Below, piece after piece: positions 1 to 64,000 of a stretch of 64,000 nt of DNA. Source of the stretch: a virus. The stretch covers positions 55,224 to 119,223 of the IMG/VR virus record IMGVR_UViG_3300032893_000008; one strand, given 5' to 3'. The number at the start of each line of letters is the position of its first letter. Position 1 is the first letter of the stretch. The position numbers were made by a program, and so were the translations under genes. The notes under the pieces were generated by a model. It was not told the DNA's origin and did no database searches. It worked only from the letters and a program-made list of their open reading frames with translations.

Positions 1-392
1 TCGTCGAGGAACCAGATGCCTCGACCAGTGGTAGGCAGAAGCCCCGGGCGCCCGTGGACGGTAACGCGCTCGCCGTCGACGGTGACGTTCTCGCCCAGGC
101 CCGCAAGATCGGGAGCTTCCAGGAACTGGAGATTGCAATCCCGAGTCGCTACCGAAGCTTCGATGATCTCAGCAATCTTCTTCGCGGCCTGAGCCGGAAC
201 TTCAGACTTGCCGATACCGGCGGGTCCAACCATGACAATCGGACGGCAGATGATGGGTTCGCGATCAAATGCCTTGGTCTTGGGATTCCACCCCATCTGC
301 GCCAGGTGGCGCTCGACAATCAGATCGATGATCTGACTGGCGGACAGGTGGATCATGGAGGAGCGGGCATCTTTTTTCGTCTTCTCGGGCAC
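1..392 (-). CDS. MoxR-like AAA+ ATPase, N-terminal part (cut by window edge)
   Basis: Partial gene; about 130 residues lie in the window and the C-terminus is beyond position 1. A Walker A loop (GPAGIGKS, about residues 56-63) follows a helical N-terminus, and the visible part ends in a Walker B-like segment (GIWFLDE). This layout is that of MoxR/dynein-type AAA+ ATPases, which load or remodel protein complexes, often with a VWA partner. I chose the GTG at 392-390 because AGGAG lies 7 bases before it; an in-frame ATG at 356 is the alternative. It follows the sigma-like gene after 46 bases on the same strand and probably shares its transcript. Substrate unknown. Confidence 0.75.
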   Translation of the reverse strand, partial: MPEKTKKDARSSMIHLSASQIIDLIVERHLAQMGWNPKTKAFDREPIICRPIVMVGPAGIGKSEVPAQAAKKIAEIIEASVATRDCNLQFLEAPDLAGLGENVTVDGERVTVHGRPGLLPTTGRGIWFLD

Positions 393-438
393 TTGAAATC
401 TCCTATCGCGGGCATCCTACCAAGGGGGAAGCGCCCGG

Positions 439-1560
439 TCAAGCAATTTTACGGCGCAGCTCTTCCAGGGGCTCGCCGAAGAGGTCGAGAAGGAGGCGCC
501 GGAATTCTGGCGTTCCATTCGAATTGTTGTGGAGGATATTCGAAAAAGCAGACACCGAACGCCCTAGATATGCGGCGAGCGTGCCATGGGTAGACGGCAA
601 TCCTTTCTCCCTGGCAAGCTGGAAAATCCGGAACTTTGACGCCCGGCCGCGGGCGCGAACACGGGGAACGGACCGAGATGATTTCGACGTAAAAACCAAT
701 CCGGAATTTGCCAACTCTTCAGAGACGATGGCGTATATTTCCGGATTCATCAGATCGATGGCGGTATCAGCAACGTCATCGAAACTTACGTGAGTGGTAA
801 GATTGATGTCCGTCAGACGGTTGCGGAGGAGAGAAGACAGCTCCTCGCTGCTTCGGACCTTCACGGCGCCACTGGGATCAAGCACCTTGGACTGAAGCGT
901 TCTCTTCAGATCCTTGTTCATACCACCCAAGGCTTCATGAAACTTCCCGATCGCTTCATCGATAGGCATCCCGGGGGAGATCGAATCGATCAGATTCTGG
1001 ATCGTATTCCGGTATCCATCGATATCGACCACGTGCCCGCCGTGACGGGCGGCTGTGTAACTTCGGGATAGCGAGATGAACTTCCGGCGAAGATGGATGT
1101 ATACGAGAGTAGACTCTTTCGCGCACCCCTCCCCGTGGCGAAGATTCTTCTGGATCCAACGGAGCTGCTGAAGGACGAAAATACGACCGTCCTGAATCAG
1201 GTCCTCAACGGACTTGCCGAGACGGCCGATCGAAGCACGAGGATCCAAGGTGGAGCAACTGTTTCCTCCGGCCCAGTAGCGAAGGACGTGATCGTTGATC
1301 ATCTTCTTGATCATCGGATCGTATTTACGAATCTGATCATCCGTTACTAGCTCCGGATTCCCTTTCACTCTCGACTTCGGAGTGTAGGTTTTACCCGGCT
1401 GGAGATGCCCCCACCGTCGCCCGGACTTGATGTCCGATACCATGGGTTGCTGGATGTTGTAACGCTTAGCGATGACCCGCTGCGGGTCTGTGGAACGGAG
1501 GATCTCCAGCGCTTGCTCTTCCGTCAGCTTTTTGCGACGAATGGGGACGTTCTCTTCCAT
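439..1560 (-). CDS. Sigma-70-region-2-like regulator with helix-turn-helix segments
   Basis: A 373-residue protein. Near the N-terminus a helix-turn-helix-like stretch (about residues 27-47, IAKRYNIQQPMVSDIKSG) resembles those in homing-endonuclease-associated DNA binders. Residues about 117-160 (VEDLIQDGRIFVLQQLRW and following) resemble sigma-70 region 2.1-2.2, where cellular sigmas have DLIQEG-type sequence. A second HTH-like segment sits near the C-terminus (GTLAAYLGRSVSAFSNIL). I infer a divergent phage sigma factor or sigma-like regulator; -10 recognition residues cannot be confirmed by eye. I chose the ATG at 1560, 9 bases after the TATCAT hexamer at 1575-1570; the open frame also allows GTG at 1569. 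Candidate reader of the short -10 promoters found throughout the window. Confidence 0.5.
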   Translation of the reverse strand: MEENVPIRRKKLTEEQALEILRSTDPQRVIAKRYNIQQPMVSDIKSGRRWGHLQPGKTYTPKSRVKGNPELVTDDQIRKYDPMIKKMINDHVLRYWAGGNSCSTLDPRASIGRLGKSVEDLIQDGRIFVLQQLRWIQKNLRHGEGCAKESTLVYIHLRRKFISLSRSYTAARHGGHVVDIDGYRNTIQNLIDSISPGMPIDEAIGKFHEALGGMNKDLKRTLQSKVLDPSGAVKVRSSEELSSLLRNRLTDINLTTHVSFDDVADTAIDLMNPEIYAIVSEELANSGLVFTSKSSRSVPRVRARGRASKFRIFQLAREKGLPSTHGTLAAYLGRSVSAFSNILHNNSNGTPEFRRLLLDLFGEPLEELRRKIA

Positions 1561-1569
1561 GTGGGGCAC

Positions 1570-1575
1570 ATGATA
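1570..1575 (-). promoter_or_regulatory. -10-like hexamer for sigma-like gene
   Basis: TGG-TATCAT on the minus strand, 9 bases before the ATG at 1560. It matches the extended -10 pattern seen before many genes here and predicts a leaderless or near-leaderless transcript. Confidence 0.5.
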
Positions 1576-1599
1576 CCAGAGTATCGGATCGATGTCAAG

Positions 1600-3048
1600 T
1601 CACTTTTCGACCACAGCTACTGGCGCGATCTCTTCGAACCATTCCTTGCGCGCATCGCCATGGCGCTTCAAGTGCTGAGCCTGGGGCACATCGATCTGAT
1701 AGTCAATAACCAGGACTTCGTTCTTACGGCCTTCCACTCGCCGAAGGCCACGGCCAAGGTTCTGCATCACCAACCCCTTGGAAGCACCGCCGGCGAGCAG
1801 CATCAAGACATCGACCGGGAGGATATCGGTTCCCTCTCCGATCACAGAAGTTCCGATCAGACATCGAATTTTACCAGCGTTAAAGTCTCGCACGGCTTCG
1901 GAAGGATCCACCCAAGGAGCACCTTCTTCCTGGGCCTTCTCCTTCGCGCGCACGAAGACCGAGCCCTCGATCCGCGATTGAAGTTCGTGACCGTGCTCAC
2001 GTTCCTTAACCAGGATTAACACCTGCTTACCGGCTTTCAGCACGGCCTTCGCCTGAGCAACCACGAGCTTGTTGAGGTAGTCATTTCTGATCACGTGCTC
2101 CTGGAAGGACTTAATCAGGTTCGCCGGCGCGGCGGTCGAGGAGGTGGTGATCCGATAAAGCATGAACCGAGGAGTAGCCAGGAAGCCATCCCTGATGCCC
2201 TCCTGGACGGTGTAGGTATCGATGACCGGGAACGTCGCAGCTTCGATCGCCAAGTCAGCTCCATCGGCCCGGAAGGGAGTAGCGGTAAAGCCGAATCGGT
2301 AGAAGGCGTTGGGAACGAAATCATAGCAGATCTGAGAAACGGTAGCGCAGGGCAAATGATGACACTCATCGAAGATGAGCACCTGACGGTCATCCCAATC
2401 TTTCGGGGTGGAATTCAGGATACTCGGCGCACAAGCGATGGTGATATCACGGATCTTCTTCTTACCGTCCCCATACTGAGATACCCGCGCCGGACCGAAA
2501 AACATCTCGAAACGACGAACGGTCTGCTTCAAGATCGACGTGTTGGGCACCACGAGGAGAGACTTTAGCCCCAATCGCTGAAGAAGCTTCATGATGACGA
2601 CGGTCTTACCAGTGCCGGTGGCAGACTCGATGGTTCCCTGGCCGGCAGCCAGGCAGCGCTCAAACTGACGCGTCTGGTAGTAACGCATCTCCGGCGGGGC
2701 CTGCTCCATCCGGAACCCAGGACCTTGCCGCGGCCGCACCCGAATGTCCTCAACCATCGGAGCCTGAAGCTTTTCACGGACACGATCGAGCAATCCCGTT
2801 GGAAACACCAACGAATCCCCGTCCATGGACGCAAGCGCTACGTGCTGCTGCGCCTGGAGTTGCGCGATGCGCATCGCGAAGTAGTCCGCACCACCGCCAT
2901 AAGCTCGCCTGGCGGCACGCTGCGCCTGTCGGATCTGATAAGATACTGACTTGTCGGTGTAGGTGAGTTCCTTGATGACCTTCGCGGCTTCTTCAGGCGA
3001 GATCCCGCTCACGGTAGACTTGGAATATCCGACACGGATGATGGCCAC
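1600..3048 (-). CDS. Superfamily 2 DNA/RNA helicase (UvsW/type III Res-like)
   Basis: A 482-residue SF2 helicase. Visible motifs in order are Walker A (ATGTGKTVV, about residue 140), Walker B/motif II as DECHH, motif III GFTATPFR, and a C-terminal motif VI QNLGRGLRR. The DECHH form and the C-terminal RecA-like domain are typical of the UvsW/Res-type helicases that phages use for fork reversal, branch migration and the switch from origin- to recombination-dependent replication. The start is GTG at 3048, exactly 6 bases after a TAGAAT hexamer, so translation is predicted to be leaderless. It is the first gene of the leftward unit that also holds the sigma-like and MoxR genes. The call is firm at superfamily level; the precise role is inferred. 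Confidence 0.88.
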   Translation of the reverse strand: MAIIRVGYSKSTVSGISPEEAAKVIKELTYTDKSVSYQIRQAQRAARRAYGGGADYFAMRIAQLQAQQHVALASMDGDSLVFPTGLLDRVREKLQAPMVEDIRVRPRQGPGFRMEQAPPEMRYYQTRQFERCLAAGQGTIESATGTGKTVVIMKLLQRLGLKSLLVVPNTSILKQTVRRFEMFFGPARVSQYGDGKKKIRDITIACAPSILNSTPKDWDDRQVLIFDECHHLPCATVSQICYDFVPNAFYRFGFTATPFRADGADLAIEAATFPVIDTYTVQEGIRDGFLATPRFMLYRITTSSTAAPANLIKSFQEHVIRNDYLNKLVVAQAKAVLKAGKQVLILVKEREHGHELQSRIEGSVFVRAKEKAQEEGAPWVDPSEAVRDFNAGKIRCLIGTSVIGEGTDILPVDVLMLLAGGASKGLVMQNLGRGLRRVEGRKNEVLVIDYQIDVPQAQHLKRHGDARKEWFEEIAPVAVVEK

Positions 3049-3054
3049 GGGGAT

Positions 3055-3060
3055 ATTCTA
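3055..3060 (-). promoter_or_regulatory. Leaderless promoter, SF2 helicase
   Basis: GGG-TAGAAT on the minus strand, 6 bases before the GTG at 3048. It lies back to back with the rightward promoter at 3086, so one 50-base gap serves both directions. Confidence 0.6.
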
Positions 3061-3085
3061 CCCAAACCGAAAACCGTTCAATCGG

Positions 3086-3091
3086 TATAAT
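3086..3091 (+). promoter_or_regulatory. Leaderless promoter of the rightward replication cluster
   Basis: CGG-TATAAT, a perfect -10 consensus, 7 bases before the ATG at 3099 (4 before an in-frame GTG at 3096). This is the start of the long rightward gene block. Confidence 0.65.
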
Positions 3092-3098
3092 TCGAGTG

Positions 3099-3296
3099 AT
3101 GCCCGTCGATTTCCACGCCTACGCCTTCAATCAGCACGAAGTAAAGAGCCACGATACCGCGTGCAACGTCTGCCTGACGTATTGCGGCTTGCGAATTGCA
3201 GACGCCGCCATTCTGGAAGCCATCAGCGCCGGACACCCGAAGTGCCAGGGGTGCGAAGCCATGAAGCCGAAGACGGAGAAAAAGACTGATGAGTAA
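3099..3296 (+). CDS. Small zinc-finger-like protein, first gene of rightward cluster
   Basis: A 65-residue protein with two cysteine pairs (CNVC and CQGC, about 35 residues apart), enough for one treble-clef or zinc-ribbon site. It has a Lys/Glu-rich C-terminus. I prefer ATG 3099 to the GTG at 3096 because it lies 7 bases from the -10 hexamer, the spacing seen elsewhere. The stop overlaps the start of the downstream helicase gene, so the two are probably translationally coupled. Family not recognised; a nucleic-acid-binding or adaptor role is only inferred from the cysteines. Confidence 0.65.
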   Translation: MPVDFHAYAFNQHEVKSHDTACNVCLTYCGLRIADAAILEAISAGHPKCQGCEAMKPKTEKKTDE

Positions 3297-4464
3297 TTTC
3301 TCTCCCGATCAGCAGATCGCCTACGACGGCATTCTACAGTGGGCGAAGGATCCAAATTCATCCCAGACCGCGGCGCTTACTGGTTTTGCCGGCTGCGGCA
3401 AAACCTTCGTCGTCGCTAGCTTGGCTACTTCAGGAAACGTCCATTACTGCACCCCTACCGCCCAAGCGGCTTCGGTCCTCAATCGGATGCTCCCCAACGG
3501 CGGAGCTACTACTGCCCATCGTTTCCTCCGGGAATACAAGAAGCCGCCGGCCATCTCTAAGGAGAATACCCTAGCCGATCCTTTCGAGGAACAGAAATGG
3601 GAATATCGGGTAAAGCATTACTCTGAGTTCACGAGCCTGGACCTGATCGTCGCAGATGAAGCGAGCATGCTGTCCACGGACATCTGCCAAGAACTCCGCG
3701 ATACCCGCCGTAAGGTTCTATTCGTTGGCGATCCGGCACAGCTTGGCCCTATTAATCGCGAAGAGATGCCGGCGGAACTGAAGAATCCCACCTGGCACCT
3801 CAGTAAGCTCCACCGGGTGATGGAAACCCATCCGCTACGCAAACTCGGCGAAGCCGCTCGGTCGAAGTTCCTGTCCGAGTTGAAGAATTTTGCCGAACCC
3901 GGAAAGATCATTTTCATCGATCGTGATCGCCTAAAATCCGTCGTTAAGCTGATGTGGAAGGACCTAGCGCCAGAACAGCTGGAATCTCGGATCTTTATCG
4001 CCGACACCAATGAACTAAGGGTGATGGTCAACAAGCTCGTTCGCCAGGTCCTGTTCGGTGACACGACGAACGATCCCGTCCCTGGCGATCGTATTGTCTT
4101 CCTCAAGAACGAGCGAAGAACCCGAATCTACAACGGCATGCGTGGAACCGTGATTTCCGTAAACAAAGTTTACGGCGACCAGCTCCTGATCGAAGTCCAA
4201 CCAGACTACGACTCCCAGGGGGTGCTACGCACGCGGGTAGAACGCTCCCAGTTCAACAATCCGAAGAAGATCCCGTGGGACCAGGGGCAGGCTAGCTTGG
4301 CCGACTACGCTTACGCTTCAACTTGTCACAAAGCCCAGGGGGATCAGTTCGAAACAGTGGTGACGCTCGCTGAACCAGGGCGCTTCAAGTCTACTCCCGA
4401 GACCCTGAGTTGGTCCTATACGGCCATCTCTCGTGCCCAGGAGAAGCTGGTAATTCTGGTATGA
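3289..4464 (+). CDS. Dda/RecD-like superfamily 1 DNA helicase
   Basis: A 391-residue SF1B helicase. Walker A is GFAGCGKT (residues 32-39), motif II is VADEASML, motif III is FVGDPAQLGPI, and the C-terminal UvrD_C_2-type motif is STCHKAQGDQF followed by SYTAISRAQEKLVILV. Length and motif order match T4 Dda and the RecD2 C-terminal half, 5'-3' helicases that act in replication start, recombination and displacement of bound proteins. It overlaps the preceding small gene by 8 bases, in the same cluster as a DnaB-like helicase and a primase-like gene. Confidence 0.88.
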   Translation: MSNFSPDQQIAYDGILQWAKDPNSSQTAALTGFAGCGKTFVVASLATSGNVHYCTPTAQAASVLNRMLPNGGATTAHRFLREYKKPPAISKENTLADPFEEQKWEYRVKHYSEFTSLDLIVADEASMLSTDICQELRDTRRKVLFVGDPAQLGPINREEMPAELKNPTWHLSKLHRVMETHPLRKLGEAARSKFLSELKNFAEPGKIIFIDRDRLKSVVKLMWKDLAPEQLESRIFIADTNELRVMVNKLVRQVLFGDTTNDPVPGDRIVFLKNERRTRIYNGMRGTVISVNKVYGDQLLIEVQPDYDSQGVLRTRVERSQFNNPKKIPWDQGQASLADYAYASTCHKAQGDQFETVVTLAEPGRFKSTPETLSWSYTAISRAQEKLVILV

Positions 4465-4473
4465 AAGAAATTT

Positions 4474-4503
4474 GCGTCACACGTTGTCACCACTGTGTCA
4501 CAT
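4474..4503 (+). repeat. Three GTCAC direct repeats in intergenic gap
   Basis: GTCAC occurs at 4476, 4486 and 4497, spaced 10 and 11 bases, i.e. on one face of the helix. The last copy is part of TGTGTCACA. The gap lies between the Dda-like gene and the coiled-coil gene. It could be an operator or an iteron-like protein site; no proof. Confidence 0.35.
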
Positions 4504-4525
4504 CAATGTTCCCGGGGTCGCTCTA

Positions 4526-5170
4526 ATGAAATCAAGTATTTACAAGCCCCATGTCCGTATATATAGATTAGATAATAATTCAACCGAAAGAACCAGGGTG
4601 TGGAGGCTGCGGAAGAAGGCAGAGAGGGAATCCCTGGAAGCGGAAAAGGCAGTCATGGAAGAAAAAGAGAAAATCTGGAACCAGGCTATTATCGATCTAC
4701 GGAAGACTTTCCGTGAGGATCGGAAGCGGGAGCATCTTTTCAACCACCTGGTAGCTTTCTTTCAGACCCTCAAGGAGGGCTCATGGGAACTGGAGGAGGT
4801 ATCAGCTGCAGGGAAAAAGAGGGAGGTGGTCGGGGTCTTCTATGTAAACTGGATCGGTGGTAAAACCAGCAATAAGGCTAAGCGATATCTCCAACGCGTG
4901 GAGATGGAATGGACTAGCGCCATCGCCTATGTCTGGGGCACTTTCAAGACCGCTGATGTCGAATCTCGTCCTGTTACGCCATCTGTGACGGAAGAGGCGG
5001 AAGAAGAAGAGGAAGATGTCGACTTGATCGAACTGGAGCAGTTTCGAAAGGAACACGAGCAATCGGAACGGGAGCGGTTGCGCCGCCTGGAAGCGCTGGA
5101 GGCCAGCGGTATCATCAGTGACGATCAGCGCCGCTGGTTGACTGAGCTACGGGAAAAGTTCACGAAATGA
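4526..5170 (+). CDS. Charged coiled-coil protein of replication cluster, function unknown
   Basis: A 214-residue protein rich in Glu, Lys and Arg. Residues about 20-75 are likely coiled coil, a central segment is more hydrophobic (VGVFYVNWIGG), and a strongly acidic stretch (EEAEEEEEDVDLIELEQ) precedes a second predicted helix. I start at ATG 4526; the frame also opens at TTG 4472, inside the GTCAC repeats. Its place between two helicase genes suggests a helicase loader or accessory factor, which is inference from context only. Its stop overlaps the next start (ATGA). Confidence 0.6.
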   Translation: MKSSIYKPHVRIYRLDNNSTERTRVWRLRKKAERESLEAEKAVMEEKEKIWNQAIIDLRKTFREDRKREHLFNHLVAFFQTLKEGSWELEEVSAAGKKREVVGVFYVNWIGGKTSNKAKRYLQRVEMEWTSAIAYVWGTFKTADVESRPVTPSVTEEAEEEEEDVDLIELEQFRKEHEQSERERLRRLEALEASGIISDDQRRWLTELREKFTK

Positions 5171-6405
5171 CCGGACTCACTAATACCCAGAAGCTCATCG
5201 ATCATGTCGCTAACGGTCTCTCGGCCCTGACCGGCCAGCCGAAGGCGGAGATCGTGGCTATTCTGGATTATCGCGTAGATCTCCAGAAACGTCAAGGCGT
5301 TAGCTTTGCGCATGAGCTGAAGCTTCTCTCTGGGGGAAACGAAGAAGCCAAAACCCTCTGGGAGAAAATCCGCGGCGGCTCGCTGGGCGCCCTGGGAGAG
5401 CAGGGAGCGATTGAGTTGCGCTTCCAGAAGAACTACATGGAGCCTAGGCTTAAGGCCCTGGAGTTCAAGGAGCTGGAGAAGACGCTGGAGCAGCCATCGG
5501 AAGAAGCGCTCGTCGAGGCCCAGAAAGCTTTCGAACAGTCCCTCGACTTGCGAGCCAAGCTAGCTCCCCTTCCCCTTCTGGTAACTCCTGGAGTCGCCGC
5601 TTTGGCGCGCTTGGTTCCGGGGGAGCTTCATCTTTGGGGCGCTGAAACGAAGCACGGCAAAACGACAAATTGCGCCGGCATTCACGAACCCCTGGTTAAC
5701 CAAGGGCTTAAGACTGCACATATCACGATCGAGGAGGCTGAGGATACCTTCCGCCTCCGCGTGGCGTGCCTGACCGAAGGGATCGACGTAACGCACGTCG
5801 GTGCGGGGAAACTACCTCAAGACGCCGTGGACCGCATCAAGGTCCGCGTAGCGCAGCAGAGGCCCTTTCTACGAGTGATCGCCGGCCCTAGCTTCGGCCG
5901 GCCGGACATCTTTGCTCAGGCGCTGGAATCCTTCAAGGACGGTGGCTATACGATCATCACTTTCGACTACATCTCCAAAGCGATCACGTCCAACTCGGAA
6001 GGGCAAAACCGAGCGGAGCAGGAAAAAATCATGATCGCGTGTGAAAAATTTGTTAAATGTGGCATCCCCATGGTAGTCTTCGGTCAGTTGCGCAAGTTCG
6101 ATCCGAAAGTGAAGTCGGAAGGTGTAGGTGAGCGTTTCCGCGGAAACCGATCGCTGCATCTTCTGGCAGACAATACGATCGAGATGCGAGCCTATAAGAA
6201 AGCAGGTGTTACTCGTTGGAAACGTTGCAATACCCGGTGGGAAGATAATCGTTTGTCAATTTGCTGGACGCAACTTGTTAATGGTCGGCATCAGGACATT
6301 CCCGAAACAGAAGCGAACCAGCGGATTGCAGACATGGTTCAACGAAAAGCTGATGAAGAAGCCGGCAATCTCTCTGACCTCTCTAAGTCCCTAAACGATG
6401 ACTGA
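5167..6405 (+). CDS. DnaB-like replicative helicase (RecA fold)
   Basis: A 412-residue protein with a RecA-type core in its C-terminal two thirds. Walker A is GAETKHGKTT (residues 158-167), a Walker B-like strand is TIITFDYI, and a VVFGQLRK segment sits where DnaB has its H3 'QLNR' sensor, followed by an arginine-rich RFRGNRSLHLLADNTIEMR region. The N-terminal 140 residues are helical and unlike bacterial DnaB. The adjacent primase-like gene supports a role as fork helicase. The DnaB-family call is likely but not certain; a Sak4/RadA-like recombinase is the main alternative. Confidence 0.75.
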   Translation: MTGLTNTQKLIDHVANGLSALTGQPKAEIVAILDYRVDLQKRQGVSFAHELKLLSGGNEEAKTLWEKIRGGSLGALGEQGAIELRFQKNYMEPRLKALEFKELEKTLEQPSEEALVEAQKAFEQSLDLRAKLAPLPLLVTPGVAALARLVPGELHLWGAETKHGKTTNCAGIHEPLVNQGLKTAHITIEEAEDTFRLRVACLTEGIDVTHVGAGKLPQDAVDRIKVRVAQQRPFLRVIAGPSFGRPDIFAQALESFKDGGYTIITFDYISKAITSNSEGQNRAEQEKIMIACEKFVKCGIPMVVFGQLRKFDPKVKSEGVGERFRGNRSLHLLADNTIEMRAYKKAGVTRWKRCNTRWEDNRLSICWTQLVNGRHQDIPETEANQRIADMVQRKADEEAGNLSDLSKSLNDD

Positions 6406-7327
6406 CCTAAACATCGAAAACTGGGTATACACCCTATTCAACAAAGGAGAGTTTACGGCCGCCGGCGACCGCGAGGAGGATATGGGCCCCTGGTGTCGCA
6501 AGCCCGGCAGTGGCATCATCCCCGTAGAGAGCCTTCTGAAGATTCAGCCGGCGAAGTTCTGCATCAATCCTTTGCGTAAGGGAGCGCCCACCAGGAGTGA
6601 CGCCAACCTGACTGCCCATCGGTCGTTCTTGATCGAGATCGACAAAGATGCTGACGGTAACTTGATGAGCGAGGCGGACCAGGAGCGCTACATCGAAGAC
6701 CTCGGACTCCCCTGGTCTGCTCGTGTGTGGACTGGGGGTAAGTCTCTCCACCACCTTATCACCCTGTCGGAGGATCTAACTGCGGAGCAATCGGATGCGC
6801 TACGAGACCGAATTTTTGGCACAGACATCCACAATCGTGGACCTATCCCGATTTGCGATTTTGGAGTGCGCCTGAAGTGCCAGGTGGCTCGCGTTCCGTT
6901 TCACGTTCGTAACGACGGAAAGTATCACGAGCAATTGCAGCGGCTTACGGGTCTTCGGGGGCGCGTTAAGTTCTCGGACTTGAATGATTGGTTGACCTCT
7001 AAGGGGTTCCCCTGGGTTCCGCCGAAGCCCAAGGTGCATCACCACTCCAAGAAGGACGCAGCTCGGCGCCTCCTAGATGATCCAGACGGTTTTCACCTCA
7101 AGCTCCCGCTATCCGGAAAGATCCAACAGCTTTTGAATGAAGGTTCAGTGTCCGGCGAGTCCAACAACCGCATGGCGCGTGTAGCCATGGGGATGGCGAG
7201 CAAGGGCTGGAACGAGGAAGAGATGTTCGAGGCCCTTCGAGAAAATTTCATCTCCCAGTCCGATGTTGAGATCTCCCGTGCCATCCGGGGCGCTCTTCGC
7301 AAACAGGCCGAGCAGGACGGCGAGTAA
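6398..7327 (+). CDS. Primase-like protein with PriCT-like C-terminus
   Basis: A 309-residue protein. The N-terminal half has the AEP-like pattern of a hydrophobic strand with acidic residues (FLIEIDKDADG), then SARVWTGGKSLHHLITL, where (T/S)GGK.LH is typical of the archaeo-eukaryotic/PrimPol catalytic core. The C-terminal part (NRMARVAMGMASKGWNEEEM...) resembles the helical PriCT module of phage primases. It overlaps the helicase gene by 8 bases, which fits a helicase-primase pair. It probably makes RNA or DNA primers at the fork. Catalytic residues were not verified by alignment. Confidence 0.7.
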   Translation: MTDLNIENWVYTLFNKGEFTAAGDREEDMGPWCRKPGSGIIPVESLLKIQPAKFCINPLRKGAPTRSDANLTAHRSFLIEIDKDADGNLMSEADQERYIEDLGLPWSARVWTGGKSLHHLITLSEDLTAEQSDALRDRIFGTDIHNRGPIPICDFGVRLKCQVARVPFHVRNDGKYHEQLQRLTGLRGRVKFSDLNDWLTSKGFPWVPPKPKVHHHSKKDAARRLLDDPDGFHLKLPLSGKIQQLLNEGSVSGESNNRMARVAMGMASKGWNEEEMFEALRENFISQSDVEISRAIRGALRKQAEQDGE

Positions 7328-7359
7328 ACCCCGTCCGGAGCTGGAAAATCGACTTCTGG

Positions 7360-7365
7360 TAGAAT
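7360..7365 (+). promoter_or_regulatory. Leaderless promoter
   Basis: CTGG-TAGAAT, 7 bases before the GTG at 7373; no Shine-Dalgarno sequence fits between them. Confidence 0.6.
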
Positions 7366-7372
7366 ACGCCTT

Positions 7373-7606
7373 GTGTTTAAGAAAGGCGATATCGTCAGAA
7401 TTACGACCCAGAACGCTACCTTGTGGCCTTACTACGGCCAGAAGGGAGAGGTCAGCCGGCCGTCATACAGCGAAGCCAAAAGCGGGACCGTTTATGAGGT
7501 CGAAGTTAAAGACCCCAAGAACGGTCGGGTCGGTCTTCTCCTGGATGAAACAGAAATGGTCCTCTGGAATGGGCTCGATGAAGCGATGAAGGCGAGTAAT
7601 GGGTAA
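7373..7606 (+). CDS. Small SH3/KOW-like protein with GLDEAM tail
   Basis: A 77-residue protein starting at GTG, 7 bases after the TAGAAT hexamer. The sequence KKGDIVRITTQN...YYGQKGEVSRPS...VYEVEV looks like a short SH3/KOW-type beta barrel. It ends in NGLDEAMKASNG, a variant of the GLD.AM C-terminal motif shared with at least five other small proteins in this window (26604, 50390, 50635, 51156 and 59508 starts). Function unknown; the shared tail suggests a common docking or localisation signal. It overlaps the methyltransferase-like gene by 8 bases. Confidence 0.65.
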   Translation: MFKKGDIVRITTQNATLWPYYGQKGEVSRPSYSEAKSGTVYEVEVKDPKNGRVGLLLDETEMVLWNGLDEAMKASNG

Positions 7607-8453
7607 GAAAGTCTGGTGCGAGTTTCACAAAATTGAGCATGACCTCGATTTAGTTGAAAGATTCGCAGCAAAAACGGGCGAAAAGAAAGGTGTTTGTCCG
7701 ATCACGGCTGCTACAGAAGTCCAGACGGGTGCTTACATTCTTGAGCCTGAATACGCTATCGTCCACAAATCAGCGACTGAAGCCCGCTGGCCCCAGAACG
7801 TTGATCTCTTGATCACCAAGCTCCCCGCCACCGAGAAGGAAGGCTACACCCAAGGGTTGGTAGCTTTCATCGCCGGCCAGACGTTCAAGCAGATGAACCC
7901 GAACTCCCTCGCCTTTGTGATCGTATCGAGCTACAAGGAACAGAAGGAACGCCCCTACCTGATCGTGGAGATCTTCAAGTCCGCGGGCTTCCAGTTCATC
8001 GACACGATTATCTGGGAGAAAAACAAATACACTCCCACCCAAGGCGGTAAGCGCCTTAACAACGTCTACGATTTCGTCTTCCTCTTCGCCAAGGGTGACA
8101 ACTATCACCTGGATCGTGAGGCGATTGCATACCTCCGTCGTGATGGGCACGGAGAATACCTGTGCGCCGGCAACGTATGGCGCATCAAGGTCGACGAAAA
8201 AGATTCGGTTCCTCAGGAACTCGCAGAAGTGGCGATCAAGCTATCGAATCTGCTGCCGAATTCCACGATCGTAGATCCGTTCATGGACACCGGCGCGGTG
8301 CTACGAGCAGCACTTCACACTCAACACTCGTTCTGGGGATGCGAGTCTAGTCCCCTCAAGTTCAAGAGGTGCCAGAAAGTAGTGCGTGACTACCGCACTG
8401 CTCTCTTGGCCGGCAAAGACCCCGAATCGATTCTCAACGGAGAGACAGCGTGA
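7599..8453 (+). CDS. DNA methyltransferase-like protein with degenerate catalytic motif
   Basis: A 284-residue protein with the architecture of beta-class N4-cytosine/N6-adenine methyltransferases. Near the C-terminus VDPFMDTGAVLRAA matches the SAM-binding 'DPF.G.G' motif I, followed by FWGCESSPLKFKRC as in 'GIE....Y...A'. The catalytic (D/S/T)PP(Y/F) motif, expected after the VDLLIT strand (about residues 68-73), reads KLPATEKEGY instead. The upstream WCEFH and C residues might bind zinc. It may be inactive, have altered specificity, or act as an RNA/DNA-binding decoy. It overlaps groEL by 4 bases. Confidence 0.6.
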   Translation: MGKKVWCEFHKIEHDLDLVERFAAKTGEKKGVCPITAATEVQTGAYILEPEYAIVHKSATEARWPQNVDLLITKLPATEKEGYTQGLVAFIAGQTFKQMNPNSLAFVIVSSYKEQKERPYLIVEIFKSAGFQFIDTIIWEKNKYTPTQGGKRLNNVYDFVFLFAKGDNYHLDREAIAYLRRDGHGEYLCAGNVWRIKVDEKDSVPQELAEVAIKLSNLLPNSTIVDPFMDTGAVLRAALHTQHSFWGCESSPLKFKRCQKVVRDYRTALLAGKDPESILNGETA

Positions 8454-10183
8454 ACGGATTCTCGATCAAGGCAAAAGGCAAGGAAATTCGTCTCAAGGGC
8501 CCTGCCCTTAACGATGCCATTCTTCAGACGATGCACACCCTATCCCAGATCGTCGGTTCGACGCTCGGGCCGGGCGGTAACGTCGTGCTCCTGGAGCGCA
8601 TTGGACTGCCGCCTCTGATCACTAAGGACGGCGTCACGGTAGCGTCGAACGTCGCCTTCAAGGACGCAACGCAATACGTCCTCGGCGAGGCAGCGAAGGA
8701 AGCTTCGCTCCGCACGAACGTCGAGGCTGGCGACGGCACGACGACCGTCATCGTCCTGGCGGAAGCCCTGACCCGCTACGGCCTAGAGTATCTTTCCAAG
8801 CATCCCAACAAATCGCCGCAGGAAATCTGCCGCGAACTGGATGCAGTTGTTGAGAAGTGCGTGGCTCGACTACAGAAGGCGGCGAAGAAGGTCACCACCA
8901 AGCAAGATCTGCACAAGGTTGCACTGGTCTCGGCGAACTTCGATGAGTCGATCGCCGGCGCCGTCATCGAGGCGCTCGATCAGGTTGGTAACGACGGCAC
9001 GATCATCACCGAAGAAGGTTCTAGCCGGCACACGACAGTCGAGATGCAGGAAGGCTTCCCGGTTCGCAAGGGCCTAAGCACTTTCGGCGCTGTCCAGGAG
9101 ATTTTCATCAACGATCCCCAGGCGCAGGAATGCGTCCTGCAGAACCCGATGGTCCTGCTTTACGACGGTGATCTGACGGATCCCATCAACCTCGCGAATT
9201 ACCTGCAGAAGTGTTACACGAAGATGATGGAGGAGAAGCAGTCCGCTAGTCCGATCATCGTCGTAGCTCACAAGTTTTCTCCCCAGGTGCTTCGCCTGAT
9301 GGCCGAGAACTTCGCGGTCAACCGCGCGCAGATCATCCCCATGGAGACCATGGCTTCGGCGCAGCCGATGTCGCGACATCACTTCCTGCACGACATGGCG
9401 GCCTATCTCGGCGCCGACGTTCTGGATCCGATCGCCCATCAGCTCGATGTCTCTACGCCCGAAGCGCTCGGTGGTTGCGGCCGCGCTCGCATCGGACGCT
9501 ACCAGTCGGTGCTTTTCGACCCCCTGGATGGCACCGAGCCCCTAGTGGAAAAGCGCATTACCGAGCTGAAGGGCCAGCTGGAGAACGCAGAGTCAGAATA
9601 CGACGCCGAGATCATCAAGGAGCGCATCGGCCATCTCCTGGGTGGTATCGCTACGATTTACGTAGGCGGCTCTTCTGATCTAGAGATCAAAGAAAAGAAG
9701 CACCGTATCGAGGACGCTATTTGCGCCACTCGTTCCGCGGTCGAGCAGGGGATCGTCCCCGGCGGCGGCGCCATGTTTCTGGCACTCGCCGATAGCCTCC
9801 TGGACGAATCCTTCGTTACCGAAGTGGAATCGAGTGACATTCTCGTTCAGGCGCTTCAGATTCCTTTCCAGCGGATTCTTCTCAACGTAGGGGAATCCCG
9901 GCAGAAAATCGAAGAAGCGACCCAGAAAATCATTGATTCCAGGAATAGAATGGGAGTCCCGAAGCTCGTCTACGACGCGCTTCATCACACCTATGCCAAG
10001 CCCTTCAAGGCCGGCATCGTGGATCCCGTGAAAGTAACAGTCGCAACGCTTCAGAATGCGATGTCGATCGCTCAGATGCTTTTCACCCTGGGCGGTGCGG
10101 TCATTCTCCCGCGCGATCTGGAAGAGGAACGCCAGGCGGAGCTGCAGGCCCAGGCAGTGGCAGCCCAGATGCAGGGCGCATGA
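8450..10183 (+). CDS. groEL: Phage GroEL chaperonin
   Basis: A 577-residue HSP60 subunit, longer than E. coli GroEL (548). ATP-site motifs are kept: STLGPGGN near residue 40, ITKDGVTVA, GDGTTTVIVLAEAL near residue 90, and the hydrolysis-linked aspartate within HRIEDAICATRSAVEQG followed by VPGGG. The C-terminal GGM tail of bacterial GroEL is missing; it ends in a Gln/Ala-rich tail. No GroES-like gene is recognised in the window, as in phage EL and OBP chaperonins. It probably folds phage structural or replication proteins. The start is GTG overlapping the previous stop; the next gene overlaps by ATGA. Confidence 0.95.
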   Translation: MNGFSIKAKGKEIRLKGPALNDAILQTMHTLSQIVGSTLGPGGNVVLLERIGLPPLITKDGVTVASNVAFKDATQYVLGEAAKEASLRTNVEAGDGTTTVIVLAEALTRYGLEYLSKHPNKSPQEICRELDAVVEKCVARLQKAAKKVTTKQDLHKVALVSANFDESIAGAVIEALDQVGNDGTIITEEGSSRHTTVEMQEGFPVRKGLSTFGAVQEIFINDPQAQECVLQNPMVLLYDGDLTDPINLANYLQKCYTKMMEEKQSASPIIVVAHKFSPQVLRLMAENFAVNRAQIIPMETMASAQPMSRHHFLHDMAAYLGADVLDPIAHQLDVSTPEALGGCGRARIGRYQSVLFDPLDGTEPLVEKRITELKGQLENAESEYDAEIIKERIGHLLGGIATIYVGGSSDLEIKEKKHRIEDAICATRSAVEQGIVPGGGAMFLALADSLLDESFVTEVESSDILVQALQIPFQRILLNVGESRQKIEEATQKIIDSRNRMGVPKLVYDALHHTYAKPFKAGIVDPVKVTVATLQNAMSIAQMLFTLGGAVILPRDLEEERQAELQAQAVAAQMQGA

Positions 10184-10557
10184 TCATCTGGGTGCCGTTC
10201 TCGATGGCGGTCGCCGAAGACGGCACCGCTTCGATCGCCGGCATTCCGGTAGAGCATCTGATTCGAGAATTCTCGGTCCAGGTCGATAACGACAAATTCG
10301 AAGCTAAGTTCCGATTGGATGAGGATAATTCCAAGGTTTCTATCCCGGAGAAATGGGCTAACATCTGGCGCCGCCTGGAAGATCGGACGGCTCCGGATGA
10401 GGAGCCTATCATCCGGATCAGAAACGCGCGATATATTTACGCGAATGTGGACACTTGGACGATTTGCGTAGATCACGAGTCGGAAATTGCTGTTCCGGAT
10501 GGAATCACAGTCGCCCTGAACTCGCTTTCGGCTGACGCGGTAAAATCTAAGGCATGA
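10180..10557 (+). CDS. Unknown protein coupled to groEL
   Basis: A 125-residue acidic protein with alternating beta-strand-like segments (FSVQVDNDKFEAKFRL, PIIRIRNARYIYANVDTWTICVD). The start codon overlaps the groEL stop (ATGA), so its expression is coupled to the chaperonin. I looked for GroES features (a mobile loop with GGI and a beta-barrel roof) and do not see them, although a highly diverged co-chaperonin would fit the position. No family recognised. Confidence 0.6.
   Translation: MIIWVPFSMAVAEDGTASIAGIPVEHLIREFSVQVDNDKFEAKFRLDEDNSKVSIPEKWANIWRRLEDRTAPDEEPIIRIRNARYIYANVDTWTICVDHESEIAVPDGITVALNSLSADAVKSKA
10541..10546 (+). promoter_or_regulatory. Leaderless promoter inside end of upstream gene
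   Basis: GCGG-TAAAAT, 7 bases before the ATG at 10554. It lies within the last codons of the previous gene. Confidence 0.55.
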
Positions 10558-10760
10558 AGTCAAAGCCAAAGACTCGTGATTCTGAAACGAGAGAAGTCTA
10601 TGAAATCGTCAAGCGCCCGGGGAAAGCAGCATTCCTCTTCCGTATCCCTTCGCACACTCTCCGCCTGCGCAAGGATGGAAATGGTGTGGTCCAGGTGATC
10701 GGGGGCGAAGTAGTAGCTCGTCTGGACTGGGAAGAGCTTGCCGTGATCAAGAGGGGCTAA
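10554..10760 (+). CDS. Small basic protein, unknown
   Basis: A 68-residue, Lys/Arg-rich protein (start KSKPKTRDSETREVYEIV, then FLFRIPSHTLRLRKDG and VIGGEVVARLDWEEL) with a likely small beta fold. Its ATG overlaps the previous stop and also has its own leaderless-type promoter at 10541, so it may be made from two transcripts. Function not recognised. Confidence 0.6.
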   Translation: MKSKPKTRDSETREVYEIVKRPGKAAFLFRIPSHTLRLRKDGNGVVQVIGGEVVARLDWEELAVIKRG

Positions 10761-10761
10761 C

Positions 10762-11778
10762 GTGAAAGACCTATTCCTCAAAGTCCTCGGCCTTGTCTTC
10801 AAAAACTTCGTCCACGTCGTTCTGGGGGTCCTACTCCTGATCATCGCTGCTCTCGGCTACTCGATGTTCAAGCAGCACCAAGCGCTTACGAAAGCTAAGA
10901 ACGACCTGGTGGGGCAGAAGGATGCCTACCAGCAGCTCTCGTCGACCTACGCCAAGCTGGAGACCGACTACGTCTCCGAGAAGTCCCTGGCAGAGCAGGC
11001 GAAGAAGAATTGGCAGAACGAGCTGGCCGAGAACAAGAAGCTGAAGGATCAGCTCCGCGGGCTCGCAAGCGCTACGTTCTCAGTGTCGCAGACCCCGGTC
11101 GTTGGCGCTCCCGACAAGCTCGTCCCCGGGCCAGACGGCTACCTCTACCAGGAGATCACCTACCAGGACGCCAAGGGCAAGCAGGGCCCGCCGACAGGCT
11201 TCGTGAAGGTCGCCAACCAGACTGGCGTGGTGACGTCGAAGCTCTTTGACCACGACATCCAGATCGAGACTGCGATCGCCGTCGACCCCAAGTCGGGCAA
11301 GGTGGAAGTCTTCTCCAAGGGCTATTACGTGCTTCGGGAGCCCTCCCTGGCCGATACCGACCCCTCCAGCGGGAAGACGAGCTGGAAAGACGTGCGCTAC
11401 CCCCTGAACATCACCGGCGGGTCTCTTGTCTACTCCCCTGGTGCTCCGCCGGCCGCTGCCAGCTACCCCAGTCGTTTCCTGGTGGCTCCGCATCTTAACG
11501 CTGGCGTTTTCGCAGCGCTCACAACGGACCAGGGAGTCGAGGAGGGTGCTCACGTAGACGTCACCTGGCTCGGCTATGGTCGCACCAAGAACGACCTAGA
11601 CTTCAAGTTCGTCGGTCTGGGAACCGACTTCAACAAGAACTATGGCGATGTATCCTTTGTGCCAGTCTCGTATCGCGTTCCGTTCATCCCGCTGATCTCC
11701 AATCTGTGGGTCTCCCCTACGATCGGCCTGGACGTCGGCGGCAAGGCTTTCGGACTTACTGTAGAGGGCACGCTGTAA
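10762..11778 (+). CDS. Membrane-anchored coiled-coil protein with C-terminal beta domain
   Basis: A 338-residue protein. Residues about 17-34 (HVVLGVLLLIIAALGYSM) form one transmembrane helix; about 36-95 are heptad-rich coiled coil (KAKNDLVGQKD...ENKKLKDQL); the rest is rich in beta and glycine and ends with a strand-like VSPTIGLDVGGKAFGLTVEGTL. Topology is probably N-in with a large outer domain. It could be a spanin-like or envelope-associated protein, but it sits among replication genes, so a role in membrane anchoring of replication or superinfection control is equally possible. Start GTG, one base after the previous stop. Confidence 0.65.
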   Translation: MKDLFLKVLGLVFKNFVHVVLGVLLLIIAALGYSMFKQHQALTKAKNDLVGQKDAYQQLSSTYAKLETDYVSEKSLAEQAKKNWQNELAENKKLKDQLRGLASATFSVSQTPVVGAPDKLVPGPDGYLYQEITYQDAKGKQGPPTGFVKVANQTGVVTSKLFDHDIQIETAIAVDPKSGKVEVFSKGYYVLREPSLADTDPSSGKTSWKDVRYPLNITGGSLVYSPGAPPAAASYPSRFLVAPHLNAGVFAALTTDQGVEEGAHVDVTWLGYGRTKNDLDFKFVGLGTDFNKNYGDVSFVPVSYRVPFIPLISNLWVSPTIGLDVGGKAFGLTVEGTL

Positions 11779-11779
11779 C

Positions 11780-12121
11780 ATGCCCCGCTATACCTACCGA
11801 CACGACGATCCGGATCACGTAATCGAGCTGAACCGCAAGGTGGCCGAGCGCGATCTGCCGGCGAAGTGTCCGCTCTGCAAGAAACCGATGGAGCGCTCCC
11901 TGGCTACGGTAGCACCCCCTACCGTCTTGGAGCGGGTAGACCAGCACCGCAACGTAAAGCAGCGCCAGAACAACGCTGAACGCGTTCGGAAGCGCGCCAA
12001 GAAGTTCTTCATCGAGAACGAAATGCCCAACCTCGTAGGGGAGCATGGCTTGGAACAGGCAAAACGCGCCGGCTGGGTTAAAAAAGACGGTAAGATGGTT
12101 AAGGTCGGCGACCTGAAGTGA
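11780..12121 (+). CDS. FmdB-type zinc-ribbon protein
   Basis: A 113-residue protein. The N-terminus (MPRYTYRH then CPLCKKPMERSL at about 33) resembles the FmdB/putative regulatory zinc ribbon 'YEY.C..C', here with one clear CPLC pair, followed by a long basic helix (KQRQNNAERVRKRAKKFF) and a C-terminal KRAGWVKKDGKMVKV segment. It probably binds nucleic acid or a protein partner. Its stop overlaps the next gene's GTG. Confidence 0.6.
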   Translation: MPRYTYRHDDPDHVIELNRKVAERDLPAKCPLCKKPMERSLATVAPPTVLERVDQHRNVKQRQNNAERVRKRAKKFFIENEMPNLVGEHGLEQAKRAGWVKKDGKMVKVGDLK

Positions 12122-12300
12122 ACGATCTAGAAAGACAGCGAAAGAAACGCGAGCGTAGAGCGGCCTTGGCTAGGGATGAAGTCCCTGAAGGGTGCACCTC
12201 GACTACGTTCATTTGCCCGGATTGCTCAGGCGTGATGATGCTCATCTTCGATGAAGACCGTAAGCTCCTGAAGACGATCGACCTGAGGAAAGAAACTTGA
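12118..12300 (+). CDS. Small zinc-binding-like protein
   Basis: A 60-residue protein with a very basic N-terminus (RQRKKRERRAALARD), then FICPDCSGVMMLIFDED, a single CxxC pair in a zinc-ribbon-like strand. GTG start and TGA stop both overlap neighbours, placing it in tight translational coupling between the FmdB-like and SbcC-like genes. Perhaps a small partner of the SbcC-like nuclease complex; inference only. Confidence 0.55.
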   Translation: MNDLERQRKKRERRAALARDEVPEGCTSTTFICPDCSGVMMLIFDEDRKLLKTIDLRKET

Positions 12301-14210
12301 AATTCAAGTCCTTCTACGCTGAGAATTTCATCACCTTCCCGGTCATCGAGCTGGAGTTTGATTCCAGTGATCGCGGGCTGACGCTCGTCGACGGCTGGAA
12401 CCACGACCAGGGGCAGGCTAACGGCGCCGGCAAGTCAGTGCTCTTCAACTCGATCGCGTTCGCGGTCTACGGGAAGACTGCTACGGACGTGAACCTCGCG
12501 GATCTGGTCCCGGAATGGGGTGGCACCCTCAAGACCGTCGTGATGGTAGAGACGGCTGCCGGAATGCTCATCATCGAGCGCACGCGCAAGCCGAATGCAG
12601 TCAAGCTCTTCGTCAACAACGTCGAGTTCAAAGGCACCGCAGAATCCGTCGAGAAACGCATCCTGGAACTGGTAGGGCTCACCTTCGAACAGTTTCTCCA
12701 GGTGGCCTACTTCTACCAGGGGGCTCGGGATCGGTTCGTCGACGTCAACGACACGGCCAAGAAGTCGTTCCTGGCTTCCGTCCTGGGACTCGACAAATGT
12801 GAAATCGCCTACACCAAGGCTCACGAGAAGCTGAAGACCGCTGAGTCCGCAAAAGCGACCCTCGATGGTAAGGTTTCGACGCTCAAGAGCGTGCTCCAGG
12901 GGCAGCAGGCTGCTCACGAGAACGCTCTACGAACCCTGGATGCATTCATAGAGGCTCGGCCGGCGAAGGAAGCTGAGATACGCGGGCGCTACGCTTCGGA
13001 TGACAAGGAAACGCAGCTCCAGAAGCGTCTGGAAGCCGCCGAAGCGGCCAAGAAGGTCGCCGAAGGCGAAGCTGAGGAAGCATTGAAGATTGTCCTCCCC
13101 GATCGAGCCAAGCTCGTTGAGCAGCAGGAGCTTGGCATTAAGGCCGGCCAGATGGTCGCGCGCCTACGGGCAGAGATCGAGTCGTCAGAGCGTGAGCTGC
13201 GAACTTTGCGCAGGGACCAGGAGAAACTCGGCGGCACTTCCGCGGCGCCGGCGAATTGCTATGCCTGTGGACAAGCCCTGCCGCAGGATCCGTCCGCGCA
13301 CGAACGTATCCACAAGGAGATCGAGGCTAAGAAAGCGGAAATCGAGACCGTTACCGCCAAGATCGTCGAGAACCAGGGGAAGCTAGCCAAGGCTGAAACG
13401 CTTGCGCGGAAGTGCGATGGCGCTCGCCAGCAAATCACCGATCTGAATGCCCAGATCGCCGTGATTCAGAACAAGAGTTTCCAGGTTCAGCTGAAGATTC
13501 AGGAAGTGAACGCAGCAAAAGCAGCTCTCGCCGGCGTGGAGCAGCTGAAGGCGCAGCGCGAACAGGCCATGAAGAACGAGCTGGCTAGCCTGAACGATCG
13601 CGAAGAATCCCTGATCGATCAGTCTTCGGCCGCTGGCGCGATGGCGGCAACGACTCAAAACAAGCTCGATGAAGCTTCGACGCAGCTGAACAAGGCCAAG
13701 GACGAGATTGCCTATCTGCAGGAAACCAAACGAATCTTCTCCCCAATTGGACTCCGGGCGCACGTCGTCGATGGCGTCGTTTCCGAGCTGAACGAACGGA
13801 TTGAGCACTACCTGAGCGAACTGTTTTCGGGCCAGATGCGATTCCACTACGACCTGGACGAATCCGGGAAGCTGATCGGCAAGCTTTTCTTCGCCGGCCG
13901 TGAGCGATCGTCCCTAGCTACGCTCTCCGGTGGTCAGCGGCAGCGTGTGCGACTTGCGGTCGATCTGGCACTCTCCGACGTCGTAGCCAACCGTCTGGCC
14001 GTGAAGACGAATGTGATGTTCCTGGACGAGGTTACGGACGGCATGGATTCCATCGGGCGTGAAGGTCTAATGGCGATCTTGAGCGAGCTAGAGCGAAGTC
14101 GAGATGCTATTTTTGTGGCCGATCACGAATCGGAGTTCAAGTCTCGGTTTTCTCGAAGCATTTGGCTTGAACTGAAAAAAGGGCAAACGTCGATGTCCCG
14201 TGGGGTATGA
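12297..14210 (+). CDS. SbcC/Rad50/T4 gp46-like recombination ATPase
   Basis: A 637-residue SMC-type ATPase. The Walker A region is GWNHDQGQANGAGKSVLFNS (about 33-52); long coiled coils flank a zinc-hook motif CYACGQ near residue 320; the ABC signature LSGGQRQRVRLAVDLALS and Walker B NVMFLDEVTDGMD are near the C-terminus. It is the ATPase half of a Mre11/Rad50-type nuclease that resects DNA ends for recombination-dependent replication. No adjacent gp47/SbcD gene is present; the only calcineurin-like phosphoesterase in the window (48490-49116) is of another subfamily. Start is a rare TTG overlapping the previous stop. Shorter than SbcC and near gp46 in size. Confidence 0.92.
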   Translation: MKFKSFYAENFITFPVIELEFDSSDRGLTLVDGWNHDQGQANGAGKSVLFNSIAFAVYGKTATDVNLADLVPEWGGTLKTVVMVETAAGMLIIERTRKPNAVKLFVNNVEFKGTAESVEKRILELVGLTFEQFLQVAYFYQGARDRFVDVNDTAKKSFLASVLGLDKCEIAYTKAHEKLKTAESAKATLDGKVSTLKSVLQGQQAAHENALRTLDAFIEARPAKEAEIRGRYASDDKETQLQKRLEAAEAAKKVAEGEAEEALKIVLPDRAKLVEQQELGIKAGQMVARLRAEIESSERELRTLRRDQEKLGGTSAAPANCYACGQALPQDPSAHERIHKEIEAKKAEIETVTAKIVENQGKLAKAETLARKCDGARQQITDLNAQIAVIQNKSFQVQLKIQEVNAAKAALAGVEQLKAQREQAMKNELASLNDREESLIDQSSAAGAMAATTQNKLDEASTQLNKAKDEIAYLQETKRIFSPIGLRAHVVDGVVSELNERIEHYLSELFSGQMRFHYDLDESGKLIGKLFFAGRERSSLATLSGGQRQRVRLAVDLALSDVVANRLAVKTNVMFLDEVTDGMDSIGREGLMAILSELERSRDAIFVADHESEFKSRFSRSIWLELKKGQTSMSRGV

Positions 14211-14211
14211 T
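14206..14211 (+). promoter_or_regulatory. Leaderless promoter, RuvC-like gene
   Basis: GGGG-TATGAT, 6 bases before the ATG at 14218. It overlaps the stop of the SbcC-like gene. Confidence 0.6.
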
Positions 14212-14217
14212 CTAGTT

Positions 14218-14811
14218 ATGCGCATCCTCGCTCTGGACCCAGCCACCACCACAGGATGGGCTCTGTTCGACGGCTCCTCGATCTCTGAAGTAGGATTCAT
14301 CACTTTCTCCCCCGTGGCCGCTGGCTACTCTGGCACCTCCGAAGGACTACGCCTCCTGGAAGCTCATCGCTGGCTCGACAAGATGATTGTAAAATGGAAG
14401 CCGGATCTGATTGTCGCTGAAGGTTTTTTTGCTTCAGGGCGCTTCACAAACGGATCCAACGTGAACCACGAGATCCGCGGTATCTTCAAGATGACCGCAG
14501 CTTGCTTGGAAAAGCAATACGTCGTTACCGGCCCATCGGAGTGGAAGAGGAAGCTTTGCGGCCGCACCACGCCGACGAAGGCTGAGAAGAAGCTCTACGG
14601 GAAAGCGAACGCCAAGAAGATGGTCACAGTCAAGGCCCTGGAAGCCCGCGGCTTCAAGTTCCCGGAGAAGGTGCGCTCAGCCAAGGGGAACATGGTGAAA
14701 TGGAAGTTCGATATTTCCGATGCGCTCGGCATCCTCGTGGCCGAACTGGATGCTCGTGCTATCGATTTTCAGATTCATCCCGACCTGTTTCAGGTCGAGC
14801 CCAAGTCCTAA
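14218..14811 (+). CDS. RuvC-like Holliday-junction resolvase
   Basis: A 197-residue RNase H-fold nuclease. The first strand carries the catalytic aspartate (ILALDPATTTGWALFDG, D7), DLIVAEGFF supplies the next acid, and DISDALGILVAELDA near the C-terminus supplies the final Asp pair, as in RuvC/Poc-type phage resolvases. It should cleave recombination junctions before packaging and pairs logically with the upstream SbcC-like ATPase. ATG 14218 is chosen for its 6-base distance from TATGAT; the frame opens further upstream at 14200. Confidence 0.85.
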   Translation: MRILALDPATTTGWALFDGSSISEVGFITFSPVAAGYSGTSEGLRLLEAHRWLDKMIVKWKPDLIVAEGFFASGRFTNGSNVNHEIRGIFKMTAACLEKQYVVTGPSEWKRKLCGRTTPTKAEKKLYGKANAKKMVTVKALEARGFKFPEKVRSAKGNMVKWKFDISDALGILVAELDARAIDFQIHPDLFQVEPKS

Positions 14812-14832
14812 ATTGTTGAGGTCCCGCTCATC

Positions 14833-16806
14833 GTGAAAGCCGCCTTCGGTAATCAAGCCGCTGAATTTGTCTATGTTCGCACCTACGCCCGCTGGATGGA
14901 AGAGAAGGGCCGGCGAGAAACCTGGGAAGAGACCGTCGATCGTTACGTGACCTTCATCAAGGAAGAGCGTGGCGAGAAGATTCCGGAGAAAGTCCTTCGG
15001 AAGATCCGCGAGAAGATGCTAGCTTTCGAGGTGGTCCCCAGCATGCGTGCCCTCCATGCCGCCGGTGAAGCAGCTCGCATCGACAACACCACGATTTTCA
15101 ACTGCTCTTTCTCTGCGGTTGACCACCAGGATGCGTTCGCGGAAGCGCTCTACATCTTGATGTGCGGCACTGGCTATGGCTTTTCGGTGGAGAAACGTTA
15201 TGTCGAGAAGCTCCCGGTAGTCCCAGTGATGACCTCCGCGTCCATGGGGACGTTCGTGATCGAGGACTCTCGCCGCGGATGGGCGGACTCGGTCAAAGCT
15301 CTCGTCAACGCGCTCTACGCCGGCGCTGACCAGGCGATGGACTACTCGAAAATTCGCCCCCTGGGCGCTCGCCTGAAGACCATGGGAGGACGTGCCTCAG
15401 GGCCGGCGCCGCTGATTAAGCTCCACGAGTTCATGCGGACGGTCTTCTCCAAGGCTCAAGGGCGCAAGCTCACCTCTCTGGAAGTCCACGACGTGATGAA
15501 CATGATCGCTGAGGTCGTGGTCGTCGGTGGTGTGCGCCGCTCTAGCCAGATCTCCTTGTCTGACCTGGATGACCAGGCGATGCGGGATGCGAAGACCGGT
15601 AGCTACCCCTACTACCGTGGAATGGCCAACAATTCGGCAGTTTACCATGAGAAGCCTGACATGATTCAGTTCATGCGGGAATGGACTGCTCTCGCCGCTT
15701 CCGGCACCGGCGAGCGCGGTATCTTCAACCTCACGGCAGTTGAGAAGTGCGCTCCGCGCCGACGCAATACCGATCTGATCATCGGAAGTAACCCCTGTGG
15801 AGAGATCCAGCTTCGTTCGCGTCAGTTTTGTAACCTTTCGGAGATCGTGGCACGCCCCGATGATGATGTTGACTCGCTCCTCGACAAGGTCGAGACGGCC
15901 ACGTGGATCGGAGTGATTCAGTCTACGTTCACGCACTTCCCCTATCTCTCGGAAGAATGGCGGAAGAACTGCGAAGAGGAGCGCCTCCTGGGCGTCTCGA
16001 TCACGGGCCAGATGGACGCCTGGAATCTCCTCACGCCTCAGGTGCTACAGGCCATGAAGTCGCGTTACCTTAAAGTAATGCGCAAGGCATGCAAGATCAT
16101 GGGGGTCCCGGTGTCTGCCGCCGGCACGTGCGGGAAGCCTTCTGGGACTGCCTCCCAGGTCCTGAGCTGCCCGTCCGGCGCCCATCCCTGGTATGCGCCC
16201 TATTTCTTGCGCCGTTATCGCCTGGACGCTTCCGATCCACTGCTCAAGCTGCTCCGGACGGCCGGCGTAGAGGTTTCGCCGGAGAATAACCAGCGGAAGT
16301 CCGACTGGGCGAAGGCCGCGAAAGCTGATGCTGAAGGTCGTGCGGACGACGTTCTCAAGTACTGCAAGATTTACCGCCGCGGGGAAGAGTGGTCCGAGGA
16401 TAAGGTCCTCACCTGGGTTGTAGCCTTTCCGGTCAAGGCGCCTGAGGGAGCGATCACTCGCAAGGACGTTTCGGTGATCGACCAGCTGGAGCATTACAAG
16501 AAGATGCAGACGAATTGGTGTGAGCACAACCAATCGATTACCGTCTACGTGAAGCCAGAAGAGTGGCTGAAGGCTGGCACCTGGGTCTACGAGAATTGGG
16601 ATATCGTGAACGGAATCAGCTTCCTGCCCGAAGATGGTGGCGTTTACGAGCAGATGCCCTACGAAGAGATCACGAAGGACGCATACGAAATCGCCACTGG
16701 GGAATTCCCGCAGATCGATTTCGGCTCTTTGGCGCTCTTTGAGCGAGACGATCAGACTACGGGATCGAAGGAATTTGCTTGCGTATCAGGAGCTTGTGAA
16801 ATCTAA
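14833..16806 (+). CDS. nrdJ: Adenosylcobalamin-dependent (class II) ribonucleotide reductase
   Basis: A 657-residue single-subunit reductase. Motifs include NCSF (C91, first redox cysteine), GERGIFNL, the active-site loop NPCGEI (N320, C322, E324), C333, and the C-terminal reductant-shuttling pair CVSGACE (C650, C655). There is no neighbouring small (R2) subunit, and the length fits monomeric class II enzymes of the Lactobacillus RTPR type, which use vitamin B12. It makes deoxyribonucleotides for phage DNA and depends on host or medium cobalamin. GTG start with a GAGG-containing leader. Forms a nucleotide-supply group with the deoxyribonucleotidase, diphosphohydrolase-like and ThyX genes. Confidence 0.93.
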   Translation: MKAAFGNQAAEFVYVRTYARWMEEKGRRETWEETVDRYVTFIKEERGEKIPEKVLRKIREKMLAFEVVPSMRALHAAGEAARIDNTTIFNCSFSAVDHQDAFAEALYILMCGTGYGFSVEKRYVEKLPVVPVMTSASMGTFVIEDSRRGWADSVKALVNALYAGADQAMDYSKIRPLGARLKTMGGRASGPAPLIKLHEFMRTVFSKAQGRKLTSLEVHDVMNMIAEVVVVGGVRRSSQISLSDLDDQAMRDAKTGSYPYYRGMANNSAVYHEKPDMIQFMREWTALAASGTGERGIFNLTAVEKCAPRRRNTDLIIGSNPCGEIQLRSRQFCNLSEIVARPDDDVDSLLDKVETATWIGVIQSTFTHFPYLSEEWRKNCEEERLLGVSITGQMDAWNLLTPQVLQAMKSRYLKVMRKACKIMGVPVSAAGTCGKPSGTASQVLSCPSGAHPWYAPYFLRRYRLDASDPLLKLLRTAGVEVSPENNQRKSDWAKAAKADAEGRADDVLKYCKIYRRGEEWSEDKVLTWVVAFPVKAPEGAITRKDVSVIDQLEHYKKMQTNWCEHNQSITVYVKPEEWLKAGTWVYENWDIVNGISFLPEDGGVYEQMPYEEITKDAYEIATGEFPQIDFGSLALFERDDQTTGSKEFACVSGACEI

Positions 16807-16809
16807 TAT

Positions 16810-16930
16810 GGCGTGGAGTCATAGGGGACGATAAATAGGTGTCGTCGACGGCCCGGCCCTCACCGGGATTGCGCACCGTCGACAGCCCGTTTCCGAGGAG
16901 ACCAGTAGGTTCAAGTCCTACGCCGCGCCA
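16810..16930 (+). ncRNA. tRNA-like structured RNA with oversized middle region
   Basis: The ends form a 7-bp acceptor-like helix (GGCGTGG at 16810 with CCGCGCC at 16923). A canonical T arm precedes the 3' strand: GTAGG, loop TTCAAGT, CCTAC (16905-16921), with one unpaired G after it. Just upstream is a 5-bp hairpin GTTTC-CGAG-GAGAC like a variable arm, and further 5' a strong helix GTCGACGG/CCGTCGAC enclosing CCCGG/CCGGG. At 121 nt it is too long for a normal tRNA and too short for tmRNA, and no standard D or anticodon arm is clear. Possible tRNA with an insert or a tRNA mimic. Confidence 0.45.
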
Positions 16931-16934
16931 CCCC

Positions 16935-16960
16935 TAAAACTTCATGCCTTGCGGTATTAT
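16935..16960 (+). promoter_or_regulatory. Leaderless promoter with upstream TAAAAC box
   Basis: TAAAAC (16935) then 14 bases then TATTAT (16955-16960), 6 bases before the ATG at 16967. The TAAAAC box recurs at similar spacing before three other promoters. Confidence 0.55.
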
Positions 16961-16966
16961 CAGGGC

Positions 16967-17041
16967 ATGAACGCAGAAGTCGAAAACGGCCCCCTGGAAG
17001 GGCTTAACACTGTTGGCGAAGCCCTGGAGAAAAAGGAATGA
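16967..17041 (+). CDS. 24-residue leader peptide coupled to lipoprotein gene
   Basis: A very short open frame that starts 6 bases after the TATTAT hexamer and whose stop overlaps the ATG of the next gene (ATGA). The peptide is acidic and helical (ends ALEKKE). Its exact promoter spacing and stop/start overlap suggest it is translated, perhaps mainly to deliver ribosomes to the lipoprotein start. A ribosome-binding-like GAGAAAAAGGA sits in its last codons. Confidence 0.5.
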   Translation: MNAEVENGPLEGLNTVGEALEKKE

Positions 17042-17301
17042 AGAAGTTCCTCCTAGCCTCTTTTTTGCTCGCGGTAACTGCTTTCGCTTGCGGCAGCGTC
17101 GATGACGATGATCAGCCTCTCGGACCGATCCCGGTGATCGACTTTGCTCCGAGCGCTACCCCGTCAGTATCGCCGAGTCCGAGCCCCACCGAAACCGAGG
17201 AACCTACTCCTTCACCGAGCCCGTCTCCGACGTGTTCGTCCGATGACGATAACGATCACCACCATCACCACCACGGGGATGAAGATGAAGCTAGTCATTG
17301 A
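17038..17301 (+). CDS. Small lipoprotein-like secreted protein with His cluster
   Basis: An 87-residue protein with a clear signal peptide (KKFLLASFLLAVTAFAC); the cysteine at about 18 could be lipidated, although the -2 Phe is unusual for a lipobox. Then comes a Pro/Ser/Thr/Glu-rich linker with 'PSPSP' repeats, and an Asp/His C-terminus with six consecutive histidines (DDDNDHHHHHHGDEDE) able to bind metal. It may be a superinfection-exclusion or envelope protein. It overlaps the next gene by 23 bases. Confidence 0.6.
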   Translation: MKKFLLASFLLAVTAFACGSVDDDDQPLGPIPVIDFAPSATPSVSPSPSPTETEEPTPSPSPSPTCSSDDDNDHHHHHHGDEDEASH

Positions 17302-17866
17302 TGTCGACGGTGTTCTCGCCGATTTTGTGCTTGGGATCACCAAGAAGATGTCCGAGATGAACTCCAACGTCAAGCCGTTCCCGACGTCTGAGCAGAAGTC
17401 GTGGGACTTCCGAGAGCTGCCGCCCGGGCTCCTCAAGGAGGCATTCGCCGAAGCTGCGGTGGACAACGCATACAGCTTCAATGCGGACCTCGAATCCCTA
17501 ATCACCGAAGAGGAAGCGCGCCGGCTCACCCGTCTGTCACTGGACCACGAGGTCTACTTCGCCACGAATCGCCCCGGCGGGATGGAAGCTCTTCGCGGGA
17601 CGAAGAGATTCCTCGATCGGATCGGCATGATCCATCCGAACGTCGTGATTACCGCCAAGAAGGGCGAGTTCGCAGCCGCGATCGGCGCCACGCACCTCAT
17701 CGATGACAAGGCCGGCAATGCCGTCTACGCGAAGTATCATTCGCCGTCAACGGAGGTCTTTCTGATCGATCGCCCCTACAACCGATTTGACCAGACCGTC
17801 GTCGGCACCAAGGTGAATCGCATCATGACCTTCAGCGAGTTTCTGGACGCCGTCGAAAAGTCGTGA
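17279..17866 (+). CDS. HAD-family 5'(3')-deoxyribonucleotidase-like phosphatase
   Basis: A 195-residue protein. HAD motif I is VIDVDGVLADF (nucleophile D8, acid D10 counting from ATG 17279); motif II lies in VYFATNRPGG; motif III/IV is TAKKGEFAAAIGATHLIDDKAG. This pattern fits the NT5C-type deoxyribonucleotidases common in phages, which adjust dNMP pools. An alternative start, ATG 17285, gives the usual short N-terminus. It lies among nucleotide-metabolism genes. The frame runs far upstream to 17144, but that part is a shadow of the lipoprotein gene. Confidence 0.8.
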   Translation: MKMKLVIDVDGVLADFVLGITKKMSEMNSNVKPFPTSEQKSWDFRELPPGLLKEAFAEAAVDNAYSFNADLESLITEEEARRLTRLSLDHEVYFATNRPGGMEALRGTKRFLDRIGMIHPNVVITAKKGEFAAAIGATHLIDDKAGNAVYAKYHSPSTEVFLIDRPYNRFDQTVVGTKVNRIMTFSEFLDAVEKS

Positions 17867-17967
17867 AGATACCGACCTACGAAAAATTCGCGGAGTTCCT
17901 ACCACTCCTAGTGTGGGTTGGGATCTTCTCTGCGATGATCGTCGCTCTATATTTCGGCTGCCGCTGA
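17863..17967 (+). CDS. 34-residue single-pass membrane peptide
   Basis: Starts at a GTG overlapping the previous stop (GTGA) and ends 8 bases before the next start. After a polar N-terminus it has one hydrophobic helix (PLLVWVGIFSAMIVALYFG). Too small to assign; its tight fit between genes supports it as real. Confidence 0.5.
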   Translation: MKIPTYEKFAEFLPLLVWVGIFSAMIVALYFGCR

Positions 17968-17975
17968 GGAGAGAT

Positions 17976-18530
17976 ATGTCCGACACACCGAAGCAGAATC
18001 CCAAGGAAGCTGCCGGCGGGGTCAAGGTCCCACTGCACCTTTGCCCCGATACCGTCAAGATCGCCGGCGCGATGGCCTTCCTGGAAGGCGCCACGAAGTA
18101 TGGCGCGCACAACTGGCGAGCCGCGGGAATCATGGCTTCCACTTACAAATCCGCCATGGAGCGACATATGATCTCCTGGTGGAACGGCGAGGACATCGAT
18201 CCGGACTCGGGCCTTCCGCACCTCTGGAAGCTTCTGGCGTGCGTGGCGGTCTTGATCGACGCCTCGATGCTGAACAAGATCACCGATGATCGGCCGCCGA
18301 TGTCGCCTCTGCCGGAGCTAATGAAGGCCCTGGAACCAGCGATCGCCGCCATCAAGGCGAAAAACGCCGACAAGAATCCGCGCCACTGGTCGATCGCTGA
18401 TTCGGAAGGTATGCCGAAGTTGCCGGAGGCAATCCTCGGCAAGAAGGCCGGAATTCCGGGAGCGCACGAAGTGAACCCGGGGATGTGGGTAGCGGACAAA
18501 TCTACAAGTATCTTCAAGCAGGAGAAGTGA
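17976..18530 (+). CDS. dATP/dGTP diphosphohydrolase-like protein (DUF5664 type)
   Basis: A 184-residue protein. The central part (AFLEGATKYGAHNWRAAGI... ERHMISWWNGEDIDPDSG.LPHLWKLLACVAVLIDA) matches the phage family first named DUF5664 and later annotated as dATP/dGTP diphosphohydrolase N-terminal domain, with its conserved KYG..NWR, RH...W..GE..D..SG..H...A pattern. It probably hydrolyses purine dNTPs or related nucleotides. The ATG at 17976 is preceded by GAGGAGAG. Its presence raised the question of base-modified DNA, but no PurZ-like gene is visible here. Confidence 0.72.
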   Translation: MSDTPKQNPKEAAGGVKVPLHLCPDTVKIAGAMAFLEGATKYGAHNWRAAGIMASTYKSAMERHMISWWNGEDIDPDSGLPHLWKLLACVAVLIDASMLNKITDDRPPMSPLPELMKALEPAIAAIKAKNADKNPRHWSIADSEGMPKLPEAILGKKAGIPGAHEVNPGMWVADKSTSIFKQEK

Positions 18531-18531
18531 G

Positions 18532-18699
18532 ATGAACAGACGATTTTTGATTGGCGCTACGGTTTTCATCGCTGGAGTTAGCGTTATTTTCACCGTAGCT
18601 GACCTCTTCGCCGGCAACTTCTTCCTCGCGGGGCTCTGGCTTATTGTCAGCGCTCTGAACGCTAGAAACCTTCTCGCTCTCCTCACGACCAAGGACTAA
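18532..18699 (+). CDS. 55-residue two-helix membrane protein
   Basis: The ATG lies 2 bases after the previous stop, with GGAGAAG just before. Two hydrophobic stretches (FLIGATVFIAGVSVIFTVA and FFLAGLWLIVSAL) are joined by a short polar turn, with a basic start (NRR) and a charged tail. Role unknown; phage nucleotide clusters often contain such small membrane proteins. Confidence 0.5.
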   Translation: MNRRFLIGATVFIAGVSVIFTVADLFAGNFFLAGLWLIVSALNARNLLALLTTKD

Positions 18700-18701
18700 G
18701 A

Positions 18702-19547
18702 ATGGCCTACGGCGCGAAAGTCATCCTCGATTCGATCTCGGAAGCCGGCGTCCGCCTCACCACGATGGAGGTGACCATCCCTCGCATCGTCCTGCCGGAG
18801 TTCAACACCCACCGGATGCTATCCCGGAATTCGGCGTCCAGTCGAGCGATCCCGGTCAAGAAGATGATCGAGCGCGTCAAGGCTGATCCTTTCATCCCCC
18901 AGCGCTGGGGCCGCAACGAGAAGGGCATGCAGGCCAATCAGGAGCTGAAGACGCCGGAAGAGATCAAGCTGGCGACGGATATCTGGCTCATGGCTCGTGA
19001 TGAAGCGATCAAATACGTCGAAATGCTCGTGGACGAGAACGGTATCAACATCCACAAGCAGCTCGCGAATCGCCTCCTGGAGCCCTGGATGTGGCAGACC
19101 ATCATCGTCACGGCTACGGAATGGGAGAACATGCGTGGCCTTCGGGTATCGCCCGAGGCACAGCCGGATTTCGAGATCGCTGCCCGGATGCTCTTCGAAG
19201 CCTATGATGCGAGTAGCCCCAAGTGGTTAGACGTAGGTGAATGGCACCTTCCTTACGTGGAAGGCGTCGACAAGGACTCTATGTTGTGGGACGGGGTCTC
19301 TCAAGAGAAGTTGATCAAGATTTCCGCCGCTCGATGCGCGAGAGTGTCCTATCTCACCCACGACGGCAGGCGAGATCCGACCGAAGACGTGAAGCTCTAC
19401 GATCGCCTCCTCGCTGGCCCGCACCTCTCCCCTCTGGAGCACCCCGCCCAGGCCCTGGCCAATCCAATCCAGGTGGGTAATTTCACTGGTTGGATGCAGG
19501 CCCGGAAGATGATCCCCGGGGAAGCGATTCATAGGGGGAAGAAATGA
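18702..19547 (+). CDS. thyX: Flavin-dependent thymidylate synthase
   Basis: A 281-residue ThyX. The signature region reads FNTHRMLSRNSASSRA (residues 34-49), the T-H-R variant of the RHRxxSxNxxSxR motif that binds dUMP and FAD. ThyX makes dTMP from dUMP using FAD and methylene-tetrahydrofolate and so supports phage DNA synthesis independently of host ThyA. Length is within the normal range, with an extended C-terminus (NPIQVGNFTGWMQARKMI). The stop overlaps the next start (ATGA). Confidence 0.93.
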   Translation: MAYGAKVILDSISEAGVRLTTMEVTIPRIVLPEFNTHRMLSRNSASSRAIPVKKMIERVKADPFIPQRWGRNEKGMQANQELKTPEEIKLATDIWLMARDEAIKYVEMLVDENGINIHKQLANRLLEPWMWQTIIVTATEWENMRGLRVSPEAQPDFEIAARMLFEAYDASSPKWLDVGEWHLPYVEGVDKDSMLWDGVSQEKLIKISAARCARVSYLTHDGRRDPTEDVKLYDRLLAGPHLSPLEHPAQALANPIQVGNFTGWMQARKMIPGEAIHRGKK

Positions 19548-20149
19548 AGCATCCGTTCAATGACGAAATGACCGGCTGGGACTGGCTCTTTAACTCGATC
19601 CTGTGCCGGCTCTTCAAGTATCGCGATATCGTCAAGACCGAAGAGAGCGAAGAGAGTATTGGCAATGGAGTTGCCTTGTATCATTCGGGGCCTACGCTCT
19701 ACCTGCGCCGTTTCTACCTCTGGTCCAAGGGGAACAAGGAAGACGGCTACAAAGGAGCGATCTTCCTTCACAACATCCGACGGTCTGACAACGATCGCCA
19801 TATGCACGATCACCCCTGGGATTTCACGAGCTACGTTCTCGCTGGCGGCTACTATGAGCAGCTCCCGGGGGCTGAAGTCGTAGACCTGGCGGGTAACGTT
19901 AGTAAGCCCGGGCGCAAAGTCTACCCCGGCATGGAACTGCATAACCCCGCCGAACACCTTCACAAAGTCGAACTTTGGCGCAATCCCGATGGAAGTCCGA
20001 TGCGCGCCTGGACGATCGTCAAGGCCGGACCCGCTCGCCGCATTTGGGGCTTCCAGACCGAGGAAGGGTGGGTCGACTACAAGACCTACTTGGGGATCCC
20101 TCAGGAAACCCCCGAGACGAACGGCGAAGACATCATCCCGAAGACCTAA
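19544..20149 (+). CDS. Cupin-fold protein
   Basis: A 201-residue protein with both cupin motifs: HMHDHPWDFTSYVLAGGYYEQ (metal-binding H.H plus the conserved glycines) and, about 50 residues later, NPAEHLHKVEL. Thus one bicupin-like metal site is probably intact. Such phage cupins are often linked to base or sugar modification or to dioxygenase chemistry; the substrate is not predictable. Coupled to thyX by a 4-base overlap, which may hint at a pyrimidine-related role. Confidence 0.7.
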   Translation: MKHPFNDEMTGWDWLFNSILCRLFKYRDIVKTEESEESIGNGVALYHSGPTLYLRRFYLWSKGNKEDGYKGAIFLHNIRRSDNDRHMHDHPWDFTSYVLAGGYYEQLPGAEVVDLAGNVSKPGRKVYPGMELHNPAEHLHKVELWRNPDGSPMRAWTIVKAGPARRIWGFQTEEGWVDYKTYLGIPQETPETNGEDIIPKT

Positions 20150-20171
20150 AACTCTCACGCTGCGGTATCAT
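20147..20171 (+). promoter_or_regulatory. Promoter with TAAAAC box and short leader
   Basis: TAAAAC (20147), 13 bases, then TATCAT (20166-20171). Unlike most promoters here, the start codon (20201) lies 29 bases downstream with an AGGAG ribosome site in the leader. Confidence 0.5.
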
Positions 20172-20200
20172 CTAGACAACAACGAACCAGGAGAAAAGCC

Positions 20201-20518
20201 ATGGGCCGTCCCAAGAAGAGCGAAGTCCCCCAGACGTTCATCGATGCCACGAACACCATGACCACGGAGGAACTCCGCAACGAGATCCTCAAGGCCAGTG
20301 CCAACGTCGACGAGATCGAGGAGGCTCGTGAGAACGACGGGAAGTTCCAGGTCCTCAAGGAGACCTACACTGACGCTGCCGCCGGCTATCGCGACGGCAT
20401 CAACGCCGAGAAGGCGAAGGCCGCCTACGCCAAGCTCGTCCTCAAGAACCGCGGCCAAACGGTCGCGGCGTCGAACATCACCAAGCCGACCACCGCGAAG
20501 GTCGCCCAGAAGTCGTGA
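20201..20518 (+). CDS. Small helical protein, unknown (Ala/Lys-rich)
   Basis: A 105-residue protein with a basic start (GRPKKSEVPQTFID), a central helical segment (ATNTMTTEELRNEILKASANV) and an Ala/Lys/Thr-rich C-terminus. It has a proper AGGAG Shine-Dalgarno 8 bases before the ATG and its own promoter. The composition suggests a DNA-associated or abundant protein; not recognised. Confidence 0.6.
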   Translation: MGRPKKSEVPQTFIDATNTMTTEELRNEILKASANVDEIEEARENDGKFQVLKETYTDAAAGYRDGINAEKAKAAYAKLVLKNRGQTVAASNITKPTTAKVAQKS

Positions 20519-20727
20519 GCGCGAAGCCCTATACAGCAGAGGTCCGAAAGTTCAAGGCCATTTGGGGAATCGGGCCTCTGCTGCGGCGTTACTCTTCGCC
20601 GAGCCTGATCTGGCTGGAGCTGAACACTGGAGCTGAACTCAAAGAAGTGGCAGGCATCGTGCCACAGCACATCACCGACACCCTAACGATCAAGGTCGAA
20701 AGAGAGAGCAATGAAGAACAATCCTGA
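20515..20727 (+). CDS. Small unknown protein
   Basis: 70 residues, GTG start overlapping the previous stop. It has a mixed alpha/beta pattern (YTAEVRKFKAIWGIGPLLRRYS then LIWLELNTGAELKEVAG and TDTLTIKVERE). No family recognised. Confidence 0.5.
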   Translation: MSAKPYTAEVRKFKAIWGIGPLLRRYSSPSLIWLELNTGAELKEVAGIVPQHITDTLTIKVERESNEEQS

Positions 20728-20959
20728 TCCCATCGTCGCTGCGTTCACCGCCTGGGACAACCATCGCCAGGACTGCAAGGCCACCATCCTCGATAACGAC
20801 AAGGAAGCCGGCGAGGGCGCGAAGCGCAAGGTCAACCATCCCTGCGTATACGACGGGGACAAGTGCGAACGAGGCATGAAGCTCTACAACACCTGGCGCC
20901 GCGCGATCGGTGCCGTCCCTTCGGAACCCAAGGTCCGCAGCACCAGCACGGAGATCTGA
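20711..20959 (+). CDS. Small unknown protein with Cys/Trp-containing helices
   Basis: 82 residues, overlapping the previous gene by 17 bases; GAGAGAG lies before the ATG. Features are FTAWDNHRQDCKATILDNDKE and a C-terminal CERGMKLYNTWRRAIG, a pattern seen in small phage proteins of unknown function. The two cysteines in the second half (CVYDGDKC) could bind metal. Confidence 0.5.
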   Translation: MKNNPDPIVAAFTAWDNHRQDCKATILDNDKEAGEGAKRKVNHPCVYDGDKCERGMKLYNTWRRAIGAVPSEPKVRSTSTEI

Positions 20960-20960
20960 T

Positions 20961-21263
20961 ATGCCCACTGGCGGAACTTCCAAGACTCGTAGGGGCGTAA
21001 TGCCCGGCACTCGCAACCGTAACGTCGCTCGCAATTCGCAGAAGACGACCTTTCGGTGCGGTCACCGCGGCCTCGGCGCCTTTTGTCACCGCTGCGAGCA
21101 GGCCAAGGTCCTCACCGCGAACGCCGAGAAGGGTGTCATCGTGATCTACGACCGCAAGACCAAGCCGAAGAAGCCGGTGGTCCAGAAGGCGACGACGGAA
21201 GACGTTCGCGCTATGCGCGCCGAAGCTGCCCGACTCCTGAAGCCGGCGGCAAACAAGACTTGA
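20961..21263 (+). CDS. Small basic zinc-finger-like protein
   Basis: A 100-residue protein with a Gly/Arg/Lys/Asn-rich N-terminus (TGGTSKTRRGVMPGTRNRN) and a cluster CGHRGLGAFCHRC with three cysteines and two histidines, then a Lys-rich C-terminal half. Starts one base after the previous stop, at ATG 20961. Likely nucleic-acid binding, inferred from charge and the zinc-site pattern. Confidence 0.55.
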   Translation: MPTGGTSKTRRGVMPGTRNRNVARNSQKTTFRCGHRGLGAFCHRCEQAKVLTANAEKGVIVIYDRKTKPKKPVVQKATTEDVRAMRAEAARLLKPAANKT

Positions 21264-21294
21264 CTTTCGGGGTGAAACCCGGTAAGAAAGCTTC

Positions 21295-21480
21295 ATGGAA
21301 AAGAAGCCTCTCTACAAGTCAAAGTCTGACGTCCGTCCGGAATGCATCGCGGAGGTCCTGAACAAGTTCTACGAGGAGGGTTACCATCTCAAGGAAATCG
21401 TTCAGGACAACTTCGAATACTACGGGGAAGTCGAGCGATACCGCACTTACACCATCCTCGTGGTTCTGGGAACTGTGTGA
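21295..21480 (+). CDS. Small unknown protein
   Basis: 61 residues: a Lys-rich start, a helical AEVLNKFYEEGYHLKEIVQ segment and a final strand (RTYTILVVLGTV). Upstream sequence GGTAAGAAAGCTTC contains a GGTAAGAAA element but no clear Shine-Dalgarno. The stop overlaps the GTG of the ATP-grasp gene. Confidence 0.5.
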   Translation: MEKKPLYKSKSDVRPECIAEVLNKFYEEGYHLKEIVQDNFEYYGEVERYRTYTILVVLGTV

Positions 21481-22298
21481 CGGACCCGATCATCCTGTTC
21501 CGCTCCGAAGGATTGGAAGCCGAAGGCGAGCTTGAGGCAGCGAGGAAGCATTTCGCCGTCATTGACTCGCGCTTGGATATCCATCGCAACGAACTGGTGA
21601 TCGGGCGCTACTCGGTCTATCCCTACTACCAGGAGCTGGAAAAGGACGTAATCCGCAAGGGCGCCAAGCTAGTGAACTCTTACCGAGAGCACCTATACGT
21701 CGCTGACGTGATGTCTTGGGCCCTAGATCTCGACGAGATGACGCCAATGACCTGGCGTCATCCATCAGAAGCCCCGCGAGATTGCGCGTTCGTCCTCAAG
21801 GGCAAGACGTATTCTAAGAAATTCCTTTGGGACACGCATATGTTCGCGCCCGATTTTCGGCAGGCCATGGAGGTCTACTGCCGGCTCCAGGATGATGCGC
21901 TGATTGGTAGCGAGGGCATCTATCTCCGCCGTTACGTCCCGCTCCGCCAACTGGACGTCGGTCCGCACGGACTCCCGATCTCGGAAGAGTATCGCTTCTT
22001 CGTTCTGTATGGCCAAGTCGTGAGCGCTGGCTTCTACTGGTCGAGCTACCCCCACTTGGTGACCTCCGAGATTACGCCAGCGACAGTGCCGAAGGACTTC
22101 CTGGAAGAGGCGATCTCACGCGTGGAGGATAGAGTTTCCTTCTTCACCATGGATGTAGCCCGGACCGAGAAGGGTGATTGGATCGTCGTAGAGCTGAATG
22201 ATGGCCAGATGAGCGGCCTCAGCGAGAACGACCCCGACACTTTCTACCGTCGCCTTCGGGAAGTGCTCGTCGTTGAAAACGAGCCAGGCCCGGATTAG
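21477..22298 (+). CDS. ATP-grasp family protein (DUF4343 type)
   Basis: A 273-residue protein. The C-terminal segment FTMDVARTEKGDWIVVELNDGQMSGL closely fits the DUF4343/ATP-grasp signature 'D.A....W.vvElgDGQ.sGl'; YLRRYVPLRQLD and a RFFVLYGQVV strand are further ATP-grasp features. These proteins ligate an amino or carboxylate group using ATP, often for peptide-like or ribosomal modification products; the substrate here is unknown. GTG start overlapping the previous stop. The gene ends facing the lysozyme gene, with the two stop codons sharing bases and no terminator between. Confidence 0.75.
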   Translation: MTDPIILFRSEGLEAEGELEAARKHFAVIDSRLDIHRNELVIGRYSVYPYYQELEKDVIRKGAKLVNSYREHLYVADVMSWALDLDEMTPMTWRHPSEAPRDCAFVLKGKTYSKKFLWDTHMFAPDFRQAMEVYCRLQDDALIGSEGIYLRRYVPLRQLDVGPHGLPISEEYRFFVLYGQVVSAGFYWSSYPHLVTSEITPATVPKDFLEEAISRVEDRVSFFTMDVARTEKGDWIVVELNDGQMSGLSENDPDTFYRRLREVLVVENEPGPD

Positions 22299-22762
22299 GG
22301 CCAGAACTTCGCTTCGTCGGTGCGTCGGGCCTTCAAGCCCGCGGACTCCGTGAGCACGCCGTTCACTCGGACTTTGTCCCACTTCAGGAAGTCCGTTCGG
22401 ATCTCACTGTTGCTCGCGCCGGCGTTGATGGCCCTGAGCAGAGAGCTAGCACTAAAGCCAAACACACCGATGTTGAAGATGAAACTCACCAAGGAATCGA
22501 ACTGGTCCTGAGTGATCGCCGCAGTTACTAGGTCCTTCACAGCGTTCTCCGCCGGCACCAGATCGAGCGCCAGGAGCGCATCGGCCTGAGCCTGGGTAAG
22601 GCCGGCGCCGAAAAGCGCCATGAGCGCTGGCACAGCACGATCCTCGGCCGTGATCAGATGCCCGACGCCGATGGTGTCCAGGCCAGCCTGGTCCTTGTAG
22701 ATCGTCAGGACACAGTCTTCGTAGCCTCGGATTCTAGCGATGCCAGCCGCCGAGGTCTTCAT
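22295..22762 (-). CDS. T4-type lysozyme (GH24 endolysin)
   Basis: A 155-residue muramidase. The catalytic triad keeps T4 lysozyme spacing: E15 (GYEDC), D24 (YKDQAG) and T30 (LDTIGVGH). It cleaves the glycan strand of peptidoglycan at lysis, or during entry if it is tail-borne. There is no signal peptide, so export would need a holin, and none is recognised nearby. It is the last gene of the leftward tail operon, starting within the TAATG overlap of the tailspike stop. Confidence 0.93.
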   Translation of the reverse strand: MKTSAAGIARIRGYEDCVLTIYKDQAGLDTIGVGHLITAEDRAVPALMALFGAGLTQAQADALLALDLVPAENAVKDLVTAAITQDQFDSLVSFIFNIGVFGFSASSLLRAINAGASNSEIRTDFLKWDKVRVNGVLTESAGLKARRTDEAKFWP

Positions 22763-25590
22763 TACTGAGCCCCGTGAACGTGGAAATGCACCACTAGCGC
22801 ATCTACGGCGGGATTCTGCACCGCTCCTGCCATATTCACGATGACGATTTCAAAATACCCCGTAGTCTTATTTGCACTGTTTACGTTTGCGACGTAAGCA
22901 GCGGCGTTGTATTGCGCGGTCACGACCGGAGCGTAATTGGCATTCGTCATGGGGGTCGGGAAAGTGATACGAATCGCGGTGCCATTAATCGTGGCGGTGC
23001 AATTGAAGCCATCATCTACTGAAACACCGCCGCCGCCGTTGGTGGTTACGGTTCCCCAAGATTTGGGGATATTCTTAGCACGCAACTCATTTACGGACGG
23101 TGCAGTGCTATTAGCCGGATTAGAGTAGGTGCCGGCAGAATCAATCTTGAAGCTACCATCGGTGCATTCCAGGCCGCGCTGCGGACTACCGACCGCAGCT
23201 ACGTCTACGTTACCCGCCCAGGTATTGGGCGTAACGGCTGCTCCAGCGCCGGAGGTGGATGGAGTGTAAAAGTTACCAAAAGTCTGCGTGAGCGAGTTGC
23301 GGAAGAAGGTGTTGTTCTGAATGACAGCTGCAGTGCCCGCAGTCTTGGTGGCACTCAGACGGATCATATCGGCAGTGCCGGTATAGGAGCTAGTATCTTC
23401 CTGGTTTCCGGAGATGTCGTTCTCGATGAACGAAGCGGTGATACCGCCGGCGTTTGCGGTGATGTCGATTTTGATGTAGCACGGTGAAGCTCCGCCGCCG
23501 GCAACTGTCTCAAAGACGTTGTCGCAGATCTGGTTGGCTTGCACTGTCCCAGTGGAAGTAAAGGTCTCAACGAAGCTAACGCCGTAAGGAAGGCCCGCGG
23601 ACTCCCTGATCCGGATTCGGTTTCTCCGGATGGAGTTCCCGCTAGATTTGTGGAGGCGAATTGCGTGTGTAGTTCCTACACCAGCGTTGTCCGTGAGCTG
23701 GATGACGTTGTCCAGGACTTTGCACTTGGAGGCGCTATTGGAAATCGATACCGCGACCGATTGCGTGGTGGCACTGGACTGGGTGATCCCGAGATTGGAC
23801 AGCTCGCATGAAGCTGCATTCAGTTCGATAACTGCATCACCAGCGATCGCGCCAGTGATAAGCGTTGAATCCGGACCTTCACCAACGATACGAATTTTGG
23901 CGGTCGAGACCTGAATTTTAGAAGCGAAGGTGTAAGTTCCTCGTTTGACGAAGATCGTGCCACCGGACGGCAAAGCCGCTAGAGCGCTAGTGAAAACCGC
24001 CTGGGTGGTTCCATTGTAGTCTCCGGAGGAGCTTACGCCGTCACCAATTGTTACGGACGACAGCCGGCCAGCGAGCGCGGTAGCGACGTCGGACAGGAGC
24101 TTGTCGGTCAAGGCGTAGCCTACGATCCGATGCTCGCTGTCCTTCATCAAGAAGCCATCACGTGTGTAGCACTGCCCCGTAGGCGTGCCCCAACGGCTAC
24201 CAAGCCACCAGACGTTCGTGTTGAACGCTACGTTCGCTGCAGGGCCAGCGGTGACGGTGTAGGCACCCTTGGAATAGACCCCCTGGGCGTTACCGGTGGC
24301 GCCAGCGTAGGCTGAGACTAGTTCAACCGATACCGCGAGCGCGGCGGTTGTAAGGGCGCCACCGCCGCCCGCGCCACCGGGGGCATCGTAAAAATCCAGG
24401 ATGCGGACATAGCGGTGAATGCCGTCGACGTCCTTTTTGATCCAATCGCCGCGGCCAGCGGCCGAGGTCGTGTCGGATTCCAGACCAGCGAACGAGCCGC
24501 CGAGGACGTTACCGTTGACGAAGGTTGCGCCATTAGACCAAGCGAGTGTATCACTTGCCCCCGGAAAGGGGAGGTTGCGCATCTGAGTGACGTAAGCAAC
24601 ATCGCCGGCGTTCAGGGTGGCCGAGCTAGCCTTTATCGTGAAGAAGTAGGGCCCATCTACCGAACGCACTTCAAGATCATCCGTCCAAGTGAGCGTATTG
24701 CCGGCGCCGTTCCATTGGAACTCGCCCGTGCCCGTTTTAGACGTCAGAATCGAGCCCACGGAGTCCGAGAAGAGATCGGACAGCGAGCCAGACCCCGTGG
24801 AACCACCCTCAAACCACTTTGCGCCAGGGCCCTGCAGCTCAGCCAGGCGGGACATTACAGCGTTCGCCCAGGTCTTGAAGTTCTGGATGGCTTTGTCAGA
24901 TCCCCGGAAAGGGTTGGCGGTCGGATCCGTGGTCGTTAGGGTAATCCCGTGATCCGTGCGCCCTTGGGGCCAGCCGTAGCGATAAGTCGCATCGGGGGAG
25001 GTGCCGCCGGTGCCTAGACGGAACATCAGGTTGCGACAGTCCGTAATCGAAGTCACGACGCCATTGGCGTCCACGACGACCTTGGCGATCGGGACCTTGC
25101 CGGCCGTGAAGCCGACGGTGTTGACGGAAGCGATCACCGTGAGGTTAGTGACGGTGTCGATCGTCTCCTTAAATTCCTCACCAGTGCCGTCTGCTCCACC
25201 GGCTTCGTCCCAGATAGCGCGCGTATCGCTTCCACCGGTGGAAGTTGACTGGTCCAGTTCGATGAAATTCGTCTGACTCGGGGTCAGAGCAACCGTTTGC
25301 TGTGGCTCAGAGCCTGATGCCACGAAGAATCCACCAGCTCCACCTACCGATTCTGGGTGAAACATCATGGAGTTAGCGATGTTTACCAAGACAGACGAGA
25401 CCTTCTTGGTCACGTAAGTATCTGGCGATGGGATGTCGAAACCGCTGACAATCAGGGGAGACGAAGCTCCCGTAAGAAATTGGTCTACGAACTGCGACCA
25501 GTCCGCATTACCAAAAGCATCGAAGTTGAGGGCATCTGGGAGATCCAGACGCTCCCCGGAAATGAGTCGAACTCGTTGCAGAACGGACAT
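22762..25590 (-). CDS. Tailspike / tail fibre with beta-helix domain
   Basis: A 942-residue virion protein. An N-terminal attachment region is followed by Gly/Thr/Ser-rich fibre-like sequence. From about residue 520 a right-handed parallel beta-helix is predicted: GDGVSSSGDYNGTTQAVFTSA, then SGGTIFVKRGTYTF and repeated N/I/V rungs (NSIRRNRIRIRES, QICDNVFETV, FIENDISGN), as in pectate-lyase-like tailspikes. A C-terminal beta domain (about the last 100 residues) probably trimerises or binds receptor. It likely recognises or degrades host surface polysaccharide. ATG start 6 bases after a TAAAAT hexamer. Confidence 0.82.
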   Translation of the reverse strand: MSVLQRVRLISGERLDLPDALNFDAFGNADWSQFVDQFLTGASSPLIVSGFDIPSPDTYVTKKVSSVLVNIANSMMFHPESVGGAGGFFVASGSEPQQTVALTPSQTNFIELDQSTSTGGSDTRAIWDEAGGADGTGEEFKETIDTVTNLTVIASVNTVGFTAGKVPIAKVVVDANGVVTSITDCRNLMFRLGTGGTSPDATYRYGWPQGRTDHGITLTTTDPTANPFRGSDKAIQNFKTWANAVMSRLAELQGPGAKWFEGGSTGSGSLSDLFSDSVGSILTSKTGTGEFQWNGAGNTLTWTDDLEVRSVDGPYFFTIKASSATLNAGDVAYVTQMRNLPFPGASDTLAWSNGATFVNGNVLGGSFAGLESDTTSAAGRGDWIKKDVDGIHRYVRILDFYDAPGGAGGGGALTTAALAVSVELVSAYAGATGNAQGVYSKGAYTVTAGPAANVAFNTNVWWLGSRWGTPTGQCYTRDGFLMKDSEHRIVGYALTDKLLSDVATALAGRLSSVTIGDGVSSSGDYNGTTQAVFTSALAALPSGGTIFVKRGTYTFASKIQVSTAKIRIVGEGPDSTLITGAIAGDAVIELNAASCELSNLGITQSSATTQSVAVSISNSASKCKVLDNVIQLTDNAGVGTTHAIRLHKSSGNSIRRNRIRIRESAGLPYGVSFVETFTSTGTVQANQICDNVFETVAGGGASPCYIKIDITANAGGITASFIENDISGNQEDTSSYTGTADMIRLSATKTAGTAAVIQNNTFFRNSLTQTFGNFYTPSTSGAGAAVTPNTWAGNVDVAAVGSPQRGLECTDGSFKIDSAGTYSNPANSTAPSVNELRAKNIPKSWGTVTTNGGGGVSVDDGFNCTATINGTAIRITFPTPMTNANYAPVVTAQYNAAAYVANVNSANKTTGYFEIVIVNMAGAVQNPAVDALVVHFHVHGAQ

Positions 25591-25596
25591 GTGCGG

Positions 25597-25602
25597 ATTT
25601 TA
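25597..25602 (-). promoter_or_regulatory. Leaderless promoter, tailspike
   Basis: CCTGG-TAAAAT on the minus strand, 6 bases before the ATG at 25590. Confidence 0.6.
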
Positions 25603-25627
25603 CCAGGATCAGTCCCCGGGGACGCGG

Positions 25628-25633
25628 TAGAAT
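25628..25633 (+). promoter_or_regulatory. Leaderless promoter of plus-strand island
   Basis: GCGG-TAGAAT, 6 bases before the GTG at 25640; back to back with the tailspike promoter. Confidence 0.6.
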
Positions 25634-25639
25634 CACTAC

Positions 25640-26254
25640 GTGTCCACCCATGTCTATTTGCCGAAAAGTCAGCCTCCCGGAATCGGCTGGTGTGGTCCTA
25701 CGTCCCTTGCGAATGCCCTGGCGATCTATGGGATCCCAACCACCCCGGAGGAGTGCGCCGGCGCCTGCCAGGCACCCGGACCTGATCAGGGCGTTACCGA
25801 CGACGACCTGGCTAGGGGGCTAAAGAAGTTCGGCTTTAGGGCAAACAAGAAGACCGCTACCAAGAAGTCGGAATTTCAAAGGATTTTCAAGTGGGTGCGT
25901 AAGCAGACTGACACCGGAAAGCTCGTGCTGTGCACCATCAACGGGAATTACGCTACCTGTCACATCGTTCTGATCATGCGAGTGGTTCGCGGGGGCGTTC
26001 AGGTGTGGGATCCTCACGACAACGAATCGAAGGTAATTAGTCGTCGCAATCTTTTTCAAGCCTGGTGGAACATCACCGATCCTAAGGATAGAGAGATGGA
26101 GACTCTTACCGGAGTGGCGCTCATAGCCATGAGTCCGCGAAGCAAACTCGCCCGTCGAGCGGTCGAAGTTCGAACCAATCTACTGAATCCTCCCAAGGGG
26201 AAGCTTCCTACCGAGAAAGCGCCCTACATCGAAGAAAAGCACGAGAATCCATGA
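25640..26254 (+). CDS. Papain-like/C39-like cysteine protease
   Basis: A 204-residue protein with a probable catalytic triad: C18 in GWCGPTSLANAL, H108 in YATCHIVLIMRV, and D124 in VWDPHDNES. This order and spacing are those of C39/papain-like bacterial peptidases (here without an ABC transporter). No signal peptide. It may cleave host or phage proteins or act as a deamidase. First gene of a three-gene plus-strand island inside the leftward tail operon, with its own leaderless promoter, i.e. moron-like. GTG start. Confidence 0.72.
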   Translation: MSTHVYLPKSQPPGIGWCGPTSLANALAIYGIPTTPEECAGACQAPGPDQGVTDDDLARGLKKFGFRANKKTATKKSEFQRIFKWVRKQTDTGKLVLCTINGNYATCHIVLIMRVVRGGVQVWDPHDNESKVISRRNLFQAWWNITDPKDREMETLTGVALIAMSPRSKLARRAVEVRTNLLNPPKGKLPTEKAPYIEEKHENP

Positions 26255-26607
26255 ATCCGAAAACGGTTAAGTTTTTCCGCGCCCTCCTGGCGGTGATTTC
26301 CGCTCTCCTGATGTTCCAGTGGGGCATGTCCTTTGTATTCCTGATCATGATCCGGGCTGATGACTTCCGAATCTTCAGCTCCTTGGCGCTATGCGTGTTC
26401 TTCTACTTCGTTCTGCTCCTCCAGATTAGCGCGATTCACCGTCTGGAGAATGCAGGCCGGCCGCCGGCGGCAGTCGAACCTGAGCCGTTAGAACCGCCGG
26501 AAATCCACTGTCCACCGCACAAATGGGAATACGATGAGGGTAAAAAGTTCATGCGCTGTAGCGTTTGCCGGCGCCGGCCGAACTACGTAGGACGCAAGGA
26601 CGAATGA
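26251..26607 (+). CDS. Two-helix membrane protein with zinc-ribbon tail
   Basis: A 118-residue protein. Two transmembrane segments are near the N-terminus (ALLAVISALLMFQWGMSFVF and SLALCVFFYFVLLLQISAI), then a Pro/Glu-rich linker, then a cytoplasmic tail with CPPHKWEYDEG..MRCSVC, giving three cysteines and a histidine as a zinc ribbon. It overlaps both neighbours by 4 bases. Possibly an immunity or superinfection-exclusion protein, judged from its moron-like setting. Confidence 0.6.
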   Translation: MNPKTVKFFRALLAVISALLMFQWGMSFVFLIMIRADDFRIFSSLALCVFFYFVLLLQISAIHRLENAGRPPAAVEPEPLEPPEIHCPPHKWEYDEGKKFMRCSVCRRRPNYVGRKDE

Positions 26608-27071
26608 TCTCGATCCCCATTGAGGAGCTGTTCGGTGACCAACTGCTAAAGCTTCCGCCCGATGAGCACTGGGTAGCGCACGGAAAAGATGGCCAGATCA
26701 GTATAGTGGCGGAAAAAATCGTCACCGGTCTGGACGTGGCCATGGACATCCTCGATGAACTAGAGGGGCGCAGCCCAGAACCCAGGGGAACTAGCGCGAA
26801 GTTTAGCTACAACCTATACGTCTCTAGCCCCGCTATACAGCCGAGTTCACGTCCAAAGCGGGATTCGAAAACTTGTAAGCCGGCGCCTGCACGAGGAATC
26901 GCACGACAACGCCTACAGCGGTGGCGGCGACGATCAGGTCTTCCAACGCTTGGCGAGCAGTTGCGAGCCCAGTCACATATGCTGCGTAGCTCGTCCCGTC
27001 TTGTTTTACCTTCGGCGCCCCGAGCCCTCGCACGTAGTGGATCGATGCACTTACCGCGTGGTCGAATTTGA
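26604..27071 (+). CDS. Unknown protein with GLDVAMDILDELEG motif; 3' end antisense to tail gene
   Basis: 155 codons. The first about 65 residues look like a real domain (SIPIEELFGDQLLKLPP, HWVAHGKDGQISIVAEKIV) and include TGLDVAMDILDELEG, the motif that ends several other small proteins in this window. The remaining about 80 residues, beyond position 26833, lie antisense to a tail protein and are Arg/Ser-rich, typical of a read-through shadow. The ancestral gene may have lost its stop just after the motif. Overlaps the previous gene by ATGA. Confidence 0.5.
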   Translation: MISIPIEELFGDQLLKLPPDEHWVAHGKDGQISIVAEKIVTGLDVAMDILDELEGRSPEPRGTSAKFSYNLYVSSPAIQPSSRPKRDSKTCKPAPARGIARQRLQRWRRRSGLPTLGEQLRAQSHMLRSSSRLVLPSAPRALARSGSMHLPRGRI

Positions 27072-28194
27072 AGACGTAGCTCGGATCGATGACGAGGTTG
27101 CCGGAGTTGGGCGCCGTAAGGTATCGAATAGGCCCTTCTTCGTTGGTATGCCCATAGTCGAGCACGAAATAGCCAGCGGTCGCTGGCCAGCTTGCCGGTA
27201 GCGGATTGACCAGGATGTTCGATAGGACCGTGCCTTTCGAGATCTTCCCGATGATAGTGGTCTTCAGGCTAGAGATCGAGTATTTCGCGTTACGGTCGAA
27301 GACATAGCCCGCCCCGATGGTGCCAGACGAATCCTTATTGAAGTGCAGCGCTCCCTTCAATTTCCGGGTAACTACCGCCGGCGAGGAAGGGAGTAGAACT
27401 ACCAGCTCTTCGTTGTTGACTTCATAGAGCACTGCCGGGCGAGACAAAGAATTGATGGTCTGCTTGCCGGTCGGGAAGGTGAAAGCCGCGGCCGCAGTTC
27501 CACCGGTAATTTCTACCGAACCAGTGGCACCGATAACCGAACTCGCGACATTCACAAACTGAACCAGGGACGTCGGGTCCGTTTGAACGCGCGCCGCTAG
27601 CTCGCCGTTCGGAAACTGACGGTTCATGGCATCTGCGACTTCCTGGGCCTTCGCGTTCGTAACGTCGAGGTAATCCGCAGTCTTGACGTAAAACGTAAGA
27701 TCACGGAGTTCATCCGTCGTTATCGTCAGTGTCTGACCATCCACGAGAGGGTAGGGTTCGGGAAAGAAAGATTCCACGTTCGCACTGACCGCCAGGGGGC
27801 CATACCAGATAGCTAGCAGCGCCTGGAGCGCCTGGCGAATCTGCTTGGGAACGTAGGACATTACGGGGATCAGACTGCGATAGTCAGGATCCTTCATCCC
27901 TACGCCCGCTGGTCGGCGCACACCGACGCTCGCACCTAGGCGATTCAAGTATTGCAGCTCGGCAGTCTCTACGTAGAGCTGTTTCTTCACCTGAGCCGTG
28001 AGATCTTCGACGCGGCAATCTCCTTGCCCGAACGCCACCAATAGCCCGCCTATGTTTGTGTTGGTGGTCGGTTTGTATGCCTCCGGCACCATACGAGTAA
28101 GTTTCTGGTAGGACTCGTTGTTGTATGGGCAAGGTTCAACCACTACCGCCGGCGCGATCTCGGGATCTTGCAGAAGGGTGTAGGTAGTAGCCAT
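26833..28194 (-). CDS. Baseplate-distal tail protein
   Basis: A 453-residue structural protein lying directly after the baseplate-J region in the leftward order. The N-terminus (PYNNESYQKLTRMVPEAYKP...ELQYLNRLGASVGVRRP) resembles the helical adaptor at the start of P2 gpI-like or tail-fibre-network proteins; a beta-rich middle follows (VEITGGTAAAAFTF) and a helical C-terminus. It probably links the baseplate wedge to fibres or spikes. Its start is coupled to the preceding gene (TAATG). Specific family not certain. Confidence 0.6.
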   Translation of the reverse strand: MATTYTLLQDPEIAPAVVVEPCPYNNESYQKLTRMVPEAYKPTTNTNIGGLLVAFGQGDCRVEDLTAQVKKQLYVETAELQYLNRLGASVGVRRPAGVGMKDPDYRSLIPVMSYVPKQIRQALQALLAIWYGPLAVSANVESFFPEPYPLVDGQTLTITTDELRDLTFYVKTADYLDVTNAKAQEVADAMNRQFPNGELAARVQTDPTSLVQFVNVASSVIGATGSVEITGGTAAAAFTFPTGKQTINSLSRPAVLYEVNNEELVVLLPSSPAVVTRKLKGALHFNKDSSGTIGAGYVFDRNAKYSISSLKTTIIGKISKGTVLSNILVNPLPASWPATAGYFVLDYGHTNEEGPIRYLTAPNSGNLVIDPSYVFKFDHAVSASIHYVRGLGAPKVKQDGTSYAAYVTGLATARQALEDLIVAATAVGVVVRFLVQAPAYKFSNPALDVNSAV

Positions 28195-29765
28195 TAGGTG
28201 ATATTGAATCCGTAGTAGTTCAGGAACTTGTTCTGGGCTGCGCCGGAATCAAGGAAGTCAGCGATTCCAATGTAGGTAAAGGCTTCGTAGCCAGTGGCCA
28301 CATTGTAGTCGATCACTACTGTATTGTTCACAACACCTACGATTCGTGTTCCTCCGTAAAAAGCTTTGATCCTATCACCGTTGTTAACGGTGGCCGGAGC
28401 GCTCTGGACAACCGTTCCGTTCAGGGGCGTCAGGCTGAAGTAGGTTACTAGATAGAGTGTGCCCGCTCCGGATCCCGGGCCAAATTGTAGATTGATGAAG
28501 TTATTTGTAGAGTTCCCGCGGAAGTAGGGACCAAAGTAACTACCACCTTGTAGGTTGTCTACCGTGATGGTGAAAGCACCATTACCGGATCCGCTATCTT
28601 CTTGCACCATAGCAGCGTTATTGGTCTCGGAAGATGGAGCCACTAGCTCATTGGACGATACGTTCCAGGTGCCGCCGTAGCCAGAATTTATGTCCCAAGT
28701 GCCAGTGCCGAATTGCGCCGGTGTGCCGAATATGCTACCGTCAGCGCGAGTGAACGTGTCGCCGAATTCCGCGTTAGCGAAGTTCTTTTGCAGCCAATCA
28801 TCGAAAGTGACGCCAGCGATACCGCCGCCGCCGGCCCAAATGCCCGTGTGGGTCCCGGTGTTGTTTGCGGTTTCGTGAAGAACGAAAGCGAGCGTGCCAT
28901 TCACCCAAACCGCGATTACGTCGTCGCTATCGGTGTAAGCTTCATAGATCGTATCAGCCGTGCTTGTATGAGCAAAATCTGAAGTTAGTTTAGTAAAAGT
29001 GCCCGCTACGCGCTTCCACACCGATACATTGCCGGCGAATTGGTAGATACCGATGAAATTTTGATCATCTACGCCGCGGATGATCCACATCCAGTTATCG
29101 GTCCCCGGAGTCTGTGGATTGCCGTTTCGAACGCGCCATTTGCCGTTGTTGTTGCCGGTATCCGCTGTCAAGGTGACGTCTCCGGCAGCTACACCCTGCC
29201 CGAGTCCTTTATGACCGCTCACTGATAGGACATCCCAGTCGAGCGATGAGCCGCCGGATGCCACCCATGGCTGGCCACTATCCGCATTACCCACGCCCCC
29301 GCCAACCGGGCGGCTGACGTTATCATAGAAATACGTTGTAGCATTGAAGATAGTGCCAATGCCTGCACTGAACCGAGAGGGCAGTCCCAGACCATAGATG
29401 GTGAAATCAAGACTTCCGATGCCGCCGGCGAATCGAGACGACAGTCCTCGCCCATGGAGCAATTGCGGACTACCCTCGATCGTTTCTCCAGTGACGGACT
29501 TGACATTGTAGACCGTCAGAGAATAGGGATACCCATCGATATGGACCTTATTGACAGTTAGCTGGACCACATAAGGATTGACAGTCTCAACTGAAATCGC
29601 CACCGGTTCTTGCGGATGCAAAGATGCTTGAGAAATCACATAATTGGCAGGATTCAAGGCATCGTCGGTGTCGGCGGGATTCTGTTGAACGACAGGCTCA
29701 CTGAAACACACCACAACCTTGTTGGGTCGGCGAGAGTGCGCTATCACCTTTACAACCGAAAACAC
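28194..29765 (-). CDS. Tail protein with concanavalin/LamG-like domains
   Basis: A 523-residue beta-rich protein. The N-terminus (residues 1-100) has a bacterial Ig/fibronectin-like pattern (PNKVVVCFSEPVVQQNP...YVVQLTVNKV). Two near-identical short segments (GLSSRFAGGIGSLDFTIYG and GLPSRFSAGIGTIFN) suggest an internal duplication. Two later blocks (about 180-330 and 335-523) look like LamG/jelly-roll carbohydrate-binding folds (FIGIYQFAGNVSVWKRV; SYFGPYFRGNSTNNFINL). Likely a baseplate-associated receptor-binding or fibre-attachment protein. GTG start after AAAGGA. Confidence 0.6.
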   Translation of the reverse strand: MFSVVKVIAHSRRPNKVVVCFSEPVVQQNPADTDDALNPANYVISQASLHPQEPVAISVETVNPYVVQLTVNKVHIDGYPYSLTVYNVKSVTGETIEGSPQLLHGRGLSSRFAGGIGSLDFTIYGLGLPSRFSAGIGTIFNATTYFYDNVSRPVGGGVGNADSGQPWVASGGSSLDWDVLSVSGHKGLGQGVAAGDVTLTADTGNNNGKWRVRNGNPQTPGTDNWMWIIRGVDDQNFIGIYQFAGNVSVWKRVAGTFTKLTSDFAHTSTADTIYEAYTDSDDVIAVWVNGTLAFVLHETANNTGTHTGIWAGGGGIAGVTFDDWLQKNFANAEFGDTFTRADGSIFGTPAQFGTGTWDINSGYGGTWNVSSNELVAPSSETNNAAMVQEDSGSGNGAFTITVDNLQGGSYFGPYFRGNSTNNFINLQFGPGSGAGTLYLVTYFSLTPLNGTVVQSAPATVNNGDRIKAFYGGTRIVGVVNNTVVIDYNVATGYEAFTYIGIADFLDSGAAQNKFLNYYGFNIT

Positions 29766-29778
29766 CAGCTAAATCCTT

Positions 29779-30195
29779 TTAAAATTTGAAGATTCGATTT
29801 GCGCCGTTGTCTAGCGTAACGTTAATGTCTCCGCCGTTCGGCGTAACCGGAAGGCCGGCATAGTCGTCGTGATAGGAGATCAGTGCACTAGTGCCGGCGA
29901 CGCCAGTGTCAACGTAAAATACGATTGCTCCGCAGGCCGGTCCGGCGGCTACCGAGGTAAAAGTGAAATCGCTAGCGTCGAAGACGCCCCCAGTGGTAGT
30001 CTTACCACTCAAGTTGGGGCTGAAAGCCACGCGATCCCCGGCGGAAATGTCGCTCAGGAACTGATGAGTTGCAGCATTGACAACGTAATGACCGCCGCCA
30101 GTGAGCACCAGGACGGCTTTAACGTTGACTGCCCGAAGGTCGATTTGACCGTCCAGAAAAAGTTCGCGGGTTTTATCGTAAGCTTGTGCGGCCAT
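29779..30195 (-). CDS. Small tail/baseplate protein
   Basis: A 138-residue beta-rich protein of a kind common in phage tail operons: REL FLDGQIDLRAVNVKAVLVL at the start, repeated strand-turn pattern, and a C-terminus DINVTLDNGANRIFKF as in tail proteins that cap fibres or baseplate edges. It has its own leaderless-type promoter (TAAAAT at 30207-30202, 6 bases upstream). Confidence 0.6.
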   Translation of the reverse strand: MAAQAYDKTRELFLDGQIDLRAVNVKAVLVLTGGGHYVVNAATHQFLSDISAGDRVAFSPNLSGKTTTGGVFDASDFTFTSVAAGPACGAIVFYVDTGVAGTSALISYHDDYAGLPVTPNGGDINVTLDNGANRIFKF

Positions 30196-30201
30196 GGGGG
30201 T

Positions 30202-30207
30202 ATTTTA
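30202..30207 (-). promoter_or_regulatory. Leaderless promoter, small tail protein
   Basis: AGG-TAAAAT on the minus strand, 6 bases before the ATG at 30195. Confidence 0.6.
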
Positions 30208-30209
30208 CC

Positions 30210-33200
30210 TTACGTGACGGTGATATCGGATTCAAGTGCGATCGCTTTTTCGTTGTCGTGAATAACGATACGCTCCGTGGTGGGGGAAGGATAGACCATC
30301 GCTACCGACTGAACGCCAGCGATCTGCTGAATCCGGGAGATGATCTCCGAGATGATGACGTCGTCTCCGACGCCCAAACTAGCGATGTAGCCCAGAATCG
30401 CAGACTTGATCGTCTGGCTTAGGGTATTGGTGGATAGGCCGGTTACAGGTTTGACGGCGACCGAGATTGCCACACGACGAATTTCCGGCGGTAGCGCTTC
30501 GATCTGGACACCAGCGGCCTTAACGCCAGGGAAGTTGACCTGGTCAGGATCGTAGCCGTCCATCACTCGATGAACCCGCTGAAGCAGGCCCGTCCAGTAT
30601 TTGTAGCCGTCAACACCCACCTGATCCGCAATTGGAAATCCCAGTTTGTTCCGGGCGATGAGCTGAGTGCCGTTAGCGGCAGCAAATCGATCAGCATCAT
30701 CCGTTCCGGTGATCCACAGTAGGCTTTCCGTCGGATCGTTGTAGTTGGGGGTAACCATATTTACGGTGCGATAAGTAGAATAGGGCGTTCCCTCCAGGAC
30801 TAGGAAGCTAGCGGCATTGGAGCCAAGCGTGATGCTGGGATTCAACGTTGTAGTCGAATTGGAGACGTAAACGAATTGATCCCCGCTTGTGCTATCCCGC
30901 CCATGGCCCTCGATGGTCCATCGCCCCTGCCAGGGCTGCGGGAACCAGGTGGGCGAAGGAAGTGCCTCGATCGAGACTTGATCGCTAGACATGGCAGAAT
31001 TCGGGCCCCAAAATTGCAAGAGTCCGCCGGCGCCACTGACGACCGTCCGAATCTCGCCCAAGAAATCACCAGAGCCAACAGGGTCATCCACGAGATTGGC
31101 GGGGCCATCATCGATCGCCGCCGAGTTCTCAACAACGAAAGAGGTGTCGTCGACCTCCACTACCCGGAAACGTCCGACGTTGCGGGAATCGAAACCACCG
31201 GAAGAGCCGGAGGCAACATCAACCCAGAAGCCAGGCTTGATGCCACGGGTGGCGAATTTAGGGTCCTTAGTGCCACCACCGAGGTAGCGGAAGCGCGTGA
31301 ATCGAGAATTGAGCTTCTCCACTAGAATGGGCTGAGTGCCATCCGCTCTGAGGTTCGGATGATAGAAGAACGGCGTCTTGGCGACCATATCCGTAGCGCC
31401 AGGGGTGATGCCGACTTCGTTCGTCGCTTCGGGGTTGATGACCGTGATCACGGTCGGCGTTACTGCCGTTACCAAGAACGTCCCGCGGTTAGCGGCCGCG
31501 AAGGCAGTGCCGGATACCTTGAGTTCGTCACCTACCACCGCTGGCGAAAAATCGGAAACGCCGGCGGTGCGTGAATAGGTAGCCGTGCCATCAACGTTGG
31601 CAACAACTGAGAAAGTGCTCGCGCCGACATTCAGAGTCGGACGATCACCCAAAGTCATGCGCTTGTAAGGATTCGTGCCACCCGGGGTTGAGACCGCTAC
31701 GACCGTATTGTAGTCGTAAGTGTTGATTTCTTTTGCCCCAAAACGATTTTCCAGCTTGACAATTTGCCCCCGATGGAATCCATAGCTCGTCGACGCAGGG
31801 AGCGTTACGCGAGTGGAAAGCACATCGATGCCAGCTACTTTCGTAATGGCTGCGGTAATTGCGTTACCGTAACCGCCGGTGACGAAAATCGAACCCGCCG
31901 ATCCCACCTGGAGAGAGGCGATCTGCACTGATTCCGCATCATTGGAACGCTGAATCAGTGCCACTTCGCTGAGGCCCGAAATGGACTTTTTGTTCAGGTG
32001 ATCCACGACGTTCTTAGCGTGCACGGGAATCAGCTTGAAATATTCACCAACCGTAGCATCTTTGTTGGGCGCTGTGCCGAAATCGTAGATCACGCCCCCG
32101 TCCAGGACCTGCTGCTCGGTCAGCTGACGCTTGAGCGTGAAACTGGGCGGTCCGGGACTGGCGAAGGAGTCAATCCAGTTCTCACCATCCACCAGTGAAG
32201 CGTAGACAGCGTTGATGGCGGCATCGTCCCGGCTACTCTTTGCGATAACGCCAGAACCATCGTTGAGCGTGCCAAATGGATCCTGGGTCGTGAGAACGGC
32301 TTCGATGATCGCAGAAGATTGAGGGCCATTGTTTACTGCAGCGACTACGTCTGCAGCGGTATTCTGAGCTAGGGGGTAAATTACCAGGGCACTGGCGATG
32401 CCAAGCGCGAGCGGGCCTTCGTTTACTGGAGATCCGTTATTCAAGATCGTGATAGACGTAGGCGTTACGTTCGTGATGAGGAAGGTTCCGTTGTTGTCAG
32501 GCGAAAAGTTAGCGGAATTGATGGTAGCGATGTCGCCAACAACTACACCAGAAGCTACGAAGTCGGGGGTGACGTCACCGCCACCGGTATTGCCCCAATC
32601 ATAAGTGACAGAAGAGCCGAAGGAAGTGATATTGAACGTCGTGAGCGCTGTCCAAGCGCCGGTGCGAGCGGCGCCGGATCCAAAGGTCACTAGAACAATC
32701 ACATCCACTTCTTCGCTGGAATACGTGCTGACGCTAGTCGAGACGCTCTGACTGGGCGCCGTTGGATAATCGTAACCGATTCCGATGCTATTACCGTTAG
32801 GTCCGAAGGTCGTTGCGTGATAGCAGATAGCGTTCTTGGAGCCGGTTGGGTTGAGAACTTGGTGCGCTCGGAACCAAACCTTGTAGTCAGCGAAGTCGTG
32901 GGTATTCCACACGGAATCGGCGAACGTGGTGACGGTTGCTGCATCCAGATCTTTACCGGAGAACGTAGTGGAGCTGGCGGACGTAGTTTGACCGTTTCGC
33001 ACCAGAGGGATGTTGAAGGTCTTCTCTACTTCATCACCATCCACGACCAGGACGAGATTATCCGACTGGTCAAAATCGAACGGATAGAACTGAGCGTAGA
33101 GATCTCCGACTTCCAGGGGGGCGAGCACTTCTGGCGCCACTACTCGACTAGAGCCCAAGGCGGTATAGACGTTGTCACGTAGGGTCAAAACCGTAGGCGT

Positions 33201-36044
33201 GCCGGGATCTTGGCCCCGGACAAACATCCGGACGGAGTTGTTATTGCTCGGAAGGTGCGAGGAACCGGTGCGGTTGAAGTATTTCACCCACTGGTTGGGC
33301 GTGGACACATCCGACGGCGACGGGTAGCCCACATTACGAGCGGAGTCGGTTAGCGTCAGGAATGGCGCGGCCGCGTCGTTCGTGGTGATCGATCCCTTGC
33401 CGATATCCACCGGGAAGCCAAGCTCGGAAGCAGACTCGACGGCGGCAATGGATGGCGCCTGGTTAGTAGCGGATGCGTTCGAAAAATCAAGACGATCGGT
33501 GGCTGACCACTCTACAGAGACAGGCACCTGGATGGATCCACCAGATGCGTAACGATTGGTGGTAATCATTACGCCTATCGAAGAAGCGGTAGTGATAGCG
33601 GTAGCGGTAGCGCCCGTGATCGCATCGTTTATTTGCTGTGCGGCGGAGGAAATCAACGTGCCGGCATTATCAGCGAAAGCAACCTTCTGCGGAACTACCG
33701 TAGAGCTGAACGCCTGGATGTCGATATTTTCCAGAACGTTGAAGACGGCCACTCCACCGTTGGCGTTCTCGACTTCGAACCACGTGCCGGCGCCACCAAC
33801 ATTAATGACCCGGAAGATACCTTCATTCGCGGCAGCTTGGCGTGCTACGACTACGTAATCGCCAACAACGAGATTGTTGAAGACCTTGTCCGTCGCTGCC
33901 GTGCCGGCAGTATCCGTATAGCGCCAGACGTCGCCAGCGGTGTTGGAAGTTGTGATCTGGGTAACGCCTGGCTTGAGAGGCACTGAACGCACAACGGCCG
34001 TGCCGTCGACGACGATGTAGATGGCCGCTGGTCGTGCACCAGGGCCGGCGGCTAGATTGAAGTTTCCGTCATTGTCAACATCGAGTGCAAGGAGGCTACC
34101 GCGGGTAAGAGCCGTGCCGGCCGAAAGCTTGTCGTTCGCGACGAGAGGCGATGCCAGTTCGATCTGACCAGAAAAGCGGTTCAGGGCGTATTCGGATGCC
34201 TTGCCTACTTGAGCGGTAGTATCCCATCCCTGGGCGGTAGCCAAATTGCCGCCGCCATCTGCTACGGGGATAACGTGAATCTTGGAATCGGGAGAAGTTA
34301 GGATATCCGACGTCAGGACAAGCCGATCGCCATCCGCAGCGAATTTCGCACCGCTAATCGCTTGATTCAGGACAGTAACCCACTGGGCGACCGAAGCAGT
34401 ATTGATTGTAACGCCCAGGTCCAAGAAGGACTCGACGTCCGTGAGGGTGACGTAGGAAGCGCCGTTGAAAGACACTTCCAGGGAGTTCGTGCCGACACGG
34501 ATCCAGAGACGAGGCTTGCCGTTTACGTCAACCGTAAGCACCGAAGGATCCGTAATGCCGGACCACGTATCGATATCGCCCGTTTCAGAGCGAGCTGTAG
34601 CGCCGTCCTTGGACAGGAGGACATCGTTGAGGTAGAGTTTGAGGGTGTCGGCCTCGTCTGTCGGGAAGCTAAGGATGTCATTCGCCCCACCGACGACCAC
34701 CTGGATACTCTCGTCCTCTTTGCCGGCCGGGAAGATAACCACCTGGCTCTGGCCATTCGCAGTGCGCGCACTGATGACTGCGGACTTGGAGTTGATCGCT
34801 TCAGCAACCTCGATCGCGGTCGCTGCAGACGGCACGCTAAAATCCGCCGAATCAAGCGCTACAGTCGTAGCAATGCCATTTACCTTGACAGTAAGGATGC
34901 CACCGGTCGTAAAGTCGAACGGCTGGGACTTAGTGCTCGTAACCTGGGCCCGGATAACAGGGTAGTTACCGAGCTGAAAGAAGGTTTCAGTCCCTGCGGC
35001 CGCATCGATGAGGCTTTCTTCACCGGTGCCGGCGTAGGACGGCTCGAAACCAGTGCCGTCATCAACGAAGAGCTGTCCGTAGTCACCCGGTTTAGTAGGT
35101 TGCACCAGACTGGCAGAAACGACGCGCTTGTTGTCATCCGGATCAAAAAGTCCGAGGATTGCCGACAGAATCGAGTTAGGCGTGCCTTTGGAAAGCCCCT
35201 GGACATGGTCTTTGATACGTTGCCGGAGGGCGTCATCGGTCTCAACATCCTTGGCGTTATTGAACTTCGCGGCGTTAGTAACGGTAGCGCCAGCGAAAGG
35301 GATGCTAGAGAACTGACTAATGTAGCCGAGTGGTGCGTTACCGGTCGTGCCGGGGACGTCGCACTGCACCAAGATGTTGTCAAGGTGGTCTTCACCGTCA
35401 AGGAGGACTGCATCCACCTGGGTAGTGAACGACACAGCTGGACTGGAGTTGCTGGCTGGAATCTGCACCTTGGAGCCGCGGGGAACGGTCCGGTTACCCC
35501 CCTGGGCCTTGATCACGGTCTCATTGACGTTGTGGTTATTCGCCAGAGGGGCGGTCAAGGTGATCGTGCTGAAAGCTGCCCCCGGAGCCACGGAGGCAAT
35601 GGTGAACGGCCCCTCAGCATTGTTGGTGCCGCGGCCGATGTAGATCTGGTTGCCGTTAGCGAAACCAGTGGTGGAGTTGACTTTCAGGACTAGATCGCCG
35701 GCGATCGGCGGGTTAGAGCCGACGTAGACATTCGTGAACACCTTCGTGAAGGAAGAGTCACTTACCCGAATAAATCCACTGGCATTTGTGGCCGGCTGGG
35801 GGGCATCATCCAGGCCGAACTGGTGCGCGACCTTTACCAGGTCTGTCCCGGTGGCGAAGTCGACGGAAGCGTCGTCCAGGAGCTGAACGAGAGCAGCCAT
35901 CTGCTCGTAGTCGTTCTGGGCCGCCGCTTCGAGCATCGTTAGGATGACCGAGCCTTTGTGCATGTCGTTCACGCCGGTGATAGCCATCACCTTGCGGATC
36001 ATTGCACCGAGAAGTTCGCTGTAGGATTTGACCTGGACCGCCAT
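30210..36044 (-). CDS. Giant baseplate J-like wedge protein with large insertion
   Basis: 1944 residues, several times longer than P2 gpJ or T4 gp6. The first about 330 residues are a baseplate-J core (SYSELLGAMIRKVMAIT, TVPRGSKVQIP, TDDALRQRIKDHVQGLSKGT), and the last about 80 are a matching gpJ C-terminus (TLSQTIKSAILGYIASLGVGDDVIISEII, IAGVQSVAMVYPSP). Between them lie about 1500 residues of beta-rich repeats, including at least four copies of a module with consensus GD.L.I..GTFLVT.VT...I.V.N. The insert is probably exposed on the baseplate and may bind receptor or stabilise wedges. ATG start 7 bases after TACAAT. Confidence 0.82.
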   Translation of the reverse strand: MAVQVKSYSELLGAMIRKVMAITGVNDMHKGSVILTMLEAAAQNDYEQMAALVQLLDDASVDFATGTDLVKVAHQFGLDDAPQPATNASGFIRVSDSSFTKVFTNVYVGSNPPIAGDLVLKVNSTTGFANGNQIYIGRGTNNAEGPFTIASVAPGAAFSTITLTAPLANNHNVNETVIKAQGGNRTVPRGSKVQIPASNSSPAVSFTTQVDAVLLDGEDHLDNILVQCDVPGTTGNAPLGYISQFSSIPFAGATVTNAAKFNNAKDVETDDALRQRIKDHVQGLSKGTPNSILSAILGLFDPDDNKRVVSASLVQPTKPGDYGQLFVDDGTGFEPSYAGTGEESLIDAAAGTETFFQLGNYPVIRAQVTSTKSQPFDFTTGGILTVKVNGIATTVALDSADFSVPSAATAIEVAEAINSKSAVISARTANGQSQVVIFPAGKEDESIQVVVGGANDILSFPTDEADTLKLYLNDVLLSKDGATARSETGDIDTWSGITDPSVLTVDVNGKPRLWIRVGTNSLEVSFNGASYVTLTDVESFLDLGVTINTASVAQWVTVLNQAISGAKFAADGDRLVLTSDILTSPDSKIHVIPVADGGGNLATAQGWDTTAQVGKASEYALNRFSGQIELASPLVANDKLSAGTALTRGSLLALDVDNDGNFNLAAGPGARPAAIYIVVDGTAVVRSVPLKPGVTQITTSNTAGDVWRYTDTAGTAATDKVFNNLVVGDYVVVARQAAANEGIFRVINVGGAGTWFEVENANGGVAVFNVLENIDIQAFSSTVVPQKVAFADNAGTLISSAAQQINDAITGATATAITTASSIGVMITTNRYASGGSIQVPVSVEWSATDRLDFSNASATNQAPSIAAVESASELGFPVDIGKGSITTNDAAAPFLTLTDSARNVGYPSPSDVSTPNQWVKYFNRTGSSHLPSNNNSVRMFVRGQDPGTPTVLTLRDNVYTALGSSRVVAPEVLAPLEVGDLYAQFYPFDFDQSDNLVLVVDGDEVEKTFNIPLVRNGQTTSASSTTFSGKDLDAATVTTFADSVWNTHDFADYKVWFRAHQVLNPTGSKNAICYHATTFGPNGNSIGIGYDYPTAPSQSVSTSVSTYSSEEVDVIVLVTFGSGAARTGAWTALTTFNITSFGSSVTYDWGNTGGGDVTPDFVASGVVVGDIATINSANFSPDNNGTFLITNVTPTSITILNNGSPVNEGPLALGIASALVIYPLAQNTAADVVAAVNNGPQSSAIIEAVLTTQDPFGTLNDGSGVIAKSSRDDAAINAVYASLVDGENWIDSFASPGPPSFTLKRQLTEQQVLDGGVIYDFGTAPNKDATVGEYFKLIPVHAKNVVDHLNKKSISGLSEVALIQRSNDAESVQIASLQVGSAGSIFVTGGYGNAITAAITKVAGIDVLSTRVTLPASTSYGFHRGQIVKLENRFGAKEINTYDYNTVVAVSTPGGTNPYKRMTLGDRPTLNVGASTFSVVANVDGTATYSRTAGVSDFSPAVVGDELKVSGTAFAAANRGTFLVTAVTPTVITVINPEATNEVGITPGATDMVAKTPFFYHPNLRADGTQPILVEKLNSRFTRFRYLGGGTKDPKFATRGIKPGFWVDVASGSSGGFDSRNVGRFRVVEVDDTSFVVENSAAIDDGPANLVDDPVGSGDFLGEIRTVVSGAGGLLQFWGPNSAMSSDQVSIEALPSPTWFPQPWQGRWTIEGHGRDSTSGDQFVYVSNSTTTLNPSITLGSNAASFLVLEGTPYSTYRTVNMVTPNYNDPTESLLWITGTDDADRFAAANGTQLIARNKLGFPIADQVGVDGYKYWTGLLQRVHRVMDGYDPDQVNFPGVKAAGVQIEALPPEIRRVAISVAVKPVTGLSTNTLSQTIKSAILGYIASLGVGDDVIISEIISRIQQIAGVQSVAMVYPSPTTERIVIHDNEKAIALESDITVT

Positions 36045-36049
36045 GACCG

Positions 36050-38521
36050 TTATTGTAGCGTAAACGAGAGGGGAATGATGTCCGAACCGCTCGCAACCTT
36101 CACGGTCATGTTCAGGCGGACTGCATCAGCATCGAAAGTGATGGTCATGCTCGGGATTGATTCGAATCGATCGTCCGAAAGGATCGAGTTCTCGATGATC
36201 GACCGGATCGTGTTCCCGGATCGTTCAACCGTCCCGACTTGCAACCCAAGCCCCTTATCCTGGTGATGCAGCAATGACCCCTTTTCGATCGTAAGTCCTA
36301 GTTTTACCGCTTGAATTGCGTTCGTCACTCCCGTAGCGAGCTGGAAGTCACCAGAGGCGCTCAGGGCGATGTCGAAATTCGGTGTCAAGAGAAGATCCAC
36401 CCCCATGGCTTTCTGTTGACGATTGAGCCGCTGGGTCGCCGGGATGACGCGAGTATCCGGAACGGCATCCCCTGGTCGTTTGCCGGGCGTCGGAATCACG
36501 ATCATTTTCGAGGAGTTAACGGTGTTGGGCGCATACCCCTTTGCTTTGGCATTCTTACTGACCGTGTAATTCCCGAGATCGGGATTCCCGTCCACCTGGA
36601 TCGACCAAGATCCCGACGGGAGCTTGCGAATCCCAGTAACATATCGATGAGAAGCCGGCATCGTCAGGGACGAGATGAAAATTTCCTGTCCGACGAAAAA
36701 CTGGCCGGCATTTGCTACCAGGAAACTGTTGCCAGAACCACTGGAGGAGAGGAAGACTTCGAAGCCAGTCTCGTCGATGTAGGGCGGCTGCAGGCCATTC
36801 GCGATCGCGATTTCCAGCCAGCGGTCCGGGCTGCCGAGGTAGGTAGCAGCCAGACTTTCCAGAGTGCCACCGGCCGGGAAGGGCACCGGGAACCCTGTGC
36901 TAGAGGAAATGATGGAGACGTCAGGGTTGTTAGCATTGGACTGTGCCCGAAGGAATGGATCGCTCGTCCTGACGCCAGCGAGATCCCGCGTGGCCGAAAG
37001 GGTGTCGGTGACCGCCACCAGGGAGGAAAGCTGCTGGAGCGTCAGGTAGTCTTCGGGCTCCGGATCACGAAGCTTTGGTCCCGGGGTGCGGCCACTGATT
37101 GCGTCGACCGTGGCGTCGTTGAGTCCCAGGAAGTCCGAGAACGCATCCCGGGCGGCTTCAAATCGAGCGCGCATCGCATCCAGGTCGCCAACAGTAAGTT
37201 GTGACGCTTTCGTGAGAGCATTCGAAACTACGGCCTGTTCGTCCGCAGACAAGTGAATCCGGGAGATCGGAATCTGACCCAAAAGATCGACCATACGCAA
37301 ACGCTGTTCCAGGGTGCGTAGCGGATTGGAGAAGTCTCGCGCCTGTTGATTGGCGTAGTTGTTGGAGTTCGGGTCGCCCGCTACCGGCTGTCTCGTGGGG
37401 TTCGTAGCGTCGCTGACGCTCGTAGTCAAGACTCCGATCAGCGTAGGATCTCCTGTAGCTTCTGCAAGCTGCAGGAGGGAATCCCTCAGCTCATTGCCCT
37501 TGAGGGCCACTAGCCCCGTGGGCCCGTCGATATCCGCCCAGGACTGGATCACGCCATTGATGCCTTTGATCAACAGAGTGGCGGAGTTGACGGCGCCGAT
37601 GAGGTTGTCGAAGTCTGCGATCGCACTTCGAAGAACGTCCTGCGCGGCCGCGATCGTAGATCGCGCCGCCAAGAGAGCGTTCATTGCTTTCGTCAGTTCG
37701 CTCGGCGAAGGAGAGCCGCTGAAGCCCGTAGCCGATACGCCCCTCAGACCCTGCGAATGAGCGAGATCCCACGCCTTCAGGCTGATGCGGTAGCGGGTAA
37801 TGTGCGGATCGTTGGCGTCTTTGGTGGTGTCGAACGTCTGGGGTGTGACGCCGTAGTTAACGCCATTTTTGCGATCCAGAAAGACCAGGCGAGCTAGGCG
37901 TGAATCAACATCCCCGTCAACGCTACGCTTCATCTCCGCATAAGCAACGAGGTAGTTCAGGAAATCATTGATCTTTTTGTGACCAAGTTCCTCTAGGTCC
38001 GCGTTTGCGATACCGCTTAGTAGTTCTGGCGACAGCCCCGGGATCTGTGCGCCCGCGCGAATGGTAGTTCCGAGGGCGCCGAGGGTGTTGACGAGCGCGC
38101 TCGATGCCGAAAGGAGTCCGGGGTAGCTGAATTGATTCTGCGGAGACAAAGACCGGAGGTCCTGGTTCGTTACCACTTGGGAAGAGAGGACTTTAGCCTT
38201 CCGGGCGGATACGCCGAAGGTGCCGCTGATTGCGATTTGACGGAAAACTACGCCATTATTCTCCTCCACGATTCCGTCGGAAGAGGCCGTATTGGATATG
38301 GCAAACGGAATAGAAACCTGGACCGACTGCGGATTGACCGGGAGAACAAATTCAGAAAAATCAGGATGTTCGTTGGTAATGTCTATTTCGCCGGTCTCTG
38401 GGTCAGCCATGACGACCTTAAACGAATAGAGCCCGCCGGCGTTCAGATCCCAAGTGTCCGTCGGAGCTGAATACAGCTTCCGCGGTAGTTTCTCGGGTGA
38501 CGTGAACTTAGCGACCGACAT
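36050..38521 (-). CDS. Baseplate protein: LysM-like domain plus gp25-like wedge domain
   Basis: 823 residues. The N-terminal part (residues about 1-250) is a beta-rich tail domain; a helical middle follows (about 280-520); residues about 555-610 contain a LysM-like stretch (PAGGTLESLAATYLGSPDRWLEIAIANGL..PYID); the C-terminal about 120 residues (FDIALSASGDFQLATGVTNAIQAVKLGLTIEKGSLLHH) match gp25/gpW wedge proteins. The fusion therefore combines a tail-hub peptidoglycan/neighbour-binding module with the wedge that nucleates sheath assembly. The start lies 6 bases after TAAAAT at 38533-38528. Confidence 0.78.
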   Translation of the reverse strand: MSVAKFTSPEKLPRKLYSAPTDTWDLNAGGLYSFKVVMADPETGEIDITNEHPDFSEFVLPVNPQSVQVSIPFAISNTASSDGIVEENNGVVFRQIAISGTFGVSARKAKVLSSQVVTNQDLRSLSPQNQFSYPGLLSASSALVNTLGALGTTIRAGAQIPGLSPELLSGIANADLEELGHKKINDFLNYLVAYAEMKRSVDGDVDSRLARLVFLDRKNGVNYGVTPQTFDTTKDANDPHITRYRISLKAWDLAHSQGLRGVSATGFSGSPSPSELTKAMNALLAARSTIAAAQDVLRSAIADFDNLIGAVNSATLLIKGINGVIQSWADIDGPTGLVALKGNELRDSLLQLAEATGDPTLIGVLTTSVSDATNPTRQPVAGDPNSNNYANQQARDFSNPLRTLEQRLRMVDLLGQIPISRIHLSADEQAVVSNALTKASQLTVGDLDAMRARFEAARDAFSDFLGLNDATVDAISGRTPGPKLRDPEPEDYLTLQQLSSLVAVTDTLSATRDLAGVRTSDPFLRAQSNANNPDVSIISSSTGFPVPFPAGGTLESLAATYLGSPDRWLEIAIANGLQPPYIDETGFEVFLSSSGSGNSFLVANAGQFFVGQEIFISSLTMPASHRYVTGIRKLPSGSWSIQVDGNPDLGNYTVSKNAKAKGYAPNTVNSSKMIVIPTPGKRPGDAVPDTRVIPATQRLNRQQKAMGVDLLLTPNFDIALSASGDFQLATGVTNAIQAVKLGLTIEKGSLLHHQDKGLGLQVGTVERSGNTIRSIIENSILSDDRFESIPSMTITFDADAVRLNMTVKVASGSDIIPLSFTLQ
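36052..36057 (-). promoter_or_regulatory. Leaderless promoter, baseplate J
   Basis: GC-TACAAT on the minus strand, 7 bases before the ATG at 36044, inside the end of the upstream gene. Confidence 0.5.
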
Positions 38522-38527
38522 ACGGTA

Positions 38528-38533
38528 ATTTTA
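38528..38533 (-). promoter_or_regulatory. Leaderless promoter, LysM-gp25 baseplate gene
   Basis: GGGG-TAAAAT on the minus strand, 6 bases before the ATG at 38521. Confidence 0.6.
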
Positions 38534-38542
38534 CCCCGAGGG

Positions 38543-39643
38543 TTACGGACCCTTCTCAGTGAACGCTTTCTGGGAGAAGAGAGTGGGCACCTGGGTAGCG
38601 GCAGTTGTGCAGGCCAGGGCGGCAGCCACGAAGCCTGGCTTAAGAACCCCCAAAGGGGCTCCTACCGAAACAGCAGCTAGCGCCTGGAAAGCAGCCCCGA
38701 GGCTGTTGAGGAACGTAGTCAAGAAGATAGAGAGCTGATTTCCCAACACCAGCGGTTCCTTGCAGTTCGGGCCGCCCACAAGAATTGGGGAATGCGCCTC
38801 CTGGAGGATCACCTTACCGTTAGCCCGGATCCGGATGGTTTTGTCGCTACGGGCGATGATGATTGAGTCGGGATCCGATTGCCCATCCGCGAGGGTAATC
38901 GTGCTGTCGTCCGGAGAGATCGTGATGTGCTGGTCCAAGCGGTCGATAACGGTTATGCGACCAGTCTTGTCGAACTTGAGGATCGAGCCGGCTTTTGGGT
39001 TCGTCAGGTTGCCTTTGGCATCCTTAACCCCTTGCATCATCACCGTGAATTCACCGTCCTTGTTGATGTTCCAGCGGAGGCCGTTGAATTCGCCCAGGAG
39101 TCGCTGGCCATCTTCCTGCTTCGCGCCAGGGAGGAGGGTAGGGAGTTTCTTCATGTCCGCATCACGAGTGCCGGAGTTGCCGGCGCCCTTGAATTCTGGG
39201 ACTGGCGAAGAGGCGATCTTGGATTTCAGGTCAGGATGCTGAACGCACGCCACGATGACCGGCTGGTCTTTGCGGCCGTTCAGACATGCCACCAACACCC
39301 AAGCGCCCACTTGGATGTCTGCGTTCTTCCGAAAGATCGCTTTCGGATCGGCATTGGTGTTCAGAACGGTTTCCTGGAAGTTGTTCGTCGATCCAAAAGG
39401 ATCGATCGCACGCACGTTCCGGTAGGTGACGAGAGCACGCCGGCTCTCGCTCACGACAACATCGTATTCGACGTGCTGCCCGGAAAGATTGCCGGGGGGA
39501 GTTTCATCCACGTAATGAATCTTGACGATCTGCCCGATCTGCAGTGACGTCATCGTGCGCTGGCTTACGTCAGCACTGCCTTTCACCGAGACCCGTAGAT
39601 TCGAGTCTACGACAGTGCCATCTTCAAGAAATCCACCACCCAT
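38543..39643 (-). CDS. Baseplate spike protein (gp5/gp45/VgrG-like)
   Basis: A 366-residue protein. An OB-fold-like N-terminal part (IGQIVKIHYVDE, GAWVLVACLNGRKDQPVIVAC; about 30-150) is followed by short beta-strand repeats (GEFTVMMQG, SILKFDKTGRITVID, HITISPDDSTITLADG, IIARSDKTIRIRANGKVIL) typical of the needle-like beta-prism of contractile-tail spikes, then a small helical C-terminus. It probably forms the trimeric membrane-piercing tip under the hub encoded by the next upstream gene, whose stop it overlaps. Confidence 0.75.
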   Translation of the reverse strand: MGGGFLEDGTVVDSNLRVSVKGSADVSQRTMTSLQIGQIVKIHYVDETPPGNLSGQHVEYDVVVSESRRALVTYRNVRAIDPFGSTNNFQETVLNTNADPKAIFRKNADIQVGAWVLVACLNGRKDQPVIVACVQHPDLKSKIASSPVPEFKGAGNSGTRDADMKKLPTLLPGAKQEDGQRLLGEFNGLRWNINKDGEFTVMMQGVKDAKGNLTNPKAGSILKFDKTGRITVIDRLDQHITISPDDSTITLADGQSDPDSIIIARSDKTIRIRANGKVILQEAHSPILVGGPNCKEPLVLGNQLSIFLTTFLNSLGAAFQALAAVSVGAPLGVLKPGFVAAALACTTAATQVPTLFSQKAFTEKGP

Positions 39644-41421
39644 TAGGTCCCCCGGGAAACAGGATAGAGGGAGGAGGTGTTCTTGGTATAGAGCGGCTGT
39701 TCGTCGACCGTTTGGCCGCGGACAGTAGCGACCGTCGTCCGGAAAGTCTTCAGTCCTTCCGGAGACACGGAGTAAGAATGCGTGTAGGTCTGGATATGGT
39801 GCAGTTCGTGGGAGCCGTCATCGCGAACGATCTCCAGGTTGTCACCGATCCCGATCGGTTCTTCGATTCCATGCATGTGGAACGTCCCAGTCTCCAGAAG
39901 ATGCGCGCGGAGCCACCAGTCCGCCTGGATCTGAGTCCATTCCGGAACGTAGCTGATGTCATTAGCGTGCGCGCTTGCGGGCCCGATTCCGCTGAAACGA
40001 AAATATTTCTGGAGTGCCTTCGGATCATCACCAGTGACGCCCTGCTCTAGAGCGGCGCCCAGCTGGCCTGACCAACGGATATCTGCACTGGTTTGGGGCA
40101 GCATTGCGTTCACGCCATGCCTGGCAACGGAGAGGTTGTCAACCGCGAAGTTTCCCATCAGAGTCTGGAAGACGATGTTGTCTGCTCCACCGGATTGGGC
40201 AATACCGTTACCGAAAAGCTGCAGATAGTTGCATCGCATCTCGTCCGAACGACCGATATCTTCAGAGATGATGAAGCTCTCCGGCACCTGGAACCGAGGA
40301 ATCGAGGTGAAGGTAGTGACGGGAACGCCTTTCAGTTCCGACGCGGCTTTCGTGGACGTGTAGGGGATTTGCCGGATGACGATCGTTGGCTGTAGCGTAT
40401 CGCCAGCGGCATCTGGTCGAAGCTCCACGAACATCTCGTTCATGGTGGGGTTCGAATAGGTCTTCAGGATAGACCAGGTGGTGAACTTGTTTCCTGTGTC
40501 GACCTGGATAAACTGCAGACCGGGGAGATCGGATAGCTCGGGCGTAGTCGATCCGTCGACGTAGGTCGCGCGACCGATGTGTCGCTGCAGGAAGCCGTTG
40601 ATCGATCCGGAGGTTGAAGCGTTCCCCTTAAAAAAAGACGTAATCGCGCCCGGCATGAGGAATACTTTGTTGGGGGTCGTTGCATCCGCAATGGGAGTCA
40701 GGCGATCACGATTAAGCGTCCCCATGAACGCATTCAGAAGCTTGTGAGCGTTCTCGCCCGGGGTCGAATGAAAATCGACTAAAGCGTCCAGGGTGGGATA
40801 CAGTGTGGCGAACTGATCCTTCAGGTTCTCGGCCATAACAGGATTGAAGTAGATGTCCGTTTCGAAGAACTTGCCGAAGTCCTCACCACTGATCACGTAG
40901 CGAGTCGTTTTTGCGCCGTTGGCTGCAGTCTGGCGCTGAACTCTGACGCTCGTAACGACGCCCCAGGTCTTGAAGCCAGACTTGACGCTGTTGTCGCCCG
41001 TGCGATTCGGTGAGCGGTTCATCCAGATCAGGACATGATCCCCTGGATGCAGGAGGGCATGGTAGTTCTTGCGGGGAGCTAGGGTCATCTCCCAGGATCC
41101 GGAAGCTCGCTCTTTGGTCTTCGTAACGCTACAGCTAAGAATATCGCCAGCGACCGGAAGGACGTTCGTTTCGAGAGCGGCATTCACGTCACCGTCGTGC
41201 AGGATCCCGGGGATCGAGATGTCGACCGTCTTTGCGACAGGTTGGGCACGAGGTCCGGGCTTAAGGTGCAGATCCGGATTCGATACCTGTCCGGTGACCT
41301 TGTCGAAAGTCGTGATCGCGCCCGTGATGGTATCGCGAATCTTGAAGGCGAAGAATTGCGCATAACAATCAGGCGCATAGCTGCGCTTCCAGTTGCTATT
41401 GATTTTGGCGTAAGGAATCAT
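39643..41421 (-). CDS. Baseplate hub protein (gp27/gpD-like)
   Basis: 592 residues. The pattern PAVAKTVDISIPG, VAGDILSCSVTKTKERASGSWEMTLAP, HPGDHVLIWMNR near the N-terminus and WGVVTSVRV...RYVISGEDFGKFF resembles hub proteins of contractile tails (T4 gp27, P2 gpD, Mu gp44). The C-terminus (EEPIGIGDNLEIV..HELHHIQTYTHSYSVSPEGLKTFRTTVATVRG) is the conserved second tube-like domain. It should form the trimeric hub carrying the spike. It overlaps the tape-measure stop by one base. Confidence 0.75.
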   Translation of the reverse strand: MIPYAKINSNWKRSYAPDCYAQFFAFKIRDTITGAITTFDKVTGQVSNPDLHLKPGPRAQPVAKTVDISIPGILHDGDVNAALETNVLPVAGDILSCSVTKTKERASGSWEMTLAPRKNYHALLHPGDHVLIWMNRSPNRTGDNSVKSGFKTWGVVTSVRVQRQTAANGAKTTRYVISGEDFGKFFETDIYFNPVMAENLKDQFATLYPTLDALVDFHSTPGENAHKLLNAFMGTLNRDRLTPIADATTPNKVFLMPGAITSFFKGNASTSGSINGFLQRHIGRATYVDGSTTPELSDLPGLQFIQVDTGNKFTTWSILKTYSNPTMNEMFVELRPDAAGDTLQPTIVIRQIPYTSTKAASELKGVPVTTFTSIPRFQVPESFIISEDIGRSDEMRCNYLQLFGNGIAQSGGADNIVFQTLMGNFAVDNLSVARHGVNAMLPQTSADIRWSGQLGAALEQGVTGDDPKALQKYFRFSGIGPASAHANDISYVPEWTQIQADWWLRAHLLETGTFHMHGIEEPIGIGDNLEIVRDDGSHELHHIQTYTHSYSVSPEGLKTFRTTVATVRGQTVDEQPLYTKNTSSLYPVSRGT

Positions 41422-43814
41422 TAGTGATGAGCCAAGACGTCGAGAGACTCACGAGCGCTAGGCGCGCGGTTCTTGTAGTTCGCTGCCTCGGAGATAGGAA
41501 CCTGCGCTCCGCCCACCTGGACTTCGTAACCGCCTTCACCGGCCCGACCTTTGATGATCGCATCGGTGACCATCTTGAGACCACCGTTGGCCCAGTCTTT
41601 CATGGCCTGGTTCAGAACCATGATCCCCTGGTTAGCGAGCCCCGAGGCGAGGAGTTCGGTATTCGTGAGCTGATTCAGGAAAACGTCCATATCCTTGATC
41701 CGCTGATCACGCGCTTCGAAGTCAACGCCGCCCTCAGGGATACGACCTTCACCGCGCATGAACCCCCGACGCAAGCCGGTCGTCTGTAGGACATCCTGGA
41801 GCGTGCCTTCGCGAGACATGATGAGCCGGTTGACACGCGGATCCGCACTACCCGGAACGCTCGCGAAAGCGCCACTGATAGCCTGGCCGGTCGCCATAGC
41901 GAAGTTCTGGATGTCAGCCATCGATCCACCCATGCGGCCGCCGCCGCGGGAGGCTTCTTCCGCAACGATCCGCTGGAACTCAGGATTGGACCATTGGCTG
42001 GGGTCATAACGACCGAAAAGGAGCACCAAGCGGGATCTCGTGCCGGGGTCGACATGTCCGAAGAACCGGTCAACGATACGCTGGGCGGTCATCATGTTCA
42101 TCAAGCCCTGTAGACCGGTGCGCTGGTTAAGTTCGCCCATGATCGTATTCATGCCACCTTGGGCGACGTCCGCCGCACGACCAGGGCCAACGCCCGACAT
42201 ACCCTGCGCAATGCGCATGGCCTGTTCGAAGATACCGGTCCCGGCGGCACCGCCGAAACCGCCGGCGCGATACGCCATGGAGGTGATCGCATCCACTTGG
42301 CGCTTGCCGATCTCAGAGTTGTCGTTACCGCGGGCAACAGCTCGCGACATCAGATCTTCCAATTCTTGCTGGGCGTTACCGACATCGCCGTGCATGAGCC
42401 GTTGGATCTGAGCTTGCTGGAATTCAGCGCCGATGCCACTACGGCCCATCCTCAACATGCTCGGGAGATTCGCCCGTCCGAAGGGAGCCATGCCCATAAG
42501 ACCACCGAGCATCTCCTCCTCACCGAAGCCATACCGGGCCGTCATCGGCATCAGCTGTCCGGTGGACATGCCGATCATGTCCATCGAGGAGAGCCCAAAC
42601 GCTGAACGGAAGCCGAGGCGGCTCTGCGCTCTCTCCAGGCCGAGATTACCGGACATGATGTCGATTTTATTGATGCCGGATAGACCCTGAAGAGCCTGCA
42701 ACGTTGCTTCAGCTGCCTTACTCTCGTAGGGCGCACCGCCCTGCATATAACTCAGGAAGTCCATGCCGAAGCCAGAAACCGCCGCTCCAGCTCCACCGAT
42801 TAGCGCTCCTGGAACGGCACCAACACCACCGAAGATACTACCGCCGGCGGCACCACCAGCGGCCCCAATGCCTACCTTACCGGCCTGCTGCAGCACGGCA
42901 TTGAGGTAAGCGTTACTGCCTACAACACCGGCGCGAGCGCGCATGCCCGGGTTCAACGTCACCAGGATGTCTTCCGCGTTCATGCGGAGTCCCGCCTGGA
43001 GGGTCGCGGTATTGAGATCCTGAACTTTTGCGGCTTGACCAATGGCCAGACCAGTGCTACCGAGAGCACGATCCATGACATCCATCACCTTCTTGATCAC
43101 GCCGGCCGTGAGGAGGCCAGCGAGCGCGGCCGCGATCGGATCGGCCCCGCCCCCGCCCCCGCCCCCGCCGGCGGCCTGGATGATGGACTCCTTGATGCGG
43201 GTTCGATCCTCCATCTCCCGCTGAGCAGCGCTAGCCCGGCCGATGTCACCAGCTGCAACTGCTTCCTCGCGCTCCTTCTTGAGGCGCCCAAGGATGTTCG
43301 TCGTGGAGTCCAGCTCGGTCTTGAACTTGTTGAGTGCCAGGAGGGTAGCCTTGGACTCCGAATCCTCAGCACCGCTCAGACCCTTGATACGCTCTGACAG
43401 GAACTCGCTTGCCCCACGGCCACCCGTCATCATCAGAATGTGCTTCTCGCGCTCGCTCATCCCACGCTGGGACATCGCCATGGACAGAGCGGGATCGTCT
43501 TGCCGGAAACGCTGATAGGCGTCACGACTATCTACCGGATCGTTCGGAACGCCACCCGGCGATACGGTGCGACCAAAGATGTCGCGGATGCCCGGGCCGG
43601 CGCCGCGCATCGACGTGCCGGGGGAAGAGGTGACGTTCAGACCTTGATTTCCACCGCCAGTGCCGGCCAGGGGGCCAATAAGTTCGACACTCGCTGGAAT
43701 CCGGATTCCCTGCTGAACTACCTGCTGCAGGCGAGCCATTAGCCCCTGGAAATCCTTAAGGATACCCTCGACATCGGCGACGAACTTCAGCTCGAATTTG
43801 TGACTTCCGGGCAT
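41421..43814 (-). CDS. Tape-measure-like tail protein
   Basis: 797 residues located between the chaperone-like genes and the hub, the normal place for the tape measure. The N-terminus (FVADVEGILKDFQGLMARLQQVV) is typical, followed by helix-rich sequence, an eight-glycine run near residue 219, and a hydrophobic Ala/Gly-rich region (GAAGGAAGGSIFGGVGAVPGALIG) that may insert into the membrane. It is short for a myovirus tape measure and rich in Gly/Met/Gln in its second half. The Gly run is encoded by a CCCCCG repeat (plus strand 43143-43170). Confidence 0.7.
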   Translation of the reverse strand: MPGSHKFELKFVADVEGILKDFQGLMARLQQVVQQGIRIPASVELIGPLAGTGGGNQGLNVTSSPGTSMRGAGPGIRDIFGRTVSPGGVPNDPVDSRDAYQRFRQDDPALSMAMSQRGMSEREKHILMMTGGRGASEFLSERIKGLSGAEDSESKATLLALNKFKTELDSTTNILGRLKKEREEAVAAGDIGRASAAQREMEDRTRIKESIIQAAGGGGGGGGADPIAAALAGLLTAGVIKKVMDVMDRALGSTGLAIGQAAKVQDLNTATLQAGLRMNAEDILVTLNPGMRARAGVVGSNAYLNAVLQQAGKVGIGAAGGAAGGSIFGGVGAVPGALIGGAGAAVSGFGMDFLSYMQGGAPYESKAAEATLQALQGLSGINKIDIMSGNLGLERAQSRLGFRSAFGLSSMDMIGMSTGQLMPMTARYGFGEEEMLGGLMGMAPFGRANLPSMLRMGRSGIGAEFQQAQIQRLMHGDVGNAQQELEDLMSRAVARGNDNSEIGKRQVDAITSMAYRAGGFGGAAGTGIFEQAMRIAQGMSGVGPGRAADVAQGGMNTIMGELNQRTGLQGLMNMMTAQRIVDRFFGHVDPGTRSRLVLLFGRYDPSQWSNPEFQRIVAEEASRGGGRMGGSMADIQNFAMATGQAISGAFASVPGSADPRVNRLIMSREGTLQDVLQTTGLRRGFMRGEGRIPEGGVDFEARDQRIKDMDVFLNQLTNTELLASGLANQGIMVLNQAMKDWANGGLKMVTDAIIKGRAGEGGYEVQVGGAQVPISEAANYKNRAPSARESLDVLAHH
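43143..43170 (-). repeat. G-rich microsatellite encoding polyglycine
   Basis: On the minus strand four tracts of five or more guanines are separated by single C bases, inside the tape-measure-like gene. It encodes about eight glycines and could form a G-quadruplex or vary in length by slippage. Confidence 0.6.
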
Positions 43815-43817
43815 CTC

Positions 43818-44294
43818 TTAGTCCTTCATGTCGAACTTGTGGTGGATGCCGCGTCCCATGGCCAGGATGTCGTCGACTTCGTGCTCTTCGGCGTGCTTTT
43901 CCAGGGCTTCTTCGATCTCGCCCTCGACTTTAGCCTGCTGGTCCTTCGGGATCAACTTTTCCCCGAATTTTTCGGCCATTTTGTCGGCCCAGTCATCGTC
44001 TTCTTGGGCGATCTTCTGCTGTTCCTTCACTTTCTTGAAGGCTTCAGGATTCGATCGGTAGGAGACGTCCAGGTATTCCACGACCAACTCTTCCAGGCTA
44101 TAGTCCAGGAGCAGGGGATCCCGGTAGGGTCGATTGTAACGGATACACCACCAGGAGCGCAGGAAACGCTCCAGGTCGTTCTCCGTCTTGATCTTGGTCT
44201 GGGCGGACTTCATGACCCGAGAATAGACGTTGTCGAACGACAGCTTGGTCGTTGGACGAGCGACCGTCAGGACTCGGGTATCGGAATAGTCCAT
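43818..44294 (-). CDS. Tail-assembly chaperone-like protein
   Basis: A 158-residue acidic, helical protein directly upstream of the tape measure. ERFLRSWWCIRYNRPYRDPLL and the Glu/Lys/Asp-rich C-terminus are typical of tail assembly chaperones. I looked for a -1 frameshift site linking it to neighbouring frames and found none that convinces. It begins 3 bases after the stop of the 87-residue protein. Confidence 0.55.
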   Translation of the reverse strand: MDYSDTRVLTVARPTTKLSFDNVYSRVMKSAQTKIKTENDLERFLRSWWCIRYNRPYRDPLLLDYSLEELVVEYLDVSYRSNPEAFKKVKEQQKIAQEDDDWADKMAEKFGEKLIPKDQQAKVEGEIEEALEKHAEEHEVDDILAMGRGIHHKFDMKD

Positions 44295-44297
44295 GTA

Positions 44298-44561
44298 TTA
44301 CTTACGGTTATACTTACCTAGGACGTGCTTTTTCTTGCGATTTGCGACTTTCTTGGTCACTTTTACTCGACCAGAAAACTTGACGCTAGTAGGCATCAGC
44401 TCGATTGTAGCCCGCGCTACGTCATTGGCTGAAATCGTTAGGCTAACACTGGTCACGAGCGGCACTTTCTTGCCGTCGATCCATAGTTCAGCTCTCGCTC
44501 CGGTCAATACCTTACCGGAACGCAGACCTCGATCCTTTATACGAATGTGAGTGCTTTTCAC
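44298..44561 (-). CDS. Small tube-family-like protein
   Basis: 87 residues. KVLTGARAELWIDGKKVPLVTSVSLTI resembles the N-termini of the two larger tube-like proteins (start codons at 50339 and 54597), where the core is (V/I)(L/M)TGARA....NG..V.FAT.V.Y.I. The C-terminus is very basic (KVTKKVANRKKKHVLGKYNRK). It may be a reduced paralogue capping or completing the tail tube. GTG start overlaps the previous stop. Confidence 0.55.
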   Translation of the reverse strand: MKSTHIRIKDRGLRSGKVLTGARAELWIDGKKVPLVTSVSLTISANDVARATIELMPTSVKFSGRVKVTKKVANRKKKHVLGKYNRK

Positions 44562-45016
44562 GACGCCCCCGGCGCTTCCGAGGGTTCCTCGGATTCCTCG
44601 ATCGCCGGCTTCGGGGGCTCGTCCGGTCCCCAGACCTCAAGGCGGAAGTCAGCTTCGGCCTGCATGCATTCCGCGAAGATAGCGGAAATCACGTTCAGGT
44701 CCATGAGGGTCTTGCCGGGGACTCCCTCTTCCGGCAGGAAGGAATTGATCCACCAGGCGGGTGCCTTGGTGATGCGCACGTAGAGCTGAGACAGCACGTA
44801 GTGCAGCGTCTGGGTGGCCGGCCGGATCTCCTTGAGTCCCTGGTTCATACGGGCTTCGACGAGGTCTGCCTCTGCCCGCTGGCCGAGGTTCAGGACGCGC
44901 CGGCACGTGAAGGACCCGTGGGACGTCTGCTTGGTGACTTCACCGACTACGTTGATCGTGAAAGTGTGTTCGTTGGGGGGTAGCTTGTCGCTAGTCTGAG
45001 TCTTGGGCGTAGGCAT
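44558..45016 (-). CDS. Tail-assembly chaperone-like protein
   Basis: A 152-residue protein with a beta-rich first half (EHTFTINVVGEVTKQTSHGSFTCRRVLNL) and a helical second half (LKEIRPATQTLHYVLSQLYVRI... GKTLMDLNVISAIFAECMQAE), ending in a Pro/Glu-rich disordered tail. This is the usual organisation of T4-like phage tail or baseplate chaperones. First gene of the chaperone-to-hub unit, with a leaderless promoter 6 bases upstream. Confidence 0.55.
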   Translation of the reverse strand: MPTPKTQTSDKLPPNEHTFTINVVGEVTKQTSHGSFTCRRVLNLGQRAEADLVEARMNQGLKEIRPATQTLHYVLSQLYVRITKAPAWWINSFLPEEGVPGKTLMDLNVISAIFAECMQAEADFRLEVWGPDEPPKPAIEESEEPSEAPGAS

Positions 45017-45022
45017 GCCCAG

Positions 45023-45028
45023 ATTTTA
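45023..45028 (-). promoter_or_regulatory. Leaderless promoter of chaperone/tape-measure unit
   Basis: CCTGG-TAAAAT on the minus strand, 6 bases before the ATG at 45016. Confidence 0.62.
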
Positions 45029-45041
45029 CCAGGAAGCGTTT

Positions 45042-45491
45042 TTAGGCGCCGTAGCGCCCACTCATGATCGGAATCATCGAGAGGACGAAGAAATTGAAGC
45101 TCGCATGGACGAAGATCGGAGCCCAGAGCCCCAGTCGGCGGTAGAGATAGCCCAGAACTGCCCCCATCGCGATCGCCTCGAAAACCTGCGGAAGATGGCC
45201 TGGTCCATTCAGGAGGTGTGCCAGGCCGAAGAGGAGGGAGGAGAGCGCTAAAGCGACGTTGTCGGAAAGCTTAAGGACTTTCGTGAAAAGCAAGTCCATG
45301 ACCAGATAGCGAAAAATCGCTTCCTCTGCGCATCCAACCTCCAAGTCGTCCAGGGCGCTCCAGAATAGGAACTCAACTACATCGTTATGATTTTCAACGA
45401 CTTTTCCGATCGAGGCAGCGAAAGTGCCTAGCAGAAGGGCGGACCAGAAGCCCGTAAGGATCACGATACCAGTGGTAACGAGGCGCTTCAT
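45042..45491 (-). CDS. CPBP-family (CAAX protease / Abi-type) intramembrane metalloprotease
   Basis: A 149-residue membrane protein with about four hydrophobic helices. All CPBP signature elements are present: motif 1 EEAIFR (E56, E57, R61), motif 2 FGLAH (F88, H92), and motif 3 H129..N133. Hence a catalytic glutamate and histidines for zinc are kept. In bacteria such proteins process prenylated or bacteriocin-like peptides, or give self-immunity and abortive infection. A phage copy may confer superinfection exclusion or process a membrane peptide. A strong purine-rich ribosome site (AGGGGGGGGAAC) precedes the ATG. Confidence 0.8.
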   Translation of the reverse strand: MKRLVTTGIVILTGFWSALLLGTFAASIGKVVENHNDVVEFLFWSALDDLEVGCAEEAIFRYLVMDLLFTKVLKLSDNVALALSSLLFGLAHLLNGPGHLPQVFEAIAMGAVLGYLYRRLGLWAPIFVHASFNFFVLSMIPIMSGRYGA

Positions 45492-45505
45492 GTTCCCCCC
45501 CCTGG

Positions 45506-45898
45506 TTACTTCAGGGTGCCTTCCACCGTGCTCTTCCAGGCGTCATAGATCTCCTGAGCGAGAGCGAGAGCGTCGTCGCGCTGCTTCACGGTCTCCTCCT
45601 GCCGCCGGTGGCAATCCGCCAGGAGCTTGCGGACGCCTTCGTAGGCGAGCTTGTGCTCGTGCAGCTTCGCCTGGAGGCTGGCGATGAATCGCGCGTTCAC
45701 GGCCGTGACCGGATCGGCCTGCCGGCGAGCGTATTTGAGCTGCCCCTTCAGGGCCTTGTTCTCGTTACGCAGGAGCTGCAGTTCGGTCGGGCTATTCGCC
45801 TCCCGACGGAAAAGATAGTAGGTGCCTGCAGCGAGGGAGCCTGCATACACAATCAGGCCGAAGATGAACGAGAGAGAAACGTAATCGACGAAGTTCAT
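45506..45898 (-). CDS. Single-pass membrane protein with coiled coil (spanin-like?)
   Basis: 130 residues: an N-terminal transmembrane helix (LSFIFGLIVYAGSLAAGTYYL) followed by a long heptad-type helix (LLRNENKALKGQLKYARRQ ... LHEHKLAYEGVRKLLADCHRRQEETVKQRDDALAL). This is the topology of an inner-membrane spanin subunit (Rz-like), although no nested Rz1 lipoprotein is seen; the lipoprotein two genes upstream could be a partner. The start overlaps the stop of the SLOG gene. Confidence 0.55.
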   Translation of the reverse strand: MNFVDYVSLSFIFGLIVYAGSLAAGTYYLFRREANSPTELQLLRNENKALKGQLKYARRQADPVTAVNARFIASLQAKLHEHKLAYEGVRKLLADCHRRQEETVKQRDDALALAQEIYDAWKSTVEGTLK

Positions 45899-46242
45899 TT
45901 GGTCCTCTTCACTCTTACCGTCACGGACTTGCCGGCGTTGAGCATCTTGGTGATTGCGTCCTTGGTCCCGCGGGATTCTCCATCCCAGAAAGCGATCATC
46001 TCGTCTGCCGCTGCCGCGATTTTGCTATTTCGCACCAGAGGGGCGTGGTTCCCGAACAGCTCGTAGTCCGGTAGGAAGGCTTCGACCTGTAGTCCGTCCT
46101 TGCGCGCCTGATCGGCCGCCCAGGAGTCGACTCCCGCGGCCCCGCCAGACACGATGATAGTGTCTGGCGTGAGCGCGTGGACGAATGCCCGGACTTGCTC
46201 TTCGTCCGGGTATCCGCGGCTACCTACGATCGCGAGCCTCAC
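45895..46242 (-). CDS. SLOG-superfamily nucleotide-binding protein (DUF2493 type)
   Basis: A 115-residue Rossmann-like protein. LAIVGSRGYPDEEQV at the N-terminus and TIIVSGGAAGVDSWAADQAR are the two glycine-rich signatures of the DprA/SMF-like SLOG fold of the DUF2493/YspA type. Members bind nucleotides or modified nucleotide signals and occur in phages and defence systems. GTG start overlapping the lipoprotein stop. Confidence 0.75.
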   Translation of the reverse strand: MRLAIVGSRGYPDEEQVRAFVHALTPDTIIVSGGAAGVDSWAADQARKDGLQVEAFLPDYELFGNHAPLVRNSKIAAAADEMIAFWDGESRGTKDAITKMLNAGKSVTVRVKRTK

Positions 46243-46841
46243 TTCGAACCCGGGGCGTAGTTCGCGTGGATCCCGCGCATGCCTTCGACCGTCAGATCGT
46301 GAACGGGCAAGGTAGGCGCTTCCATGATGGTCGACGGCGTCGGCGTCGAGACTGGCAGCGTGATCGGACCGGTGAGGTTGTAGAACTTGAAGTCGGTCCG
46401 AACGGGACCGGCGAGCACGCTACCATCGCCTGCGAAGTAGGTCGTGAAGACCGACAGCTTGGCCGTCGTCTCGACTGCCGAACCCTTGTAGACGCTCGTG
46501 ACGTAGAGCCCGTCGATGCCCGTCCAGACGTTCTCGATCTTGGAATCGATCACGACCTTGTCCTCCATGGCCAGGCCGAGCGCGCCCCAGTAGCTCACTC
46601 CGGCGCCGTCCTGCATGATCCAGATCGGGTAGTCGTCGACCGTCGTGGTCTGCAGATTCCCGCCGGGATCCTTGCCGGTGACGTCGATCGAGGCCAGGTA
46701 GGCGCCACCAACGACGGGCGAGACGTTGGAGACCCCCGACTTGGTCTTCTCGCAGCCGATCGTGACGGCGAGAGTGAGGAGGAGAACGAAGAAGGCGATG
46801 AGGACGCGTGCGGAACTGCGTGCGAAGATGTTTCCGGTCAT
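46239..46841 (-). CDS. Lipoprotein with beta-rich outer domain
   Basis: A 200-residue protein. N-terminal signal RVLIAFFVLLLTLAVTIGC with a good lipobox (VTIGC) predicts lipidation at about Cys30; then a disordered spacer and a beta-rich domain (YLASIDVTGKD, YPIWIMQDGAGVSYWGALG, KVVIDSKIENVWTG) resembling small periplasmic or surface domains of unknown role. The ATG at 46841 is chosen for its AAAGGGA ribosome site; the frame opens upstream to 46910. Possibly superinfection exclusion or spanin partner. Confidence 0.62.
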   Translation of the reverse strand: MTGNIFARSSARVLIAFFVLLLTLAVTIGCEKTKSGVSNVSPVVGGAYLASIDVTGKDPGGNLQTTTVDDYPIWIMQDGAGVSYWGALGLAMEDKVVIDSKIENVWTGIDGLYVTSVYKGSAVETTAKLSVFTTYFAGDGSVLAGPVRTDFKFYNLTGPITLPVSTPTPSTIMEAPTLPVHDLTVEGMRGIHANYAPGSK

Positions 46842-46862
46842 GTGTTTCCCTTTCTGTAGGGG

Positions 46863-46887
46863 ATAATACCCCCGTGATTCAGTTTTA
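46863..46887 (-). promoter_or_regulatory. Promoter of lipoprotein/SLOG unit, with TAAAAC box
   Basis: On the minus strand TAAAAC (46887-46882), 13 bases, then GGG-TATTAT (46868-46863). The leader before ATG 46841 is about 20 bases and holds a Shine-Dalgarno sequence. Confidence 0.5.
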
Positions 46888-46903
46888 GCACCATGATAGA
46901 AGC

Positions 46904-46931
46904 TTGACAAGCTTTTTCTTCATGGTAAAGT
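46904..46931 (+). promoter_or_regulatory. Promoter of the 147-nt structured RNA
   Basis: TTGACA (46904-46909), 16 bases, TGG-TAAAGT (46926-46931). The first base of the RNA stem (46938) lies 7 bases beyond the -10, where a transcript should begin. The -35 overlaps a small AAGCTT...AAGCTT palindrome. Confidence 0.6.
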
Positions 46932-46937
46932 TGGGAC

Positions 46938-47084
46938 GTCCGAAGCGCCTCCGAGGAGAGGGACTTCCCTGAGCCGTATTGGGCCTATAAGGACGAGCGG
47001 GGTAGGGGGCGGAGGGTTGGTTGGCGAATGCATCCCGTGCAAACGGGGGAGCAACAAGCACCACGTGTAGGAGGCGCTTCGGAC
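46938..47084 (+). ncRNA. Structured non-coding RNA candidate closed by a 15-bp helix
   Basis: The two ends are perfect complements over 15 bases (46938-46952 with 47070-47084). Inside are a hairpin AGGG-ACTT-CCCT (about 46959-46970) and a GNRA-capped hairpin CCCGT-GCAA-ACGGG (47034-47047), separated by a G-rich stretch. A sigma-70-like promoter places its start exactly at the first paired base. No credible reading frame on this strand fills it. I do not recognise an RNA family (not tRNA, tmRNA, 4.5S or RNase P); 6S-like or phage-specific sRNA are options. Confidence 0.6.
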
Positions 47085-47167
47085 TAGTAGCGCTTGTGAC
47101 TGCCGAACCAGTAGTCCAGGATCAGCAGCACGATCACGCACCAGAAGAAAAACCAGCCGAATTTCAT
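47084..47167 (-). CDS. 27-residue membrane mini-protein
   Basis: The ATG overlaps the stop of the metzincin gene (ATGA), and the peptide is one hydrophobic helix (KFGWFFFWCVIVLLILDYW) with a charged tail (GSHKRY). Its stop overlaps the last base of the RNA helix on the other strand. Tight coupling and membrane-protein composition support it, but the size leaves doubt. Confidence 0.45.
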   Translation of the reverse strand: MKFGWFFFWCVIVLLILDYWFGSHKRY

Positions 47168-47616
47168 GCGTTTTCTCGCAGCCTACGGGTGCACTCTCGA
47201 CAGAATCGCCCGAATGATACGTTCACCGGGCACATGAGACAGAACGGATCGGGATGATGCTTCAGCCCGCGGACGTGCCCTAGCTCGTGGCGTAGCACCC
47301 ATCGAGCCATGATGTTCTTGAAGGGTCCGAACAGACTGAGCCCACGCCACGAGAGCGTTACTACCGAGTTGGCGGTATCGAACTGCCACTGGGGATAGGT
47401 CCAGCCTCGTTCGCGATACGTTCCTTGCTTTACGATGACGATCTGGTCGTAGTTGCGGCAAAATTCAACGACTTCGCCTACGTCTCGATGTGGAAGGTGA
47501 ACTACAGCTACGGAATCAAATCCCATGCTGAGCGGAGCATCATTCGCGACGTTGACGTTCTCGATCGACGGCAAGTCGTCGTTGAGCCCGGTGGTATAGA
47601 CAACGATTAGCCTCAC
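47164..47616 (-). CDS. Archaemetzincin-like zinc metalloprotease
   Basis: 150 residues from GTG 47616 (chosen because it overlaps the previous stop; the frame opens at 47646). HELGHVRGLKH (H110, E111, H114, G117, H120) fits the metzincin consensus HExxHxxGxxH exactly. It is followed closely by CLMC and, ten residues later, CREC, like the second structural zinc site of archaemetzincins, here more compact. No signal peptide, so it probably acts in the cytoplasm. Target unknown; it may inactivate a host protein. Confidence 0.75.
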   Translation of the reverse strand: MRLIVVYTTGLNDDLPSIENVNVANDAPLSMGFDSVAVVHLPHRDVGEVVEFCRNYDQIVIVKQGTYRERGWTYPQWQFDTANSVVTLSWRGLSLFGPFKNIMARWVLRHELGHVRGLKHHPDPFCLMCPVNVSFGRFCRECTRRLRENA

Positions 47617-48173
47617 GGTAGCAGCCTCGCGAAAGTGCGAAGGCATTCAACCGTCCAGTAGCGATCGGCTGGATAATCCGAGACGCAGCCGTCAGTGTCG
47701 ACCTCGTGCTTGTAACAGGCGCCGTAGAAAGAGTTACCGGACTCGTCGTCCGAATCCCAGTTCTGTCGGATACTTGCCACTTTTTTCTTGAGCTTCTCGA
47801 TCTCTTCCGGATCCTCTTCACCGGATCCCTCGACGTAGTCCTTAAGGAATTCCTCCGCCAGTCGGGCATCGAAGGTCCTGGACTCACCAGTCCGGATCTT
47901 GGAAGCTACGTAGTGATAGTCCGTCGGGTTGTCCTTCAGGTATCGAATCCAGGGAAGCGGATCATTATTTGAAACGTTCAGGATCGCGTCCCCAACATCA
48001 CCTGACACAATGATCGTATGCGGGAGAAGGGTCACCCAGAAGAGGTAGATGCCCGTGCCCGGTTCACGGATAAGCCAGGAGCGCACCTCGCCTTCGGTTA
48101 CTTTCGGTTCCAGGACGTGATTTTTGAAAGCTTCCTCGGCGAAGTGCTTGACGTTTTCGAGGCGCGGAGTCAT
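47613..48173 (-). CDS. Unknown acidic protein
   Basis: 186 residues. The first half is mixed alpha/beta (RLENVKHFAEEAFKNHVLEP, GIYLFWVTLLPHTIIVSGDVG), the second acidic and helical (GSGEEDPEEIEKLKKKVASIRQ) with a cysteine-containing end. TIIVSGDVGDAIL resembles strand-turn motifs of phage restriction-alleviation or nucleoside-binding proteins but is not diagnostic. ATG 48173 follows AGGAG; stop coupled to the metzincin start. Confidence 0.55.
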   Translation of the reverse strand: MTPRLENVKHFAEEAFKNHVLEPKVTEGEVRSWLIREPGTGIYLFWVTLLPHTIIVSGDVGDAILNVSNNDPLPWIRYLKDNPTDYHYVASKIRTGESRTFDARLAEEFLKDYVEGSGEEDPEEIEKLKKKVASIRQNWDSDDESGNSFYGACYKHEVDTDGCVSDYPADRYWTVECLRTFARLLP

Positions 48174-48175
48174 GA

Positions 48176-48493
48176 TCACTCCTCTTCGAAGCTGATAGGT
48201 GTCGTGGAAACCATTCTCTGGGTGTGCTTCTCCAGGAGTTCGTCCATCTGCTCGGGCGTGAAGGGCTTGGCGTTGTAGCCGAACGGCGGGTAGTTCGCGG
48301 GGTTATAGCCCGCATCGAAGAATTCCTGAAGCGTAGGTCCGAGATCCGCTTCGACCGCTTCGTCTTCGAAGAGCTTCATCAGGGTCGAACGAGGGATATT
48401 CACCTCATTCGGAAAGCCCGCGAGGCGAATCGTAAGAGTATCGCTCGGGACGTCGACTTCCAGTTCGTAGCCTTTGTGGGTAGCCTTGCTCAT
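48176..48493 (-). CDS. Unknown small protein
   Basis: 105 residues. Start ATG overlaps the phosphoesterase stop. A beta hairpin at the N-terminus (YELEVDVPSDTLTIRLAGFP) is followed by helices and a Pro/Tyr-rich loop (NPANYPPFGYNAKPF). No family recognised; part of a run of tightly coupled accessory genes. Confidence 0.5.
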   Translation of the reverse strand: MSKATHKGYELEVDVPSDTLTIRLAGFPNEVNIPRSTLMKLFEDEAVEADLGPTLQEFFDAGYNPANYPPFGYNAKPFTPEQMDELLEKHTQRMVSTTPISFEEE

Positions 48494-49116
48494 AGTTCCA
48501 CCACGATCGGAGGGTTGATGGGGCTGTAGTGCACGTCGCACGTCGAAGCGTTCACGAAAATATGGCCGTTCTCGGGGTGCTGCCAGATGCCGTAAGACTC
48601 ATGGATGTGGCCGAAAACGTGCAGCTTGAGGTCCTTCAGTTCCGTGAGCCGGCTCGAAAGGGACTTGGAGCCTACTCGCTCGCCTCGCTGAACCAGGTCC
48701 ATGATATCGAGCGGCGGTCCGTGGGTAATCAGCACCTGGGTGTCGTTCGGGATCTTGGCCCACTGTTCGGCCAGGCGCGCTTCATTGCCCATGAAGGCCC
48801 AGTCACCGAACTCAGCCGACCACGGGGAACCCCAGAACTTGACACCCTCGATTTCGATGCCGGAGTCTTCCAAGTAGGTCACGTCCGAGAGGATCAGGCG
48901 AGCTTGATCGGGGTGATTCTGGAAGAGGAAATCGTGATTGCCGGCGATGACGATTTTGTGCTTATGGGGAAGCGCAGCCATCCAGGAGTTGAAGTCCCGG
49001 ATCGCATTCGGCTGCCCGTGGTTGGAGAAATCACCGGCGTGGATTAGCACGTCCCCGTCAGGGACTTCCACTCGACGATGGAACTGATGCGTGTCGGAGA
49101 TGCAGACGATCTTCAC
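48490..49116 (-). CDS. Calcineurin-like metallophosphoesterase
   Basis: 208 residues with all dinuclear-metal motifs in order: CISDTH, HAGDFSNHG, GNHDFL, THGPPLDIMD and FGHIHESYG. This is the MPPED/UPF0046-type subfamily, not the SbcD/gp47 exonuclease type, which has additional capping domains. It probably hydrolyses phosphodiesters or cyclic nucleotides, and could degrade defence signal nucleotides; that is inference. GTG 49116 is chosen as it overlaps the previous stop (a TTG precedes it). Confidence 0.85.
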   Translation of the reverse strand: MKIVCISDTHQFHRRVEVPDGDVLIHAGDFSNHGQPNAIRDFNSWMAALPHKHKIVIAGNHDFLFQNHPDQARLILSDVTYLEDSGIEIEGVKFWGSPWSAEFGDWAFMGNEARLAEQWAKIPNDTQVLITHGPPLDIMDLVQRGERVGSKSLSSRLTELKDLKLHVFGHIHESYGIWQHPENGHIFVNASTCDVHYSPINPPIVVEL

Positions 49117-49352
49117 CAAGACTCCGAGGTTTTCTTCTCAGTGATTTTCTGGCTGATGGAGAGCGTAACCGCGGCCTCATGGAGCAGGGCGGCGAGTTTT
49201 ATCAAATTGGCGGGTTTGGAAGAAGAGAGTCGGAGGATGCCACCAAAGCTGGTCAAAAGAACGGAAGGCTCGGGAGTTCCTCCCGGGGAGATAAACATCC
49301 CGGCCTGAATCAGCTCGTCGACATCGATTTCGGTCTTCACGGGAGTAACCAT
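49113..49352 (-). CDS. Unknown small protein, leaderless
   Basis: 79 residues (DVDELIQAGMFISPGG, PSVLLTSFGGILRLSSS, LIKLAALLHEAAVTLSIS). The C-terminal helix is amphipathic. ATG 6 bases after TATCAT, in a context (TAT.ATCAGGGCATG) nearly identical to the promoter-start junction at 16955-16969. First gene of the unit running to the metzincin. Confidence 0.52.
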   Translation of the reverse strand: MVTPVKTEIDVDELIQAGMFISPGGTPEPSVLLTSFGGILRLSSSKPANLIKLAALLHEAAVTLSISQKITEKKTSESW

Positions 49353-49358
49353 GCCCTG

Positions 49359-49364
49359 ATGATA
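49359..49364 (-). promoter_or_regulatory. Leaderless promoter of phosphoesterase/metzincin unit
   Basis: GCGG-TATCAT on the minus strand, 6 bases before the ATG at 49352. Confidence 0.6.
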
Positions 49365-49380
49365 CCGCCGCCGGCGAGTT

Positions 49381-49884
49381 TTACTTGTAATGGTAGGCGT
49401 CCGCTTTCGCCCAGACTTCTGTAGCTTGATGGTAGGGGTCCCAAGCTACCCTTAGTTCGGGGTGCTCATGGCAGTAGAGATGCCCTAGCTCATGGACTAG
49501 CGTGCGTTCCCATTCTTTATCCTGTAAGTTCTCGTCCTTCCAGGAAACTCGAATGTCCCGAACATCTACCGCTACGACGCCCATGACAACTTTCTCTATC
49601 CATTCAATTGTAGGAGCCCAGGGATCTTTCGGATAGAGGATAGTGAACCAATCGGGAACGAAGCGAAAGTCGTATTGCGCCAAGAGCTGATCGGAGAGTC
49701 CCCAGAAGGCTTGAGCAGATCGGAATTTCGCAAGCAGCTCATCGTAGTAGGGCGTGCTACCGCAAAGCGCTACCTCCACAGAATGCCCGATACCTAGATC
49801 AACTACGATAGACGCTGGCGAAGTAAGCTTAGGAAGGAAAGCTCTAGCTACGAAAACATGAAGATTGTAGAGAAATCGGCGCAC
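49381..49884 (-). CDS. Second zinc metalloprotease-like protein (HExxH)
   Basis: 167 residues. HELGHLYCHEH (H131, E132, H135, then C138 and H141) gives a zincin core; a third ligand could be H141 or, as in gluzincins, E156 twenty-one residues on. It is unrelated in sequence outside this motif to the metzincin at 47164. No signal peptide. GTG start exactly 6 bases after TAGAAT, so leaderless. Two different zincins within 3 kb suggest targeted proteolysis of host factors. Confidence 0.68.
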   Translation of the reverse strand: MRRFLYNLHVFVARAFLPKLTSPASIVVDLGIGHSVEVALCGSTPYYDELLAKFRSAQAFWGLSDQLLAQYDFRFVPDWFTILYPKDPWAPTIEWIEKVVMGVVAVDVRDIRVSWKDENLQDKEWERTLVHELGHLYCHEHPELRVAWDPYHQATEVWAKADAYHYK

Positions 49885-49890
49885 GCCGAT

Positions 49891-49896
49891 ATTCTA
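49891..49896 (-). promoter_or_regulatory. Leaderless promoter, second metalloprotease
   Basis: GGG-TAGAAT on the minus strand, 6 bases before the GTG at 49884. Confidence 0.6.
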
Positions 49897-49901
49897 CCCG
49901 A

Positions 49902-50339
49902 TTACGTGAGCGGCGGAATGGCCGGCGCTCTCTCATCCCACCAAGCGATTCCGATGAAAGTCCAGGTTTCGGAGCCCATACCGCGGGCCGAAACACGACC
50001 AGAGCGCCGAGTCATCTGGGCTCGATCTACGTAGAGGATCGTGGCGTCGGTCAAGCGATCACGGATCTCGATCGTGCAATATGGCTGCCGCATGGCGTTC
50101 AGGACCGTCGGAAACAGGCGCGATAGCGTCGGAGAGCCGTTGGGAATTCGCAAACCAGAGGCCACGACTTGGACTGAAATCTGGCCGGGGGTCAGCTCAG
50201 CCGGGAGCGAATTGTCGATTTCTCTCAATGGCTTAAACTCGCTTTCGATCGAGTAGGAGACGTCCGTCGCGAAAACGACGAGGTCGCCGTTCAGTTTCAG
50301 GATCGCGCGAGCGCCAGTTAGGACCTTGGGAGTAGCCAC
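49902..50339 (-). CDS. Tail-tube-like protein paralogue
   Basis: 145 residues. PKVLTGARAILKLNGDLVVFATDVSYSIE and the C-terminal RAQMTRRSGRVSARGMGSETWTFIGIAW align by eye along their length with the tube-like protein at 54100-54597 (PKIMTGARAIFRINGKIVAFATNVGY... RARMTERSGTMGARDMLSEAWNFVGI). One is probably the main tube protein and the other a variant ring, baseplate-proximal tube or terminator. GTG start 7 bases after TAAAAT, away from the main tail operon and so independently expressed. Confidence 0.65.
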   Translation of the reverse strand: MATPKVLTGARAILKLNGDLVVFATDVSYSIESEFKPLREIDNSLPAELTPGQISVQVVASGLRIPNGSPTLSRLFPTVLNAMRQPYCTIEIRDRLTDATILYVDRAQMTRRSGRVSARGMGSETWTFIGIAWWDERAPAIPPLT

Positions 50340-50346
50340 GGGGTCA

Positions 50347-50352
50347 ATTTTA
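50347..50352 (-). promoter_or_regulatory. Leaderless promoter, tube-like paralogue
   Basis: AGG-TAAAAT on the minus strand, 7 bases before the GTG at 50339. Confidence 0.58.
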
Positions 50353-50377
50353 CCTGGACTTTGTCCGTTGGGGATGG

Positions 50378-50383
50378 TAGGAT
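50378..50383 (+). promoter_or_regulatory. Leaderless promoter
   Basis: TGG-TAGGAT, 6 bases before the ATG at 50390; divergent from the promoter at 50347. Confidence 0.58.
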
Positions 50384-50389
50384 CACGGT

Positions 50390-50638
50390 ATGCTGCTCGC
50401 CGAAGGCGATATCGTCAGATACATCGGAAAGGGCTACGACCGACCCGCACCTCGTTTCCCCAATTCAAATGATCGCGGAGTAGTCACCAGAGTCTACAAG
50501 GACAAAGCTTACGGAAGAGACATGGCTGTAGTGCTTTGGGAACGCTCTTCTGAAGGTATCCTCAATAAGCTCCTCCAATCGAACCTTCGCCGCATTACCG
50601 GCCTGGACGTCGCGATGGAAGTCCTGGACGAACTATGA
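50390..50638 (+). CDS. Small SH3/KOW-like protein ending in GLDVAMEVLDEL
   Basis: 82 residues. EGDIVRYIGKGYDRP...DRGVVTRVYKDKAYGRDMAVVLWER looks like a small beta barrel similar to the gene at 7373. The last residues, TGLDVAMEVLDEL, form an amphipathic helix found at or near the C-terminus of five other small proteins in the window. Leaderless start. Overlaps its neighbour, another member, by 4 bases. Function unknown. Confidence 0.62.
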   Translation: MLLAEGDIVRYIGKGYDRPAPRFPNSNDRGVVTRVYKDKAYGRDMAVVLWERSSEGILNKLLQSNLRRITGLDVAMEVLDEL

Positions 50639-50922
50639 TCAGGGTCAGGAAGCCGGCAGGAGAACTCGAATTCGGGACCTTGGTGAGGATCAACAACCCC
50701 GGTTACGTCGAATATGGGGAGATCGCGGAAATCATTGGAATTTCCCGCCCATCGGCGGTTGCGGTTGATGATCACCTGAGATACGGAGTGCGTTTCAGGA
50801 GCAAAAGCGAGCTTTGGTATGATTCCGAGCTACTCGCGCCTCTAAACGGCCTAGACATCGCCATGATGACCCTAGACTCTCTCGCGCAGCAGGACGTCCA
50901 GAACGTCGAAGATGACGTCTAA
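50635..50922 (+). CDS. Small SH3/KOW-like protein with NGLDIAMMTLDSL motif
   Basis: 95 residues. EFGTLVRINNPGYVEYGEIAEIIGIS and RYGVRFRSKSELWYDSELL form a beta-barrel-like pattern, then NGLDIAMMTLDSLAQ near the C-terminus. A second member of the family encoded in tandem with the previous gene, presumably by duplication. Its last 51 bases overlap the convergent gene on the other strand, which itself ends in a related motif. Confidence 0.6.
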   Translation: MIRVRKPAGELEFGTLVRINNPGYVEYGEIAEIIGISRPSAVAVDDHLRYGVRFRSKSELWYDSELLAPLNGLDIAMMTLDSLAQQDVQNVEDDV

Positions 50923-51156
50923 CGGGTTCCGGATGGCCAGGTCTTCTATCCTGACCCAATGGATCGCCTGACAGCGCCCGGGCAGGGTGCAATACCCGCA
51001 TGAATCGAACTTGATCCGAACGACCCCCATGGAACCCTCCCTAGGCTCCGCAGCTACGACTACGCCGTAATGGCCGGCGGACCAGGACTTCTTACCATCC
51101 TGGGTCTTCAAGTCATCCCGGACCCGAGTCCGGCAGCCGATGGGAAAAAGATCCAT
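50872..51156 (-). CDS. Small protein with RNPLDVIFDVLDVLL tail
   Basis: 94 residues. CRTRVRDDLKTQ..SAGHYGVVVAAE... MGVVRIKFDSCGYCTLPGRCQAIHWVRIEDL suggests a small beta barrel with four cysteines (one CGYC pair) that may hold zinc. It ends in NPLDVIFDVLDVLLRERV, a divergent form of the GLDVAM..LDEL tail. Leaderless ATG 6 bases after TAAAAT. Converges with, and overlaps, another family member. Confidence 0.58.
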   Translation of the reverse strand: MDLFPIGCRTRVRDDLKTQDGKKSWSAGHYGVVVAAEPREGSMGVVRIKFDSCGYCTLPGRCQAIHWVRIEDLAIRNPLDVIFDVLDVLLRERV

Positions 51157-51162
51157 GCTTGA

Positions 51163-51168
51163 ATTTTA
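51163..51168 (-). promoter_or_regulatory. Leaderless promoter
   Basis: AGC-TAAAAT on the minus strand, 6 bases before the ATG at 51156. It abuts the -35 (TTGACG at 51171) of the rightward promoter. Confidence 0.55.
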
Positions 51169-51170
51169 GC

Positions 51171-51199
51171 TTGACGGGGATCGCTCCGGGCGGTAATAT
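51171..51199 (+). promoter_or_regulatory. Full sigma-70-like promoter, leaderless
   Basis: TTGACG (51171-51176), 17 bases, CGG-TAATAT (51194-51199), then 6 bases to the ATG at 51206. This is the best evidence that the short hexamers are true -10 elements. Confidence 0.7.
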
Positions 51200-51205
51200 C
51201 AGATC

Positions 51206-51736
51206 ATGAGCTACGAAAACGCCCCCGCCACGAAGCTCCTCGCCACGCACTGCGCGGCCTGCTCCCGCCCGCTGGTCGATGCGATCTCGGTCGAAGTCGG
51301 CGTCGGTCCCGAGTGCCGCAAGAAGTATGGCCTCCCGGATACCCTGGACGAGGCCACGCGCGCCGAAGCCAACAAGATCGTCTACCAGATCGCCATGGAG
51401 CAGGACTCCTTCGAAGCCCTCCTCGGCGCCATGAAGCTCAAGGTCCTCGGGTGCCACAAGATGGCGGATCGCGTCATCGAGCGCCTCGCGACCGTCAAGA
51501 TCAGCGAAGCCGACGGCAAGGTCTACGTCGACTCGCCCTACAACGAAGCCGCGCTCCCCGCCTGGCGCCGCGTGCCCGGCCGGTCCATGACCAAGGACGC
51601 GAACGGGAAGTGGACGACGCCGTCCTTCCCGGCCAGCTCCAAGCGCGCGATTCTCGACGTCCTCAACACCTACTACGCTGGCGCGCTCGCCGTTGGTCCC
51701 AAGGGCCCGTTCGTGGTCGGAAAGGCGGCAGCGTGA
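51206..51736 (+). CDS. Zinc-binding DUF6011-like protein
   Basis: 176 residues. The N-terminus LLATHCAACSRPLVDAISVEVGVGPECRKKYG gives a CxxC...C cluster (typical 'CA.CGR.L.d..S...G.GP.C' of phage/plasmid DUF6011-type zinc domains). The second half (VYVDSPYNEAALPAWRRVPGRSMTKDANGKWTTPS) resembles the DNA-mimicking or HARP-like segment found next to it in some ATPases. Likely DNA-binding. Leaderless ATG with a full promoter. Confidence 0.65.
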   Translation: MSYENAPATKLLATHCAACSRPLVDAISVEVGVGPECRKKYGLPDTLDEATRAEANKIVYQIAMEQDSFEALLGAMKLKVLGCHKMADRVIERLATVKISEADGKVYVDSPYNEAALPAWRRVPGRSMTKDANGKWTTPSFPASSKRAILDVLNTYYAGALAVGPKGPFVVGKAAA

Positions 51737-51939
51737 ACACCTGTAGCCGCTGTGGAGAGGAATTCTGGGACGCCGAGGGCGACCCGAACGGCGACCACGT
51801 CGACGTCAAAGAGTGCGTGAGGCACCTGAAGGAGTCGAACGACGCTCTGAAGACACAGATCGAAAACCTGGAAACGCGCTTCAAACGCGTGGTCAGTCGT
51901 CACAACCTCGATGACTCCAAATACGGAAGGGGCTGGTAG
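51733..51939 (+). CDS. Small zinc-finger plus coiled-coil protein
   Basis: 68 residues. NTCSRCGEEFW at the start and a later Cys/His (DHVDVKECVRH) form a C2HC-type finger, followed by a coiled-coil helix (LKESNDALKTQIENLETRFKRVVSRH). GTG start overlapping the previous stop. Perhaps an oligomeric nucleic-acid-binding protein. Confidence 0.6.
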   Translation: MNTCSRCGEEFWDAEGDPNGDHVDVKECVRHLKESNDALKTQIENLETRFKRVVSRHNLDDSKYGRGW

Positions 51940-52224
51940 ATGAACACCAACTGGACCGCCCTCGGCGCCGCCAAGGCCAAGGCCATGCGGAAGCAGTATC
52001 GGGCGAACTTCGTCCCCAAGCTCATCGTCGAAATGTGGGATGGCACGCCCTACGTCTACTTCGAAGATGATCCGGAGCATCATTTCTCCGCGGAACAGGA
52101 GCGCCTGGACAGGGATTCCAAGCGCATCGACGGCGATCTGCTCCGGGATGACTGCGACTTGACCACCGTTCATGACCAGGATGAAAACTGGCACATGGTC
52201 ATCGACTTCGGGAAGCCTCAATGA
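51940..52224 (+). CDS. Unknown acidic small protein
   Basis: 94 residues, ATG immediately after the previous stop. A basic N-terminal helix (LGAAKAKAMRKQYRANF) is followed by a beta strand (KLIVEMWDGTPYVYFED) and an acidic His/Asp-rich second half. GGAAGGGGC before the start serves as ribosome site. Not recognised. Confidence 0.52.
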   Translation: MNTNWTALGAAKAKAMRKQYRANFVPKLIVEMWDGTPYVYFEDDPEHHFSAEQERLDRDSKRIDGDLLRDDCDLTTVHDQDENWHMVIDFGKPQ

Positions 52225-52418
52225 TGACGATGTGGAAAGCCGAGAATGGGGACTGGACGCTGACGCGCGCCGAGAAGCCGATGTGTTTCAAGTGCTCCAC
52301 CGCCAAAGCGAATGACGGCGAGCCCGTCAAGCCGGCGCGGATGGAGTTCGTCGACGCCCAGAAAACCGAAGCGAAGTGCACGGGATGCGGTAAGGTGTTC
52401 TACCGAGAGGTCGCGTAA
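52221..52418 (+). CDS. Small zinc-ribbon protein
   Basis: 65 residues with CFKCSTAKAND and CTGCGKVFYREV, two CxxC pairs about 30 residues apart forming a classic zinc ribbon. ATGA overlap with the previous gene. The stop lies next to the tRNA cluster on the opposite strand. Confidence 0.6.
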   Translation: MMTMWKAENGDWTLTRAEKPMCFKCSTAKANDGEPVKPARMEFVDAQKTEAKCTGCGKVFYREVA

Positions 52419-52490
52419 CTCCCGAGGCACGAATCGAACGTGCGTCTGCCGGTTCAAAGCCGGCGGTCCTAGCCACTGAACGACTCGGAA
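52419..52490 (-). tRNA. tRNA-Gln (anticodon UUG)
   Basis: 72 nt, read leftward. Acceptor TTCCGAG pairs with CTCGGGA; the anticodon stem GCCGG/CCGGC encloses CTTTGAA (anticodon TTG); T loop TTCGATT. U1 and UUG support glutamine. CCA is not encoded. Its 5' end abuts the next tRNA without any spacer. Confidence 0.88.
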
Positions 52491-52561
52491 CTAGCGAGGA
52501 AGGGGTCGAACCTTCACTTTCGCGCTCAGAACGCGACGTGCTACCGCTACACTACCCGCCA
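52491..52561 (-). tRNA. tRNA-Gln (anticodon CUG)
   Basis: 71 nt. Acceptor TGGCGGG pairs with CTCGCTA (two G-U); anticodon stem TCGCG/CGCGA encloses TTCTGAG (anticodon CTG); T arm GAAGG-TTCGACC-CCTTC. U1 again fits glutamine. No CCA; directly adjacent to both neighbours. Confidence 0.85.
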
Positions 52562-52634
52562 TGGCTTCGTAGGGAATCGCACCCTCTTCCCCGGTTTAAA
52601 AGACCGGTGCTCATCTGACTAAAGCTTCGAAGCC
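52562..52634 (-). tRNA. tRNA-Lys (anticodon UUU)
   Basis: 73 nt. Acceptor GGCTTCG/CGAAGCC; anticodon stem CCGGT/ACCGG encloses CTTTTAA (anticodon TTT). The T stem has one mismatch (GAGGG with CCCTA). Discriminator A, no CCA. Ends exactly where the previous tRNA begins. Confidence 0.85.
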
Positions 52635-52636
52635 GA

Positions 52637-52707
52637 TCTGGGTGGCGAGAATCGAACTCGCTCTTTCGGGTTCCAGGCCCGGAATGCAACCACTACACCA
52701 CACCCAG
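52637..52707 (-). tRNA. tRNA, probably Pro (anticodon UGG)
   Basis: 71 nt. Acceptor CTGGGTG/CACCCAG; T arm GCGAG-TTCGATT-CTCGC. The anticodon arm CCGGG-CCTGGAA-CCCGA reads UGG at 34-36, and the C1-G72 pair fits proline, but residue 33 is C rather than U and the stem has one mismatch. A GGA reading (Ser) is the alternative. Two bases from the Lys tRNA. Confidence 0.75.
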
Positions 52708-52728
52708 TAAACTACACGAACCGCGCGC

Positions 52729-52893
52729 TTAGCGCCGCGGCTGTTTGGGTCGAGGTGGTTGCTGTCGAGGTGGTTGCTGTCGAAGGAGCTTCCAAGCGCG
52801 CTTCGGGAGATAGCGACGAGCTTCCGACACTTCCAGAGAACCGCTCTGGAAGGTGTAGAGTGCGAAAGCTTGCTTGGGCGTCAAGTAGATCAT
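52729..52893 (-). CDS. Small basic protein with QQPPR repeats
   Basis: 54 residues. The first 40 look like a small helical domain (LTPKQAFALYTFQSGSLEV, ARRYLPKRAWKLL), and the C-terminus contains RQQPPRQQPPRPKQPRR, encoded by a 15-base direct repeat (about 52753-52782). The ATG follows the strong hairpin at 52905 with only a weak ribosome site (CCGAG). Transcribed toward the tRNAs. Not recognised. Confidence 0.45.
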   Translation of the reverse strand: MIYLTPKQAFALYTFQSGSLEVSEARRYLPKRAWKLLRQQPPRQQPPRPKQPRR

Positions 52894-52898
52894 CTCGG

Positions 52899-52930
52899 TA
52901 AAATCCCCGGGCGGTTTGCGCCGCCCGGGG
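52899..52930 (-). terminator. Strong hairpin with short T run (terminator-like)
   Basis: A perfect 10-bp GC-rich hairpin (CCCCGGGCGG with CCGCCCGGGG, loop of 6; 52905-52930) is followed on the minus strand by ATTTTA. It lies downstream of the YiiX-like gene and would separate it from the tRNA region. On the plus strand the same T run reads as a CGG-TAAAAT hexamer, so a promoter role is also possible. Confidence 0.5.
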
Positions 52931-53020
52931 CCGGTGTTTGAACGCTTCTCGTCTTTGGGTGCTGCTCGTAGCGGGCTCTAGATCCTCTACGCCAGGATTA
53001 TACCGCGTCCTCCTAGGAGT

Positions 53021-53572
53021 TCAAGGCGTGATGCGACGAAAATTTATCGAGGTCGAGACGATCCGATGGAGGTCTTCTGGGGATACCGAATGCTCATCCA
53101 GATCGCCGAACTCCTTCGGAAACAGCTCCTGCAAATAGAACCAGACCACCTGGGAGCAGATAGCGCCCTGCTCGATCGGGTCGTGGAACCGCAGCCCCAT
53201 CTTGGCAGCCAGGATCTTCATCGCGATCCCGAGCAACTCGAAATAGCCGTAGGTCACGCCCTCGAAACGTTCCTGCGCCTTGGCTAAGGCAGCATCGACC
53301 GCTGGCGCATTCGCCATGGGCTGCCACAGTTCCGTAGGCACTACAGCAGGGTTGGAATACTCGCGCCAGGTGCGGAAGTCCGTGCCGCCGGCGTTTGCCT
53401 CCATCAGATAGACCCGATCCATGAAGACGTCCGTGATTACGAAGGTGTGCGACCACTTCGACTTCGTAAACCAACGGATAATCTTAGAGATCTGGGAATG
53501 GTTATTGGTAGCGAAGCCGATGACACCTCGCTTCCGGATCACTTCTTTGCCATTCAACGTTACGATAGCCAT
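53021..53572 (-). CDS. YiiX/NlpC-P60-like permuted papain-fold hydrolase
   Basis: 183 residues. The order of likely catalytic residues is permuted: H42 in KWSHTFVITD, an acidic residue in YLMEAN (E58), and C139 in GAICSQVVWFYL, as in YiiX/YebB and LRAT-like members of the NlpC/P60 superfamily. GVIGFATNNHSQISKIIRWF at the N-terminus is also typical. It may cut peptidoglycan peptides or amide/thioester bonds. Ribosome site AAGGAGG lies before the ATG, downstream of a strong terminator. Confidence 0.75.
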   Translation of the reverse strand: MAIVTLNGKEVIRKRGVIGFATNNHSQISKIIRWFTKSKWSHTFVITDVFMDRVYLMEANAGGTDFRTWREYSNPAVVPTELWQPMANAPAVDAALAKAQERFEGVTYGYFELLGIAMKILAAKMGLRFHDPIEQGAICSQVVWFYLQELFPKEFGDLDEHSVSPEDLHRIVSTSINFRRITP

Positions 53573-53583
53573 GGTGCCTCCTT

Positions 53584-53622
53584 AAAACAGCAGGGACTAC
53601 CTCAGCGAAGAGGCAGTCCCTG
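53584..53622 (-). terminator. Rho-independent terminator
   Basis: On the minus strand a 13-bp stem (CAGGGACTGCCTC with GAGGTAGTCCCTG, one G-U) has a 6-base loop and is followed by CTGTTTTAA. It closes the structural-gene unit that ends with the gene at 53646-54086. Confidence 0.75.
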
Positions 53623-53645
53623 GTATCCGTCCATCCCGAACGGTT

Positions 53646-54086
53646 TTAGGTCTTGGCAAAGATACCAGACTGGTAGGTCATCCACCAGTCGGTGCCGTCG
53701 CACTGGAGGGTGATCGTATCACCCACGACTGCAGTGCCCTGGGTGTTCACGAGTGACCCTGTGCTGGCAGTCGAAGTGAGCGCCGTCCCGGTAGCGGAGG
53801 TCTTCGCATGCATTACGGCCGTGGCATCGCCGGGGAGAATGGTCATCCCGGTCGAAGCGTTACCGCACACGAACGTGAACTTCAGACCAGCTTCGGCCGG
53901 CGGAAGCGTGAACTGCTGGTTGCCGGAGCCCTTCTTGGCGATGAAAACGCCACCGGACTGAGCCGCACCGAGAACCAGGTCGGCAGTGCCACCCACGGGG
54001 GACGGGCCCTTATAGCCGGAACCGAAAACGGCCGGCTTGGGCATACCGGGCGGGAGAGAAGGACCGTGCTGATCGAGAAGGAACAT
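53646..54086 (-). CDS. Probable virion structural protein
   Basis: 146 residues. A Pro/Gly-rich N-terminus (QHGPSLPPGMPKPAVFGSGYKGPSP) is followed by a beta-rich Gly/Thr/Ala domain (TGMTILPGDATAVMH, DTITLQCDGTDWWMTYQSGIF) common in phage head-decoration or fibre proteins. Placed after the tube-like gene and before a strong terminator, which suggests high expression. A specific role is not assigned. Confidence 0.55.
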   Translation of the reverse strand: MFLLDQHGPSLPPGMPKPAVFGSGYKGPSPVGGTADLVLGAAQSGGVFIAKKGSGNQQFTLPPAEAGLKFTFVCGNASTGMTILPGDATAVMHAKTSATGTALTSTASTGSLVNTQGTAVVGDTITLQCDGTDWWMTYQSGIFAKT

Positions 54087-54099
54087 GTTTCTACCTCAG

Positions 54100-54597
54100 T
54101 TAGATAGCGGCTTCGTTGTTGGGGGGCGTAGTGCCAGGGGCGCTCGACTCGGCCTGCGGGCCGGTGTCGGAATCCTCAGCGATGATGCCGACGAAGTTCC
54201 ACGCTTCGGAGAGCATGTCGCGAGCACCCATGGTGCCCGAGCGCTCCGTCATGCGGGCGCGGCTAACGAGGACGACGACTTCGTCCGTCGCGCGATCGAT
54301 CACTTCGATCGAAAGCTCTTCCTTGTTGATGATGTCCTGGACGCGAGGAAAAATCGCGATACCAGGGGCCGCCGGGGAGTTACCCGTGCCGCCTTTGCCG
54401 GTGAAACGCATCGTGCCAGCTGTCAGCGTGACGTCCAGGCCCAGGGGCTCGTGGCGAGCGACCGAGTAGCGCCCCAGAACGTTAACCGCTCCGTGCGGAA
54501 CAGCGATACGGTAGCCGACGTTGGTTGCGAAAGCGACGATTTTCCCATTAATGCGAAAAATCGCGCGAGCACCGGTCATTATCTTGGGCACGGCCAT
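54100..54597 (-). CDS. Tail tube protein candidate
   Basis: 165 residues. The position next to the tail sheath and the compact beta-rich sequence fit a contractile-tail tube protein. PKIMTGARAIFRINGKIVAFATNVGYRI at the N-terminus and RARMTERSGTMGARDMLSEAWNFVGII near the C-terminus are shared with the paralogue at 49902-50339. A Pro/Glu/Ser-rich disordered C-tail follows. ATG one base after the upstream GIY-YIG-like open frame. Confidence 0.65.
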   Translation of the reverse strand: MAVPKIMTGARAIFRINGKIVAFATNVGYRIAVPHGAVNVLGRYSVARHEPLGLDVTLTAGTMRFTGKGGTGNSPAAPGIAIFPRVQDIINKEELSIEVIDRATDEVVVLVSRARMTERSGTMGARDMLSEAWNFVGIIAEDSDTGPQAESSAPGTTPPNNEAAI

Positions 54598-54598
54598 G

Positions 54599-54748
54599 TT
54601 ATTGATTTCCTTTAGTTTTCGTCAAACGTTGCCCGAGACGAATCTTACTCACATACTGGTGAGTGATTCCGAATACTGAACGCTCAGACGAGCCCACATA
54701 GACTTTGCCGTCCTTCTTATTGGCAATGATGTAGACTCCAGTGGTCAC
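54599..54748 (-). CDS. GIY-YIG nuclease-like mini-protein or remnant
   Basis: 49 residues: TTGVYIIANKKDGKVYVGSS matches the GIY-(x10-11)-YIG core, here VYI...YVG, with following SSERS, but the downstream catalytic Arg/Glu helices of a full nuclease are missing; the rest (HQYVSKIRLGQRL) resembles a NUMOD/HTH-like DNA-binding end. So it looks like a GIY-YIG homing endonuclease reduced by internal deletion. GTG start 6 bases after TAGGAT; it lies between tail genes, a usual place for homing genes. Confidence 0.6.
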   Translation of the reverse strand: MTTGVYIIANKKDGKVYVGSSERSVFGITHQYVSKIRLGQRLTKTKGNQ

Positions 54749-54754
54749 TCTTCT

Positions 54755-54760
54755 ATCCTA
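54755..54760 (-). promoter_or_regulatory. Leaderless promoter, GIY-YIG-like gene
   Basis: AGG-TAGGAT on the minus strand, 6 bases before the GTG at 54748. It may also feed the tube gene downstream. Confidence 0.55.
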
Positions 54761-54776
54761 CCTGGTGATCCTTCGG

Positions 54777-55175
54777 TTAGCCGCCCACGCCAGCGGTCAC
54801 GGGCATAGCGCCCTTGGTGCCGGACCCAACGCCGGCGATGTCGGAACCTCCGACTGCGGAGCGAGCGGCGCCAGTGATTCCACCACCAGTGGCGGGAGCA
54901 GCGGGCTTCGCGGCCGCGGCCGGGCTCGCGGGAGCGGGCGTAGGAGCGGGGGTCGGAGCGGCAGCGGCAGCAGCGCCGTTAGCCTTCTTGACCTTTTCTT
55001 CCTCTTCAGCGATGGACTTACGAACCCCCTGGAACTTGGCCATAGCCATCTCCAGGAAGCGAGGGTCCGCTAGCTCAACTTTGGTGATGAGCGTGCGATG
55101 CTCACTCTCCGGGAGTTCCCCCTTGCGGAGGAGTCCGTCGATCTGTTCGATTAGCTTCTTCTTGATGTCTGCCAT
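54777..55175 (-). CDS. Helical protein with Ala/Pro-rich linker, structural operon
   Basis: 132 residues. Residues 1-65 are helical and charged (DIKKKLIEQIDGLLRKGELPESEHRTL ... KSIAEEEEKVKKANG); the rest is a low-complexity Ala/Pro/Gly linker ending in a Gly/Thr/Val tail. It sits between sheath and tube, where a chaperone or sheath-initiator could lie. Not recognised; the linker makes a two-partner tether plausible. Confidence 0.52.
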   Translation of the reverse strand: MADIKKKLIEQIDGLLRKGELPESEHRTLITKVELADPRFLEMAMAKFQGVRKSIAEEEEKVKKANGAAAAAAPTPAPTPAPASPAAAAKPAAPATGGGITGAARSAVGGSDIAGVGSGTKGAMPVTAGVGG

Positions 55176-55188
55176 GGATCAGGTTTCC

Positions 55189-57942
55189 TTACGCCGTCGC
55201 CCGGATGTTGTCGAGCACGATGCTCGGCAGGATGAAGTCCACGCTCTGAGCGGGCGTGATCACGATATCGACCGTCATCACGTTACCATCGAGGCGCACG
55301 ACGAGGTTCTTGAAGCCCAGCCCTTCATTGGTGTCGTCACCGACAAGCAGGCCGGCATCCTTCGCCGCCTGGGAGAACTGGATGACTGCGTTCTTGACCG
55401 CGACCGGAGTAGCCGTGACCGAGGACACACCAACGAACAGGTTTTCGAGGACCTGGCGAAGGTTGTAGGCGTAGGTGTCCGCGGCGTAGAGCGTCGAAAT
55501 ACGGTTGTAGACGAAGGAGTTATCCTTGCCGTAGGTCGTATTACCGACGACGATCCGGAAACCACCCGACTGCGGCTGTTCACCGAAGAGCAGGCCGTTC
55601 GCGATCGCATCATCGCCATCCGTAGCGGGATCGAAGTCCGCGTGCGAGAGACCGGAGACGTTGATGGACTTGTGGGTCATCGGTTCGCCGATAGACGCAC
55701 CGGCCTGCATGCCGGCGGCGATGCAAGCAAAGCCCCAGGGCTGGACGTAATCGAGCGTTCCGTCGGTCTTCAGGATCTTGACGTCCTGGATGGCGAGCGA
55801 TACGCGCTCGGAAGCGAGATTGTTGGACTTGACCTTCGAATCGGCGTAAGTGCCCTTATAGGACGCGTAGCCGTTGCGCTCGGAGCGGTTCTTGGTGTTC
55901 GACATCAGGAGCACGTGGCTCTTGAGGCCGGCGTTGATAGCGTCCACCGTGTAGGTCGAGCTGGGATCGGTCAGGGAGTCGAGGATGTCCGCGGTAGCGT
56001 CGCGCGAGAAGAGCGGGACGACGGAGTTGACGCGGACCTTCTGCATCGCATCGAGACCGGCCTGCACGGCAGCTGCAGTCGAACCACCAAGCGCACCACC
56101 GGAGAGGAACACCGGAGTCGTCGTCGCCGTCGGAAGACCGGCGAACGAAGAGCGAGTCAGACCCACGAGCTGGCTGGCGTCGTAGAACGACTGGACGTCG
56201 TAGGAGTCCTTCTTGATGCGACCGGGCTTGTCGGTGGCGATCGCGCAAGCGATACCGATCGCAGTCACGCGATCGAGGATCGAGGGCGGGAGCTGGCCGT
56301 AGAGCGCGTTCGCGACGACACAGGAGTAACCGGTCTGCGAGTTGATGTAGGTAGCGAGGTCGTTCAGGGTCTTGAAATCCGACAGACGCAGGCTCAGGTC
56401 CGACGCCGAGCCGCCGGCATGGGTCGTCGTGAGCTGGGTCGCGGAGATCGTGAGCGTGCAGGTCGTGGCAACGCAGCCCACCAGGAGCGCGAACGCACCA
56501 CCGACGGTCCCGGAGGACTCGGTGAGGTTGTCCGACTGACGGTTAACCGTCAGAGAGACGCTCGGTTCAGCGGAGGAGACGTTCAGGATCGGGATCGAAG
56601 CGACAGAAGCGAAACCCTTGAAGACCTGGACATCCGTCTGGGCCGCGATATCGGCCGGAGCGACCGTGACCGGGGAACCAGTGATCTTCGTAGCGGTGAT
56701 CGAAGACGCGCTCGCAGCCGTCACGCGCCAGGCGCCGACGTTTTGGAGCGCACCGCCGGCGATCGGGGAGCCCGGACGCACCCAGAGCATATCGCCTGCG
56801 GCCGGGACGGCAGCGTAAGCACTGGAAGTCGCGAACACACCCGAAGAACCGCTGACGGTCACGCCGATCGTGGATCCATCGGTGACCGAAGTCGCCGAGA
56901 GAACGCCGCGGTCGACGCCGCCGAACATCGTTTCGTCGATCGAGACCGCGGCCGCGCCGTCGTAGATCTCCAGGCTGGAGCCTTCGCCCGCGGGCGTAGA
57001 GGTCGCGACCGAGAGGACGATCGGGGAGTAGCAGACGACGTCACTCGTAGCGGCGATGTCGGTCGCAGCGACGTTCGCGCAGGCGACCGAAGGATCGCCG
57101 AGCTTGACGGCCGTAATCGTGTTGGAAGTGACAGCCGTAACGAGGTAGCCACCGGCGTTAGCGCTGGCGCCGCCGACGATCGCGGATCCGAGCGGGATGT
57201 GAAGCGTATCACCGACGGTCGGGTTCACGGCCCAGGTGGGGGTCGTGTTGGAAATCGTGATCGTAACGACGTTACCAACCGAGGAGATCGCGATCTTGGT
57301 TCCGTCCGCTACACGACCAGCGTCGATGATGCCACGGTCGGTGCCGCCGGTCGCCGAGAGCCCGGAGAGGCCGTTGAGGGCCGATCGCACGGTAGCGGGC
57401 GTAGCGTCCGCGAGCTGGGCAGTCGAAACTTCGGCCAGACCGTCGACGCGCGCCTTGAAGGTAGACGCGGACGTGGAATCGGGCATCCAGTTGAAGGTAA
57501 GGGAGAACTTCGCTTCCGAAGCGGCAGCGTCAACCGAGAAGTTGATCAGGTTCTCAGCAACGCCGTAGTTCAGGGACTTGAGAGTGCCGTAGCTCGACGG
57601 CAGAGTGCCGCTAGCCTGGGTGGAAGCGTTGGTTTTGTAGATGAAGAGCTGCTGAGCGCCGTTAGCGATACGCGCATCAGCGGAGGGATTGAAGAGGATG
57701 CTAGCCGCATCGACGATCGGGCCCGACTTGTAGGTCGAGACGATCTCGGAGAACTGCTCGGGCGTGAAAGAGTTGCCCTTGACGTCGACCGCCGAACCGG
57801 GGGCGCCACCTTCGGCTTCACCGACGATACCGACGATACCGGCAGGAGCGAGCTGGAAACCACCGGAAAGCGAGACAGTCGTCTTGCTGTAAGCGCCGGG
57901 CTTACGAAGGGTTGCACCGTTGAAATTGATCGAGATCGCCAT
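55189..57942 (-). CDS. Tail sheath protein with duplicated inserted domain
   Basis: 917 residues, larger than most sheaths. The N-terminus (GATLRKPGAYSKTTVSLSGGFQLAPAGIVGIVGEAEGG) and C-terminus (YAYNLRQVLENLFVGVS, LGFKNLVVRLDGNVMTVDIVITPAQSVDFI) are classic phage tail-sheath sequences, the latter being the inner strand-exchange domain. Between about residues 230 and 430 lie two tandem copies of a beta module (GDTLHIPLGSAIVGGASANAG-YLVTAVT; GDMLWVRPGSPIAGGALQNVG-AWRVTA), likely displayed on the outside. It forms the contractile sheath and so defines a myovirus. Coupled with downstream tail genes. Confidence 0.9.
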   Translation of the reverse strand: MAISINFNGATLRKPGAYSKTTVSLSGGFQLAPAGIVGIVGEAEGGAPGSAVDVKGNSFTPEQFSEIVSTYKSGPIVDAASILFNPSADARIANGAQQLFIYKTNASTQASGTLPSSYGTLKSLNYGVAENLINFSVDAAASEAKFSLTFNWMPDSTSASTFKARVDGLAEVSTAQLADATPATVRSALNGLSGLSATGGTDRGIIDAGRVADGTKIAISSVGNVVTITISNTTPTWAVNPTVGDTLHIPLGSAIVGGASANAGGYLVTAVTSNTITAVKLGDPSVACANVAATDIAATSDVVCYSPIVLSVATSTPAGEGSSLEIYDGAAAVSIDETMFGGVDRGVLSATSVTDGSTIGVTVSGSSGVFATSSAYAAVPAAGDMLWVRPGSPIAGGALQNVGAWRVTAASASSITATKITGSPVTVAPADIAAQTDVQVFKGFASVASIPILNVSSAEPSVSLTVNRQSDNLTESSGTVGGAFALLVGCVATTCTLTISATQLTTTHAGGSASDLSLRLSDFKTLNDLATYINSQTGYSCVVANALYGQLPPSILDRVTAIGIACAIATDKPGRIKKDSYDVQSFYDASQLVGLTRSSFAGLPTATTTPVFLSGGALGGSTAAAVQAGLDAMQKVRVNSVVPLFSRDATADILDSLTDPSSTYTVDAINAGLKSHVLLMSNTKNRSERNGYASYKGTYADSKVKSNNLASERVSLAIQDVKILKTDGTLDYVQPWGFACIAAGMQAGASIGEPMTHKSINVSGLSHADFDPATDGDDAIANGLLFGEQPQSGGFRIVVGNTTYGKDNSFVYNRISTLYAADTYAYNLRQVLENLFVGVSSVTATPVAVKNAVIQFSQAAKDAGLLVGDDTNEGLGFKNLVVRLDGNVMTVDIVITPAQSVDFILPSIVLDNIRATA

Positions 57943-57989
57943 CGTTTTCCTCAGTCCGGATGGATTTTACCAGTCCCCGGATCGCATTC

Positions 57990-58295
57990 TTAGGTCCCGA
58001 AATAAGCTCGCAAGGCCGCGTCATAGCGGCGAGCCGGCTCCTCGGCGGAAAGCCCCTGACTGGACATGTAAGCACGCAGGGTTTCCATGTGATGAGTTTT
58101 CAGCCGCGGATCATCCGCAGACTTGACCATGAACCAAGTGGAGAACTTCATCTTGGGTTCGATGGCAATTTCATTACGGCTGGCGCGACGAACGGGAGCG
58201 GCCACAACCTCCACTACTTCAGGAGCTTCCGAAGCGACTTCCTCGACTTCAGCCGGGATTTCCTTGACTTCAGTTTTCGACTTCCTGGGCGGCAT
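57990..58295 (-). CDS. Small helical protein upstream of sheath
   Basis: 101 residues: basic start (PPRKSKTEVKEI), acidic Val/Glu helix (EVEEVASEAPEVVEVVAAPV), then a conserved-looking domain (FSTWFMVKSADDPRLKTHHMETLRAYMSSQGL). Leaderless ATG 6 bases after TAGACT. Possibly a tail-completion or sheath-associated factor, by position only. Confidence 0.52.
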   Translation of the reverse strand: MPPRKSKTEVKEIPAEVEEVASEAPEVVEVVAAPVRRASRNEIAIEPKMKFSTWFMVKSADDPRLKTHHMETLRAYMSSQGLSAEEPARRYDAALRAYFGT

Positions 58296-58301
58296 GTCCA
58301 G

Positions 58302-58307
58302 AGTCTA
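58302..58307 (-). promoter_or_regulatory. Leaderless promoter
   Basis: CCTGG-TAGACT on the minus strand, 6 bases before the ATG at 58295. Confidence 0.52.
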
Positions 58308-58325
58308 CCAGGTGTTACACCGGCT

Positions 58326-59231
58326 TCAGGGGTCTTCTTCGGTGATCTGGACGCCATTAGGGTCCCTGGTCACGAGCTGGATGCCGGCGGGAGTAGTAGC
58401 CCAGGGTTCCGTCCACTCCACCGAGACCTGCGCGGAATATCGATACCAGCGGGAATAAACGTTATTTGGTAGGAACTTAGAGTCCTTATTGAACTCAGAA
58501 CCTGAGAACGTCTGGAGCTGGATGCCGTATTTTTCCATGTCCAGCTTGAAGCGGAAAAAGATCCACTGGACTAGGTAGTAGATCCACAAGACCACCTGGT
58601 AGTCCTGGTCGGCGTGAATACCTAGGTCGACGTGCGCTAGGGAGCGGGAGCTAGCCCCGCGGAGTTGCTCGTTTACTTGCCCGGGGCCGGCCTTGATGTA
58701 GAACTTCGAGGAATCGACATGCCCGCCAACGAGCTGAATGGCGACCGAATCGCTAGTCACCGGAGAAACGATGAGGTATTCCTCGCCTTTGGCGTCGACT
58801 ACAACTTGACCTACGTAAACGTCCGTAAGATCAATCTTTTTCGGGACGGTAATCACGCCTACATCGCCGGCCTCGACGTAGCTCTTCGGAACGAAGGTAG
58901 GCACTACCATCGGCTGATCGACCAGGTTGTCGACCATCGTCGCCTGATCAGACAGCGCGGCCGCTTCTACGCGCTCCTGCTCCTGAGCGAGATGGATCGA
59001 GATACAGGGCCATTTCGCGTTCTGAAGTCCCCAGGAAAGCACGACCGGGACGTCAGTATCCAGGAGCCAGCGTTTTACGCGATCGATCTCCCGCTGGCCA
59101 TAGATTTTTTCCATGTGAGGAGCGAGCCAGGTCTCAAAGATCTGGTCCAGAACCTCAATGTTAGCCCGCAGATAGTCGATCCCGAGGGTTACGAATCCTT
59201 GGATCTCAGCGTCGAGCGAAATAGCCCCCAT
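58326..59231 (-). CDS. Neck/tail-completion-like protein
   Basis: 301 residues. ETWLAPHMEKIYGQREIDRVKRWLLDTDVPVVLSWGL and the following VVPTFVPKSYVEAGDVGVITV, ILVSPVTSDSVAIQLVG segments, with QVSVEWTEPWA at the end, resemble phage neck or tail-terminator proteins that join head and tail. Leaderless ATG 6 bases after a perfect TATAAT. The following gene in the leftward order, after 30 bases, is the small helical protein, then the sheath. Confidence 0.6.
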   Translation of the reverse strand: MGAISLDAEIQGFVTLGIDYLRANIEVLDQIFETWLAPHMEKIYGQREIDRVKRWLLDTDVPVVLSWGLQNAKWPCISIHLAQEQERVEAAALSDQATMVDNLVDQPMVVPTFVPKSYVEAGDVGVITVPKKIDLTDVYVGQVVVDAKGEEYLIVSPVTSDSVAIQLVGGHVDSSKFYIKAGPGQVNEQLRGASSRSLAHVDLGIHADQDYQVVLWIYYLVQWIFFRFKLDMEKYGIQLQTFSGSEFNKDSKFLPNNVYSRWYRYSAQVSVEWTEPWATTPAGIQLVTRDPNGVQITEEDP

Positions 59232-59237
59232 GGCCGA

Positions 59238-59243
59238 ATTATA
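59238..59243 (-). promoter_or_regulatory. Leaderless promoter, neck-like gene
   Basis: ATGC-TATAAT (perfect -10 consensus) on the minus strand, 6 bases before the ATG at 59231. Confidence 0.65.
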
Positions 59244-59508
59244 GCATCGTCATCGCGACATCCAGGGGATTCAGGCGTTTGAACCGGAGGATCTCTTTCT
59301 TGGTGAACCAGGTATCCTCTTCGGATCCATTGGCGTGAATCAAGTGGATTTTCGCGTAATCCAGATTCCCATCCGCACCAAAAGAGATGTCCACGATCTC
59401 CGTTGCAGTGCAGATGCAACCATTAAGGAGCACGTAGGGCGATTTGCTTAGACCCTCTTTGAAGGCCATGAAGATATTCACAGGTGGTTCGATGAGGTCT
59501 ATAACCAT
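59239..59508 (-). CDS. Small protein ending in LNPLDVAMTML
   Basis: 89 residues from ATG 59508, chosen because it overlaps the previous stop; the frame runs upstream to 59688 but that part is the shadow of the neighbouring zinc protein. A beta-rich body (YVLLNGCICTATEIVDISFGADG, YAKIHLIHANGSEEDTWFT) ends in FKRLNPLDVAMTML, another instance of the LDVAM tail. Its last codons contain the TATAAT of the next promoter. Confidence 0.58.
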   Translation of the reverse strand: MVIDLIEPPVNIFMAFKEGLSKSPYVLLNGCICTATEIVDISFGADGNLDYAKIHLIHANGSEEDTWFTKKEILRFKRLNPLDVAMTML

Positions 59509-59732
59509 ACGACGTTTCCACAGGTGCAGTGCTCTTCCGAGGCGGTGCAGACCGGACATCGGTCGCCCCTCTGGACCGTGATCGGACTGAATGTGTCCGG
59601 CACTGGGATTTTTCTTTGAATCTTCTGAGCGTTGTTCTTGGATAGAGAGTTCTGACCGTGCTTCTTGTGAGGTTTGCAATGCCCGCATCCTGCCCGCTGA
59701 TGCCGCGGTTTTCCGTGTTTGAAGTTGCTCAA
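59499..59732 (-). CDS. Small basic protein with Cys/His clusters
   Basis: 77 residues. The N-terminus is rich in His, Lys and Arg (NFKHGKPRHQRAGCGHCKPHKKHGQ), followed by a C-terminal CPVCTASEEHCTCG; five to six cysteines give one or two zinc sites. ATGA-type coupling with the upstream neck gene and overlap with the next gene. Likely nucleic-acid binding. Confidence 0.58.
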   Translation of the reverse strand: MSNFKHGKPRHQRAGCGHCKPHKKHGQNSLSKNNAQKIQRKIPVPDTFSPITVQRGDRCPVCTASEEHCTCGNVVWL

Positions 59733-60478
59733 CCGAAGAATTCCTTAACGATTTGGCCTAGTTGCTCATCCGCCCATCTTTCAAGATCCGGGAAGATATT
59801 CGCTCCCTCGAACCCAGGATGCTTCCAGTGGGTGTTAGGATCCTGCTTCTCGCTAGCCACCCGGAAGATGAAGTAAGCCGAGGAGATGGGCGATTCATCC
59901 TTGTCGGCGCCCTTGTATTCCCGGATCCGAGTCAGGCCCTTCAGGGCCGGATGGATCTCGCCCGTGTAGCGCTCGACGGTCGTGAATTTGCCGGTCTGTT
60001 TGGACTGTTCAGCCTTGACCTGCTTGAACTTACGCTCGTCGACGATGTTCTTGATGGCAGCCACCATGTCGGGCGCTCCACCCGGACCGGAGGTCTTGGG
60101 CAACATCATCTCTTCGCCAACATTCTGGCGGAGGGGAATGACGGTGTAGCGATGGCCGTCCTTAGCGACCTTGGACTTCGGTCCCTGGGCGAGCTTGGGT
60201 AGCATCGGGAAGGGCGGGAAGCCCTCTTCCCACTTCTCGGCTTCCTCAGCTAGGGAGACTACGAACACCCCCGGCCCTTCCTGGGATAGCTGTAGAGCAT
60301 CGATGTATTGCTGCCGAGTCGAGTGCAAGCGGTCCTGAGTCATCTCAACCGCTCGATTGTAGGCCAATTCCGACATCTTGGCTGCTGTAGCCACCAGGCC
60401 ATCTACGACTTCAGCGCCAAGCCCCTGAAGCTGAATACCGAGTTCATCGAGCTTCGCCTTGACGCTGATGTCCGCCAC
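59729..60478 (-). CDS. Head-tail connector/tail-completion-like protein (gp10-like)
   Basis: 249 residues. The N-terminal pattern (ISVKAKLDELGIQLQGLGAEVVDGLVATAAKMSELAYNRAVEMTQDRL) with a later FRVASEKQDPNTHWKHPGFEGANIFPDLE resembles HK97 gp10-type neck proteins, whose members share '...H...PGT....FL...' at the C-terminus. It probably completes or connects the tail. GTG start 6 bases after TAAAAT. Head genes, if adjacent, must lie beyond the plus-strand block to the right. Confidence 0.62.
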   Translation of the reverse strand: MADISVKAKLDELGIQLQGLGAEVVDGLVATAAKMSELAYNRAVEMTQDRLHSTRQQYIDALQLSQEGPGVFVVSLAEEAEKWEEGFPPFPMLPKLAQGPKSKVAKDGHRYTVIPLRQNVGEEMMLPKTSGPGGAPDMVAAIKNIVDERKFKQVKAEQSKQTGKFTTVERYTGEIHPALKGLTRIREYKGADKDESPISSAYFIFRVASEKQDPNTHWKHPGFEGANIFPDLERWADEQLGQIVKEFFG

Positions 60479-60484
60479 TTCTAA

Positions 60485-60510
60485 ATTTTACCAGGGGGGT
60501 GAGTGTTTTA
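60485..60510 (-). promoter_or_regulatory. Leaderless promoter with TAAAAC box, connector gene
   Basis: On the minus strand TAAAAC (60510-60505), 14 bases, TGG-TAAAAT (60490-60485), 6 bases before the GTG at 60478. Confidence 0.6.
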
Positions 60511-60515
60511 GGGAG

Positions 60516-60521
60516 TATCAT
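60516..60521 (+). promoter_or_regulatory. Promoter of nucleotidyltransferase-like gene
   Basis: GAG-TATCAT, inside a small inverted repeat AGGGA...TCCCT. An ATG (60527) lies 5 bases on, and a second ATG (60539) has a perfect GGAGGT Shine-Dalgarno sequence, so either leaderless or led translation is possible. Confidence 0.5.
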
Positions 60522-60538
60522 TCCCTATGGAGGTAACA

Positions 60539-61153
60539 ATGCAGACCGTCGAACAGCTGAATCCTGACGCTTTCATACCCATTCCTCTCGATTTCGTAGC
60601 CATATCTTCTCCGGCGACGGATGCTTTGATGGGGGCTATCGAAGTGCTACCGACTCTCTCGCTGACGGATGGTCCATTCATCGCCGGCGGCGCTATCGTG
60701 CGAGCGCTCCTGGGCAAGACCGAGGTCTCGGACATCGACGTTTTCTGCTGCTCTTCCAAGCAGTTCGCCGACGTCATCGAGTTCCTCGGTGACAAGTCGG
60801 AGCCGGACGTCAATCCGCAACCCCCAAGCATGGGCGGGGGCGACCCTTCGATCGTGAATTTCAGCATCAACGGCCTGAAGATCCAGGTGATCGATGCTGA
60901 AGTGCGCGCAGTTCCGGGTTCGAAGCCGGTGGATATCCTCCTCGGATTCGACATCACGGCCGCGATGGTCGCTACGGACGGCAAAAACCTACTCGTCAAC
61001 GAAGCAGCAGCCTGGGCGATTTCGAACCGAGTGATCGTCCTCAACAAGTCGTCCCAGCGCAAGGCCCCCCTGGAAGTGCGCCCGCACCTCGATAATGACG
61101 AAGAGCGAGTGGCGAAGTATACCGCACTCCTGGAGGTGGCTAGTGGCTCGTAA
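60539..61153 (+). CDS. Nucleotidyltransferase-fold protein
   Basis: 204 residues. FIAGGAIVRALLGKTEVSDIDVF (residues about 47-69) has the Pol-beta-superfamily signature GG..(R)...(D.D): G50, G51, then D65 and D67, as in CCA-adding/poly(A) polymerase-like and minimal nucleotidyltransferases. A third acid may be D in LKIQVIDAE. It may transfer nucleotides to RNA (tRNA repair would fit the tRNAs lacking CCA) or to proteins. The ATG follows GGAGGTAACA; a leaderless start at 60527 adds four residues. Confidence 0.68.
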   Translation: MQTVEQLNPDAFIPIPLDFVAISSPATDALMGAIEVLPTLSLTDGPFIAGGAIVRALLGKTEVSDIDVFCCSSKQFADVIEFLGDKSEPDVNPQPPSMGGGDPSIVNFSINGLKIQVIDAEVRAVPGSKPVDILLGFDITAAMVATDGKNLLVNEAAAWAISNRVIVLNKSSQRKAPLEVRPHLDNDEERVAKYTALLEVASGS

Positions 61154-61331
61154 GCTTGCCTATCCCAAGCATTTCTTTCCATTCGATTCTTTCCCGTTCT
61201 TTTTCTGGCTTCCGAGGAAGGAAGAGACGCCCGCCGAGCGCGGCGCCCGAATCAATGGTGACGGCGTGCCACGGACCTACGCGAGCGATTACGCCGAGGA
61301 TCACGAGCGCCACAAGCACACTGGCACCTGA
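61143..61331 (+). CDS. Small unknown protein
   Basis: 62 residues, GTG start preceded by GGAGGTG inside the end of the previous gene (11-base overlap). An aromatic/proline-rich N-terminus (YPKHFFPFDSFPFFFWLP) is followed by a charged tail (PAERGARINGDGV...HERHKHTG). It may associate with membrane. Not recognised. Confidence 0.5.
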   Translation: MARKLAYPKHFFPFDSFPFFFWLPRKEETPAERGARINGDGVPRTYASDYAEDHERHKHTGT

Positions 61332-61340
61332 TTTTTCTTC

Positions 61341-61369
61341 TTGACTACCCCTACTAGGGGTGCTACAAC
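61341..61369 (+). promoter_or_regulatory. Promoter with operator-like palindrome, DUF262 gene
   Basis: TTGACT (61341-61346), 17 bases, TACAAC (61364-61369), then 6 bases (GGAGTC) to the ATG at 61376. The spacer contains the perfect palindrome ACCCCTA-C-TAGGGGT (61347-61361), a likely repressor site. Confidence 0.65.
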
Positions 61370-61375
61370 GGAGTC

Positions 61376-62407
61376 ATGAAGAAGAACACGAATCCCGATC
61401 CCGTCACCTACGTCGTCTCCGCCGCCAAGGGCACCCGCGGGGGCATCACCGCTCTCTTCCTGGTCAAATCTCGCACTATCGTCGGTGCGCGTGCGGAAGC
61501 CAAAGCCCGTCTCGACCGTTCCGGCGTGGTTTATCGCCGGTTTGATGTCGTGCCCGAAAACGAGTCGTCGAAGACGCCCGAGCAGCGCGCGGCCAATCGC
61601 GTCGCTTTCGGCGTTCCGGGCGACGACTGGTTCATCGACGAGGACGACGAGCTGCACGCCAAGCTGGGCGTCAGCAGCGACCGCCTCACCAACTGCCCGG
61701 AGCCGGGGCGCACTTTCGCCATCGGCGACAAGCTCTACGACGGCAAGACCGTCACGAAGGTCTTCAAGAGCGGCAAGTTCTACGAGGTCTCCTGGACCTA
61801 CAAACGGAACAAGGCGTATTCCGCGGAGCTGGAAACAGTCACCGAGAACGTCCTCCGCGCCTGGTATGAACTCTACCCGATGGAATCTTTCCCCAAGGAG
61901 GCGCCGATCAACGGGGACAATTTCATCGCCCGGATCTCCCAGAGCATGCAGTCCAGTCTCGATATCGCCTGGAACATGGTGCTTCGGGACGGCGTGAACA
62001 TGAATCCCGACTACCAGCGGGGATCTGTCTGGGGGCTGGAGGACAAGGTCAAACTGATCGAGTCTCTCTTCCAGCACCGTGAGATCGGGACGTTCGTCTT
62101 CCGGCGGCTTGGCATGGAAGGATGGAAGAATGGCGTCAGCTACGAGATCGTCGACGGCAAACAGCGCCTGGAGGCGATCGTCGACTTCCGCCTCGGGAAA
62201 TTCAAGGTCTACGGCCGCTACTACCACGAGATGAATCCCGAGGACCTTCACACGCTTCGCAACAACATGTTCCGCTACTCGGTCATCAACGAGGACGTTC
62301 CGCTCAAGAAGATCATCGAGATGTTCGTGCTCCTCAACACGACTGGCAAGCCCATGGACCCGGCGGTCATCGAGAAGGCGAAGGAAATGCTCAAGGAGCT
62401 GCCGTGA
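61376..62407 (+). CDS. DUF262/ParB-like protein
   Basis: 343 residues. The C-terminal half has the DUF262 pattern: MNPDYQRGSVWGLEDKVKLIESLFQ, IGTFVFRR, then YEIVDGKQRLEAIVDFRLGKF, where (I/V)DG.QR is the conserved ParB/sulfiredoxin-superfamily motif. The N-terminal about 180 residues are a separate domain of unknown fold. DUF262 domains occur in GmrSD-type modification-dependent nucleases, where this domain is GmrS/NTP-dependent, and in toxin or defence proteins; no HNH or GmrD domain is visible. Own strong promoter with operator suggests tight control. Confidence 0.72.
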   Translation: MKKNTNPDPVTYVVSAAKGTRGGITALFLVKSRTIVGARAEAKARLDRSGVVYRRFDVVPENESSKTPEQRAANRVAFGVPGDDWFIDEDDELHAKLGVSSDRLTNCPEPGRTFAIGDKLYDGKTVTKVFKSGKFYEVSWTYKRNKAYSAELETVTENVLRAWYELYPMESFPKEAPINGDNFIARISQSMQSSLDIAWNMVLRDGVNMNPDYQRGSVWGLEDKVKLIESLFQHREIGTFVFRRLGMEGWKNGVSYEIVDGKQRLEAIVDFRLGKFKVYGRYYHEMNPEDLHTLRNNMFRYSVINEDVPLKKIIEMFVLLNTTGKPMDPAVIEKAKEMLKELP

Positions 62408-62724
62408 TTCTTCAGAAAAACGATGGCGGGCGCGCAGCAGCTGGCTACTCAGGCACTACCGGGGATTGCGTGACGCGAGCGATCGCGATCGCTACCGGGA
62501 AGCCGTATCAGGAGATCTACGACGCCCTGAACGACCTGGCCAAGAACGAACGGCGCGGCCGGCGGCGCGGCGGCGCACGCGGTAAGGGAATCTCCAGCGC
62601 CCGCGGCGGAGTTTACCGCCAGACCTACGACCGTTATCTCAAGTCCATGGGCCGGGTCTTCACGCCCACGATGGAGATCGGCACGAGATGCGTCTACGGC
62701 TACTACGCCAAGGCGGAAAAATGA
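62404..62724 (+). CDS. Internally deleted DCVTRAIA-type papain-like phage protein
   Basis: 106 residues. GDCVTRAIAIATGKPYQEIYDALNDLAKNER is the start of a widespread phage/bacterial family with a predicted papain-like Cys. From memory of that family, FTPTM.IG and (G)TRCVYGY are normally separated by about 45 residues carrying the His-containing strands; here they are joined (FTPTMEIGTRCVYGYY). The Arg/Gly insertion in the middle (RRGRRRGGARGKG) is also long. Probably an inactive or remodelled version. GTG start overlaps the DUF262 stop. Confidence 0.62.
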   Translation: MILQKNDGGRAAAGYSGTTGDCVTRAIAIATGKPYQEIYDALNDLAKNERRGRRRGGARGKGISSARGGVYRQTYDRYLKSMGRVFTPTMEIGTRCVYGYYAKAEK

Positions 62725-62960
62725 AGGTCAGCGAACTCATCGAACACCTCAAGACGCTCGATCCCGAAGCAACGGTTTACCACGATGTCGTGTTCGGCTA
62801 CGACGGTGATCAGGCACCCGAGGAGCTGACCCTCGACGACGTCCGGACCGGTGAAGTGGTGCACTTCAGCCGTAGTCCGAATCTCTTCGTGGACGACGAT
62901 CCGCAGCATCGAACCGGCCATTCCAAGGCGAAGAACCGCGTGAAGGCAGTGCTGCTGTAG
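62721..62960 (+). CDS. Small acidic unknown protein
   Basis: 79 residues. KVSELIEHLKTLDPEATVYHDVVFGYDG is the short 'Lx(D/N)xxxxV' helix-strand module often seen in phage proteins of unknown function (KV.ELI..L...DP...V). ATGA coupling with the previous gene. Its stop abuts the stop of the convergent zinc protein with no gap. Confidence 0.58.
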   Translation: MKVSELIEHLKTLDPEATVYHDVVFGYDGDQAPEELTLDDVRTGEVVHFSRSPNLFVDDDPQHRTGHSKAKNRVKAVLL

Positions 62961-63272
62961 TTAAACCTTACGTTTCCATTCGATACAGGGGCAATCGTAT
63001 TCGGCGCAGGCCGTCCTGGAATTGGTATACCAGTTCGGCATCGAGTGCTTCTCGGACGAATGATTGCAGTTCGCGCACTCGTTGGAGACCATCACGCCAG
63101 CGGTGGGCATCGGGGAGAACCAGATAGCGTCCTCGGCCAAGCGCATTCTCGCTTCGTCGGCTTCACGCTTGGCTACGATCGCTTTGTCGCGCTTCACGCG
63201 AGCGAAGTAGCCGCAGGTGCATCCGTAGTCCAGAAGGTGCTTGTTGCCGCACTCACACTTGACGTCGGACAT
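62961..63272 (-). CDS. Multi-zinc-finger small protein
   Basis: 103 residues with CECGNKHLLDYGCTCGYF at the N-terminus, a central Arg/Ala/Glu helix, CANCNHSSEKHSMPNW, and a final CAEYDCPC: nine cysteines and several histidines for two or more zinc sites. The CANCNHSSEKH segment resembles phage and plasmid 'CxxCxHxxxxH' fingers. The ATG follows GAGGTGAG, 3 bases after the stop of the repeat protein. Confidence 0.62.
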   Translation of the reverse strand: MSDVKCECGNKHLLDYGCTCGYFARVKRDKAIVAKREADEARMRLAEDAIWFSPMPTAGVMVSNECANCNHSSEKHSMPNWYTNSRTACAEYDCPCIEWKRKV

Positions 63273-63275
63273 GTC

Positions 63276-64000
63276 TCACCTCTTTGGAGTGTGACCCGCA
63301 GCTTCAAGCGCTCGACGGGCCTCCGACTGGATCATCGCCGGCTCCGCTTTCTCCCAATGCTCCGGCTTCCTATCGGGAAAAGCTTCTTTTAGCGCTCGGT
63401 GCACTTCGTGCATCTCGACGCCATGTTCCTTCGCCACCGGAGTAAGCGCTCGGTTTAGCTTAGGGTGAGGGTGCGAGGCGGCGGCGCGGCGGACGTTGGG
63501 ATGCTGGTCCCCTAGCGCTCGATCCAGGTGGGCGGAGGTGGCGTTCGGGTGCGAGGCAGCGGCCTCGCGGACGTAGGGATCCGCGTCCTCTAGCGTTCGA
63601 TCTAGATTGGCGGAGGTGGCGTTCGGGTGCGAGGCAGCGGCCTCGCGGACGTAGGGATGCGGGTCCCCTAGCGCTCGATCCAGGTGGGCGGAGGTGGCGT
63701 TCGGGTGCAAGGCGGCGGCACCGCGGACGTAGGGATGCTCATCCCCTAGCGCTCGATCCAGGTGGGCGGAGGTGGCGTTCGGGTGCAAGGCGGCGGCCTC
63801 GCGGACGGAGTAGTCCGCGTCCCCTAGCGCTCGGTCCAGGTGGGCGGAGGTAGCGTTCGGGTGCGAGGCAGCGGCATGGCGGACGGAGAGATCCGCGTCC
63901 CCTAGCGCTCGGTCCAGATGCGCGGAGGTGGGGTGCGGGTGCCGAGCGGCGGCCTCGCGGACGGAGTAGTCCGCGTCCCCTAGCGCTCGGTCCAGGTGGG
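63276..64000 (-). CDS. LRV/HEAT-like repeat protein (N-terminus beyond window)
   Basis: At least 241 residues; the frame stays open to the window edge. Nearly all of it beyond position 63500 consists of 26-residue repeats with consensus LDRALGD...VR.AAA.HPNATSAH, like leucine-rich-repeat-variant (LRV) or HEAT-type alpha solenoids. The C-terminal about 70 residues (LNRALTPVAKEHGVEMHEVHRALKEAF...KRALEAAGHTPKR) are non-repeated. It probably serves as a binding scaffold; charged substitutions at the variable positions change the surface. Partner unknown. Confidence 0.75.
   Translation of the reverse strand, partial: HLDRALGDADYSVREAAARHPHPTSAHLDRALGDADLSVRHAAASHPNATSAHLDRALGDADYSVREAAALHPNATSAHLDRALGDEHPYVRGAAALHPNATSAHLDRALGDPHPYVREAAASHPNATSANLDRTLEDADPYVREAAASHPNATSAHLDRALGDQHPNVRRAAASHPHPKLNRALTPVAKEHGVEMHEVHRALKEAFPDRKPEHWEKAEPAMIQSEARRALEAAGHTPKR
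63500..64000 (-). repeat. Tandem 78-bp coding repeats
   Basis: The sequence tagcg(c/t)tcg recurs at 63513, 63591, 63669, 63747, 63825, 63903 and 63981, exactly every 78 bases with no insertions or deletions. Differences are concentrated at a few codons (for example the residues after LGD). The array continues past the window end. Confidence 0.9.

What the first reader, a model, noticed from the sequence alone, without database searches (positions are those of the whole stretch)
1560..61376. Phage-wide leaderless promoter code: TGG-TAnnAT 6-7 bases before the start codon
At least 20 genes on both strands have a -10-like hexamer (TAAAAT, TAGAAT, TATAAT, TATCAT and similar, usually preceded by GG or TGG) whose last base is 6-7 bases from ATG or GTG: starts at 3048, 3099, 7373, 10554, 14218, 16967, 25590, 25640, 30195, 36044, 38521, 45016, 49352, 49884, 50339, 50390, 51156, 51206, 54748, 58295, 59231, 60478 and 61376. 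A -10 there puts the transcript start on the start codon, so these mRNAs should lack leaders. Two sites also have TTGAC(G/T) at 17 bases. Leaderless initiation is known as common in Deinococcus-Thermus and Actinobacteria; seeing it so uniform in a phage is unusual and also corrects many start-codon choices.
Basis: partly seen in the sequence, partly recalled or inferred. Interest (0 to 1): 0.85.

Follow-up and report, generated by a model that had tools for sequence, protein, structure and literature searches.

The report
Phage promoters starting mRNAs at AUG
About a quarter of this phage's genes have a promoter placed so exactly that the messenger RNA should begin at the start codon itself, with no leader; this is known from a Thermus phage, but here it comes with a new upstream box and with rigidly spaced back-to-back promoter pairs.

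Summary
In the 119,223-base record holding the window, GGTANNAT ends exactly 6 bases before ATG/GTG at 22 sites (about 0.6 expected; reversed-pattern control 0). It also appears at starts called without using the motif (14 of 115; antisense 0). All 23 listed sites check out, plus 10 more, 9 of them in the left half. The base before these starts is C or T in 30 of 33 (42 of 94 elsewhere), a transcription-start signature, and Shine-Dalgarno motifs are depleted. So I accept predicted leaderless mRNAs. 'Phage-wide' and 'TGG' overstate it: about 33 of roughly 130 genes, consensus (n)GGTAnnAT, with many other genes SD-led. Only 4 of 33 starts differ from the longest ORF. The kind is known: Thermus phage phiYS40 makes leaderless middle/late mRNAs and its annotated starts show the same 6-base geometry. 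New here: (1) a TAAAACT box 12-13 bp upstream of the -10, where T4 has its MotA box; (2) six divergent promoter pairs with a fixed 25-26 bp gap between -10 boxes; (3) a phage sigma-factor gene that itself has a leaderless promoter. Orthologues in several distant relatives are SD-led, while close relatives keep leaderless starts at two genes. Host unknown; no RNA data.

The parts
3055..3060 (-). -10 TAGAAT of leaderless gene starting GTG 3048 (ResIII/SNF2-type helicase)
3086..3091 (+). -10 TATAAT, spacing 7 to ATG 3099; divergent partner of 3055-3060, 25-bp gap
7360..7365 (+). -10 TAGAAT, spacing 7 to GTG 7373
10541..10546 (+). -10 TAAAAT, spacing 7 to ATG 10554 (inside the end of the upstream gene)
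14206..14211 (+). -10 TATGAT, spacing 6 to ATG 14218 (longest ORF starts at 14200)
16935..16941 (+). TAAAACT box of the promoter for ATG 16967
16955..16960 (+). -10 TATTAT, spacing 6 to ATG 16967 (24-codon ORF)
20147..20153 (+). TAAAACT box of a leadered promoter (-10 at 20166-20171; 23-nt leader with SD before ATG 20201)
25597..25602 (-). -10 TAAAAT, spacing 6 to ATG 25590 (942-aa tail-fibre-like)
25628..25633 (+). -10 TAGAAT, spacing 6 to GTG 25640; divergent partner, 25-bp gap
30202..30207 (-). -10 TAAAAT, spacing 6 to ATG 30195
36052..36057 (-). -10 TACAAT, spacing 7 to ATG 36044 (1944 aa); orthologues in L181-L183 and L186 are SD-led
38528..38533 (-). -10 TAAAAT, spacing 6 to ATG 38521 (baseplate)
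45023..45028 (-). -10 TAAAAT, spacing 6 to ATG 45016; CTAAAAA variant of the upstream box; orthologues SD-led
46863..46868 (-). -10 TATTAT of a leadered promoter with TAAAACT box 46881-46887; 15-nt leader before ATG 46841
49359..49364 (-). -10 TATCAT, spacing 6 to ATG 49352; TAAAACT box at 49377-49383
49891..49896 (-). -10 TAGAAT, spacing 6 to GTG 49884
50347..50352 (-). -10 TAAAAT, spacing 7 to GTG 50339; L005 orthologue also leaderless
50378..50383 (+). -10 TAGGAT, spacing 6 to ATG 50390; divergent partner, 25-bp gap
51163..51168 (-). -10 TAAAAT, spacing 6 to ATG 51156
51171..51176 (+). -35 TTGACG, 17-bp spacer to the -10 at 51194
51194..51199 (+). -10 TAATAT, spacing 6 to ATG 51206; divergent partner, 25-bp gap
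54755..54760 (-). -10 TAGGAT, spacing 6 to GTG 54748
57964..57969 (-). -10 TAAAAT of a leadered promoter: 15-nt leader with SD before tail sheath ATG 57942 (SD-led in relatives too)
58302..58307 (-). -10 TAGACT, spacing 6 to ATG 58295
59238..59243 (-). -10 TATAAT, spacing 6 to ATG 59231; orthologues in L007 and L180 also leaderless
60485..60490 (-). -10 TAAAAT, spacing 6 to GTG 60478; TAAAACA box at 60504-60510
60516..60521 (+). -10 TATCAT, spacing 5 to ATG 60527 (weak; a second ATG with SD lies 12 nt on); divergent partner, 25-bp gap
61341..61346 (+). -35 TTGACT, 17-bp spacer to the -10 at 61364
61364..61369 (+). -10-like TACAAC, spacing 6 to ATG 61376
414..419 (-). -10 TAGGAT of a leadered promoter with -35 TTGACC; 15-nt leader with SD before GTG 392

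Best explanation
These are sigma-70-family promoters of the extended -10 kind (GGTAnnAT) placed so that transcription starts on the first base of the start codon. The mRNAs therefore have no leader and must be initiated by ribosomes recognising a 5'-terminal AUG/GUG. The same core promoter also drives a smaller set of genes with short leaders (13-23 nt) carrying a Shine-Dalgarno site. Upstream, the promoters fall into at least three groups: a -35 TTGAC/TTGAAC at a 17-bp spacer; a TAAAACT box ending 12-13 bp from the -10 hexamer; and neither. I infer that the first group is read by host sigma-A RNA polymerase and that the TAAAACT group needs a phage factor, either a MotA-like activator or the phage's own sigma factor. 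Divergent leaderless genes share a fixed interlocked promoter pair at which only one polymerase can bind at a time. Shown by sequence: positions, enrichment, -1/+1 signature, SD depletion, upstream elements, pair spacing, partial conservation, the sigma gene. Inferred: transcript 5' ends, translation mode, mutual exclusion, and which factor reads which box.
For: 22 GGTANNAT-N6-RTG vs 0.6 expected, Poisson p about 2e-26. 14 of 115 motif-blind gene starts, 0 antisense. Codon after the motif is ATG 13, GTG 9, TTG 1, CTG 0, fitting a purine +1; -1 is C/T in 30 of 33 vs 42 of 94, p = 1.7e-6; SD motif in 3 of 33 vs 36 of 94, p = 0.002. TTGAC at the 17-bp spacer 6 times among 63 sites; TAAAAC at 18-20 from the -10 nine times vs 0.023 expected. 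Orthologues: 50339 in L005, 59231 in L007 and L180 leaderless, while the sheath is SD-led throughout. phiYS40, with experimentally leaderless transcripts, shows TANNNT ending 6 nt upstream at 15 of 107 annotated starts, neighbouring spacings mostly 1-7. Phage sigma factor: Pfam Sigma70_r2 1.4e-6, SigA in PDB 2e-8.
Against: No RNA 5'-end data. Host unknown, so its tolerance of leaderless mRNA is untested. A minority of the 33 sites have spacing 5 or 7, so a few transcripts may start one base off. Orthologues of several leaderless genes are SD-led in more distant relatives (45016, 50339 and 36044 in L181-L186), so the mode is not ancient. The sigma fold model is of low confidence (pLDDT 45), so region 4 is not verified.
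Confidence: 0.88

Rival explanations
1. The hexamer is a true -10, but the core GGTAnnAT is read by the phage-encoded sigma factor rather than host sigma-A; the whole set is a phage-sigma regulon.
For: A sigma-70-family gene lies at record 35385-36059; the GG flank is very consistent; no bacterial group stood out in the TAAAACT composite scan.
Against: The same core occurs with canonical TTGAC at 17 bp, typical of primary sigma; the sigma gene itself uses this promoter type, so something else must read it first.
Confidence: 0.25
2. TAAAACT is a displaced -35 box read by sigma region 4 (host alternative sigma or phage sigma), not an activator site.
For: Spacing to the -10 is tight (18-20 nt) and it occurs where TTGAC is absent.
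Against: The gap to the -10 is 12-13 bp, far from the 17 of sigma-70 promoters but equal to the MotA-box gap in T4.
Confidence: 0.35
3. The motif reflects composition or an upstream coding/translation signal rather than a promoter.
For: None found beyond the general AT-richness of intergenic DNA.
Against: Exact spacing, no antisense signal, 0 in the backwards control, -35 elements, and the same core upstream of SD-led starts with 13-23 nt leaders, independent of the start codon.
Confidence: 0.02
4. Transcripts carry very short leaders (1-5 nt) rather than none.
For: Some sites have spacing 7; the large gene at record 10642 and the gene at record 44350 have predicted 3-4 nt leaders.
Against: The dominant spacing is exactly 6 and the -1 pyrimidine sits directly before the start codon.
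Confidence: 0.1

Closest known systems
Thermus thermophilus phage phiYS40 leaderless middle/late genes (Sevostyanova et al. 2007, as cited in PMC3594737 and PMC4842269)
   Same: Extended -10 promoters directly before ORFs giving leaderless mRNAs; TANNNT ends 6 nt before annotated starts; contractile-tailed phage with a detectably related portal protein.
   Different: phiYS40 is about 33% GC with a Thermus host; this phage is 57% GC with host unknown. A TAAAACT box was not looked for in phiYS40; no peak at the 25-bp divergent gap was seen there.
TANNNT leaderless genes of Deinococcus-Thermus and Actinobacteria (PMC3160421, PMC12340547)
   Same: -10-like motif about 12 bp upstream of the start codon, used beside SD-led genes.
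   Different: Here GG-flanked and in a phage; host group not shown.
T4 middle promoters (MotA box plus -10; PMC2988021)
   Same: A box other than a -35, 12 +/- 1 bp upstream of a good -10 that is often an extended -10.
   Different: The box is TAAAACT, not wwwTGCTTtA; no MotA or AsiA homologue was found; T4 middle mRNAs were not described as leaderless in what I read.
Bacterial bidirectional promoters (PMC12825309, PMC10268837)
   Same: Divergent start sites from one promoter region, where one polymerase binding excludes the other.
   Different: Known pairs share a -10 with start sites 18, 10 or 23 bp apart; here two separate -10 boxes with predicted start sites 49-51 bp apart.

Membership tests
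Leaderless genes with TA-like (-10) signal | TANNNT about 10-12 bp upstream of the start codon, enriched over background | tested here: met
Leaderless genes with TA-like (-10) signal | No Shine-Dalgarno site at those starts | tested here: met
   depleted: 3 of 33 vs 36 of 94
Leaderless genes with TA-like (-10) signal | Mapped transcript 5' end at the start codon | not testable with these tools
   no RNA data
phiYS40-like leaderless phage strategy | Extended -10 placed for +1 = start codon at many phage genes | tested here: met
phiYS40-like leaderless phage strategy | Temporal (middle/late) use and change of IF2/IF3 in the host | not testable with these tools
   host unknown
T4-type middle promoters | Box 12 +/- 1 bp upstream of the -10 in place of a -35 | tested here: met
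   TAAAACT ends 12-13 bp upstream of the -10 in most cases, 11 in one
T4-type middle promoters | MotA-box consensus wwwTGCTTtA | tested here: not met
   the box is TAAAACT
T4-type middle promoters | MotA and AsiA encoded | tested here: inconclusive
   none seen in Pfam scans of most proteins, but only 25 of 26 families were listed for one batch
Bidirectional promoters sharing a -10 | Start sites 7-25 bp apart on opposite strands | tested here: not met
   predicted 49-51 bp

The most novel reading that the evidence does not exclude
A phage lineage converted SD-led genes to leaderless ones by placing a uniform promoter module directly on start codons. The module has a phage-specific TAAAACT activator box and a fixed 25-bp interlocked divergent form that works as a one-polymerase switch between two leaderless genes.
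Probability: 0.35. Interest if true: 0.7.

Novelty: new variant of a known kind. Interest (0 to 1): 0.52.

Why it matters
It gives a sequence-only case in which transcription start, translation start and promoter class can be read together from one motif, in an uncultured phage. The close relatives with leaderless orthologues and the distant ones with SD-led orthologues make it a direct test case of how a phage switches initiation mode, perhaps with a change of host. The fixed divergent spacing is a testable rule for compact two-way promoters.

Tried and rejected
Host identification failed: megablast of the first 25 kb to known phages gave no match; a tail-sheath alignment scan of bacterial genomes gave nothing; a scan of bacterial genomes for the composite TAAAACT...GGTATNAT...ATG gave 86 single hits scattered over many phyla with no group standing out, so likely chance. 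The composite scan of virus contigs gave 63 single hits; the 17 source records checked had at most 3 GGTANNAT-N6-RTG sites each. RNR- and GroEL-based relatives (L006, L010-L016) do not share the code, probably because those genes move between phages. The idea that the 25-bp divergent pair is conserved in L005 was rejected: its three matches do not flank divergent gene starts. The sigma-factor fold model was too poor to search. A TAAAACT match at record 14577 sits in a terminator-like hairpin and was not counted as a promoter box.
Full report
What was checked. The window is bases 55224-119223 of a 119,223-base virus record. The phage is a contractile-tailed one: tail sheath, baseplate, portal, terminase and head protease are recognisable, with RNR, a GroEL-like protein, SbcC and helicases. 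Its nearest named relatives by protein are Myxococcus phage Mx1 (27-35% identity over terminase, baseplate and sheath) and, more weakly, SPO1-like and Thermus phages. The host is unknown.

The observation. All listed sites are present. Over the record, GGTANNAT ends exactly 6 bases before ATG or GTG at 22 of 63 sites, against about 0.6 in simulated sequence. The window gives 14 and the left half 8. Reading the pattern backwards gives 0. With gene starts chosen by coding score alone, TANNAT sits at spacing 6 in 14 of 115 genes, and never at that place in the antisense control. A curated list has 33 leaderless-type starts in the record: 24 in the window, including 60527 added by me, and 9 in the left half.

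Why leaderless. A -10 hexamer ending at -7 places +1 on the start codon. Independent support: the base at -1 is C or T in 30 of 33, against 42 of 94 other starts (p = 1.7e-6). The codon after GGTANNAT-N6 is ATG or GTG 22 times and TTG or CTG once. SD motifs are depleted, 3 of 33 against 36 of 94. The -1 base was not used in choosing the sites. The same core promoter also occurs upstream of SD-led genes with predicted leaders of 13-23 nt, as at the tail sheath gene (15 nt) and the gene at 392 (15 nt). So the -10 element sets the transcript start, and the start codon is either at +1 or behind a minimal SD leader.

The phage is not uniformly leaderless: about 33 of roughly 130 genes are, and many others carry SD motifs. 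The flank is GG; TGG precedes only a minority. Only 4 of 33 leaderless starts differ from the longest ORF, so few annotations change.

New observations. (a) Upstream box. TAAAAC(T) begins 18-20 bases before the -10 hexamer at nine GGTANNAT sites, against 0.02 expected. The box ends 12-13 bp from the hexamer at most of them, 11 bp at one. About a third of the 29 TAAAAC sites in the record lie at this distance from a -10. T4's MotA box lies 12 +/- 1 bp from its -10 (PMC2988021). The position matches; the sequence does not. A separate set has TTGAC at a 17-bp spacer. (b) Divergent pairs. Five divergent -10 pairs are separated by exactly 25 bp and a sixth by 26, against 0.3 expected per spacing; the N25 peak has Poisson p of 2.5e-5 before correction for the 80 spacings tried, and the face-to-face and tandem controls show no such peak. 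Both members precede start codons in all six; in the sixth (record 10652) one side has a predicted 3-nt leader. A simple reading, which is inference: 2 (GG) + 6 (-35) + 9 + 6 (-35) + 2 (GG) = 25, the tightest packing with no shared bases. Known bidirectional promoters have start sites 18, 10 or 23 bp apart with a shared -10 (PMC12825309, PMC10268837). (c) Sigma factor. The record encodes a 224-aa sigma-70-family protein (Pfam Sigma70_r2 1.4e-6, SigA in PDB 2e-8) whose own start has a leaderless promoter (record 36059). Its fold model is too poor to use.

Evolution. In the closest relatives found (sheath about 55% identical), the orthologue of gene 59231 has a leaderless-type promoter in L007 and L180, and that of 50339 in L005. 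In more distant relatives (L181-L186) orthologues of 36044, 45016 and 50339 have SD sites instead; in L005 and L009 the 45016 orthologue is also SD-led. The sheath is SD-led throughout. The leaderless mode therefore looks derived within a small clade; sample sizes are small, and orthology versus paralogy is unresolved for 50339, which has paralogues.

Comparison with what is known. TA-like signals near start codons marking leaderless genes are established in bacteria, at highest frequency in Deinococcus-Thermus, with Actinobacteria, Aquificae, delta-Proteobacteria and Acidobacteria also notable (PMC3160421; PMC12340547). In phages, phiYS40 makes most of its middle/late mRNAs without leaders (PMC3594737), and an extended -10 TGnTA motif is reported for it (PMC4842269). 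The original phiYS40 paper was not available to me. I reproduced the geometry on 100 kb of phiYS40: TANNNT ends 6 nt before 15 of 107 annotated starts, with neighbouring spacings mostly 1-7. So leaderless phage expression is not new. The upstream box, the rigid divergent pairs and the strength of the signal at 57% GC are the new variant.

Limits. No RNA evidence, no host, a home-made gene caller, and E-values of relatives computed on small sets. The record may be incomplete. Statistics for the TAAAACT box and divergent pairs were computed after noticing them, so the p-values are optimistic; the TAAAACT margin is large enough to survive generous correction, while that of the pairs would drop to roughly 0.002 after correcting for the spacings tried.

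Noticed in passing
L003:16385-17059 (record 35385-36059, - strand; outside the window): Phage sigma-70-family gene whose own start codon has a leaderless-type promoter with a TAAACTT variant box; no relative found among 50,697 phage records by tblastn.
   Followed up: partly
window 3055-3091, 25597-25633, 50347-50383, 51163-51199, 60485-60521; record 10652-10689: Back-to-back -10 boxes separated by exactly 25 bp (26 at record 10652), giving predicted start sites about 50 bp apart.
   Followed up: yes
record 14577 (- strand): A TAAAACT match inside a terminator-like hairpin (CCCCTAGgtaaaaCTAGGGGCTTTT) just upstream of a leaderless GTG at 14532.
   Followed up: no
window 8450-10183 (+): A 577-aa GroEL-like chaperonin; viral-contig relatives found were only 28-30% identical.
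   Followed up: no
window 50390-50638, 50635-50922, 50872-51156, 7373-7606: Several small proteins look alike (G-D-I-V-R-like start motif, 'GLD.AM' near the end); possibly a paralogous family, judged by eye only.
   Followed up: no
L003:10579-11547, L003:5100-5837: RNA ligase (Pfam RNA_ligase 3e-31) and dCMP deaminase; a NADAR-domain protein is also encoded in the left half.
   Followed up: no
window 52419-52707 (-): Three tRNA genes (Gln TTG, Gln CTG, Pro TGG).
   Followed up: no

What the first reader, a model, noticed from the sequence alone, without database searches (positions are those of the whole stretch)
46904..47084. Unassigned 147-nt structured RNA with its own promoter
A 15-bp perfect helix joins the two ends (46938-46952 with 47070-47084), there is an internal GNRA-capped hairpin and another small hairpin, and TTGACA-N16-TGGTAAAGT places the predicted start exactly on the first base of the helix. 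The region has no credible gene on that strand. End-closed RNA of this size resembles 6S-like or scaffolding RNAs, but no known family is recognised. It may titrate host polymerase, act as an sRNA, or be a phage-specific RNA.
Basis: partly seen in the sequence, partly recalled or inferred. Interest (0 to 1): 0.8.

Follow-up and report, generated by a model that had tools for sequence, protein, structure and literature searches.

The report
Orphan end-closed phage RNA gene
A bacterial virus known only from a metagenome carries what looks like a genuine small non-coding RNA gene: a promoter of the virus's own standard type places the RNA's first base exactly on a 15-base-pair helix that ties its two ends together, but nothing related was found anywhere, so its job is unknown.

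Summary
TTGACA(46904-46909)-N16-TAAAGT(46926-46931) precedes a 147-nt segment whose ends form a perfect 15-bp helix (46938-46952/47070-47084). Inside are one imperfect hairpin and one GCAA (GNRA) hairpin. MFE is -67.2 kcal/mol, z -3.7.

The key new evidence comes from the phage genome itself (119,223-bp contig). It has a strong promoter grammar: GGTANN[AG]T occurs 108 times, and ATG/GTG lies exactly 6 nt after it 23 times, against at most 4 at any other offset. So many genes are leaderless and +1 is the 7th base after the -10. The RNA's promoter is one of 12 class-A sites (TTGAC-like...GGTANN[AG]T; 1.4 expected). The rule puts +1 at 46938, the helix's first base. A >=15-bp inverted repeat with a 20-400 nt loop is expected 0.04 times in the contig.

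I conclude this is a real, independently transcribed ncRNA gene. Rfam, IMG/VR, phage, plasmid and GTDB searches found no relative, so covariation could not be tested. 6S, Y RNA, retron and tRNA/tmRNA readings fail tests or lack support. Most likely it is a stable protein- or ribosome-binding decoy/scaffold RNA, but that step is inference. The main rivals are a chance repeat and a 49-codon leaderless peptide that would have to start at GTC.

The parts
46900..46914 (.). perfect 7+1+7 palindrome AAGCTTGACAAGCTT overlapping the -35 element; possible operator
   Evidence: sequence; only exact copy in the contig; 101 7-bp inverted repeats with 0-6 spacer exist in the contig, so modest evidence
46904..46909 (+). 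-35 element TTGACA
46924..46931 (+). extended -10 element GGTAAAGT (class-A phage promoter)
   Evidence: one of 12 TTGAC-like sites with GGTANN[AG]T, 1.4 expected in shuffles
46938..46938 (+). predicted +1: 7th base after the -10, and first base of the helix
   Evidence: genome-wide rule from leaderless genes: ATG/GTG exactly 6 nt after GGTANN[AG]T in 23 of 108 sites
46938..47084 (+). 147-nt end-closed ncRNA (3' end inferred from the helix, no terminator found)
46938..46952 (+). 5' arm of 15-bp terminal clamp GUCCGAAGCGCCUCC
   Evidence: pair probabilities 0.96-1.0
46953..46963 (+). purine-rich mostly unpaired linker GAGGAGAGGGA
   Evidence: unpaired or weakly paired in the ensemble
46967..47007 (+). 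imperfect hairpin H1
   Evidence: pair probabilities 0.6-0.93
47033..47048 (+). hairpin H2, CCCGU-GCAA-ACGGG, GNRA-capped
   Evidence: pair probabilities about 0.76-0.87
47070..47084 (+). 3' arm of terminal clamp GGAGGCGCUUCGGAC

Best explanation
A genuine small non-coding RNA gene of a large contractile-tailed phage. Shown by computation: a promoter of the phage's class A (TTGAC-like -35 with GGTANN[AG]T), used also for tRNA arrays and non-structural genes, is followed at exactly the genome's own +1 distance by the first base of a 15-bp helix that closes a 147-nt, two-hairpin RNA. Inferred: host sigma-70-type polymerase makes it, probably early; the 3' end is trimmed back to the clamp by nucleases or made by Rho, since there is no intrinsic terminator; the clamp makes it stable. 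Inferred and weak: it acts by binding a protein or the ribosome (decoy or scaffold) through the purine-rich linkers GAGGAGAGGGA and GGCGGAGGG between the hairpins, rather than as an Hfq-type pairing sRNA. Split of belief: RNA gene real about 0.7; given that, protein/ribosome-binding about 0.5, base-pairing regulator about 0.25, other 0.25.
For: Promoter class and +1 rule. Rarity of the clamp. Fold stability. No credible + strand gene downstream before about 50.39 kb, so the transcript is not the leader of anything. The segment is intergenic: the lipoprotein gene 46239-46841(-) has its own class-B promoter at 46870(-), and the small TM ORF 47084-47168(-) ends at the clamp. Codon scores of all six frames (-0.26 to -0.89) lie outside the in-frame gene range (0.14 to 0.58).
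Against: No homolog anywhere, so no covariation. No terminator. The minus strand folds comparably against its own shuffles. A 49-codon frame is open from +1 to a TAG right after the clamp. No transcript data.
Confidence: 0.6

Rival explanations
1. A small leaderless protein gene of 49 codons that starts at +1 with a non-standard codon GTC (one base from GTG) and stops at TAG 47085-47087.
For: Other sites of this promoter type carry ATG/GTG exactly at +1 (23 cases); frame 0 is open for 49 codons and the stop follows the clamp directly.
Against: GTC is not a normal start; codon score -0.36 against 0.14-0.58 for gene pieces; no relative of the peptide in IMG/VR, phages, Pfam or PHROGs (the phage hits at E 0.3-10 are noise); a codon one change away from ATG/GTG is common by chance; tRNA arrays show that class-A promoters also drive non-coding RNA.
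Confidence: 0.12
2. The promoter is real but the structure is incidental: a chance inverted repeat in an intergenic gap.
For: Some 15-bp repeats occur by chance; no conservation can be shown; other windows fold as strongly in this GC-rich genome (36 of 3,970).
Against: About 0.04 such repeats expected in the contig, and this one starts exactly at the calibrated +1.
Confidence: 0.13
3. A DNA-level or minus-strand element: the end repeats of a small mobile element, a protein-binding cruciform, or a 3' structure of the minus-strand operon.
For: The clamp is palindromic and begins at the stop codon of the minus-strand ORF 47084-47168; the minus strand folds too.
Against: Single copy in the contig; no target-site duplication seen at the two ends; no identical arm pair in IMG/VR, and the two arm-pair hits in GTDB genomes lie inside open frames and share only the arms; no U-run after the repeat on the minus strand; it does not explain the + strand promoter.
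Confidence: 0.08
4. A phage Y RNA that works with a Ro60/TROVE protein.
For: Ends paired; begins GUCCGAAG, as in the Ro-binding stem of vertebrate Y RNAs (from memory); the distant relative Myxococcus phage Mx1 encodes a TROVE protein.
Against: No TROVE gene in the contig; the conserved bulged C of Y RNAs (PMC4030889) is absent because the clamp is perfect; no Rfam Y-RNA hit even at E<=10; no tRNA-like module seen.
Confidence: 0.03

Closest known systems
Bacterial Y RNAs (YrlA, Deinococcus Y RNA) with Ro60/Rsr
   Same: ends paired in a long stem; size near 100-150 nt; start GUCCGAAG resembles the Ro site (recalled, not tested)
   Different: no bulged C, no TROVE gene in the contig, no tRNA-like module, no Rfam match
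6S RNA (RF00013)
   Same: size class, ends paired, free-standing gene
   Different: branched with two hairpins instead of one long hairpin with a central bubble; no Rfam match at E<=10
Retron msr-msd RNA
   Same: a1/a2-like end pairing
   Different: no reverse transcriptase in the contig, no long msd hairpin
Phage ornate RNAs GOLLD and ROOL (PMC12286853, abstract)
   Same: structured phage-associated non-coding RNA
   Different: those are far larger; no Rfam match here

Membership tests
Y RNA / YrlA | bulged cytosine in the Ro-binding stem | tested here: not met
   15 perfect pairs, no bulge; definition from PMC4030889
Y RNA / YrlA | TROVE protein partner in the same genome | tested here: not met
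   PF05731 absent from the 119-kb contig, control genome rings; the contig may be incomplete and a host partner is untested
Y RNA / YrlA | match to Rfam models | tested here: not met
6S RNA | match to the Rfam model | tested here: not met
   no match at E<=10
6S RNA | single rod with large central bubble | tested here: not met
   ensemble gives a multiloop with two hairpins
6S RNA | binds sigma-70 RNA polymerase and templates pRNA | not testable with these tools
   needs biochemistry
Retron ncRNA | adjacent reverse transcriptase | tested here: not met
   PF00078 absent from the contig
tRNA/tmRNA | ARAGORN or Rfam match | tested here: not met
CsrA/RsmA-titrating RNA | excess of GGA motifs | tested here: not met
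   7 GGA against 4.9 expected from composition, 2 of them inside the clamp
Independently transcribed small RNA | promoter at the 5' end | tested here: met
   class-A promoter with +1 on the helix, by sequence only
Independently transcribed small RNA | defined 3' end or terminator | tested here: inconclusive
   no intrinsic terminator on the + strand
Independently transcribed small RNA | compensatory changes in relatives | not testable with these tools
   no relatives found

The most novel reading that the evidence does not exclude
The founding member of a new class of phage end-closed RNA that captures a host factor (RNA polymerase, 30S subunit or an Ro-like protein) early in infection.
Probability: 0.12. 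Interest if true: 0.75.

Novelty: new member of a known kind. Interest (0 to 1): 0.42.

Why it matters
If transcribed as predicted, it is an orphan phage RNA gene found by promoter grammar and end-pairing alone. It is outside Rfam and sits in a phage group (distantly related to Myxococcus phage Mx1) for which I found no RNA study. The promoter rule itself gives an objective way to find further RNA genes in this genome.

Tried and rejected
Homology: the search for related loci with the lipoprotein, the M10-like ORF, baseplate J and a tail-region protein gave nothing or one distant locus. A two-row portal alignment found only relatives at <=38% identity. A single-sequence covariance model R1 found only itself in our contig, with one spurious match in Mx1, nothing in 15 viral records and Mx1 and nothing in 189 genomes of one phylum. 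That model is untested on a known relative, so the negatives are weak. Arm-pair pattern: 0 in IMG/VR; 2 in GTDB genomes, both inside open frames and chance. GNRA-region pattern: 0. blastn against phages and plasmids: noise only. TAG recoding, suspected from the CTA-anticodon tRNA: rejected, because the sheath gene 55189-57942(-) is open under the normal code. Y RNA, 6S, retron, tmRNA and CsrA sponge: see membership test. RNA-RNA pairing of the GAGGAGAG linker with the loop of a second hairpin (L005): -15.9 kcal/mol in duplexfold, left aside because purine-rich against pyrimidine-rich stretches pair easily by chance.

Full report
What the window is. The window is bases 55,224-119,223 of a 119,223-base virus record. 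The record encodes terminase, portal, DNA polymerase, UvsX-like recombinase, SbcC/D-like proteins, ribonucleotide reductase, thymidylate synthase and baseplate or tail proteins, plus a GroEL-like ORF and a sheath ORF recognised by position and synteny with Mx1. Its nearest deposited phage is Myxococcus phage Mx1, 27-32% identical in terminase and baseplate J. No close relative was found in IMG/VR; the best portal match is 38%.

The observation. All stated elements are present at the stated coordinates. The fold is -67.2 kcal/mol with z -3.68. The clamp pairs have probability near 1, and the CCCGU-GCAA-ACGGG hairpin about 0.85. A perfect >=15-bp repeat with a 20-400 nt loop is expected 0.04 times in the contig; two are present, and 20 shuffled genomes had none. 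The minus strand folds equally well against its own shuffles, so the strand has to be settled by the promoter.

The promoter. A scan for TTGAC + GGTANN[AG]T with free spacing found seven sites, all with 14 or 15 nt between the -35 hexamer and GGTA; shuffles gave about 0.15 at those spacings. GGTANNAT occurs 63 times against 21 expected, with ATG exactly 6 nt later 13 times against 0.3 expected. Counting GTG starts and [AG]T ends, the 6-nt offset has 23 cases; no other offset from 0 to 19 has more than 4. So many mRNAs of this phage are predicted to be leaderless, with +1 at the seventh base after the -10. Upstream elements split into class A (TTGAC-like at -35; 12 sites, 1.4 expected) and class B (TAAAAC about 16 nt before GGTA; 14 sites, 1.1 expected). 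The RNA has a class-A promoter, as do the tRNA arrays at L005:871-1365 and, through the site at window 53024(-), 52419-52707. By this rule its +1 is 46938, the first base of the clamp.

Surroundings. The lipoprotein-like gene (46239-46841, -) has its own class-B promoter at 46870(-). A 27-residue transmembrane ORF (47084-47168, -), whose ATG overlaps the upstream gene's TGA, ends on the clamp. No credible + strand gene lies downstream until about 50.39 kb. The RNA gene is therefore an isolated + strand unit in a minus-strand region. No intrinsic terminator follows it, so its 3' end is an inference from the structure.

Coding test. One + strand frame is open from +1 (GTC) for 49 codons to TAG 47085-47087. 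Its codon score (-0.36) falls among off-frame sequence (5-95%: -1.33 to 0.14), not in-frame (0.14 to 0.58). Two short neighbour ORFs also score low (-0.13, -0.02), so this is not decisive. No relative of the peptide was found.

Identity. Rfam gives nothing at the gathering score, and at E<=10 only one microRNA chance match. A Y RNA is attractive because of the GUCCGAAG start and the TROVE gene of Mx1, but TROVE is absent here and so is the defining bulged cytosine (PMC4030889). A retron is unlikely because the contig has no reverse transcriptase. 6S is not supported by shape or model. GGA motifs are not in clear excess for a CsrA sponge.

How it probably works. Shown by sequence analysis: promoter, start position, clamp. 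Inferred: early-type expression by host polymerase, and stability from the clamp. Inferred weakly: function through the G/A-rich linkers, which resemble Shine-Dalgarno sequence, as a ribosome- or protein-binding decoy or scaffold. Absence of a terminator U-tract argues against a classic Hfq sRNA. No computation here distinguishes these options.

Limits. No transcript data, no homologs, no covariation; the contig may be incomplete and its host is unknown. The covariance searches used a one-sequence model whose sensitivity could not be checked.

Noticed in passing
whole contig G000 (window = 55224-119223); e.g. window 51192+, 50376+, 49366-, 45030-, 38535-, 30209-, 25604-: Strong promoter grammar: GGTANN[AG]T with ATG/GTG exactly 6 nt downstream (23 cases) implies widespread leaderless mRNAs. 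Two upstream classes, CTTGAC and TAAAAC-N11/12, look like two regulons; Mx1 does not show it.
   Followed up: partly
L005:7768-7821 (contig 27768-27821, minus): The only other 15-bp perfect repeat of the contig is a hairpin with a pyrimidine-rich 24-nt loop and a TGTTTTTCT tail, just after a class-B-like promoter and before the exonuclease gene; possible attenuator, terminator or second sRNA.
   Followed up: partly
window about 52903-52931 (-): Strong hairpin CCCCGGGCGG-CGCAAA-CCGCCCGGGG followed by ATTTTA between the class-A promoter at 53024 and the tRNA array; possible terminator, leader RNA or sRNA.
   Followed up: no
L007:46646-47023 (Mx1 46646-47023): Myxococcus phage Mx1 carries a tmRNA gene (Rfam 117.7 bits), not listed in the record's features, within its tRNA array; it also encodes a TROVE-domain protein.
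   Followed up: no
L004:1431-1534: A 104-nt Rfam tRNA match (39.6 bits) that ARAGORN does not call; possibly a tRNA with an insertion.
   Followed up: no
L005:871-948: tRNA with CTA anticodon (amber-suppressor type) although TAG does not appear to be recoded in the sheath gene.
   Followed up: partly
window 46900-46914: Perfect palindrome AAGCTTGACAAGCTT over the -35 element of the RNA promoter; possible operator, single copy.
   Followed up: partly
window 47084-47168 (-): 27-residue transmembrane ORF (MKFGWFFFWCVIVLLILDYWFGSHKRY) overlapping the upstream stop codon (ATGA); too short for the ORF lists, no family match.
   Followed up: partly
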